Shown here: one piece after another, positions 1 to 33,168 of the stretch
Layout of the letters: each line of letters opens with the position of its first letter
Position numbering within the stretch: the stretch's first letter is position 1
Source of the DNA: a virus
Strand: one strand, 5' to 3'
Length of the DNA stretch: 33,168 nucleotides
IMG/VR virus record: IMGVR_UViG_3300030116_005460
Coordinates: 1 to 33,168 of that record
Translations under genes and position numbers: made by a program
Notes under the pieces: generated by a model
The model's input: only the letters and a program-made list of their open reading frames with translations
Database searches by the model: none
What the model was told of the DNA's origin: nothing

Positions 1-84
1 CTTGAGTTTGTACCTCGCAATGAGTTGCCAGGTGATCACGAACACAAAGGCGATATGGGCAACTTATATACCAAATCTGAATTG
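1..84. repeat. Terminal direct repeat (left copy) marking circular assembly overlap
   Basis: Bases 1-84 match 33085-33168 except for one base (C at 72, A at 33156). The difference is the third position of a Thr codon (ACC versus ACA), so both copies encode the same protein and the reading frame passes through unbroken. This is best read as an overlap of a circular or circularly permuted assembly with a true polymorphism, not as a short biological terminal repeat. Confidence 0.85.
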
Positions 85-567
85 TTAGAGGTGAGTATCG
101 TGACAATACCAGCACAACCAGAAGCAGTCGCAGTCCAACGGTCTGCTTTCAGTGATTTTACTGATGTCCTAAAAGACTTCCAAAAAAGCGAACGTAGAAA
201 GAATTTTCTTGCAGGACTTAAGAAGCATATCATTAAGGTCGAAGAAACTGACGAAGCTTACATCGTTCATTTTGCCAAAGGCGAAGCCGTCCCTGACGAG
301 GTGACAGAATACCTTGAAGATGACGATCGAGATCATGATGAAGATCACGAAGAAATGGAAATGGAAGAAGAAGAAGAAGACAAAGACGATAAGTTTCTTG
401 ATGATTTTATTGAAGCCTCAAAAGACGACGAAGACTACGACAAGGAAAAAGAAGAAGAAGAAAATCCAGAAGTAGAGCCTGATGAGGAAGAAGAAGAAGA
501 AGAAGAAAAACCAAAAGGCAAAAGTTACAATCTCGCTCTATTGAGAGCACTCACTCAATCATTATAG
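1..567 (+). CDS. HK97-type prohead protease, C-terminal part (starts at 32749)
   Basis: This is the continuation of the protease gene cut by the window boundary; base 1 is in frame (L-E-F-V-P-R). Residues near 20-45 of this part (SELLEVSIVTIPAQPEAVAV) match the end of the conserved protease core. After that the protein becomes extremely acidic: between about bases 300 and 525 most codons are Glu or Asp, with runs of four to nine acidic residues, before a short basic end (KPKGKSYNLALL). Such a tail is not part of the usual catalytic domain. It may act like a scaffold or delta domain, or bind basic capsid surfaces; that is inference. It stops 10 bases before the major capsid gene. A shorter call starting at TTG 25 would be an artefact of the cut. 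Confidence 0.85.
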   Translation, partial: LEFVPRNELPGDHEHKGDMGNLYTKSELLEVSIVTIPAQPEAVAVQRSAFSDFTDVLKDFQKSERRKNFLAGLKKHIIKVEETDEAYIVHFAKGEAVPDEVTEYLEDDDRDHDEDHEEMEMEEEEEDKDDKFLDDFIEASKDDEDYDKEKEEEENPEVEPDEEEEEEEEKPKGKSYNLALLRALTQSL

Positions 568-577
568 GGAAGGCATT

Positions 578-2059
578 ATGTCCACGACCAAAACAAATCA
601 AAAGATGGTAAACGAGGCCCAGTCAATAGTACGCGGGATCATGAAACACCAAAAATCTGCATCAAACCGAATGGACGGTTTTGAACAACAAGTCAAAGAT
701 TTAAAGAAGGCCCAGCGACTTCTCGTTGAATCTGTACAGACTATGCCAAACGCACCATCAGGCGGTGATGCCAAGCTGAAGTCATTCGTCAAAGATGACG
801 GCACTATTCAGTTCAGAACTGAAAAGTCAAAAATCAATATCCCAGGGACCGGAACCGTATCATACCAGAAAGATGGTTTGCTTGACTCCGACACACCTGC
901 AAACGAATGGCATAAAGATTTAATTTCTATCCATCAAGAAAGAAGTTTTGTTCGTATGGTCATGCCAGAAAAGAATCCGTCAACTCCCAAGATGGATTTG
1001 AAACTTCACAAACATCTTCAACAAGCTCCGCGAGAAATTGCTCCCGCCATCCAGAAAGCTTTTTATGATGGATCTGGCGTGGGTGCGGAATGGATTCCTG
1101 ATGAGTTTCGACCAGAGCTTTGGGAAGCATTCCAAATCCCTCGTCAGCTTAGAAGCTTGATTCCTTCTGTATCTGTTGATCGAAATACAATCTTAATCCC
1201 AAGATTGACCCGAGGTGGACGTCCTTACAAAAAAGGCGAAGTCACTACGGATGATCCGGCATTGTACACAGCCTCAACCGTTGAGACATCTCAAAAGACA
1301 ATCAACATTAAAGGATTGGCTGCACGATACGTCGTTGATGATGCTGCAATGGAAGACAGCGCGATTGCGTTGATGCCAACACTCAGCCGTCAAATTGCTG
1401 TAGACCTTGAAGATGCCTACGAAGATTGCATGTTAAACGGTGATACTGCCGCGAGTCATGGCGATACCGGATTGGCTAATTGGAATATCCGCGACCGATG
1501 GGGAACTTCTGGATTAGGAACATCTGCCGACCACAGACGTACATTCATGGGTTTCCGACAAGCTGCTATTGATAGAAGCTCAAGCGGTGCAATTGCCGCA
1601 CCAGCCGCATTGGCATTGAGTGACTTAATTTCAGCTATGGGAACAATGGGTGAATTCGGTACAGAAAACCGATACATCGTCTGTTCACCAGAAGCCTTGA
1701 TCAAGCACCTTCTTAAGCTTGACGAAGTAACAACCATCGACAAATTTGGGCCTGCAGCCACAATCGTCAGTGGTCAAATAGGTTCAATCATGGGAACCCC
1801 AATTCTTATGTCTCGTTTTATGGGTGCTGACTTGAACGCTTCTGGTCTTTACGACAACTCAACCAAAACCCAAACTGGTATTGTCCTTTTCAATACCGCA
1901 TCTTGGTATCAATACGAGCGTCGTGGTCTTCTTGTCGAAACCGATAAGGATATCCGTTCCGGTGCAGTTTCAATCGTAGCTACGATGCGAAATGTAATGG
2001 ACACTCCTGACGTCGATGCTGCTAAAAACTGTGGCTACCTTTTCAACCTTAACGGTTAA
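578..2059 (+). CDS. Major capsid protein, HK97 fold
   Basis: The 493-residue product lies directly after the prohead protease, the standard position of the HK97-type shell protein. The N-terminal 60 residues are polar and helical (Gln/Lys/Glu-rich), as expected of a delta/scaffold domain removed by the protease. The remainder has the length and composition of the shell fold, including a glycine- and alanine-rich middle (GLANWNIRDRWGTSGLG around 298-314) and a C-terminal axial-domain-like segment with SGAVSIVATMRNVMDTPD (462-479). A Shine-Dalgarno site (AGGGAAGG) precedes ATG 578. It is translated with the following head genes. The call rests on position, size and overall pattern; no single diagnostic motif exists for this family. 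Confidence 0.85.
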   Translation: MSTTKTNQKMVNEAQSIVRGIMKHQKSASNRMDGFEQQVKDLKKAQRLLVESVQTMPNAPSGGDAKLKSFVKDDGTIQFRTEKSKINIPGTGTVSYQKDGLLDSDTPANEWHKDLISIHQERSFVRMVMPEKNPSTPKMDLKLHKHLQQAPREIAPAIQKAFYDGSGVGAEWIPDEFRPELWEAFQIPRQLRSLIPSVSVDRNTILIPRLTRGGRPYKKGEVTTDDPALYTASTVETSQKTINIKGLAARYVVDDAAMEDSAIALMPTLSRQIAVDLEDAYEDCMLNGDTAASHGDTGLANWNIRDRWGTSGLGTSADHRRTFMGFRQAAIDRSSSGAIAAPAALALSDLISAMGTMGEFGTENRYIVCSPEALIKHLLKLDEVTTIDKFGPAATIVSGQIGSIMGTPILMSRFMGADLNASGLYDNSTKTQTGIVLFNTASWYQYERRGLLVETDKDIRSGAVSIVATMRNVMDTPDVDAAKNCGYLFNLNG

Positions 2060-2082
2060 TCCGTATATCTTAGGAGATTAAA

Positions 2083-2475
2083 ATGTCTGGAGAAAAAATC
2101 TATATCTCATTTCCATTTGATGAGACTGCTGGTAATACTGCCGAAGAATACTTCGGTTTCGACGAACGTGTTGAACTCGTTGGTGCTACCTATACTGACA
2201 AAGATGGCGTTGCTGCTAACAATAGCAATTATTTGGTTATCACGCTTGAGAATAGTGACGGGTCAAAAGTGTATTTCAGTCACGACACCAGAGCGGCAAA
2301 CCAAGGTGCTATCACTGCAAAAACGCCAACCGCTTTGGCTGCAGGCGCAAACGTGAATGAAAACATCATAGATGCTGGTACATGCTTGGCTGTAAAATCT
2401 GTTCCCGCTGGTAGTGGAAAGGCTATGGATGGGACAATTACGGTCATAGCCAAAAAAGCTCGTTTGTTTTCATAG
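2083..2475 (+). CDS. Small head-associated protein, possible capsid decoration protein
   Basis: A 130-residue protein with a strong ribosome site (AGGAGATT) 4 bases before the ATG, 23 bases after the major capsid gene. It is rich in Ala, Gly, Thr and Asn and looks like an all-beta protein without charged coiled coils or membrane segments. Genes of this size directly after the capsid gene often encode head decoration or stabilising proteins, and the strong ribosome site suits high expression. No family motif was recognised, so function is inferred from position only. Confidence 0.6.
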   Translation: MSGEKIYISFPFDETAGNTAEEYFGFDERVELVGATYTDKDGVAANNSNYLVITLENSDGSKVYFSHDTRAANQGAITAKTPTALAAGANVNENIIDAGTCLAVKSVPAGSGKAMDGTITVIAKKARLFS

Positions 2476-2486
2476 AGTGAACATGA

Positions 2487-3107
2487 ATGGCTCTAATTTC
2501 TACAACGACGCTAAAGGAATATCTCCCTGAGATTCAAGGCACCGGTGCGGATTCAGAGCTGACCAGTTTGTTAAGTAGAGTCGAGGTAGCAGTAGCAAGC
2601 TATCTCGGCTTTCCTATGATAAACACTGGGTCAACATACAAATGCACAATGGAAGCAAATACCACGACGCAATACTATGATGGCCCGACCTTCAGCAATG
2701 GTTTGCTTTTAGACCTTAGAGTCAAGCCTGTCATTTCTGTGACGTCAGTTCATAGCGACCCATATCAAGAATATGGATCAGATACATTGATTCCCGCCAG
2801 TACCTACGAGGTTGATCTTTTAAAAGGACATATCCGTCTATTACCTAAGAATGTAACTGAGGTCTTTGAAAGAGGATATCGTGCAATCAAGGTTGTGTTT
2901 GTCGCTGGATACTCAAGCTCTAATATTCCCCCTGATATTCAACATGCAATATGCGTTTATGCCTCACAGCTTCATCGTAATAAAACGACTCAAGGAAAAG
3001 AAACTGTAAGTCAACGAGGTGGTTCTGTAAACATATCGCCTAAGACTATGCCTCAAGAAGTCAAACAATTATTGAACCCTTATCGTATGAGTGGGGTGAT
3101 TTTATGA
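2487..3107 (+). CDS. Head-tail connector protein (gp6-like adaptor)
   Basis: The 206-residue protein begins with a helical segment (TLKEYLPEIQGTGADSELTSLLSRVEVAVASYLGFP) that is the usual opening of the phage gp6/gp15-type head-tail adaptors, whose N-terminal helices dock on the portal. The middle contains a beta-rich insertion, and a later helix (IPPDIQHAICVYASQLHRN, about 149-167) is also typical (DI..A....A..L...R). It lies between the capsid genes and the gp10-like gene and overlaps the latter by 4 bases (ATGA), indicating translational coupling. It would form the ring that joins portal to tail. Confidence 0.75.
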   Translation: MALISTTTLKEYLPEIQGTGADSELTSLLSRVEVAVASYLGFPMINTGSTYKCTMEANTTTQYYDGPTFSNGLLLDLRVKPVISVTSVHSDPYQEYGSDTLIPASTYEVDLLKGHIRLLPKNVTEVFERGYRAIKVVFVAGYSSSNIPPDIQHAICVYASQLHRNKTTQGKETVSQRGGSVNISPKTMPQEVKQLLNPYRMSGVIL

Positions 3108-3559
3108 GTATGACACCCGAAGAGTTTGCTAAAGCGATAAAAGATACCAAACAAAAACTTATGAAACAAACATCAGCAATAATGTTAGAAGTGGGTTTTA
3201 AAGGTGTCAAACACGCGAAGCGAAACTTTACCAAAAACGATTTAAAAAGGGCCAAAAACGGAGGTTGGATTCATAAGAAGACCGCAGCCTCAGGTTACAA
3301 TGTCGGACCAAGATCGTTGACAGGCAATTTAAGGAGATCAATATCTGCTAAGTTATCGGTGAACAAAGGTGACGTGTTAGCTCATGTCACCGCTGGTATT
3401 AAAAAGCCAGTCAAGTATGCAGCCGCAATAGAGTACGGATACCCACCGAAAAACATTTTGCCAAGATTCTATATCACTCGAGCCGTCCGCGCTGTAGCCA
3501 AAAAAACTCCTACCATTTTAGTAGATAAAATCACCATCGCATTGACGCCGGAAATCTGA
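3104..3559 (+). CDS. HK97 gp10-like head-tail joining protein
   Basis: The 151-residue protein shows the pattern of the HK97 gp10 family: an N-terminal helix, a basic loop with TKNDLKRAKNGGW, the segment RSLTGNLRRSIS (66-77), and near the C-terminus YAAAIEYGYPPKNILPRFYITRAV, where the aromatic-Gly and PRF residues are characteristic. These proteins act in head-tail connection or tail completion. ATG 3104 overlaps the stop of the upstream adaptor gene, and its own stop overlaps the next ATG at 3559, so three head-tail genes are translationally coupled. Confidence 0.75.
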   Translation: MSMTPEEFAKAIKDTKQKLMKQTSAIMLEVGFKGVKHAKRNFTKNDLKRAKNGGWIHKKTAASGYNVGPRSLTGNLRRSISAKLSVNKGDVLAHVTAGIKKPVKYAAAIEYGYPPKNILPRFYITRAVRAVAKKTPTILVDKITIALTPEI

Positions 3560-4014
3560 TGGCTGATAGTCGTATAGTAAAGATTCATAAAAAAATCGTT
3601 GAGTTAATCGGCGTTGATTATTCTGCGAAGTTTTCTGGCATTGATATGACCGGACGGGTCATAAGAGGTTCGGTCGTTGAACCGCCATACACTCCGTTTG
3701 CCTGTTGTTACTTTGATCAAGCTACAGAAGAGTTCGGTCCAACATTGGGTCGTTTCCAATATATCGCTTTGTTTGATATCATGATTTTTATCGGTGGAGC
3801 TGACCAAGCTGACCGATTTGATAACGCTACCAATGTGGCATCTGATATGATTGAGGCACTTACAGCTAACAGGCAGTTGACTCTTGGTGCCGATGGCGTT
3901 GATGATGTGCTATGTTCTTTTACTGCTATTGACGGTGAAAAATTTGGCCTCAACGAGATGGGTGTCGGGTATATTCAAATAGAAGTCAGTTGCGTTTCTG
4001 ATACGGGTTCTTAA
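3559..4014 (+). CDS. Tail completion/terminator protein
   Basis: A 151-residue protein following the gp10-like gene with a one-base overlap. Its size, position and pattern (N-terminal helix, then alternating beta strands such as FQYIALFDIMIFIGG, a central helix DNATNVASDMIEALTAN, and a final strand YIQIEVSCVS) match the tail terminator/completion proteins of siphoviruses, which cap the tail tube and bind the head. Individual sequence motifs are weak in this family, so the call relies on gene order and secondary-structure pattern. Confidence 0.6.
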   Translation: MADSRIVKIHKKIVELIGVDYSAKFSGIDMTGRVIRGSVVEPPYTPFACCYFDQATEEFGPTLGRFQYIALFDIMIFIGGADQADRFDNATNVASDMIEALTANRQLTLGADGVDDVLCSFTAIDGEKFGLNEMGVGYIQIEVSCVSDTGS

Positions 4015-4015
4015 A

Positions 4016-4801
4016 ATGTCTGGTTCAAGTTGGTACGATGAAAACTTTAAATATCGATGGCCTGTAGCTGTCAATGTTCCTACTGGTAGTTCTGGCGCAC
4101 ATAACAAAGACGTAGAAATAGTGATACCATCCAAATGGGATGTTTTTTGGGAAAACATACAATCTACTGGGTTTGACGTATATTGTGTTGACTACAATGG
4201 TAATTTGCTGACTCAAGTGCGTCATGCCTTTAATTACGCAAACAGAAGCTTGACGATGCGTGTTCAAAACCTACCGGTCACAGATAGTGGGACTTTCCGG
4301 CATACTTATTTGATATATATCTATTTTGGAAACCCTTCAGCTGCTAATGCCGTTACAGTTTTCACGCCATCAAGCCCATTGTCCGGTCAAATCTTTTTAG
4401 GCAAACCGACCAATATGGTCGCAGGCGATACGGCAAACACAGACGGTTCAGAAAGTGCAGCGGCATCATTTTCTAAAACGATTCAAGATCAACAATATCT
4501 ATGGTTCAAGTTTGACAGTAGATTGTCAAGAAGAATATCGACATACAACGATTTCCTTTTTTATGAAGGATTAAAATACGTTCAAGTGTATGTGAAACAT
4601 CCGACCGGACCTACATTACAACCACTTATGATTGACGATTCTAAAACTCGGTTCCTCCCAGGCTGGGTCGGCATTTTCGTTCAAGCCGGAACTAACAACC
4701 TTGACTACTTAGCAATAGCAGATTGCTATACAACAGAAGAACAACGATTCAGTCTTCGGGCTGTATTGTCAATCAGAGAACAATACCCACCAGCACGTTG
4801 A
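4016..4801 (+). CDS. DUF2341-like beta-sandwich tail-region protein
   Basis: The 261-residue protein opens with W-Y-D...YRWPVAVNVP and has LIYIYFGNPSAANAV at about 99-113. This combination resembles DUF2341, a presumed beta-sandwich binding domain found in surface and adhesin-like proteins. No catalytic motif is apparent. It is inserted between the tail terminator and the tail tube gene, starts 2 bases after the upstream stop, and is followed by a ribosome site for the tube gene. A decoration of the virion that binds a surface ligand is a reasonable inference. The DUF2341 assignment is based on a short motif and is moderate. Confidence 0.5.
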   Translation: MSGSSWYDENFKYRWPVAVNVPTGSSGAHNKDVEIVIPSKWDVFWENIQSTGFDVYCVDYNGNLLTQVRHAFNYANRSLTMRVQNLPVTDSGTFRHTYLIYIYFGNPSAANAVTVFTPSSPLSGQIFLGKPTNMVAGDTANTDGSESAAASFSKTIQDQQYLWFKFDSRLSRRISTYNDFLFYEGLKYVQVYVKHPTGPTLQPLMIDDSKTRFLPGWVGIFVQAGTNNLDYLAIADCYTTEEQRFSLRAVLSIREQYPPAR

Positions 4802-4813
4802 TAGGAGAATACA

Positions 4814-5785
4814 ATGGCTGTCATTTACGGAAGAAATACATTTGTACAAACTGGCGTCGAAGGCACGTGGGGAACAAACCCATCTCCGATGCACACTCAT
4901 ACTAATCGTGTCATATCGACCACGTTAGCGAGAACCCAGCAGCGTGATGGTGCTACGCATTTATCAACTTCAAACGGTGCTACTCGTATGAGCTTCTTCG
5001 ATACATTTGAAGAGACAGGGGGAAACTTGACCGTTCCTCTTTACTACGACGGAACCGGAACATTTTTGAAAGCAGCTATCGGTGATGCAACTACATCAGG
5101 GATTGGCGGCAGTTCGGAATACCATCACCAATACAAATCAAATACGACTGACTTCATTTCATTCAGCGCAAAACTTCAACGTGGTTCCGATACCTCTACC
5201 GGAATGGAAAACTTCAAAGGGTTAAAAGTCGCGACAGCAACTATCAACGTAGAAGCTGGTTCTGAAATGACAATGTCAATGGAGCTAATTGGAAAGACAT
5301 CTGACACTCGCGCAGGTTCCGGTCCCACAGCTAATTACAACACAACCAGCGCACAGGTTTACCACTATGAGGCTGGCGGTTTGACTTTTAATGGAGTGAC
5401 ATACTACGTCCGCAGCATGGAATTGTCTATTGACAATAAACTTGAGCGCCGAAACCTGCTTGGGTCAAAATTGACTTATGAGCCTGACAGCACAGACTTT
5501 CGTGAAATCACCATGACTTGCGAGTTAGACCTTGAAAACAACAACCTCTATAACGCTATGATTGCTGGCACTGAGTCATCTGTCGTTATCCTTTTCACCA
5601 GAAGCGGATCAACTCATGAGATGCAATTCAAATTACAAAATGCCATTATCACCGATTATTCTGACCCAATCTCAACGGTTGGTAGATTGACCGCCTCAGT
5701 GACCTTCACCGCTTTGTCGACAACTACCACAGAGGCACTCAACGTTCGCGTTCGCAATGCCAATTCAAGCGCGACGGATGCCTAA
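4814..5785 (+). CDS. Major tail (tube) protein
   Basis: The 323-residue product has the beta-rich composition and opening of phage tail-tube proteins of the Phage_tube_2 type (AVIYGRNTFVQTGVEGTWGTNPSP, then LSTSNGATRMSFFDTFEETGGNLTVPLYYDG). A later segment NVEAGSEMTMSMELIGKTSDT and the C-terminal LTASVTFTALST fit the same fold. An AGGAGA ribosome site precedes the ATG. It would polymerise to form the central tube of a long tail. The usual next genes, chaperones and tape measure, are not here: tape measure is on the other strand at 21335-23830. Confidence 0.75.
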   Translation: MAVIYGRNTFVQTGVEGTWGTNPSPMHTHTNRVISTTLARTQQRDGATHLSTSNGATRMSFFDTFEETGGNLTVPLYYDGTGTFLKAAIGDATTSGIGGSSEYHHQYKSNTTDFISFSAKLQRGSDTSTGMENFKGLKVATATINVEAGSEMTMSMELIGKTSDTRAGSGPTANYNTTSAQVYHYEAGGLTFNGVTYYVRSMELSIDNKLERRNLLGSKLTYEPDSTDFREITMTCELDLENNNLYNAMIAGTESSVVILFTRSGSTHEMQFKLQNAIITDYSDPISTVGRLTASVTFTALSTTTTEALNVRVRNANSSATDA

Positions 5786-5786
5786 G

Positions 5787-6176
5787 ATGGATTGGTTGGT
5801 TTACTTTGGGATTGGGGTCGGTTCTGCTGGCGTCGGGGCTGCGGTAACATATTGGTTCACTAAGAACCCTCCCCCTCCCATCGTAATCCGAGAAGAAGTA
5901 GCAAAAGAACAAATAGAAGTTCAAAAGAATCTCACGCAAACTGATTTGCTAAAAGTCCCATGTTCTTTAGAATACATAAAGGATAATAGCGAAGCACTAT
6001 GTCGTGAGATGTTTTGCCGTATGACAACCAGAGGCATTGATTCTAAGACTTCTGGTTCTGAGTGCGAGTCTATATCAAACACAATCAACAAATCGTTTAT
6101 TTTAAAGATATGCGCGTCTAAATCAACTTCAGAAGAACAGCGCTCATGTATAGAGTTTTTTGACAGGCGAATATAA
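5787..6176 (+). CDS. Membrane-anchored Cys-rich periplasmic protein, unknown function
   Basis: From ATG 5787, one base after the tail-tube stop, the 129-residue product starts with an uncleaved signal anchor (MDWLVYFGIGVGSAGVGAAVTYW), then a Pro-rich spacer (NPPPPIVIREE). A soluble region follows with seven Cys residues, which suggests disulfides and export. The frame also extends 30 bases upstream into the tail-tube gene, but that part does not look conserved. It stops directly at the start of the glycosyltransferase gene. Spanin, superinfection-exclusion or other envelope roles are possible; there is no family match. Confidence 0.55.
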   Translation: MDWLVYFGIGVGSAGVGAAVTYWFTKNPPPPIVIREEVAKEQIEVQKNLTQTDLLKVPCSLEYIKDNSEALCREMFCRMTTRGIDSKTSGSECESISNTINKSFILKICASKSTSEEQRSCIEFFDRRI

Positions 6177-7076
6177 ATGGCCATAGTGGTTAGGTCGTTC
6201 GGAAGGGCTGACCTGATAAAACAAATGACACTAAAGGTTCTTGCAGAACAAAAAGATTTATCTTTAGATAAGGATCTTTATCTTGTCGTGCATACAGATG
6301 AAGTCAAGGAATATGAACGTACCCTTAAAGATTTTCCTATCGCTGATTTAATTGTCAAGACCAAGAAAGGTGGGCATGAATCAATAAAGGCAGCGCATAA
6401 GCATTTTCCAGAAGGTGAACCATTAGTATTCCTTGATGATGACAATATCGGATTCCAGCATTATCAGAAGCTCGACGCGAAGGCTGAAACCAGAATGCTC
6501 AATCTTGGTGAATACATTGAAGACGCATTTTTAACTTTGAGCAACTACAGCTGGGGTTCGTGGACTGCAAATCTCATCACTAATTTTCATTGGATGAAAG
6601 GAAAGCCATGGAAAGAGTTTAGACCTTATCACATGGCAGGTGGATTTTGGGGTGCGTATAATTCGTCTCTCATTCCTACAAATACCGCACATGAAGACGA
6701 TAGAGTACGGACGGCAAGATACATTGAGAAATACGGAGGATGCCTCGTATACAACTGGATTGGTAGCAAAGGTTTTGAACGCACCGTATCAGGCGGGATG
6801 CAATCATCTGGAGATAGGGCAAATGAAAAAGCCAGATACATGAAAACATGGGGCATTTGCAAACACTTACACCGTACGGACCGACTTTATCACAAATATC
6901 ACACCGAACCGTACTATAAAAAAAGCACTGGATATTGGACTGTAAGACTGAAATCAATCACCCAAATGAGGAAATTGCGTCATTTTAAGCATTACAAATG
7001 GTCAAATTACTTTCAAGGTCCTCAAAATCCTGACAAACGGTGGGTAATCGGGTCCAGAAAAGGACCTAAATTTTAA
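6177..7076 (+). CDS. TET-associated-type glycosyltransferase (TAGT, GT-A fold)
   Basis: The 299-residue protein begins AIVVRSFGRADLIKQMTLKVL, the opening typical of TAGT glycosyltransferases (S-x-G-R-A near the N-terminus, then T-L). It has the GT-A metal/nucleotide-sugar motif LDDDN at 86-90. These enzymes occur in phages with TET/JBP oxygenases and are thought to transfer sugar to hydroxymethylated bases in DNA. Here the TET/JBP gene is 6.5 kb away on the same strand. The basic C-terminus (residues 230-299, many Lys/Arg/His) could bind DNA. It starts one base after the preceding stop. A cell-surface glycosyltransferase is the main alternative. Confidence 0.65.
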   Translation: MAIVVRSFGRADLIKQMTLKVLAEQKDLSLDKDLYLVVHTDEVKEYERTLKDFPIADLIVKTKKGGHESIKAAHKHFPEGEPLVFLDDDNIGFQHYQKLDAKAETRMLNLGEYIEDAFLTLSNYSWGSWTANLITNFHWMKGKPWKEFRPYHMAGGFWGAYNSSLIPTNTAHEDDRVRTARYIEKYGGCLVYNWIGSKGFERTVSGGMQSSGDRANEKARYMKTWGICKHLHRTDRLYHKYHTEPYYKKSTGYWTVRLKSITQMRKLRHFKHYKWSNYFQGPQNPDKRWVIGSRKGPKF

Positions 7077-7128
7077 TCTTTTTTCACTGAATAGTATACT
7101 GGTGAGCGTGGGATAAAATTTAAGTCCT

Positions 7129-7737
7129 TTACCAAGGGAGATAGTTATCAAGAAGTTGCCTTGAGTTTTCGTCATCAAAGTATTTCACAACAATCCTCAC
7201 TCCTACCCAGCTTTCTGTCTTTGTTTTAAAATCATAGGAACAAAAAACTTTCTTAGAGTTGATTTGGTATACTTGATTATCGTCATGGATTGCTATGCCA
7301 CTTAGACAATCAAGGTACAGTTTATCACAATTGTCAATATCAGGTTTTGTGACATGTGGTATAAAACCAGCTTCAGCTTTTTTAGTTTGTAATCGTTTGG
7401 GCCTTGGGAATATGTAAAGCAAATCAAGCGCGACAGGAACGCCTGCAGGCATAAATACCTGCGACTGATTGACCAACATTTGCAACCTCAGCTGCTCTAA
7501 TGCATTTTTTTTGCCTTCAATGAATTTCTTTGATTTGTAGAACGCTCTGGGTTTTCCGTTCCGCAAAGCAATAGAATGGCGAACCTGAGATACAGGAACG
7601 CCACTCAAATTAAACTCGCTTGCTACTTTAGTCGCCAGTCCAGTTTGACCCGTCTCTTTTTTCTCCGGGTCCAAGGGTATGTTTAATTGGCGTGACCCAC
7701 TGTTGGTATCGTTTGAGTTCATAGTACCACAATTCAT
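7129..7737 (-). CDS. RusA-like Holliday junction resolvase
   Basis: Contains the RusA signature KPDIDNCDKLYLDCLSGIAIHDDNQV (about 130-155), with the conserved acidic residues in DIDN, LD and HDDN that bind catalytic metal. The preceding strand VPVALDLLYIFPRPK also fits. RusA-family enzymes cut four-way junctions and process branched replication products before packaging. The 202-residue frame overlaps the upstream gene by 110 bases; an internal ATG at 7722 or a later codon may be the real start, because the RusA domain begins only around residue 65 (AFYKSKK). It is last in the 9639-7129 gene series. Confidence 0.75.
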   Translation of the reverse strand: MNCGTMNSNDTNSGSRQLNIPLDPEKKETGQTGLATKVASEFNLSGVPVSQVRHSIALRNGKPRAFYKSKKFIEGKKNALEQLRLQMLVNQSQVFMPAGVPVALDLLYIFPRPKRLQTKKAEAGFIPHVTKPDIDNCDKLYLDCLSGIAIHDDNQVYQINSKKVFCSYDFKTKTESWVGVRIVVKYFDDENSRQLLDNYLPW

Positions 7738-8653
7738 AGACTGATTTTGCTATCTCTAATTTACTAATAGAATCACACTTTATTGGCAAAAGGTTGTGGT
7801 CAGGCCGAGAGTATTGTAAGGCAGTAGCAAATTGCTTGGCCGCATAACGATTTAGGCCATAATGCTGACGGAAGTGGTTATTCAAAGCTTTCAATGATTG
7901 GTCAATGTAAAGCCCTTGAAGTTGCGCTTCTCTAATACCGGATTGAATATTTGCCAAAACGAGGTGCATATATTTGCGCCTATCAGCATATTCTACATTG
8001 AAAACTCTGTCCTCTTTTGCACCGGGTGGTTGGTGTTTGTACCCGTCAATATCATCAACGGCAAATACCGCATGTGGTGTCCAAGTGATGACAGCTTGAA
8101 ACAAGTTGTACTCATTAGTGTAGTAAACATTGTCCTCTTCCATCGCTTTATGAAAAAGGATTTGTTGCATATCTTCTTGGGGCTCACCTTTTTCACCGAA
8201 TAAAATATCATCAGGAATGATATCTTTAAGGAAGTTCCACTGTATACGAGCCATGGCCTTGTTAAGCAATTCATAACGGAAGTCAGGATTGTCAACGGCA
8301 TTAGCCATGTAGCGATAAAAGAAACTCAGTAATGACAAACGAACATCATACTCATCTTGAGAATGAACATCATGCTTAGCGCGATATTTTAATTGTGGGT
8401 GTAACCGTTGAGGCATATCAGGGTTCTTATCCTCTAAGACTTTTTGACCAGCGGTCATCAGCCATATTGGGCAAGGTTGAACTGGTATGCCATGAAACAT
8501 CATGCGCCATGGTATTCCGTATGCGTCTTCAATTAAAACGGACTCAGTATCATTTAGTGAATCTGGTCTAACGATTTTAGCCCAATTTACACATGGCAGC
8601 TTTTCAAGTTTTTCTATCAGGGAAGGTTCCCAGGTCTCTTTTACAAATTGCAT
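7628..8653 (-). CDS. Hypothetical protein, unknown function
   Basis: A 341-residue soluble protein, rich in aromatic residues and His, that I do not recognise. It lacks signal peptides, membrane segments and obvious nucleotide-binding motifs. Its ribosome site (AATAGGAAATAAA before the ATG) follows one of the conserved AGCAAACAAC leader elements, so it may have its own transcript start. It sits between the annealing protein and the RusA-like resolvase, so a part in DNA replication or recombination is plausible from context only. Its 3' end overlaps the resolvase gene by 110 bases. Confidence 0.7.
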   Translation of the reverse strand: MQFVKETWEPSLIEKLEKLPCVNWAKIVRPDSLNDTESVLIEDAYGIPWRMMFHGIPVQPCPIWLMTAGQKVLEDKNPDMPQRLHPQLKYRAKHDVHSQDEYDVRLSLLSFFYRYMANAVDNPDFRYELLNKAMARIQWNFLKDIIPDDILFGEKGEPQEDMQQILFHKAMEEDNVYYTNEYNLFQAVITWTPHAVFAVDDIDGYKHQPPGAKEDRVFNVEYADRRKYMHLVLANIQSGIREAQLQGLYIDQSLKALNNHFRQHYGLNRYAAKQFATALQYSRPDHNLLPIKCDSISKLEIAKSVYELWYYELKRYQQWVTPIKHTLGPGEKRDGSNWTGD

Positions 8654-8707
8654 TTTATTTCCTATTGGTTGTTTGTTTGTTGTTTGCTATATTGCCAAAA
8701 GTATGGC
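8654..8707 (-). promoter_or_regulatory. Conserved AGCAAACAAC leader element upstream of the 8653 gene
   Basis: On the minus strand AGCAAACAAC (8688-8679) lies 26 bases before the ATG. It is preceded by a weak 4-bp hairpin (GCCA 8707-8704 with TGGC 8697-8694, loop of six) and followed by CCAATAGGAAA, similar to the leaders at 31775 and 32587. The element overlaps the stop of the small membrane ORF 8687-8788. Confidence 0.5.
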
Positions 8708-8788
8708 GAAAGATATGAAGAAGGCGACGAGGCCCATCGCCCATATGTCTTCAATGACTTCGTTTGCTATTTTAGTTTGCTTATCCAT
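8687..8788 (-). CDS. 33-residue single-pass membrane peptide
   Basis: A small ORF whose ATG overlaps the stop of the annealing-protein gene (TAATG), giving 33 residues: a charged N-terminal half (MDKQTKIANEVIEDIW) then a hydrophobic C-terminal helix (GLVAFFISFAILLAI). The tight stop-start coupling and clear amphipathic-plus-membrane layout support a real gene. Function unknown; small phage membrane peptides include inhibitors, holin partners and host-takeover proteins. Its 3' end overlaps the leader of the next gene. Confidence 0.5.
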   Translation of the reverse strand: MDKQTKIANEVIEDIWAMGLVAFFISFAILLAI

Positions 8789-9639
8789 TAGAATGGTACC
8801 TCATCGTAGTTATCAGATTTAGTGACAGGTTTATGTGACCCCATCATCTGTCTGGCTTTTTCTTCATCACTTAAAACATAATCTAATGCCTCTTGTTCAG
8901 TAGGTTTGCCCATGTGCTGTTCAAGTGCATCGAAAATGCCGTTTGTGTTTTTGTCAAGGCTTTCGATTAATTTAGTGACCACGCTCGATGACCACATAGT
9001 GATATCGCCTTTAATTTTGACAACATCTCGAGAAAACTCAACAAGCTGATTAAAGCTACAGCCCCAACGCGGATATGCAGCCGCAATCAATTGCAAAGCT
9101 GCGTTGTTATCCTCTGCTTTCTTTCGGTATGCGTTGTGGTTGTTTATCTCTTTAAGCAACCCAACGTTCTTTTGTGCTAACTCTTCGAGAGTTCGTTTTG
9201 ATAGACCGTCAGTTTGCTCTCTTTCCTCGGCAAGTTCCTCGAAAGCTGTCATTGCTAAATCTTTACCGAGAGCCAGCCTTGACGCTCTACAAATCGCACG
9301 CGTTTCGGCCATACGGAAAAATGCAGTTTTGATTCCCGCTGAACAGTTTTTCTGCGTAGCATCACCATGACCGACGTATTGCTTTCCGCTTTCAGTCGTG
9401 ATTGTGCATCTGAAAAATGCATAGCCATCTTTGTAGCTGAACTCAAGTGGGTCAGTTTTGATAGACTGTATTTTCTCATGGTCATTATTTCTAAGTAGAC
9501 CTAACAATAGTCCAGTGAATAGGACGTATTCTTTGCCGCCTCTAACCTTGATGACATGCCCTTGGTCTCGGACAATATCTATCAACGGTTTTGACAGTTC
9601 TTCTGCTTTTGGTGTTTTCGGTGTTTTGGCTTTAGCCAT
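8788..9639 (-). CDS. Rad52/DdrA-like single-strand annealing protein
   Basis: The 283-residue protein has a segment typical of phage Rad52-like (Sak/DdrA) annealing proteins: a beta strand FFRCTITTESGKQYVGHGDA followed by the helix FRMAETRAICRASRLALG (about 108-125), where the M-A-E-T-R-A-I-x-R-A pattern is characteristic. Such proteins anneal single strands in recombination-dependent replication. The C-terminus ends in an acidic stretch with YDEVPF, resembling the SSB tail that recruits partner proteins. ATG 9639 has a strong AGGAG site just downstream of a conserved leader element and a sigma70-like promoter. The small membrane peptide gene is coupled to its stop. Confidence 0.65.
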   Translation of the reverse strand: MAKAKTPKTPKAEELSKPLIDIVRDQGHVIKVRGGKEYVLFTGLLLGLLRNNDHEKIQSIKTDPLEFSYKDGYAFFRCTITTESGKQYVGHGDATQKNCSAGIKTAFFRMAETRAICRASRLALGKDLAMTAFEELAEEREQTDGLSKRTLEELAQKNVGLLKEINNHNAYRKKAEDNNAALQLIAAAYPRWGCSFNQLVEFSRDVVKIKGDITMWSSSVVTKLIESLDKNTNGIFDALEQHMGKPTEQEALDYVLSDEEKARQMMGSHKPVTKSDNYDEVPF

Positions 9640-9711
9640 ACTATCTCCTGTTGTTGTTTGCTGTGAAAGGCATAGTGCCTACAATAAAATTAACTCAATT
9701 AGGACGGTCAA
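9640..9711 (-). promoter_or_regulatory. Promoter and conserved hairpin/AGCAAACAAC leader of the annealing gene
   Basis: On the minus strand TTGACC (9711-9706), a 17-base spacer and TTTATT (9688-9683) form a sigma70-like promoter. The predicted transcript starts at a short hairpin (AGGCA 9680-9676, loop of three, TGCCT 9672-9668), followed by ACAGCAAACAAC (core 9662-9653) and an AGGAG ribosome site. This is the clearest example of the hairpin plus AGCAAACAAC leader found before several minus-strand genes. Confidence 0.6.
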
Positions 9712-10096
9712 GCCCGACCTTTGTGACAAACCGAGCAATGCCGCCCAGTGTGGTTTTGTACTCTTTTGCTAAGTCTTGAAGCAGCTTTTTATCCTCATCC
9801 GGTAGGACAAAACTCACTTGACCGCCATTCTGCTTTCCTCTATCTTTTCTGCCTCCTTTACTACGTTTGGAAGGATGTTTGATTCTTGCGTTACAGCTGC
9901 TGCAGTTAGTTTCTTGCCATCCGTATGCTGGCCGCGTGTTGATAGTCCCGCATTTTTTACAATGAACGTGACACATGAGTTTGTCATGTCCAAGTATTTG
10001 GTTTCCGCAATGCTCACATTGAGCCTCACTAATCCTACCGATAATCTTGGTCATTTTACCGCAGTGTCTGCATCTGGTTTCCATTTGCTTATTCAT
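9695..10096 (-). CDS. Double zinc-ribbon and ribbon-helix-helix DNA-binding protein
   Basis: The 133-residue protein has Cys pairs at C9/C12, C27/C30, C46/C49 and C65/C68, enough for two zinc ribbons, then a basic linker (KHPSKRSKGGRKDRGKQ) and a C-terminal segment VSFVLPDEDKKLLQDLAKEYKTTLGGIARFVTKVGL (94-129). That segment has the strand-helix-helix pattern of Arc/CopG RHH proteins. It is probably a sequence-specific DNA-binding regulator, possibly acting on the phage's own promoters. An AGGAGG site precedes the ATG. It is the last gene of the 11953-9695 series; the promoter of the annealing gene overlaps its 3' end. Confidence 0.65.
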   Translation of the reverse strand: MNKQMETRCRHCGKMTKIIGRISEAQCEHCGNQILGHDKLMCHVHCKKCGTINTRPAYGWQETNCSSCNARIKHPSKRSKGGRKDRGKQNGGQVSFVLPDEDKKLLQDLAKEYKTTLGGIARFVTKVGLDRPN

Positions 10097-10105
10097 TATG
10101 TCCTC

Positions 10106-10492
10106 CTAATCGAACATCGTTGTTGAAAATGCGCCATTGTGTAAAGCGTGGGCGAAATCGTTTGGGCCGTCATCATCATTAAGAACTTTGTATTCTATGC
10201 TTGATGGGCTTGGTCCTGAGAAGTCGTAAACACCGGGTCTTCGTTTTTTTGGCTTGAGCTCATTGAGTTTATGTTTCAATGAATCGACCTCAAGCCTGAG
10301 TCCGGTAATTTCAACATCTTTATTTCTTACTGTATCTTTTAGGCATTCAACGACAGACCTGTGTCTCTCACACATACTGCAGTTCTTATTCTGTCTAAGA
10401 ATATTGAGTGCGCTATGCAGAAGGAGTCTATTATCTGAGTCACTTTCAGCAATCAGTTGGAATAGTGTTTGATAAGCGGAAATCACATCCAT
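10106..10492 (-). CDS. Hypothetical coiled-coil protein
   Basis: I choose ATG 10492, which follows a good ribosome site (GAGAGG) and comes right after the stop of the upstream gene; the longer frame to 10555 has no such site. The 128-residue protein has a helical N-terminal half with CSMCERH (a possible metal or redox Cys pair), a leucine-heptad coiled coil (VEITGLRLEVDSLKHKLNEL) and a basic linker before an acidic C-terminus. No family recognised. Its location among early-type genes suggests a regulatory or replication accessory role. Confidence 0.6.
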   Translation of the reverse strand: MDVISAYQTLFQLIAESDSDNRLLLHSALNILRQNKNCSMCERHRSVVECLKDTVRNKDVEITGLRLEVDSLKHKLNELKPKKRRPGVYDFSGPSPSSIEYKVLNDDDGPNDFAHALHNGAFSTTMFD

Positions 10493-10493
10493 T

Positions 10494-11216
10494 TTATTTA
10501 TCCTCTCTTGATATGCCGGCAATATGCGTAATCGCGCGCCATGTTTCATCTGCAAAAGTTTCGTATGGGCCTTTCAGTAAATAAGTGCTTTTTTCTGAAG
10601 TCGGTTTCGGTGTAAGCTCTTGGCTCTCATGAGACGGTGCGCCCCAATAGTAATCGTTTGGGTCGTTATCAACCCATAGAAGCTTATTGACCGCAGAGGC
10701 TTTCATTCTCCACTTCACTTCATTCTTTAGAAATCTATCTCGCTTCTTGGTGTAAATGTTTGGCAAATGGCGTTTGTAAAACTGTATACGACCATTAGCT
10801 CCTTTGACGTAGTTGAAGTGATGGTCATGTTTTGAATCACACCAATCAAGTAATTTGCACTTGACCATCCAATAGTAAACAAGCTTGACTCGGTCTGCAG
10901 TAAACACGCCACTCGGATGGTTCCTATCACCTACGAAAATCCCATAAGGGTCAGCCCAATATCGAATCATTTTTAGAGTCTCATTGATAGTGACCACCTT
11001 CTTTCCATTCTCCCATGTAGAATTGTGGTTTAAGAATACGACTACTGCGTCGGTCACCTTTCTTAGTCTGTCAATATCTGGATTCATTGATAGAAAATAC
11101 CTTGACATCCAAATGGTTATCTCCTCCTTAGAACCGTCCCTCGGCTTTTTTGGCTTCTTTTGGTATGAGCCCAAATCTACTGGCTGTAGTCGTAATGTTT
11201 GCTGTTTGTCTTTCAT
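10494..11216 (-). CDS. Hypothetical protein, possible replication-related
   Basis: A 240-residue basic protein (ATG 11216 overlapping the upstream TGA, with GGAG upstream). It is rich in Trp, Tyr, Lys and Asp. Residues 28-130 look like an alpha-helical domain (VTDAVVVFLNHNSTWENGKK, DRVKLVYYWMVKCKLLDW) that could be a winged helix, but this is not certain. No catalytic motif seen. It is translationally coupled to the 11953 gene, and together these may be the phage's origin-binding or primosome-type proteins; this is inference from context only. Confidence 0.6.
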   Translation of the reverse strand: MKDKQQTLRLQPVDLGSYQKKPKKPRDGSKEEITIWMSRYFLSMNPDIDRLRKVTDAVVVFLNHNSTWENGKKVVTINETLKMIRYWADPYGIFVGDRNHPSGVFTADRVKLVYYWMVKCKLLDWCDSKHDHHFNYVKGANGRIQFYKRHLPNIYTKKRDRFLKNEVKWRMKASAVNKLLWVDNDPNDYYWGAPSHESQELTPKPTSEKSTYLLKGPYETFADETWRAITHIAGISREDK

Positions 11217-11953
11217 CAACTTCTCCTTTTATTTTTTAGCTGATATTTTACTCGCCTGACTTGACGAGCAATTTCTTTAGGGTCCATCTTTTCGAACTCA
11301 TGATTTACCTTCTTTGGATTCTCAAGCTCGAAGGTTACAAAATCAAGATACGGATGGTCTTTAAAATACGGAATGAGTTTTTTGGGTGGGCATGGTCCGA
11401 CGTCTAAATGCTCATAGCCTTTTCGTAGACACCGGAAATGCCAACCCCAATGATTTTCGTTATCCCATTCTTTCGGCCATGGGATGTCACTGTAAATCTT
11501 CGGCTCCTTTAGGTATAAAGCAGGTTGTTTCATTAGGAACTCTTGCAGCAGTGAAATAGTACTGACTTTTAGCTCTTGCCGCTCCTGTGCGGTCAATGAA
11601 GGTGCCTTTGGCTTCGGCTTGGGGTGAATGGGCCTCTTAGGTTTTAGACGGCTATTTTGGGCCTCTGGGAACCGCTTCGTTCGTATAAGCCAACCTTGGA
11701 CTCTGGCCTTCCAACTTTTGCCCCACTTTTTAGGCCTCGCCTCGTCTTCACCAAGCCAAATATCAATTTGCTTCAGCTCATCAACTACATCAAGGTTGTT
11801 CGGATTCTCAAGGTTGAGTATCCATTTCTCCAACTGCTTCTCGTCCCTATATATGAATTGATAATTAGTAATTAAGATAATTACTAGATTATATATATCT
11901 ATATATAGGGAACTCTCAGTAGAAAGTTCTTTGTTCAGTTTGCTGTCAGTCAT
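11216..11953 (-). CDS. Hypothetical protein, possible replication initiation factor
   Basis: A 245-residue protein that begins the 11953-9695 gene series. After an acidic N-terminus it contains KKWGKSWKARVQGWLIRTKRF (about 75-95), resembling the short Trp-containing helix (W..R...WL.R) seen in DnaT-like and phage replication proteins. A Pro/Lys-rich linker (KPKRPIHPKPKPKAP) and a basic C-terminus follow. A role in replication initiation or DNA binding is plausible but unproven. It is divergent from the 12217 operon; the 263-base gap carries regulatory elements. Confidence 0.55.
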   Translation of the reverse strand: MTDSKLNKELSTESSLYIDIYNLVIILITNYQFIYRDEKQLEKWILNLENPNNLDVVDELKQIDIWLGEDEARPKKWGKSWKARVQGWLIRTKRFPEAQNSRLKPKRPIHPKPKPKAPSLTAQERQELKVSTISLLQEFLMKQPALYLKEPKIYSDIPWPKEWDNENHWGWHFRCLRKGYEHLDVGPCPPKKLIPYFKDHPYLDFVTFELENPKKVNHEFEKMDPKEIARQVRRVKYQLKNKRRS

Positions 11954-12042
11954 AAGTTTCCGTCCTCTATATAGTAATTAACTGCCTAAGGAACGCTGCG
12001 CCCCCAAAATACGTTCCTAAATTTAATTTAAAATACAGCGCA

Positions 12043-12138
12043 TTACATCGTTGAGGTGGTAAACGGCTCACCTTGAGCGTTGTAAAGGGTTTGCACATTT
12101 ACCAACTTGTGATAGCATAGAAATATGACATCAGGCAT
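12043..12138 (-). CDS. Possible 31-residue peptide downstream of a leader element
   Basis: On the minus strand a hairpin and ACAGCAAACAAC (core 12160-12151) are followed 12 bases later by an ATG opening a 31-residue frame (MPDVIFLCYHKLVNVQTLYN...). The arrangement copies that of real genes elsewhere in this genome, but the usual AGGA-type ribosome site is absent (AACAGCCAATAG instead) and the peptide has no recognisable features. It may be a leader peptide, a decayed gene, or chance. Confidence 0.2.
   Translation of the reverse strand: MPDVIFLCYHKLVNVQTLYNAQGEPFTTSTM
12091..12118 (+). promoter_or_regulatory. Candidate sigma70-like promoter for the 12217-17599 operon
   Basis: TTGCAC (12091-12096), 16 bases, TAGCAT (12113-12118) on the plus strand. 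A transcript from here would carry an approximately 90-base leader containing the hairpin at 12163-12195. The rest of the 11954-12216 gap is AT-rich near the 11953 start and shows no other gene that I can support apart from the weak 12043-12138 frame. Confidence 0.4.
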
Positions 12139-12162
12139 CTATTGGCTGTTGTTGTTTGCTGT

Positions 12163-12199
12163 AAAGGCAGGTTGGGATAGGCTTGACCTGCCTTTTTTT
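12163..12199 (+). terminator. Intrinsic terminator/attenuator in the leader of the 12217 operon
   Basis: A perfect 10-bp stem (AAAGGCAGGT 12163-12172 with ACCTGCCTTT 12186-12195, loop of 13) is followed by further T residues to 12199, 17 bases before the ATG of the 12217 gene. No upstream plus-strand gene needs a terminator here, so it may act as an attenuator that a phage antiterminator or timing factor overcomes. On the minus strand the same hairpin precedes an AGCAAACAAC element. Confidence 0.55.
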
Positions 12200-12216
12200 A
12201 AAGGACGGAACATAGT

Positions 12217-12696
12217 ATGGATTTATCCAAAATCACCAGCGTATCGCGTTGGCGTATACCTCTATTTGATGGGGTCCTGCATATTGAAGGCAGAATCCTT
12301 TCGGTGACCGAAGCTGAAGCCGCAGGTTTGACAAGCGCTCTCATACTGGCCGCGATGTCTAACCCCGAGGAGATGAACAAGGTCAATAGCATGAAGGGTA
12401 AAAAAAAGGATGCCTATCTTTATGATATGGCGAAACGCATTAAACCTCACCAAATCGCACAGCTTAATGAGGCCAACGACAAAATCATTTGCCAAGTGAT
12501 TAAACGTGGCAGCACTGACGGTGGTAAGAACTGGTCTACTTTAAAGGTAGTGACAGCTGAAGAACAACAAGACCCCGAAGAAAACATTCTGTGGGTCGGT
12601 GTCATTAATGAAAATGATAGGCAAGCCATTTTAGATAAAGCCCTTGAGGGACACAAGGAGGCCGTTGCTCGGATTGCCAACTTTCGTAAACGATGA
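12217..12696 (+). CDS. Putative tail assembly chaperone, short (G-like) frame
   Basis: A 159-residue protein with ribosome site AAGGA before ATG 12217. It is followed by an overlapping open frame (+1/-2) lacking a strong start of its own, which is the classic G/GT layout of tail chaperones that coat the tape measure during tail assembly. The N-terminal RWRIPLFDGVLHIEGRILSVTEAEAAGLTSALILAAM fits a small alpha/beta protein. It lies far from tube and tape-measure genes, which weakens the call. An alternative is a regulatory or modification-linked protein, since the next genes are ParB-like and TET/JBP. Confidence 0.45.
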   Translation: MDLSKITSVSRWRIPLFDGVLHIEGRILSVTEAEAAGLTSALILAAMSNPEEMNKVNSMKGKKKDAYLYDMAKRIKPHQIAQLNEANDKIICQVIKRGSTDGGKNWSTLKVVTAEEQQDPEENILWVGVINENDRQAILDKALEGHKEAVARIANFRKR

Positions 12697-12709
12697 GGAC
12701 TATCTTCAC

Positions 12710-12907
12710 ATGCTTGATATTGTCGCAACTAACTACGGAACACTGCCATCTGAAATAGCGAAGCTTGATTGGGCTGACCTTGTCGTATGCGTAGCAGCCC
12801 TCAAAACCAGAAGTGAAAGGCTTGATAAGCTTATGAGAAAAACCAACCGCAAAAAGCAAATGATATTCCCAACTATCAATCTCACTGATTTAATTAATGG
12901 ACTTTAA
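12710..12907 (+). CDS. Putative T-like chaperone extension or separate small protein
   Basis: The frame is open from about 12629 to 12907, overlapping the end of the 12217 gene. ATG 12710 would give 65 residues (MLDIVATNYGTLPSEIAKLDWADLVV...). A +1 (or -2) shift near TTTCGTAAACGATGA (12682-12696) would instead fuse it to the upstream product. The helical NYGTLPSEIAKLDW segment resembles the T part of tail chaperone fusions. No slippery heptamer of the lambda type was seen. The last 11 bases overlap the ParB-like frame. Confidence 0.45.
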   Translation: MLDIVATNYGTLPSEIAKLDWADLVVCVAALKTRSERLDKLMRKTNRKKQMIFPTINLTDLINGL

Positions 12908-13562
12908 TATGCCAGAATCCCAAGAAGTAGCAGCCGTCTTCGTTGATATACAAACCATTCACCCACACCCAGACAACCCGAGAATGAATCAAGACGCCAT
13001 TGATAGCGTTGCAGATTCTATACGCAAGTTCAAGTTCGGGTCGCCAATCGTAGCCAGAAAAGAAGACCGCGTGATTATCGCTGGACATACACGCTATGCG
13101 GCATCTTTAAAACTTGGCCTTGAAAAAGTACCAGTTCGATTTTTAGACTTAGACCCGGTCGACGCCAAACTATTGATGATCGCTGATAATAAACTTGGCG
13201 AAAAAGCTCAGTGGGACTTTATGAAAATGAAAGACATTTTTGCTGAAATAAAAGATATCAGTGATGATGATATTCAAGCCATAGGCTTTTCAGTAGAAGA
13301 ATTCAACGGCATACTTGAGAGTGATTTTAATTTTGACTTTAATGAAACCAACCCAGAAGACAATTGGCATGATGATGATGACGCTGATTATGACGATGAC
13401 GATGAAACAAGATTGAGAGTCATTCAGCTTTACTACCCAAAAGACCAGTTCATACAAATATCTGAGATGCTAAATGATTTGGCTACGCACTTCGGAACTG
13501 ATAACCACACTGATACTATTTCCGGTGTTGTACAAACATTGCATTCTACTTTGAAACTGTGA
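12897..13562 (+). CDS. ParB-like N-terminal domain protein
   Basis: The 221-residue protein contains a ParB/Srx-type domain: HPHPDNPR (22-29), FGSPIVARKEDRVIIAGHTRYAAS (47-70, with the GHTR nucleotide-binding box at 63-66), then VPVRFLDLDPVDAKLLMIADNKLGE. An acidic linker (DDDDADYDDDDE) separates a small C-terminal domain. It lacks the HTH and dimer domains of true partition ParB. Stand-alone ParB-like proteins of this kind are regular neighbours of phage DNA-modification enzymes. The start is ATG 12897 or, in frame, 12909. The stop overlaps the GTG start of the TET/JBP gene. Confidence 0.75.
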   Translation: MDFNMPESQEVAAVFVDIQTIHPHPDNPRMNQDAIDSVADSIRKFKFGSPIVARKEDRVIIAGHTRYAASLKLGLEKVPVRFLDLDPVDAKLLMIADNKLGEKAQWDFMKMKDIFAEIKDISDDDIQAIGFSVEEFNGILESDFNFDFNETNPEDNWHDDDDADYDDDDETRLRVIQLYYPKDQFIQISEMLNDLATHFGTDNHTDTISGVVQTLHSTLKL

Positions 13563-14422
13563 AACAAATAACCGCCAAAAAAGTCTATGTCGTACCTGAT
13601 GATCTGAAGTTCCGTTTCGCAGAAGACCGCGACTATGATTTATCTATCTCAGGTGGGACCGTTGTTCGTGACGTTGATAACGGTGAGATTGTATTGGCTC
13701 TGATTGATAATGCCGCTCCAGCTTCATTGTATAATCCCGCATTTTCAGCCATGTATAAACTTAGGAACACGACAAATACAAATCGTGGCAACTATGGTGG
13801 TATTCCGCGTCAGCATAGATACCGCAGTTTGAAAACCACCTATGGCGCAAAAGTCTCCTCAATAACTGCAGGCGCATTTGAAAGCCAAGGTGGTCGCGCT
13901 CGATGCTGTAGGCAATGTGCTTGGAATAGAGACAACCCAAAAGCATGGGGTAAAGTAAAGAAACTTGTCAGACATTTAGGTGGCGTATACAAACAACACG
14001 CTCCGTCTAAGTATGCTAACTCAATGGGATTCGCTGAAAAGATACACCCTGATTGGCTTATATCTGGAACACCATTTACAACGACAACGATAAACAACAG
14101 CGTGAAAGCTGCGTATCACACAGACACTGGAGATTTTAAAGGAGGTCTCGGTTTGCTTTACACTCTGACAAAAGGAGTGGTTATGAACTGGGATTTAGTC
14201 ATGCCCGAATATCGTATAAGGGCAAAACTAAAGAACAATACACTCCTACTTTTTAACCCTCATTTGTGGCATGCAAATATGACTGAGTCAACAGGTTTGG
14301 GTGAAAAGAACAAACAGTATTCCCGCATATCCTTAGTCATGTATGCCAGAGAAAAGATGACTGAATGTGGATCTGCACAAGAAGAAATCCAAAAAGGCAA
14401 AATGAGAGCAGGTTCAGTATGA
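13559..14422 (+). CDS. TET/JBP-family 2-oxoglutarate/Fe(II) DNA base dioxygenase
   Basis: The 287-residue protein carries the facial triad and cosubstrate residues of TET/JBP oxygenases: H187-x-D189 in AAYHTDTGDF, H238 in NPHLWHAN, and R256 in YSRISLVMY for the 2-oxoglutarate carboxylate. These enzymes hydroxylate the 5-methyl group of 5-methylcytosine or thymine within DNA. A Cys cluster RCCRQC (115-120) is unusual and might bind metal. GTG 13559 overlaps the ParB-like stop, and the kinase ATG overlaps its own stop, so oxidation and the next step are translationally coupled. No cytosine-C5 methyltransferase is visible, so thymine or host-made 5mC is the probable substrate. Confidence 0.8.
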   Translation: MKQITAKKVYVVPDDLKFRFAEDRDYDLSISGGTVVRDVDNGEIVLALIDNAAPASLYNPAFSAMYKLRNTTNTNRGNYGGIPRQHRYRSLKTTYGAKVSSITAGAFESQGGRARCCRQCAWNRDNPKAWGKVKKLVRHLGGVYKQHAPSKYANSMGFAEKIHPDWLISGTPFTTTTINNSVKAAYHTDTGDFKGGLGLLYTLTKGVVMNWDLVMPEYRIRAKLKNNTLLLFNPHLWHANMTESTGLGEKNKQYSRISLVMYAREKMTECGSAQEEIQKGKMRAGSV

Positions 14423-15048
14423 GTTTAATTATCTATGTCGTTGGCCCACCAGCATCAGGAAAGACCACGCTGGTTAGGCAGTTCCTTTACATGAAAAGCA
14501 ACATCCTTATCAACTCACCGAAAATAACTTTGTCAGCTATGAAGCAAAGTCTTATCAAAGATGACAAACCAACCAAGTTCCCGATATGCGCGGCTGGTCA
14601 TTATTCTGGAAATAAGTTTGACGGTGCTGACACGATACCGATTAGCCAAATACATAAGACAATCAAGTACATGGTTAAGAATGATTTCTGGGACGCTGAG
14701 TACACTTTTCTTGATGGCGATAAACTTGCATCTATGAAGCTTCGTCACTTCTTTTCATTGTTTGAAACTGTATGTATTTATCTTGATATATCTATGGAAA
14801 CCCATATAGAACGCGCAGCGAAACGCAAGAGTAAACAGAACCTGACATGGGTCAAAGGAAGGTTTACTAAAGCACGTCGTTTCTATGAGACATTCCCAGA
14901 GAATAAGCGACTCCGGTTGAATGCTGATAAAATGACAACCGAGGAGATGTTCAAGGCATCAGAAGATTTTCTGTATCCTCATTGGAGTAAGCTCAACTCG
15001 GCTAGAAAAAAAGAAGAGGCGCACAATGGGAAGACCGTCAAAATTTGA
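14419..15048 (+). CDS. P-loop kinase, candidate 5-hydroxymethyl-base DNA kinase
   Basis: From ATG 14419 (overlapping the TET/JBP stop) the 209-residue protein starts with a Walker A motif GPPASGKT (9-16). It continues with an adenylate/polynucleotide-kinase-like layout: a Walker-B-like YTFLDGDK, and a basic lid region HIERAAKRKSKQNLTWVKGRF. In phage hypermodification pathways such kinases phosphorylate the hydroxymethyl group in DNA so that it can be replaced by another group. The direct coupling to TET/JBP supports that role. It lacks the helical extra domain of the characterised 5-hmdU kinases, so a general nucleotide kinase remains possible. Confidence 0.65.
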   Translation: MSLIIYVVGPPASGKTTLVRQFLYMKSNILINSPKITLSAMKQSLIKDDKPTKFPICAAGHYSGNKFDGADTIPISQIHKTIKYMVKNDFWDAEYTFLDGDKLASMKLRHFFSLFETVCIYLDISMETHIERAAKRKSKQNLTWVKGRFTKARRFYETFPENKRLRLNADKMTTEEMFKASEDFLYPHWSKLNSARKKEEAHNGKTVKI

Positions 15049-15457
15049 TAGGAATAAGATGGACATGATTTGTAAAGCTATGGAAGTCGGTGCTACTCGG
15101 TCGCTTGCTGCCCAAGCTGCTGGCGTTCATGTCGCTACATTGTACGCATGGCTGGCTAAAGGACGAGAGGCCGAAGATGGGGACTTTCGCGAGTTTCACG
15201 ACCGCATAAAAAAAAGTGAAGCAATGTGCGCACTTCGTGATTTGTCTATCGTTACAGCTGCTTCACAAAATGATTGGCGTGCCAGTGCTTGGCGATTAGA
15301 ACGCAGGTTCGGTTACCAAATAGGAGCACCACCAAAAGAGGAGCATGCGCTTGATGCGGTTGAACTGGACGTTCCTACCTTGTTAAAGCAACTTGCGGAG
15401 ACCGAAGAAATGGTCAGAACATTTTCGGGTCCGGTCATTGATGTTAACGAGGTATGA
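15026..15457 (+). CDS. Terminase small subunit-like HTH protein
   Basis: The 143-residue protein has an N-terminal helix-turn-helix (MGRPSKFDRNKMDMICKAMEVGATRSLAAQAAGVHVATLYAWLAKG) and a helical middle (ALRDLSIVTAASQNDWRASAWRLERRFG) that is typical of a group of phage TerS-like proteins. The small terminase recognises phage DNA and hands it to the large subunit, whose gene begins about 230 bases downstream. ATG 15026 has a GAGG site and overlaps the kinase gene by 23 bases. Confidence 0.75.
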   Translation: MGRPSKFDRNKMDMICKAMEVGATRSLAAQAAGVHVATLYAWLAKGREAEDGDFREFHDRIKKSEAMCALRDLSIVTAASQNDWRASAWRLERRFGYQIGAPPKEEHALDAVELDVPTLLKQLAETEEMVRTFSGPVIDVNEV

Positions 15458-15708
15458 TTATGACAAGACAACAAAAAACTTGGATAGCAAGAACACCATT
15501 ACAAAGCAAAAAGTTTGTAGCCGCTATGATATGGAATCTCATGTGGCTTATCCTTATAGGAATAGGAATACATAAAGAAATTAGCCCATCAGTATTGTCG
15601 GCGATGGTGTACACGTCTGGGTTTACACAGGCATTGTATTTGGGTGGTCAATCCGCAGTCGACGCTTTCGTAAGAAGTCGTTTTGCCAAAACCGAAACAA
15701 AAGAGTGA
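15454..15708 (+). CDS. Holin-like small membrane protein
   Basis: An 84-residue protein with two probable membrane helices (FVAAMIWNLMWLILIGIGI, about 22-40, and the weaker LSAMVYTSGFTQALYLGGQSA), a basic N-terminus and a charged C-terminal end. Size and layout fit phage holins or related membrane proteins placed near terminase genes. ATG 15454 overlaps the TerS stop; a second in-frame ATG is at 15460. Its end overlaps the TerL start by 26 bases. Confidence 0.5.
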   Translation: MIMTRQQKTWIARTPLQSKKFVAAMIWNLMWLILIGIGIHKEISPSVLSAMVYTSGFTQALYLGGQSAVDAFVRSRFAKTETKE

Positions 15709-17161
15709 ATTAGTACATGCGCTGAAAACGAGGCAGCGAGTCCTATCGCTTGCTGCCAATTTCCCTCTTGCGCTCGCCAAGCTATGGGTTCCGCATTGCC
15801 ATAGATGGGACGGAATGGGTGATAAGTCTAAGAGGCAAATAGGATGCGGCAAACCGATGGACCGGGTGGGCCCAAACGTCTGGCATTGTGCTGCTTGCGA
15901 TATAACGGAAAAGCGCACATCACAAGTCGAAGCACTTCACCACCTCGGTCGAGAAGCTACACTTATAACAGGAGGCAATCGTGCTGGTAAAACTGAGGTG
16001 GGCGCCATGCTCGCTGTGGCTTTTGCCGCTGGCACAAATGAATGGTGGGTCAGGGAGTTTCTAAAGATTAACAATCTACCACCTGACCTGATACAAAAAC
16101 AACCCAGCACAGTTTGGGCATCTGCTCTCAGTTACAACGATGCGCTGATGTATGTCAGGCCGAAGATATCTAAGTTCGCCCCATCTAACGTCACTGAAAA
16201 ATACTGGCTTGGCGCAGGTCGGTCTCAGCTGCAGTTCAAGAACGGAGGCCGAATAATTTCTATGTCCGCTGACGCAGGCCGAGAGAAGTACCAAGGCGCA
16301 GGTGGTGACATATCTTTAATTTGGCTTGATGAGGAACATAAGGAAGACATATTTCAAGAATGTATGATGCGTGTAGTTGACAGCAAAGGAAAGCTCCTAC
16401 TGACCATGACTCCGTTAAAAGGACTGACTTGGCCATTCAATCTTTTTATAGATGACCCAGAGGACGGATTTGTAAACCACACAATATCAGGACTTGATAA
16501 TCCTTGGATATCATCTGTCAAACTTTCTCGCGCTGTTAGGCACATGTCAGATGAATCACAAGCAAGTCGATTGTATGGTGACTTTACAAACCAACAAGGC
16601 GTTGTATATGCTGAGTTCAATAAGAAAGTACATGTCGTTAAGAGTCACGATGTACCGAGCAGTTGGCCTAAAGACATGGCTATTGACTTCGGTGTAAAGA
16701 ACCCGTTCTGTGCATTAGTTTTTGCGTGGGACCCGAAGGACGATACTCTACATGTTATCGACGAGTATTTTAAAACGGAATGGACCACGCTCCAAAATGG
16801 TTTAGAGCTGAGGAAAAGATTCAAGAAGCATTTCCCTTTGAGGTGGACAGTCGCTGACCCAGAATCACTGGACGGTCGTATGATTTTAGCGCGAAACTGC
16901 AACATAGAAACTAAAGCAGCACCAAAACACTTCGGTGTATCTGAAACGATTAACCTCGTCAAAGAGCGATTATGCTTAGATGCGGAAGGAAAGCCTCATC
17001 TGATAATTCACGATAACTGTGTGAACCTTTTGAAAGAGTTCAGACAATACCGCTGGGCTGAACGCGCAGGTAAAGACGTTCCTATTAAAAAGCATGACCA
17101 TGGTATGGATGCCTTGAGATATCAAGTCACTTTTTTGTATAGATGGATGAGACATCAATAA
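15683..17161 (+). CDS. Terminase large subunit
   Basis: The 492-residue packaging motor has an ATPase domain with Walker A GGNRAGKT (97-104), Walker B SLIWLDEE (211-218) and coupling motif LLLTMTPLKG (238-247). A nuclease domain follows, with AIDFGVKN (D335) and a late HDHGMDALRY (D476). An N-terminal Cys/His cluster (C39, C55, C69, C72) suggests a zinc ribbon, found in a subset of TerL proteins. The start is taken as TTG 15683, because the frame upstream of the first ATG is well conserved in character; it overlaps the holin-like gene. The enzyme cuts concatemeric DNA and drives it into the prohead. Confidence 0.93.
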   Translation: MPKPKQKSELVHALKTRQRVLSLAANFPLALAKLWVPHCHRWDGMGDKSKRQIGCGKPMDRVGPNVWHCAACDITEKRTSQVEALHHLGREATLITGGNRAGKTEVGAMLAVAFAAGTNEWWVREFLKINNLPPDLIQKQPSTVWASALSYNDALMYVRPKISKFAPSNVTEKYWLGAGRSQLQFKNGGRIISMSADAGREKYQGAGGDISLIWLDEEHKEDIFQECMMRVVDSKGKLLLTMTPLKGLTWPFNLFIDDPEDGFVNHTISGLDNPWISSVKLSRAVRHMSDESQASRLYGDFTNQQGVVYAEFNKKVHVVKSHDVPSSWPKDMAIDFGVKNPFCALVFAWDPKDDTLHVIDEYFKTEWTTLQNGLELRKRFKKHFPLRWTVADPESLDGRMILARNCNIETKAAPKHFGVSETINLVKERLCLDAEGKPHLIIHDNCVNLLKEFRQYRWAERAGKDVPIKKHDHGMDALRYQVTFLYRWMRHQ

Positions 17162-17176
17162 AACAATGTGGTATAC

Positions 17177-17599
17177 ATGAGCATGGACCCAATCGTACAA
17201 GGACTCGTAGATTATGGGATCGCTGGTCTATTCTTGATCTATATGATCTGGAGTAAAGCTAAGGACCAAAAGCGATCTGATGAAATGCGCGTTCAGTATG
17301 AGCAGAAGTTAGACAAGCTGCATAGCGATAGTTTCGTTGAGCAAGAAAAGATACGGGAAAGATACAGGCAAGTAGTTGAAAAGTATGATGACCAAATAAT
17401 GAGCTATGCTAATGAAAGGCAAATGCAAATCAATACTTATGCCGAAGAACGACAGGAAGCACGTCGTATACAAGAAGCTGAAAAGAAAGCAATAGAACGC
17501 TCACTTCATGACATAAGAAAAGAAGTCGGTGAGAACGGAAAAGCGATAGCACGCCTACAAACGCAAATGGAATCTTGGACTGTACGGATAGCACGTTAA
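17177..17599 (+). CDS. BhlA/UviB-like holin or coiled-coil membrane protein
   Basis: From ATG 17177 the 140-residue protein has one N-terminal membrane helix (LVDYGIAGLFLIYMIWSKAK), then a long charged coiled coil (residues 30-125). The opening MDPIVQGLVDYGIAGLFLIYMIW resembles BhlA/UviB holin-like peptides, but the long coiled coil is more like an inner-membrane spanin or a septum/envelope-interacting protein. It is the last gene of the plus-strand operon and is followed directly by the repeat array. GTG 17168 is an alternative start; ATG 17183 also possible. Confidence 0.5.
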   Translation: MSMDPIVQGLVDYGIAGLFLIYMIWSKAKDQKRSDEMRVQYEQKLDKLHSDSFVEQEKIRERYRQVVEKYDDQIMSYANERQMQINTYAEERQEARRIQEAEKKAIERSLHDIRKEVGENGKAIARLQTQMESWTVRIAR

Positions 17600-17600
17600 A

Positions 17601-18281
17601 AATAGCTTGCGCGGAAAAAGCGTCATTTCCGTTTGAGCCTTTTCGTGTTGAGCCTTTTTAATAGCTTGCACTCCAATAACGTCATTTCGGTTTGATCCTT
17701 TTTCCGTTGAAGCTATTGATTAGCTTGCACCCGAATAACCTCATTTCAGTTTGACGCTTTTTGCCTTGAGCCTTTTCAATAGCTTGCACCCGAATAACGT
17801 CATTTCGGTTTGAGCCTTTTTGCGTTGAGCCTTTTCAATAACGTCATCTGGCTGGAATTGAAGCTTTTGAATAGCTTCATCTGGCTGAGATTGAAGCTTT
17901 TCGTTAAAAAATAGCTTCATCTGGCTGGAATCGAAGCTATTGAATAGCTTGCGCGGAAAAAGCGTCATTTCGGTTTGAGCCTTTTTGGCTAGAAGCTTTA
18001 AAAGCTTGCCAAGAAAAAGCGTCATTTCCGTTTGAGCCTTTTTGGCTTGAAGCTATTGAATAACGTCATCTGGCTGGAATCGAAGCTTTTCAATAACGTC
18101 ATCTGGCTGGAATCGAAGCTATTGAGTAAAAAATAACGTCATCTGGCTGGAATTGAAGCTTTTCAATAGCTTGCACCCCAATAACGTCATTTCCGTTTGA
18201 CGCTTTTTGGCTAGAAGCTTTGAATAGCTTGCGCGGAAATAGCTTGTTTTGGAAATGACGCTTTTCGTGTTGAAGCTTTTC
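17601..18281. repeat. Modular repeat array of 59-bp (A) and 33/40-bp (B) units
   Basis: Four tandem 59-bp A units start at 17601, 17660, 17719 and 17778. They are followed by B units at 17837 (33 bp), 17870 (40 bp) and 17910 (33 bp), A units at 17943 and 18000, and B units at 18059 (33), 18092 (40) and 18132 (33). A units at 18165 and 18223 end the array. Both B blocks are 106 bp with the same 33-40-33 order. B units can form hairpins; the one at 17910 has a perfect 9-bp stem (17910-17918 with 17933-17941). A units hold shorter inverted repeats such as CGGAAA/TTTCCG and CCGAA/TTCGG. The array lies between convergent operons and touches the stop of the 18281 gene. No protein-coding role is evident. 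Confidence 0.9.
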
Positions 18282-18880
18282 TATTTCTTCTTTGCAGGTT
18301 TGTCTTTGCTGTCAAGAAGAGTGTAAGTAAACGTATCCCAATTGTGCGTTTTAATTTGCATCCCGCATAACCATAGGAGCCGTTCAAGGTCTTCGGCTCG
18401 ACGGAATACTTGGCAGCCTGCGCTATACTTGCCAACACTATCCAGTTCGTACTCTTGATGCGCTCTATGAATGTTAATGCCGAAATATCCTTTTTGGGTA
18501 TGGTCGTAATCAACCACGTCATCTTTATTATTGTCACGCCAAACAACAACAGAACCTGCCCTTTGACACAAGGCGTTGTACTTGCCACGATGCTTGTCAA
18601 TCTTATAAGCACCGCGATACTGGCCTGCTTTGAGAATAGCTGTACCATCGACATTTGCTGGCTTCTTCATAAAGTATAGACCGGGGTCAGTCGTTATTTG
18701 AAAAGATTCTACTTGCCACAAACCATTAACCTTGAATACGACATACATAATATCGTCGAATTGATCTGGTTTACCTTTAGGATTCCGAACGCCGATAATG
18801 TTCAAATCATAATCGCCATTTGAAAATACCTTATGACCTGCCTTTTCTACTTGAGTTAAGATTGTTGGTAGCTTCTGCAT
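18281..18880 (-). CDS. L,D-transpeptidase-like peptidoglycan enzyme, lysis candidate
   Basis: The 199-residue protein contains NIHRAHQEYELDSVGKYSAGCQVF (136-159), with His138, Ser153, Gly155 and Cys156 in the order of the YkuD-type L,D-transpeptidase motif (H...S/T-x-G-C). The Cys would be the nucleophile. No signal peptide is seen. It is the last gene of the minus-strand tail block, a common position for endolysins, and the window has no other clear lysin, so it may be the phage's cell-wall-cleaving enzyme. An AGGAGA site precedes the ATG. Its stop lies at the edge of the repeat array. Confidence 0.55.
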   Translation of the reverse strand: MQKLPTILTQVEKAGHKVFSNGDYDLNIIGVRNPKGKPDQFDDIMYVVFKVNGLWQVESFQITTDPGLYFMKKPANVDGTAILKAGQYRGAYKIDKHRGKYNALCQRAGSVVVWRDNNKDDVVDYDHTQKGYFGINIHRAHQEYELDSVGKYSAGCQVFRRAEDLERLLWLCGMQIKTHNWDTFTYTLLDSKDKPAKKK

Positions 18881-18888
18881 GTTGTCTC

Positions 18889-20523
18889 CTAAGTTGTTAC
18901 GTATGACCAGATGTCTCTGTAAGTTGCTAATACCAGATTGACTTCGCCATTGTTTATAGAATAGCTTGTTGAAATCACCATTGCTTTTGTCCTATCATAG
19001 TGAGGCTTCGTACCCACTCTTGAATTGTTAAGCAAATACTCGCATGTCACTTCTACTAAATCACCGCATACCAACCCAGCATATTCAAGGCCGACTGTAA
19101 TATCGACGGTCTCTACAAGATTGTCATACCACCTCTGTATCCTACTGACATCTCCAGCAGCCATGTGGCTTGCGTTAGTCGTTGGGTCGTATGTCTGTTC
19201 AGCTACAATTCGCTTTAATGGTTGAAAAGGAAAGGAAGGTGCTAAGGACGCTGCCCTTCCAGTTGCAAATTGTGACAAAGAGCTCGCGCCATATTTTATA
19301 TGTATACCAGCATAAATAGTAGGAGTGTCAGAAGAATAAAGCTCTTGACTATTTATCCTTATGATATTGTCAGTCGTGATTGTTGTATATGTGTAGTTGT
19401 TTCCGATGAGCTTTCTGGCACCACGATATGTCACTGAGTTTTGCCGCCATATCGGCCATTGCCCAAGATTAGCGCATAGGTCTGTGAATGTTCTAAGTCC
19501 AGCATCAAAAGGATCTTCTATTGGAACGGACCATTCATAATCTGTAGATAAGTTTGATGAAACAATATACTGGGCCGATAACGCCATGTCGTTTCTGTCA
19601 AATAAGTCAGAAGGAAAGTTGCCGCCTACACACCAAGATTCTGGAAACTTGTCGTAGATGTCAGTTCCGTCTCCATCTATTGATAGAATAAAATAGCTCA
19701 ATAAATCACCGGGGAAACCCTTGATAATCGCGCAAGCGGTAGCAGTCGCAGTATGCCAAGATTGTAATGGTTCAGTCCCTGGGTATACAATGTTTCCGGC
19801 TTTAGAATCAGCGGAAAGCGTGAAGTCTTCGTTACCACCTCCAGTACTTGTCTTCGAAGTCCATTCAGCGAAAGCAGTACCAAGAACCGTACCGCTTGAA
19901 TCCTTCATTTCTATTCTGATTAAACCGTTCTCTCCATTTTGCTTTAGGAAGTATTGAGGGTTGGTTATGTTAATCGTGTTACCGCCCAGCGTGTATGCTG
20001 TAACATTTCCGGTCGCGCCAACGGTGTTAAAAAGCTTGCCATACGATATAGGATTTGTCGATGATGTTACTTCCGAGTTTGAGTATGACGGATTAGCTGA
20101 ACTCTGTAAAGATGAAACGAAATCATCAAACTCAAGAACCCAGTTAGGCATCACGCCATTTACGGATTTTAACATACCGAAAGCTATGCGTTCCTCTATG
20201 CCGTCAATCATACAGAATAGAGATGCGAATGAACCTCTGATCATATCAGGGAATAATCCGTAAAGCTGACCGACTACCGGAACACTAAAAGAACCGAAGC
20301 TAACACCCCAATCACCAACACCGACAGCACACCCATTTATCTCTGGACCATCTGCAGAAATGTAAACGTCTTTTGGGTTTGCCAGAAGTAAACTCGGGTC
20401 AGCCCCACCTCTAATTTCAAATTGACCACCGGGTCCCCCACTGATGTTATGAAACACAAGACGATAGCTTGGTGTGATCACTGGCTTTTTCAATGCCTTA
20501 ATAAATCCTTTTGACCAACCCAT
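18889..20523 (-). CDS. Tail protein, probable hub/tip component
   Basis: The 544-residue protein follows the tape-measure and distal-tail-like genes, the place of tail hub or tip proteins in siphoviruses. It is beta-rich, with many Asn/Ser/Thr/Gly residues. Its C-terminal third (about 430-544: DVSRIQRWYDNLVETVDITVGLEYAGLVCGDLVEVTCEYLL...YSINNGEVNLVLATYRDIW) resembles the end of tail-tip proteins where a beta domain closes the module. No peptidase motif found. The ATG overlaps the stop of the upstream gene (TAATG). Confidence 0.6.
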   Translation of the reverse strand: MGWSKGFIKALKKPVITPSYRLVFHNISGGPGGQFEIRGGADPSLLLANPKDVYISADGPEINGCAVGVGDWGVSFGSFSVPVVGQLYGLFPDMIRGSFASLFCMIDGIEERIAFGMLKSVNGVMPNWVLEFDDFVSSLQSSANPSYSNSEVTSSTNPISYGKLFNTVGATGNVTAYTLGGNTINITNPQYFLKQNGENGLIRIEMKDSSGTVLGTAFAEWTSKTSTGGGNEDFTLSADSKAGNIVYPGTEPLQSWHTATATACAIIKGFPGDLLSYFILSIDGDGTDIYDKFPESWCVGGNFPSDLFDRNDMALSAQYIVSSNLSTDYEWSVPIEDPFDAGLRTFTDLCANLGQWPIWRQNSVTYRGARKLIGNNYTYTTITTDNIIRINSQELYSSDTPTIYAGIHIKYGASSLSQFATGRAASLAPSFPFQPLKRIVAEQTYDPTTNASHMAAGDVSRIQRWYDNLVETVDITVGLEYAGLVCGDLVEVTCEYLLNNSRVGTKPHYDRTKAMVISTSYSINNGEVNLVLATYRDIWSYVTT

Positions 20524-21332
20524 TAGCTTAGACCTGTTCCGTATGGGCCTGTTTCTTGCTCGCCCGGTGTAACATTTTCTAAATCATAGGTAGTAGACTC
20601 AAACGGAATGTTCGGTATCCAATTGATATCAAGGTCACGACCTTCTTTGGGGTGATATTTAAAAAGCAATGACGGGTCGGGCGTGACTCTTAATTCAAGG
20701 CTGAATAAAATACCTGACTCATTAGTGACCATCGCTTGGCCGACATCAGACTGTGGCCGTTTCAAACCGTAATAGCATCGATACCAACGAGCGAAAGCAA
20801 GCTTATCGTGGTAGCTGAAGTTGACAGCATCGCACTCAAAATAGGAGGCGGCTGTTGATGATAAATTGGTAACAGAAGATATTTTTCTAATCTCCTGAAT
20901 CATCCCTGGGCCCATCGTCTCTATAGCGACATAATCATCGACCGCTGGTATCTGCGTACCGACAATGCCAGTGAATGGATTCTTGTATACTGATACTGCT
21001 GTATCACCACTAACTGGGGTCTTTCTAATTGGCGCAAGCCATGTTTTATCTGTATCCGCTGTGAAAATACAGGAGTATCCCCTATCAAGGTGATTTTGTA
21101 AAGCCATCAGCTTTGTCGCAGTAGTTTCATGTCCGGCCATCCTATCTCGGCTGATCGTTATAATTTCGCGTGTCATACCGTTTACCCTTCGCGTCCTTCC
21201 AGAAATGCTGACTCCTGTTGAGGACTGCCATTCAAAATCAGAAAACATTTGACCGAGTGGTGACCCAAGGTCTATGGTCACAAGCTTAGAGCCATCAGGT
21301 TGAGGATAGAAGTAAAATGCTGCGTTTCCCAT
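20523..21332 (-). CDS. Tail protein, distal-tail-like
   Basis: A 269-residue protein directly after the tape measure, two bases from its stop and coupled by TAATG to the next gene. The N-terminal half (FSDFEWQSSTGVSISGRTRRVNGMTREIITISRDRM) and the following segment with conserved aromatic residues are consistent with the ring-forming distal tail proteins or their partners. No unique motif was recognised, so the name reflects order and composition. Confidence 0.55.
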   Translation of the reverse strand: MGNAAFYFYPQPDGSKLVTIDLGSPLGQMFSDFEWQSSTGVSISGRTRRVNGMTREIITISRDRMAGHETTATKLMALQNHLDRGYSCIFTADTDKTWLAPIRKTPVSGDTAVSVYKNPFTGIVGTQIPAVDDYVAIETMGPGMIQEIRKISSVTNLSSTAASYFECDAVNFSYHDKLAFARWYRCYYGLKRPQSDVGQAMVTNESGILFSLELRVTPDPSLLFKYHPKEGRDLDINWIPNIPFESTTYDLENVTPGEQETGPYGTGLS

Positions 21333-21334
21333 TT

Positions 21335-23830
21335 TTAACTCGCGAAAAGTGTTGATTTAGAAGACCCGAAAGCCTGATACCTGTTTTCAATCTTTCTAAC
21401 CAGTGTATCAATAGCTGACCTTTCAGTAACAAGTGAATTGATATTAATGTTAGTACTTTGGCCACCGCTGAATTGGTCCATAGTTCTCTTGACAGCTTGA
21501 GGTGCCATACCACTTTGGGGTACGACATATTCATTTGGGTGTAAGAGCGCGAGGCCAGTACCGCTCGTCATACGCATCCCTTGTCGGGCTGATGGTATAA
21601 AGCGACCGCCTGATTGGAACCCAGGGAGGTTGGCGAATATTGTATCAATAACATTTGATATGCTAAAGATGTCACGCAAACGATTCATCAAACCATCAAA
21701 TAGGTCAGTGAATAATTTACCTATCATCTTGAATATTTCAACAATGAGTATAGGAATAGCTTTGATGATAGCGACCGCCATAGCGACAGCAAACTTAGGT
21801 ACGACTTTGCCTAATATCTGAGGCAGTACTTCTAATCCTTTTTCAAATGCGGCTACGAAGTCCATCATTTCTTGTTCTATTTCTGCTGGGTCTTTTTCAC
21901 CGAGAGCAGCTATCGCGCCAACAATACCGCCTATCGCTTCACCTATAGCACCACCAACTGGGCCGAATATGCTACCGATTGCGGTGAGGCCTAAAGTGGT
22001 CAACGCTTCTGGGTCTGTCAATGCATTTATTGTCTCAACAATTCTATCAGCGACTTCCTCTATCTTTTCGAGCCGTTCTTCAAGTTTTTTTGCAGCCTCT
22101 TCTGTAAATAAATCAATCATCTTCTGAACTTCAGCACTGACTAATTCTACGTTGTCTTTGAAAAGCTTCAAATCTTTGATTCGTTGTTGAGTAGCTTCTT
22201 CTTCCCTGACCTTGGCTTCTTGTTGTCGTTTCTTTTGGATATTGCCGAGTATTATTTCATTCTGCGTTGCTATACGAGAATTAGTTTTTTGCGCTTCACC
22301 AAATGCCTCCTCAGCTTCTTTTACCTTTTTCTGTGCTTCTGCAAGTGCCTTTTTACTTCCTCGCCTTTTCTTAACTGTTGCAAGTGTTTCTTTTGACTTT
22401 TTAAGAGTAGCCTCAGCATTTGACAGTATTTTTTGCTGCTCTGCTTGCTTTGCTTTTAAGACTCTTTCTTGGTCTTTATCAAGGATTAGTTCAGCTTCTC
22501 TCTTTTTCTTTGCAGCATCACTAAGTGCGTTCTTCTTTGCTTCGCCTTCCAATCTTTTGGCTGTCAGCTCTAACAGTTTTGCTTCAGCCATTAGCTCAGC
22601 TGCTTTATTCTTTTGTATGTTCGTAATGTTTGTGCTTTCAATCTTGTTTAATTTATCAGTTGCTCCGATGACTTTATCAAGCTCTTTTGCTTGTTGGCCT
22701 ATCAGTGAGTTTGCTGCCGCGACTGCTTGTTTATACCTTGCCGCTCGCTCTGCTCTTTTGGCCTCATCTCGTTGCTGTTTAGCAAGCTCCTCAGCTAATC
22801 TTAATTGAGATGACAATGCAGCATCTAAGTTGAAACCGAACTGATAGATTGCGCCTTTGTTACCCTTCTCATATTCCTTGATGATCTTTTCAGATGCTAT
22901 TCGCTGTTCTCTTAAATTAGAAAGCTGAGATTTAAGTTCTGCAACACGTGCTTTATCTTGTGCGCTTAATTCACCATTCCTGTCAAGCTTCATACCGAGA
23001 TGAACCAATTCAGTACGAAGGATTGTACCTCGTTGGAAGACATTGTCTAAAATCGCTTGCTCTTGCGCTTTACGATTTTCCATAGCTGCTTTAACTTTGC
23101 GTTCTATTTGCTTTCGCTCATTCTCTACTCTTGCTTGTGCTATCCTTTCCTCGTCAAAGCCTTGTACCCTTAAGTGCATAAGAAAGTTTGCATCAGTAAT
23201 GTCTTGAGCTTCTAACTTTGAATCTGCAATTGCCACGTTTATTGCGTCAAACTCTTTTGCTAATTCTCTCAGTTTGGCTTTGCTTTTGTTGACAAACTCC
23301 GTCATTTTATTGAGCTTCTTATTCCAGTTTTCAAGCTCTTTTTCAGCATCCTTTTGTGATTTTGTGTAAAGCTCCCATGTGAATGAAAACATACCGACTA
23401 TCGCAATCAACGCCAGTAGTTTTGGGTTGGCGACCTGCATCGCTCTTACAATCCCCTCAATACCGCCTGCTACAGATGATGCGGTACGAGCAGCTTTCGC
23501 CATCTCCGGTGAGAATAACGCAAAAGCAGTTGATAGTTCGCCTGTTAATCTGTCAAGGTTCGCTGAGTCTTTTCTTAATGCTCGGATTTCCTTTCTTTGC
23601 TTTTTTAGTTCTTTGGCTACTTTCTTACTGTTCTTCTGTACTTTTTTAGATGCAGTATCATGGCTTGTCGCCATTGAAGTCACAGCACCTTGCGCTTCTG
23701 CGCTGGAGGTGGTCAGTCCATTAATATCAGTCGCTGCAGTTTGAGCGCTGCTTCCAAGCTCACTCATCGCGTCTTGAGCTTCTTGAGTTTGCGCTCTAAT
23801 TGCTATATCAACAAAACTTTTTTTTGCCAT
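21335..23830 (-). CDS. Tail tape measure protein
   Basis: An 831-residue protein of typical tape-measure layout: N-terminal segment, long Lys/Glu/Ala coiled coils (about 30-110, 150-350 and 370-620), then hydrophobic helices (ALTTLGLTAIGSIFGPVGGAIG, GIVGAIAALG and FAVAMAVAIIKAIPILIVEIFKMIG, about 625-720). The globular C-terminus has GLALLHPNEYVVPQSGM, a motif seen at the end of many tape-measure proteins. It sets tail length and may help DNA entry. It starts the 23830-18281 tail/lysis series; no chaperone gene precedes it. An upstream strong terminator separates it from the 24618 gene. Confidence 0.9.
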   Translation of the reverse strand: MAKKSFVDIAIRAQTQEAQDAMSELGSSAQTAATDINGLTTSSAEAQGAVTSMATSHDTASKKVQKNSKKVAKELKKQRKEIRALRKDSANLDRLTGELSTAFALFSPEMAKAARTASSVAGGIEGIVRAMQVANPKLLALIAIVGMFSFTWELYTKSQKDAEKELENWNKKLNKMTEFVNKSKAKLRELAKEFDAINVAIADSKLEAQDITDANFLMHLRVQGFDEERIAQARVENERKQIERKVKAAMENRKAQEQAILDNVFQRGTILRTELVHLGMKLDRNGELSAQDKARVAELKSQLSNLREQRIASEKIIKEYEKGNKGAIYQFGFNLDAALSSQLRLAEELAKQQRDEAKRAERAARYKQAVAAANSLIGQQAKELDKVIGATDKLNKIESTNITNIQKNKAAELMAEAKLLELTAKRLEGEAKKNALSDAAKKKREAELILDKDQERVLKAKQAEQQKILSNAEATLKKSKETLATVKKRRGSKKALAEAQKKVKEAEEAFGEAQKTNSRIATQNEIILGNIQKKRQQEAKVREEEATQQRIKDLKLFKDNVELVSAEVQKMIDLFTEEAAKKLEERLEKIEEVADRIVETINALTDPEALTTLGLTAIGSIFGPVGGAIGEAIGGIVGAIAALGEKDPAEIEQEMMDFVAAFEKGLEVLPQILGKVVPKFAVAMAVAIIKAIPILIVEIFKMIGKLFTDLFDGLMNRLRDIFSISNVIDTIFANLPGFQSGGRFIPSARQGMRMTSGTGLALLHPNEYVVPQSGMAPQAVKRTMDQFSGGQSTNININSLVTERSAIDTLVRKIENRYQAFGSSKSTLFAS

Positions 23831-23890
23831 TTTCTACCCCATGTTGCATAGAGTCTATCATATTTGAGCCAATATGTTGTTACATGGAGA

Positions 23891-23930
23891 AAACTAAAAA
23901 GGCGACGGCAGATGTGCGTTGCCGTCGCCT
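23891..23930 (-). terminator. Strong intrinsic terminator after the 24618-23950 gene
   Basis: A perfect 10-bp G/C-rich stem (GGCGACGGCA 23901-23910 with TGCCGTCGCC 23920-23929, loop of nine) is followed on the minus strand by a T run (TTTTTAGTTTT). It closes the single-gene unit 24618-23950 and insulates the tape-measure gene. Confidence 0.85.
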
Positions 23931-23949
23931 TCCGTCCTAATAGCGCACA

Positions 23950-24618
23950 TCACCCGATATAGTTTTCCTCAACCTCGTAGAAAGCTCGGTCCGTTAAACC
24001 GAACGGTGGGCAGTGGTGTATAATTTCAGATGAGTCAAACTTTTTGCCACGTTCCGTACGAGCGTCGTTTAATTCGTTCCAATCTAAAACGTGACTTTCT
24101 GATACGATAGTGCGCCACCAGTATGGAGTGCGTCGACCGTTATGACGGATAGGAGCGCGGAACCAAGTAGCGAAAGCTTTAGTGCGGTAGAACTGACGAT
24201 AAGCGTGAACAGGTCTATCGGGAATCTGCAAATGCTCAGGCATACATTGAGGATGAGGAGTCAATGGGCCAGAAGGAATAAGGTTTGCCATAGTACCAAT
24301 CTGACGGATAGCAAAACTGCAAGCATGAAACTTTCCGTATCGTCGATGATATTGATTACAAATAGCCACGCCATGACGATATAGCCATAGGAAATTGGTA
24401 CGAGTATCGCCAGCCCATACAGTACATGGATGGAAACGATAGCCGCCACGATACGGAGTGCCTTTTTTAGTGAGCGGCATATCTGATGGTTTTGCACCAT
24501 GACGTAGAACAGCAGCTGCAAGCATTTGCGCAGACTCGACAGCCATTTTGGTAACGTGCTCGTCGCATAACATGGTCGCTGCAATTTCGGGTCGGTTGTG
24601 AAGGACAAATATATTCAT
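23950..24618 (-). CDS. Pyrimidine-dimer DNA glycosylase-like protein
   Basis: The 222-residue protein starts MNIFVLHNRPEIAATMLCDEHVTKMAVESAQML, closely resembling a phage family annotated as pyrimidine-dimer glycosylase-like (N-terminal FVLD..P..AA.MLCDKHV.KM). It also has HPCTVWAGDTRTNFLWLYRHGVAICNQYHRRYGK (about 62-95) and C-terminal FRAPIRHNGRRTPYWWRTIV. The known DNA-repair members cut pyrimidine dimers with an N-terminal amine. It has its own leader, promoter region and terminator, so it is an independent unit inside the tail region. Its codon bias towards CG-containing codons (for example ATAGGAGCGCGG context) looks slightly different from its neighbours. Activity on DNA is inferred. 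Confidence 0.6.
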   Translation of the reverse strand: MNIFVLHNRPEIAATMLCDEHVTKMAVESAQMLAAAVLRHGAKPSDMPLTKKGTPYRGGYRFHPCTVWAGDTRTNFLWLYRHGVAICNQYHRRYGKFHACSFAIRQIGTMANLIPSGPLTPHPQCMPEHLQIPDRPVHAYRQFYRTKAFATWFRAPIRHNGRRTPYWWRTIVSESHVLDWNELNDARTERGKKFDSSEIIHHCPPFGLTDRAFYEVEENYIG

Positions 24619-24665
24619 GAGGTACCTCTATTGTTGTTTGCTGTGAACGCGGGAAACATACCCGC
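24619..24665 (-). promoter_or_regulatory. Conserved hairpin/AGCAAACAAC leader of the 24618 gene
   Basis: On the minus strand GCGGG (24665-24661), loop of seven, CCCGC (24653-24649) is followed by ACAGCAAACAAC (core 24642-24633) and then a GAGGT site before the ATG. An AT-rich stretch with TATAGT/TAGTAT near 24690 could provide the -10 box. Layout matches the leader of the annealing gene at 9640-9711. Confidence 0.6.
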
Positions 24666-24720
24666 ACTACAAATTTAACCCGTTAAATACTATATAGCTA
24701 ACGATAGAGGACAATTACAT

Positions 24721-25929
24721 TCAAAGTTTTACGCACCATGTTCTGGCTTTTCTTGGTTCAGAATCGCTTTTCACGCTGACTACCGGAACGGTCGTGCAAC
24801 GGCAATTTATATCCATTGACGCAGCACCAAACTGCCCAGGACCTTGACCTGCAAATCCGTTAATTATAAAATCATCAGCGTGATGGATAGCTTGTTCGTC
24901 AGTCCCATACTTCTGTTCTAAGTCAAGGTGTTCCTCTCTTGTGTATTGATCCCTATTTGCTACCCACGCCTTTTTTACTTCAAGGTCAAAGTCCTCTTCA
25001 GCAATGCTATATGAACGCAAAGTTGCTTTAGCGATTGCATTTGTACTTTCAGTTCGGGCTATCCTCATGGCTCTGGCTTTACCGAATGTCTTGTCTTCGT
25101 CATCAGGCAAATCAGCTAATGCGTCAGCAATCTCGTCAAGGCTTTCACCTTCTAACAAACCTTTTTGTACCAGTTCTTTAATTTGCTTTCCGCTGGTTTT
25201 AGAGATTTCTTTTGCAACTCTTAGCATTTCGTAATCAGAGAAATTGTCTTCACCCCATACGTAGTTTGGGGGCAATGGCTTTCCGGCTAATTTCAATAAG
25301 TTCCTTAGAGTCTTGAGGCCTGCTTTATCAAATGTCCCTTGCCACGCACCGGGTGTACCGGATATCAATCTGCCATTTTCAAACCTATCGGGCTCACCTT
25401 TCAAATACTTTAAGAGTATGATTGATTCATCAATAGCAGCTTGAAGTTCGTTCCAATCAAGTACTTTGTCAACACCATTAGGAAATGATTTTTTGCTCTT
25501 TGATTGCCTAATCCTTTTGACGTATCTTGCTTTCGCGCCTTTTAGGTAGTCTCTCATTGCTTTGTCAAACTGCTTTTCAGCCGGACCATGCATTTTTTCA
25601 ATATAGGCATTCCATATTTGAGCTCGTTTATCTCGGACGTGTATTTTTTTGGCGTCCTCCCGTTCCATTTGACCTACTAATTTATTTGACCAAGATACGG
25701 CAGGGTCTCCACCCCATAACGCCCACGCTACACGACCAGCAGAAGGAAAGCCATCTTGATCTGGATAGAAGCCTTCGCCGTCTTTATCTGACTCATGACG
25801 AGCAAGCCAAGCTCTCATCTTTACAGCTTTCTCTGGTGATATATCAGCACCATTAGCCATTCTCGTTGCCCAAGCAACGGTGTCGGGATTTAGGCCATCG
25901 CCACTGAATCCTTCCTCATGCCATTTCAA
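24721..25929 (-). CDS. MuF/SPP1 gp7-like head morphogenesis protein
   Basis: The C-terminal part has the MuF signature: ARAMRIARTESTNAIAKATLRSY, then KKAWVANRDQYTREEHLDLEQKYGTDEQAI and the closing INCRCTTVPVV, found in minor head proteins that act beside the portal in capsid assembly or ejection. The N-terminal part (KWHEEGFSGDGLNPDTVAWATRMANG, then WLARHESDKDGEGF and RVAWALWGGDPAVSWSN) is another conserved module of phage head proteins. Conserved sequence continues upstream of the only in-frame start (TTG 25929) as YEEIDFSVPKGVVSELKKG to an in-frame TAA at 25998-25996. The true product is therefore probably made by -1 frameshifting from the portal gene. Confidence 0.75.
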   Translation of the reverse strand: MKWHEEGFSGDGLNPDTVAWATRMANGADISPEKAVKMRAWLARHESDKDGEGFYPDQDGFPSAGRVAWALWGGDPAVSWSNKLVGQMEREDAKKIHVRDKRAQIWNAYIEKMHGPAEKQFDKAMRDYLKGAKARYVKRIRQSKSKKSFPNGVDKVLDWNELQAAIDESIILLKYLKGEPDRFENGRLISGTPGAWQGTFDKAGLKTLRNLLKLAGKPLPPNYVWGEDNFSDYEMLRVAKEISKTSGKQIKELVQKGLLEGESLDEIADALADLPDDEDKTFGKARAMRIARTESTNAIAKATLRSYSIAEEDFDLEVKKAWVANRDQYTREEHLDLEQKYGTDEQAIHHADDFIINGFAGQGPGQFGAASMDINCRCTTVPVVSVKSDSEPRKARTWCVKL

Positions 25930-25973
25930 ACCTTTTTTTAGTTCGCTGACTACACCTTTTGGAACACTAAAAT

Positions 25974-27230
25974 CTATCTCTTCATATTTTTTTTTTTAAA
26001 ATAGCTGAAGTCAAATGCCTCTTCTACTGGCTCTTCAATAACTTCGTCAGCTACGACGGTCGGTGCTGAAATCAATGACATCTCAGGAGCGTCAACCAAA
26101 CCTTCATATGCGTACGCATCATTCGGGTTCATACCATTTGCTATGTGCATCTGTATTCTGGCAAGTTGCGCGTCACGCTTAGACTGTAGTGCTTCAATAC
26201 CACTGTAGTCAATTTGTACCATATAGTTTTCATCAAACGTCTTGGCTACAATTGTGAAAAGGTGTTCAAATAACTTTCCTTTTTTCTGCTGCATTTCCCA
26301 ATAGTTTAATGCTTCCTGTCTTGACGTTGCGTAGTTTGCCGTCGGGAGGCCAAGTATAGAAGGAGGAACACCAGCGACAGCACTAATGCTTTCTCTCGCC
26401 ATGATTCTCGCCTTTTCGTATTCAACGTCGCGTGGCGATAATTTAAGTTCGGTGACGTCAATTTGGCCTGAGAGAACCATCGCCCCTCCTTTCGCACTGA
26501 GACCGTTGTACTGGTCGAGTATTTCGCGTCTTCGGTCGTAACCCCAAATATCCGCTTCATCTTTTGGCGAAAGTAAAACATCCGGCCTTCCTTTTGAACT
26601 GGCGTTGCTGGCTAATTTCATGGCGTTGATATCTGCGTTGATTTCCATATTAAGAGGCTCAATGATACCAGTACCGTACAATGAACTTGGTCCGGTGGCG
26701 TATGATGGGCCTCGCAAATGTATTACACGTTGAGGTTCATAAACTACGGACTCGCTGCCAGAAGTATGAATGTAGCCAGTAACGCCTGTCCGGTCAGTTT
26801 GGATTTCGACTTCGTCTGGGTGTAGTCGTATCAGGCTGGTAGGCGCAGTTTGAACGCCAAGCATTACGACATACGAATTACCGGATAGCATTAAATCCAT
26901 TGCTATTTGCTGACGGAATAAGAATCCGTCACATGCCATAGATGGTTGGTCAATCAGCTCTAAAAAAAAGCTATCAAATATCTCTTCAAAAGTTTCGCCT
27001 TCACGTTTCAAAAGCTTCAACGGCAAAGCGGCTAAATCCTGTGAAGAACGCTGAACCGCAGCATGAGTATAGCCATGCCCACCATAGGCAGAAAGCGCAG
27101 TCATCGCGTCATAAGTTTGCCGCGCACCATAGGGAGTATCCCAGTTCGCTCCATGATTAGGAAGCTTGGGCTTTTTTTCAACCTTGAAAGCTCGGGCGAC
27201 TGTACCAAATAGAGAAGTTAACCAATTCAT
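25974..27230 (-). CDS. Portal protein
   Basis: A 418-residue HK97-type portal. It has the opening NWLTSLFGTVARAFKVEKKP, a segment ALSAYGGHGYTHAAVQRSSQDLAALPLKLLKR (about 45-76), LMLSGNSYVVMLG, and the stem-region IMARESISAVAGVPPSILGLPTANYATSRQEALNYWEMQ, which are typical of portal proteins. It forms the 12-fold ring through which DNA enters. ATG 27230 is chosen because GGAGG lies 5 bases upstream. Unlike in most phages it is not beside the terminase and is transcribed opposite to the prohead protease and capsid. Its end contains the homopolymer linked to the MuF frame. Confidence 0.85.
   Translation of the reverse strand: MNWLTSLFGTVARAFKVEKKPKLPNHGANWDTPYGARQTYDAMTALSAYGGHGYTHAAVQRSSQDLAALPLKLLKREGETFEEIFDSFFLELIDQPSMACDGFLFRQQIAMDLMLSGNSYVVMLGVQTAPTSLIRLHPDEVEIQTDRTGVTGYIHTSGSESVVYEPQRVIHLRGPSYATGPSSLYGTGIIEPLNMEINADINAMKLASNASSKGRPDVLLSPKDEADIWGYDRRREILDQYNGLSAKGGAMVLSGQIDVTELKLSPRDVEYEKARIMARESISAVAGVPPSILGLPTANYATSRQEALNYWEMQQKKGKLFEHLFTIVAKTFDENYMVQIDYSGIEALQSKRDAQLARIQMHIANGMNPNDAYAYEGLVDAPEMSLISAPTVVADEVIEEPVEEAFDFSYFKKKNMKR
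25984..25998 (-). promoter_or_regulatory. Candidate -1 frameshift (slippery A11) site joining portal and MuF
   Basis: On the minus strand TTTT is followed by 11 A residues (25997-25987) and TAT. The portal frame reads this as F-K-K-K-N-M-K-R-stop; the MuF frame is open from the base after an in-frame TAA and lacks a usable start. A one-base backward slip, or an extra A in the transcript, would create a portal-MuF fusion. A wrong homopolymer count in the assembly would look the same. Confidence 0.55.
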
Positions 27231-27278
27231 TTTGACCTCCGACATTGTGAATATATCGCACAAATAGGTTGAATGCCT

Positions 27279-27290
27279 TATACTTAATTC
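27279..27290 (+). promoter_or_regulatory. -10 box directly before the HAD gene, leaderless geometry
   Basis: TATACT (27279-27284) ends 6 bases before ATG 27291, so transcription would start at or next to the A of the start codon. No Shine-Dalgarno site is present. No convincing -35 box was found. The same geometry occurs at 32738-32749. Confidence 0.4.
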
Positions 27291-27809
27291 ATGATTGTGT
27301 ATTTCGACATGGACGGAGTCTTATCCAATCTCGATGGCTATTTGACTTGGCTTCAAGAACATGACTGCTTTCAGCTTCATGGTCCGAGAGATGTAGTGTT
27401 AGCTCAAGCGTGTAAAAGATATGGACACAGAAATGTGTTTTATGCTTTAAGTACGATTAAACGACCAATGATGATACAATGGATGACAGAACTGTATAGT
27501 CAAGGCGTCAGCGTGCAAATACTCACGTCATTAGGTACGACCAATGCCTTGGATTGCTTGGGTCGTTATCGTGGTAAAATAGACTGGTTACATCGGTTCT
27601 ATCACCCACAACTAAAAGACGGCATTATTGAAAGAGTCAACGTGGTAACAACATGCGACCAGAAAAAACTCTACGCAAAAGATCAAACGATTTTGATAGA
27701 TGATCAACGGGATAATGTTTATGACTTCAATAAGGCAGGTGGTCTGGGGGTTTTGTATACGCAGGAACATCATGAAGCCTGCTACAAATTAGTTGACAAT
27801 GCAATATAG
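27291..27809 (+). CDS. HAD-superfamily phosphatase (5'(3')-deoxyribonucleotidase-like)
   Basis: The 172-residue protein has HAD motif I DMDGVLSNLDG (D6, D8), motif II at ILTS (77-80), a later Lys (K125/K126/K130) and motif IV DDQRDN (137-142). Length and motif spacing fit small phosphatases related to deoxyribonucleotidases. Substrate unknown: deoxynucleotide monophosphates, a DNA-linked phosphate or inositol phosphate are all possible given the neighbours. It overlaps the next gene by 11 bases, so the two are probably co-expressed. It diverges from the portal gene. Confidence 0.75.
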   Translation: MIVYFDMDGVLSNLDGYLTWLQEHDCFQLHGPRDVVLAQACKRYGHRNVFYALSTIKRPMMIQWMTELYSQGVSVQILTSLGTTNALDCLGRYRGKIDWLHRFYHPQLKDGIIERVNVVTTCDQKKLYAKDQTILIDDQRDNVYDFNKAGGLGVLYTQEHHEACYKLVDNAI

Positions 27810-28959
27810 GCATCCTGTCAATAAAGATAAACAGTGGGTTGATTGGCGTGACCCGGTGCGACGCGAAGAGCTTTTTTACCTATGGGTGAAGTGGCGAGTA
27901 AAATGGCATGACATAGACCAGTGCATAATTACAAACGGATATGCTGAGTCGCAGCTTTCGCCTACAAAAAAGCCTATGACAAAAGAGCAAAGATGCTGGT
28001 TCTCCATGATTTACGGCATGACATATCAAGCGACAATGTCTTGGATTATCTATTCTTACTTTCCTAACTTCGGTGATATAAATCTGAAAGACGCGGAGGC
28101 TTGGACTAACCAAACCTATAGGAGACAGAAATACAATAAGGACTGCAGATACAACCAAGGAAAGTTTCATTTACAACTCAAATCGATTCAAGAAGCTGTA
28201 AGACCGTATGGTAGCTTGACTGCATATTTTGACAGGCTGGTTGTTGATTGTGAACATCAATCTTTTAACAATTTTTACAACGCGATACAGCCATTTTACA
28301 AATTTGGTCGTATGACAACATGGCTGGCATGTCAGGCTTTGTTTGAAACGGCAAACTACCCGATTAGGCCAAAGTCAGTACTTGCTTCGCATCCAGCAAA
28401 TTGGTCCGTTAGATCTGGCCTATACCAACTCTTCAATCGACCAGAAAAGAAGAAATCATTTAATAAAGATGATGTCAACTGGATAAAACAAAAGGAAGAT
28501 GAGGTCTATAAGAAAAGCTTAGAGTTCGTTGACCTTCAGAGCAGGCCAACTTGGTCAAACTTTCAACTTGAATCATTGATATGCCAATACAAAAAACTTG
28601 TTTTAGGAAACGAGTACTCAGGATTGAACACATCAAACAACCTTACATACGTCAAGGCGATGGAACAAAAATGGAAGTCCGTTAATTTCACACCTTTCCA
28701 TGAAACGAATCGGAAACACATGCACCCATTGTTCCGAAACTATTGCGTCAGCCAACCATTAAAAAAGCTATCCGGTTTGACCGGACAGCTTATAAACTTG
28801 CATCAAGACTTTGAGTTCATGCCTGATATGTATAAAGAGCTTGGGATATCTCCGCAGATACTAAAAAGTCCGAAGCATGTTCCTATTTTGAAAAAGCGGA
28901 TAGCGAGTTATCAGAAGTATCAGTCACAACGGTTTGGTCGTTATCCTCGTCAAATATAG
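27799..28959 (+). CDS. Putative DNA-hypermodification transferase (amino acid:DNA transferase/aGPT-PPlase-like)
   Basis: A 386-residue helical protein of basic, aromatic-rich character. The segments WFSMIYGMTYQATMSWIIYSYFP (67-89) and YKFGRMTTWLACQALFETA (167-185), with a basic TYRRQKYNKD between, recall the family predicted to attach amino acids or polyamines to activated bases in phage DNA (DNA-glycosylase-like helical fold). With a TET/JBP oxygenase and P-loop kinase in the same genome, it could be the enzyme that replaces the phosphate with another group. The exact clade is uncertain and activity is inferred. ATG 27799 overlaps the HAD stop. The last 77 bases overlap, in the opposite strand, the 3' end of the inositol-phosphate synthase gene. 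Confidence 0.55.
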   Translation: MQYRHPVNKDKQWVDWRDPVRREELFYLWVKWRVKWHDIDQCIITNGYAESQLSPTKKPMTKEQRCWFSMIYGMTYQATMSWIIYSYFPNFGDINLKDAEAWTNQTYRRQKYNKDCRYNQGKFHLQLKSIQEAVRPYGSLTAYFDRLVVDCEHQSFNNFYNAIQPFYKFGRMTTWLACQALFETANYPIRPKSVLASHPANWSVRSGLYQLFNRPEKKKSFNKDDVNWIKQKEDEVYKKSLEFVDLQSRPTWSNFQLESLICQYKKLVLGNEYSGLNTSNNLTYVKAMEQKWKSVNFTPFHETNRKHMHPLFRNYCVSQPLKKLSGLTGQLINLHQDFEFMPDMYKELGISPQILKSPKHVPILKKRIASYQKYQSQRFGRYPRQI

Positions 28960-30133
28960 CAAGATTGTACATTCTAACGAGGTCAGTTTTCATACGCTGA
29001 GCCATCATGTCACATTCATTTTTGGCATCACTAAAATACATCTGCATCGGTGGTGTTTTTTGAGTAGCAGCTGAAGGTCCGTAAAGAGGACCAACCAAAT
29101 TCATTTCATAAGCCACGCGCAAAAATCGGATTGCGTCAATGACTACACCTGCGCTGTTAGGAGAATCTTGAACGGATAGCTTCGCGTCAAACTCTACCTT
29201 AGCACCGCCAAACCCAGTGGCTTCAATTCTAAACTGTGCTATTTTATTGTCGCCATAGAACGGAACGTATGATGACGGCCCAGCATGAATGCCATTTTTA
29301 GGGACCGGATAACCGCGAATATCATTTTGGGATCTGATAACATTTTCTTTTGATATTTTCTTTGATGCTAATCGCGACTGATCAAGCATATTTCTAAAGT
29401 CAGTGTTACCACCATGGTTTGTTTGGCAATGAAAATCAACAGTCATCCCGCGGTCAAAGAACAGTTCTTGAAGTGCCTGAGATAGTACTGACGCTCCCAA
29501 TTGTGAACGCATATCATCACCGATAGCAGGTATTCCCGCTGCTTTAATTTTCCTTGCCCACTCTGGATTTGAAACGATAAAGACCGGAATACAATTTACA
29601 AAAGGCACTTGGGCTTTCAAGCAAGCTTTGACATAATGTTCCGTTGCTTTTTGTGAACCGACGGGCAAATAGAGTAAGCAAACATCAACTGCGCAATCAA
29701 TTAAATCTGCTGCAATTTGTTCTACTGTTTGGTCAGGTCTGCCTGGCATCCTCTCAAATCTTTCATCTTTATCGCCTTTCAACATGTGGTCTGCGAAACC
29801 ATCAAGGACCGCACCATGTTTAACTATCGTGTCCGGCGCTATGACCGTTTCCAAAAGTGGAGACTCATATGGTATCAGGTCTTTGGCGCAATTTGGCCTT
29901 TGGTACATGGCGTCCTGTAAAGGCAAGTGAGTTTTCCTTTGGTCACAATCGTATGCCAATACAAACTCAATATCACCTGCTTTATAGCCACCGATACGCT
30001 CATACATTAGGCCAGCGGTATTTTTTGTGTGCTTGTATTGAGCAACGCCTTCTATCAATGATTTTGCACAATTGCCAACACCGACAATTGCTACTCTGAT
30101 TTTGTTCTTTTTTACTTTGACTAACTTGTTCAT
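28883..30133 (-). CDS. ino1: Myo-inositol-1-phosphate synthase
   Basis: The 416-residue protein has the NAD-binding glycine motif AIVGVGNCAKSLIEGV (15-30) and all main segments of bacterial/archaeal inositol-1-phosphate synthase: YLPVGSQKATEHYV, FVNCIPVFIVSNPEW, GDDMRSQLGASVL, TNHGGNTDFRNMLD, RLASKKISK and DSPNSAGVVIDAIRF. The enzyme converts glucose-6-phosphate to inositol-1-phosphate using NAD. The C-terminus adds an extra acidic tail (FDEDNDQTVVTDTSDNSLSAFSK). Length is normal and no truncation is seen. A terminator hairpin lies between it and the upstream gene, so it probably has its own promoter; AAGGA precedes the ATG. Its presence in a small phage genome is unusual; product use is unknown. 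Confidence 0.88.
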   Translation of the reverse strand: MNKLVKVKKNKIRVAIVGVGNCAKSLIEGVAQYKHTKNTAGLMYERIGGYKAGDIEFVLAYDCDQRKTHLPLQDAMYQRPNCAKDLIPYESPLLETVIAPDTIVKHGAVLDGFADHMLKGDKDERFERMPGRPDQTVEQIAADLIDCAVDVCLLYLPVGSQKATEHYVKACLKAQVPFVNCIPVFIVSNPEWARKIKAAGIPAIGDDMRSQLGASVLSQALQELFFDRGMTVDFHCQTNHGGNTDFRNMLDQSRLASKKISKENVIRSQNDIRGYPVPKNGIHAGPSSYVPFYGDNKIAQFRIEATGFGGAKVEFDAKLSVQDSPNSAGVVIDAIRFLRVAYEMNLVGPLYGPSAATQKTPPMQMYFSDAKNECDMMAQRMKTDLVRMYNLAIFDEDNDQTVVTDTSDNSLSAFSK

Positions 30134-30150
30134 TTTTTCCGTCCTTAATA

Positions 30151-30184
30151 GAAAAAAGGCCCACCCGAAGGTGGGCCACTTTTA
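30151..30184 (-). terminator. Intrinsic terminator after the 31775-30195 gene
   Basis: A perfect 8-bp stem (GGCCCACC 30158-30165, tetraloop CGAA, GGTGGGCC 30170-30177). On the minus strand it is followed by TTTTTT (30157-30152), then the ribosome site of the inositol-phosphate synthase gene. Confidence 0.85.
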
Positions 30185-30194
30185 GTTGTTATCA

Positions 30195-31775
30195 CTACGC
30201 TTGAGCTCTTACAAACTGAGTAGCTGGCTTAGCCAATACTTTTACAAGCCGACCACCGTCAAGTTCAAGACGACGACGGGCAATATCGTCGAGTAAAGAA
30301 TCGTGAGCGGCACGAGTAATTGCGTTGACAATACCGTCGAGAGTAGCAACAGGCTCAGCTTCATATCCCTTGAGAAGAATATCTAAGAGGATTTTCTTGG
30401 AGACGCCTTTGCCGATTTTATTGTTCTTGACTGCCCATTTGATTGCGTTCTGGCAAGCTGTAGCTTCAAGCTCGTCGGTGATATTGCCTTCCTCGTCTTT
30501 AACGTAGGTATCCTCAAACTTGTTGCCCCATAACCAAGCTTGGTTTACAGGAGTTTCCTCGATGTATCCCCATGATCTAATAAAAGGTTCAATCAATTCT
30601 TGGGCTTTCTCCATAGCATTTTCAAGCATGGATTTAATTTCAACAGCCGAACCGATATGCCGCTTGACACAGAGAGGCTTCTTTTCTTCGGTGACGATTT
30701 GAGCATTGTCGCAAGCGTCACGATAAGCAACCAGTTCTACGATGTAAGGGCAGTTCCCCATATCAGCCGATAGGATTCTAAGGCCGAAGCGGAATACTGA
30801 ACCTTCGCCTTGTGGGTTGTATTTGTAATTTTTGACAGACTCTGTATTGACATCCTTTTGCCACATGACATCGATACGGACCTGAGTATGCTCAGGCCAA
30901 TATGAATAATCAACTTTACAATCAGCAAGGTCGTTTGACATACAGAAGTCATGGACAGCTTCAGCAACATGTCCGGTATCAAAATCTGTCGTGTACTTGG
31001 TTGATACTGCTCGGAATATTGACGGCTTTCCGGTCTTTACATTTTTGCGAGTTGAAACTACGACTTCTTTAAGGCCGTCCTCATCTGAGCCGAACATACC
31101 GTCTTTAGTGTAATGATTAACGACACTGTTGAATGTATCAATCATGATGTTATCAGGCCACATCAAAAATGATTGTGCCGCGCTCGGGAAAGTCCCATAT
31201 TTGCTAAGAGTTTGAATGAATCCTCTCTTTTCAAAATTGCCGATAACAAACTCATGACCGTCATGGACATTGGCTACAAACCGACCGCCTTCAATGAGCT
31301 TAGAGTCAGCCAGTTTAATTTCATAATCCTTTCGGTCTTCCGCATGGATTTCAGCAGCCAGATTCAAAAGAGTACCATCTTTCACGCTCGGCATCTGATT
31401 CCATTTTGTTCGGCGATGCCGACGATTACCTTCAGAGATAGACCCGGTGGCTACCATTGGATTTGAAGGAACGATAGCACCGAAAATGTTAGCGAGCTCG
31501 ATGACCTCAGCTTGACGATTCTCTTTGACCTTCTTTTTAATTTCATCAGCTGTCTCGACTTTTTTGACCGGAGTCTTGACAACGATTGCCTCAACTTCTA
31601 CTGCTTTAGCCCATCGGTTTGGTCCGCGATCTAAACAAGCTGAGTGGCCTTTCCCGAGTCGGGCAGCGTGGCGTCGGGCTTTACCTTGTGCGCCTTTTCC
31701 GGTGTACAGTTCAAGCCTGTCGCCATTGCTGTCGTATACTGCATAATCTCTGTGAGTTTTAGTTTCATTTGACAT
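30195..31775 (-). CDS. DUF932-like protein, possible single-strand-DNA or plasmid/phage-type protein
   Basis: The 526-residue protein has SIFRAVSTKYTTDFDTGHVAEAVHDF (about 247-272) and FRFGLRILSADMGNCPYIVELVAYRDACDNAQIV (about 325-358), the layout of DUF932/TIGR03299-type proteins common on phages and plasmids, of unknown biochemical role. The N-terminal 60 residues are a separate, basic module (GKGAQGKARRHAARLGKGHSACLDRGPNRWAKA). It has its own leader element, probable promoter and terminator, so it is an independent unit. The family assignment is from pattern only. Strong expression is suggested by the leader; function unknown. Confidence 0.45.
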   Translation of the reverse strand: MSNETKTHRDYAVYDSNGDRLELYTGKGAQGKARRHAARLGKGHSACLDRGPNRWAKAVEVEAIVVKTPVKKVETADEIKKKVKENRQAEVIELANIFGAIVPSNPMVATGSISEGNRRHRRTKWNQMPSVKDGTLLNLAAEIHAEDRKDYEIKLADSKLIEGGRFVANVHDGHEFVIGNFEKRGFIQTLSKYGTFPSAAQSFLMWPDNIMIDTFNSVVNHYTKDGMFGSDEDGLKEVVVSTRKNVKTGKPSIFRAVSTKYTTDFDTGHVAEAVHDFCMSNDLADCKVDYSYWPEHTQVRIDVMWQKDVNTESVKNYKYNPQGEGSVFRFGLRILSADMGNCPYIVELVAYRDACDNAQIVTEEKKPLCVKRHIGSAVEIKSMLENAMEKAQELIEPFIRSWGYIEETPVNQAWLWGNKFEDTYVKDEEGNITDELEATACQNAIKWAVKNNKIGKGVSKKILLDILLKGYEAEPVATLDGIVNAITRAAHDSLLDDIARRRLELDGGRLVKVLAKPATQFVRAQA

Positions 31776-31869
31776 TTTACTTTTTCCTATTGGTTAGTTG
31801 TTTGCTTTACCCATGATTGGGATACGAGGCCTCAGAGACTGAGACCCCATGTACCGATCATCGATTATA
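31766..31869 (-). promoter_or_regulatory. Promoter and conserved leader of the 31775 gene
   Basis: TATAAT (31869-31864, minus) overlaps the stop of the upstream 31865 gene. The leader then contains CTCAG/CTGAG (31843-31831) and CCC/GGG (31821-31810) mini-hairpins and AGCAAACAAC (31806-31797) before AATAGGAAAAAG and the ATG. Bases 31766-31806 are identical to 32578-32618. Confidence 0.55.
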
Positions 31870-32587
31870 CGTTGAAAAGAGAATGATCTTTACTTTGAAC
31901 GTGCATACGCGCGAAGCCCCAAAAGGCATCGTGACGCTCAGGTCCGTTCGGGCCAGCTACCGTACGAGGCTCATAGTCGTATCCTTGCATTTCAGTGAGT
32001 TTGATAGTTAAACCTTGAGCAACGCCATCTCTGTTGATTAAGTTAGCATGACCATGAATACCACGATCAGCCATACTTTGAGTCTGGAAGAAGTCGTTGA
32101 TATTGAAGCATGGAAAGGTAAGATCGTCGTTTCTGTTTACGAGGCAGATCATAGATGAGTCAAATGTGGGAACGCCATAATCGTTAGAATAAGCAGCGAA
32201 CAAGGTGCCGATATTCTTTGGGTTGATTGAGAGGTGTTCTTTGATGAATGGCATGAGAGGAATAATATCGCCACGCTTGGTTACAAATACATAGACGTCA
32301 ACGTCATATTGTAAGCCATGGTTACGATAAGTGGTGCTATTGACAGCTTCCATATTGCGATCAGCAAGTTGAATTTCGTACTTGTCATTCTTGATTTTAT
32401 CGGCAGCTTCACGTACTTGAGTTGCTACGCGAGCGATATGTAAGAAGTACTGAGCCATAGGATTGTTGAAATTGCTGAGATGTTCTTTTGTGAAAGCATT
32501 GTAGATGATGCGGTCTACGATTTGATCGTGGCTCATTAAGTGATGATCGAATTTAGTAGCAGTTTCGATTTTGAGTACATTTGACAT
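31865..32587 (-). CDS. Hypothetical protein, unknown function
   Basis: A 240-residue soluble protein with no family recognised. It starts with a helical N-terminus (HDQIVDRIIYNAF...) and contains YEIQLADRN (about 71-79), a short match to DYEIKLADSK in the 31775-30195 product. Its start region is within a 41-bp exact repeat also found at the start of that gene, so both share identical leader and first codons. It has its own promoter with TATAAT. As the first gene of the minus block beside the prohead protease, it may be expressed early and strongly. Confidence 0.65.
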   Translation of the reverse strand: MSNVLKIETATKFDHHLMSHDQIVDRIIYNAFTKEHLSNFNNPMAQYFLHIARVATQVREAADKIKNDKYEIQLADRNMEAVNSTTYRNHGLQYDVDVYVFVTKRGDIIPLMPFIKEHLSINPKNIGTLFAAYSNDYGVPTFDSSMICLVNRNDDLTFPCFNINDFFQTQSMADRGIHGHANLINRDGVAQGLTIKLTEMQGYDYEPRTVAGPNGPERHDAFWGFARMHVQSKDHSLFNV

Positions 32588-32661
32588 TTTACTTTTTCCT
32601 ATTGGTTAGTTGTTTGCTGTTTGGCCTTGCTTTTTTGTTATAGGGGGCCAACTTCATTATA
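32578..32661 (-). promoter_or_regulatory. Promoter and conserved hairpin/AGCAAACAAC leader of the 32587 gene
   Basis: On the minus strand TATAAT (32661-32656) is followed by a hairpin (TTGGCC 32651-32646 with GGCCAA 32626-32621, loop of 19), then ACAGCAAACAAC (core 32618-32609) and AATAGGAAAAAG before the ATG. Transcription would begin at about the hairpin itself. The repeat 32578-32618 matches 31766-31806 exactly. Confidence 0.65.
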
Positions 32662-32714
32662 TACTATTTAGACGGTCTTAGGGTAAAAAAATACTTTTTT
32701 AGGAGTTTTTTTTT

Positions 32715-32743
32715 TTGATATACCTTTGTTCTTGTGGTATGAA
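32715..32743 (+). promoter_or_regulatory. Promoter for the structural genes, leaderless geometry
   Basis: TTGATA (32715-32720), 17 bases, TATGAA (32738-32743) preceded by TGG (extended -10). The box ends 5 bases before ATG 32749 of the prohead protease, so the mRNA would begin at the start codon. A T11 run (32706-32716) overlaps the -35 region. It is divergent from the 32587 promoter. Confidence 0.5.
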
Positions 32744-32748
32744 CAATC

Positions 32749-33168
32749 ATGATCAGAAAACACACAAGACTTCTACGGACACCCGGAAAGGAAAACGGAA
32801 GCGTCAGCAAAAGCAAGATTTCGTTTGTTGCTTCTACAGCAGCAGTCGATCGCTATGGCGATGTCGTGGTTCAAAACTGGGAACTCGAATCCTACAAAGA
32901 CAATCCTGTCGTTCTATTTAACCATGATCAACAATCCCTACCTATAGGGAAAGGCGACGTTAGAATAGAAAATGAGCAGCTTATGATTGACGTTGAGTTT
33001 GATATGGATGACCCAACTGCAGCTGAGATTGCTCGTAAAGCTAAGTCCGGCTTTTTAAATGCTGTCAGTGTTGGGTTTCAGCCGCTTGAGTTTGTACCTC
33101 GCAATGAGTTGCCAGGTGATCACGAACACAAAGGCGATATGGGCAACTTATATACAAAATCTGAATTG
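32749..33168 (+). CDS. HK97-type prohead protease, N-terminal part (continues at base 1)
   Basis: Encodes the N-terminal 140 residues of a capsid maturation protease of the U35/S78 herpesvirus-assemblin-like group, which cleaves the capsid scaffold inside the prohead. The window shows DRYGDVV (34-40), an FNHD motif with the likely catalytic His (H59) and LNAVSVGF with the likely catalytic Ser (S107). ATG 32749 is the only start in the frame, since an in-frame TGA lies 9 bases upstream. There is no nearby Shine-Dalgarno site, and a promoter-like -10 box ends 5 bases before the ATG. The frame runs off the window end and continues at base 1, so the joined protein is about 300 residues. It is followed directly by the major capsid gene, as is usual for this family. 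Confidence 0.88.
   Translation, partial: MIRKHTRLLRTPGKENGSVSKSKISFVASTAAVDRYGDVVVQNWELESYKDNPVVLFNHDQQSLPIGKGDVRIENEQLMIDVEFDMDDPTAAEIARKAKSGFLNAVSVGFQPLEFVPRNELPGDHEHKGDMGNLYTKSEL
33085..33168. repeat. Terminal direct repeat (right copy)
   Basis: Second copy of the 84-base end overlap, inside the prohead protease gene, with one synonymous mismatch to bases 1-84. Removing it gives a unique genome length of 33,084 bases. Confidence 0.85.

Follow-up and report, generated by a model that had tools for sequence, protein, structure and literature searches.

A phage gene set joining a TET/JBP oxygenase, a P-loop kinase and an ADDT transferase with a myo-inositol-phosphate synthase hints at an inositol-decorated DNA base

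The window analysed here, the whole 33,168-nucleotide stretch of IMG/VR record IMGVR_UViG_3300030116_005460, closed to a circle of 33,084 bp. The two ends of the record overlapped by 84 bp with one mismatch, and a protease gene was intact across the join. As the genome is a closed circle, the gene absences reported below hold for the complete genome. It encoded a terminase, head and tail proteins and RusA, and no DNA polymerase was recognised in it. The initial annotation had described a dispersed base-hypermodification pathway of four proteins (oxygenase, kinase, glycosyltransferase and ADDT-like transferase), and all four were present as open frames (Table 1). Its gene list was incomplete, having overlooked a myo-inositol-phosphate synthase (MIPS) and an NT5C/HAD-type phosphatase. 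The dispersed arrangement was correct for the window genome but not for many relatives, in which the same genes formed one compact operon.

Table 1. Candidate base-modification genes of the window and their family matches.
Product	Position	Strand	Supporting match or motif
TAGT-like glycosyltransferase	6177..7076	+	LDDDN motif; PHROG_842, Cr30 relative, derived profile
ParB_N-domain protein	12897..13562	+	PF02195 2.1e-8
TET/JBP 2-oxoglutarate/Fe(II) dioxygenase	13559..14422	+	PF12851 3.5e-20
P-loop kinase	14419..15048	+	AAA_33 and Ploopntkinase3, above cut-off
NT5C/HAD-type phosphatase	27291..27809	+	PF06941 6.4e-4 (below cut-off); PHROG_2643 1.5e-20
ADDT transferase	27799..28959	+	PF18724 3.8e-18
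Myo-inositol-phosphate synthase (MIPS/Ino1)	28883..30133	-	PF01658 1.8e-25

The dioxygenase scored 72.3 bits with PF12851 against a cut-off of 34.9, and its profile matched human TET2 chains at 2.6e-4. The iron ligands H187, D189 and H238 were invariant in 40/40 relatives and the 2-oxoglutarate arginine R256 was kept in 37/40, in agreement with the family and the HxD, H238 and R256 residues assigned at the outset. We predict from these sequence features that the protein is a thymine 5-methyl hydroxylase acting on DNA. The ParB-like gene noticed ahead of the oxygenase was confirmed by PF02195; 47 of the 80 loci from the phage TET scan had a ParB relative too, and the protein is a possible DNA-binding partner of TET. 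The kinase passed the cut-offs of both AAA_33 (5.8e-7) and Ploopntkinase3 (1.1e-6), its P-loop residues G9, G14 and K15 were invariant in all 42 relatives, and its family profile matched gp49 of phage PaMx11 at 7.7e-9, all of which bore out the P-loop kinase call. The window kinase showed no match to the HMUDK_hel and HMUD2 Pfam models (PF18723, PF18747), which cover other kinase types or a separate helical domain. It is predicted to be a 5-hydroxymethyl-dU DNA kinase.

The transferase scored 66.5 bits with PF18724 (cut-off 26.2). Its AlphaFold2 model, with a pLDDT of 89, aligned to PUGT (PDB 8z2m) with a Z-score of 17.1 and an rmsd of 3.7 over 257 residues, and the next fold reached a Z of about 8. 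Family score and predicted fold both upheld the earlier ADDT/aGPT-PPlase-like assignment; the ADDT sequence profile gave no convincing match among PDB sequences. PUGT (PaMx11 gp46) is a solved 5-phosphomethyl-dU glycinyltransferase that belongs to PF18724, and PaMx11 encodes the relative of the window kinase three genes away from it. As the only characterised close fold relative of the ADDT, PUGT counts against inositol transfer, since it transfers glycine. The shared family and fold, together with the related kinase nearby in PaMx11, support a scheme of oxidation, phosphorylation and substitution. The ADDT is predicted to swap the phosphate of 5-phosphomethyl-dU for a nucleophile, which we propose to be inositol.

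The glycosyltransferase had no direct match in Pfam, including PF20691 (TAGT). It matched PHROG_842 (phage HMC glucosyltransferase) at 2.3e-5 and was 38% identical to a protein of Caulobacter phage Cr30 (L002:10952-11878) encoded beside the Cr30 ADDT and MIPS. The Cr30 protein reached PF20691 at a sub-threshold 8.5e-4, and a profile built from the window and Cr30 sequences matched gp3 of phage Serendipitous, a true PF20691 member, at 1.7e-8. Through the derived profile and the Cr30 relation, the protein called TAGT in the initial annotation is TAGT-like. The TAGT-like profile gave no convincing match among PDB sequences, and because the predicted structure was poor (pLDDT 38) we make no claim about its fold. 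The enzyme is predicted to perform the last, decorating step.

The MIPS scored 89.6 bits with PF01658 (cut-off 27), and its gene converged with that of the ADDT, the 3' ends overlapping by 77 bp. Its best PDB match was 1gr0, the inositol-3-phosphate synthase Ino1 of M. tuberculosis (E 1.8e-74, 254 bits), and the second best was 6k96, a five-membered-cyclitol-phosphate synthase (161 bits). Residues K258, K262, K297, K359 and D323 were invariant in 135/135 phage sequences, and we take the four lysines to be the equivalents of the yeast catalytic lysines. The end of the NT5C/HAD-type phosphatase gene overlapped the start of the ADDT gene. The same phosphatase family was also found in two other MIPS operons (L011 and L016) and adjoining an Ackermannviridae ADDT without MIPS. 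It is a possible inositol-phosphate phosphatase or deoxynucleotidase. The small HAD protein typical of other MIPS operons was absent from the window, and the NT5C protein could be a plain nucleotidase; both points count against the inositol pathway.

Single-protein TET or MIPS scans of viral contigs gave no matches, and family alignments were required. In the annotated phage collection MIPS matched only 19 records, one being Cr30 and the rest mainly Stenotrophomonas phages. The TET, ADDT, TAGT-like and MIPS genes of Cr30 lay inside 6.5 kb; the small HAD was just beyond and the kinase followed after a further 1.8 kb. In the one Stenotrophomonas phage inspected (Moby) MIPS lay inside a 7-deazaguanine cluster. 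Scanning IMG/VR with the MIPS profile gave 80 loci. Among 83 MIPS phage loci, an ADDT or an HMUDK_hel-type (ADDT-superfamily) transferase was located within 7 kb in 72, never both, and a HAD phosphatase was present in 75. TET and thymidylate-synthase (TS)-like enzymes never occurred together in these loci. In whole-record searches, the ADDT-bearing records carried TET or, in its place, a divergent TS-like gene, and Cr30 carried TET plus an ordinary thymidylate synthase. In locus L016 the order kinase-HAD-ADDT-GT4-MIPS-TET occupied 6.1 kb. In three records without an aGPT-type transferase (L003, L037 and L042), QueC/D/E and FolE genes were the neighbours of MIPS and the small HAD; in L036 the pair was beside a QueC-like gene.

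A scan with an ADDT alignment gave 49 new loci, a few of them other views of records already seen, with MIPS in 46, TET in 38, the small HAD in 42 and the kinase in 37, a count that leans towards MIPS because the query alignment was built from MIPS-linked ADDTs. The usual order was TET-[GT4, FkbM or TAGT]-ADDT-MIPS-HAD-kinase, the variable slot between TET and ADDT holding a GT4, an FkbM O-methyltransferase or a TAGT, all hydroxyl-acting enzyme types. The ADDT alignment gave no matches in GTDB genome contigs. Because of the bias of the ADDT scan, we ran the opposite test, a TET scan. It gave 80 phage loci, with the kinase in 52, ADDT in 26 (all with the kinase) and MIPS in none. On this count we rejected a general rule that TET brings MIPS with it, and as the 26 loci with kinase and ADDT also lacked MIPS, the TET-kinase-ADDT combination alone does not imply it.

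In a tree of the ADDTs from both scans, the MIPS-linked ADDTs formed one clade with support of 100/100, and all MIPS-less ADDTs but one fell outside it; the long-branched L009 and L034 ADDTs were excluded from the final tree. The window ADDT was inside the clade, grouping with 17 other rows at 99/91. N119 and Q179 are among the residues that do not vary within this clade. The MIPS label required 2 changes on the tree against a mean of 21.7 in shuffles, and 0/500 shuffles were as low; near-copies inflate the clustering in this test, whereas the single clade is independent of them. The exception was L108 (identical to L132), where a MIPS-clade ADDT was found and both MIPS and TET were absent in 89 and 109 kb; nested as it is in the MIPS-linked clade, it reads as a loss. 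The window TET was closest to loci without MIPS (about 35% identity), and the window kept the ParB-TET-kinase association common in MIPS-less loci, with an ADDT of the MIPS clade. Both the L108/L132 case and the likeness of the TET-kinase block to MIPS-less loci weigh against the proposed pathway. The ADDT-MIPS pair has stayed together in a mosaic genome, the rest of which is organised along other lines. About 100 other phage sequences keep MIPS with one matching ADDT branch, which suggests an inositol-decorated DNA base.

That the genes belong to a single pathway is well supported. The full reading, to which we give an even chance, is a post-replicative thymine hypermodification in which TET and the kinase prepare the base, ADDT attaches inositol made by MIPS and the TAGT-like enzyme adds a sugar. 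TET would hydroxylate the thymine methyl in phage DNA to 5-hydroxymethyluracil, which the kinase would convert to 5-phosphomethyl-dU. MIPS would turn host glucose-6-phosphate into inositol-3-phosphate, from which a HAD-type phosphatase would release free inositol. ADDT would then exchange the base-linked phosphate for inositol, and the glycosyltransferase would place a sugar onto the inositol. We infer the order of reactions, the role of the HAD protein and restriction evasion as the purpose. The initial annotation had placed hydroxymethylation at the level of the polymer, with the kinase and transferase acting afterwards. This route held up, and with kinase and ADDT in 26/80 TET loci it is not unique to the window; the product proposed from it was incomplete, as MIPS had been missed.

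Inositol is proposed as the substituent because MIPS is the substrate-making enzyme common to the operons, because it tracks the ADDT clade and because the slot enzymes act on hydroxyls; that inositol is the group transferred by ADDT itself is about a coin toss. Alternatively, the ADDT may use an amino acid such as glycine on 5-phosphomethyl-dU, with inositol joined later or serving as acceptor for the glycosyltransferase. The glycinyltransferase activity of PUGT and the 26 TET loci with kinase and ADDT lacking MIPS favour this version. However, MIPS presence follows the ADDT clade itself, and by Pfam and clustering the compact operons share no further ligase or amino-acid enzyme; we consider it improbable, though it is the strongest competitor of inositol transfer.

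The base that is modified was considered separately. PF00303, the thymidylate-synthase-type hydroxymethylase family, had no match in the closed window genome, which bears out the earlier remark that a nucleotide-level hydroxymethylase is absent. Searches for a C5-cytosine methyltransferase (PF00145) likewise found none in the closed genome, nor in the TET-MIPS records tested, among them the complete Cr30 genome. With both enzymes absent, the pathway probably starts with the oxidation of polymer thymine, and thymine is likely the modified base in the window phage. In some ADDT and MIPS loci a TS-like enzyme replaced TET and carried the dUMP-type Asn, and in the HMUDK_hel loci it carried the dCMP-type Asp. 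This residue distinguishes dUMP-type from dCMP-type enzymes. Some TS-like frames had apparent stops; recoding was considered, and coding density computed under translation tables 4, 15 and 16 did not clearly support it. The oxidised base could instead be cytosine, with TET acting on host- or phage-made 5-methylcytosine, a reading compatible with those that involve inositol. The characterised phage TET systems reportedly act on 5-methylcytosine, but the absence of PF00145 and the dUMP-type Asn in the ADDT and MIPS loci make cytosine unlikely.

Some other cyclitol, or an inositol phosphate, could also be the attached group, given the 6k96 match and a window without the small HAD found in other MIPS operons. 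That MIPS relatives can make other cyclitols is a point against inositol. On the other hand, 1gr0 was the best match by far, all catalytic lysines of MIPS were conserved and a HAD phosphatase accompanied MIPS in most loci, and we judge this reading unlikely. Very improbable is an auxiliary metabolic role for MIPS, in the inositol or lipid metabolism of the host and unrelated to DNA: the annotation of Stenotrophomonas phage Ps15 gives it merely as a bacteria-like gene (PMC9025141), but most MIPS loci have operon linkage to base-modification genes, including the Menderavirus que cluster, and MIPS is linked to one ADDT clade.

Inositol attachment by ADDT remains our preferred reading, and a wider one, to which we give slightly less than even odds, is that MIPS and the HAD phosphatase are a general inositol plug-in. 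It would serve thymine (with TET or a dUMP hydroxymethylase and ADDT), cytosine (with a dCMP-type enzyme and an HMUDK_hel transferase) and 7-deazaguanine. If so, inositol-bearing DNA bases would be widespread among phages, and would bear on restriction evasion, modification-dependent defence and DNA-labelling tools. A new DNA moiety is here predicted from a recurrent gene module, with the MIPS-linked ADDT clade as a sequence marker. We know of no report of an inositol-bearing DNA base. A full-text literature search found no paper that ties inositol to phage base modification, though key papers outside that search may hold an earlier mention, and no published pathway was found for the Cr30 cluster, whose TET is annotated as an SNF2 repair protein (KF301602). 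The 7-deazaguanine clusters that hold the MIPS-HAD pair differ in base chemistry; the 7-deazaguanine DNA modification paper makes no mention of inositol (Hutinet 2019; PMC6884629), and MIPS of Ps15, noted in its paper only as bacteria-like, sits within a que cluster.

Mycobacteriophages Serendipitous and Nigel resemble the window in having TET near a related kinase and terminase, and Serendipitous also has a TAGT. Unlike the window, they showed no ADDT or MIPS match in the regions examined, and Serendipitous has a PIG-L deacetylase instead. Thymidine hypermodification of the M6, ViI and PaMx11 type reportedly uses an hmdUMP synthase, a 5-hmdU DNA kinase and ADDT. The window shares with these phages the family and fold of the ADDT, and its P-loop kinase is a relative of PaMx11 gp49. 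However, they use a TS-like enzyme on dUMP, whereas in the window TET would act on DNA and MIPS and the TAGT-like enzyme are added, and amino-acid-processing enzymes were not found in the window pathway. Cr30 (KF301602) is like the window in having TET, ADDT, TAGT-like, MIPS and related kinase genes, to which its region adds the small HAD. It differs in that it is T4-like, has 156 kb of DNA, encodes replication genes of its own and keeps the pathway genes contiguous, and it is a cultured phage that carries the full gene set.

Inositol may be borne by a purine-type base too, as the placement of myo-inositol-phosphate synthase (MIPS) and a small HAD phosphatase among 7-deazaguanine genes suggests for three phage loci (L003, L037 and L042). 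An HMUDK_hel-type transferase and a 355-aa protein accompany MIPS in a large phage group (L010, L013 and L039; families 2 and 3), and the thymidylate-synthase-like enzyme of this group, where present, carries the dCMP-type Asp. Among the MIPS loci examined, nine also held relatives of the window's Pyr_excise-like protein.

Two phage records (L108 and L132; 89 and 109 kb) contained the HAD, the kinase and an ADDT of the MIPS-linked clade, and neither MIPS nor TET was found in them. This state reads as a natural loss, of interest for study.

The terminase and PHROG_800 labels of the base kinases are likely misannotations, as is that of the Cr30 TET (SNF2 repair protein). The TAGT/PIG-L pair of mycobacteriophage Serendipitous is reminiscent of GlcNAc-inositol chemistry.

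Table. Coordinates of the features discussed
Feature	Locus	Position	Match or context
MIPS + small HAD	L003	12007-14485	adjoin QueC and further 7-deazaguanine genes
MIPS + small HAD	L037	9995-12325	as L003
MIPS + small HAD	L042	9998-12310	as L003
Pyr_excise-like protein	window	23950-24618	PF03013, 5.8e-7
Base kinase	L145	19218-19787	PHROG_800 match or named "terminase small subunit"
Base kinase	L002 (Cr30)	14970-15608	as L145
Base kinase	window	14419-15048	as L145
TAGT, then PIG-L (GlcNAc-PI de-N-acetylase)	L091 (Serendipitous)	1773-3091	between TET and kinase
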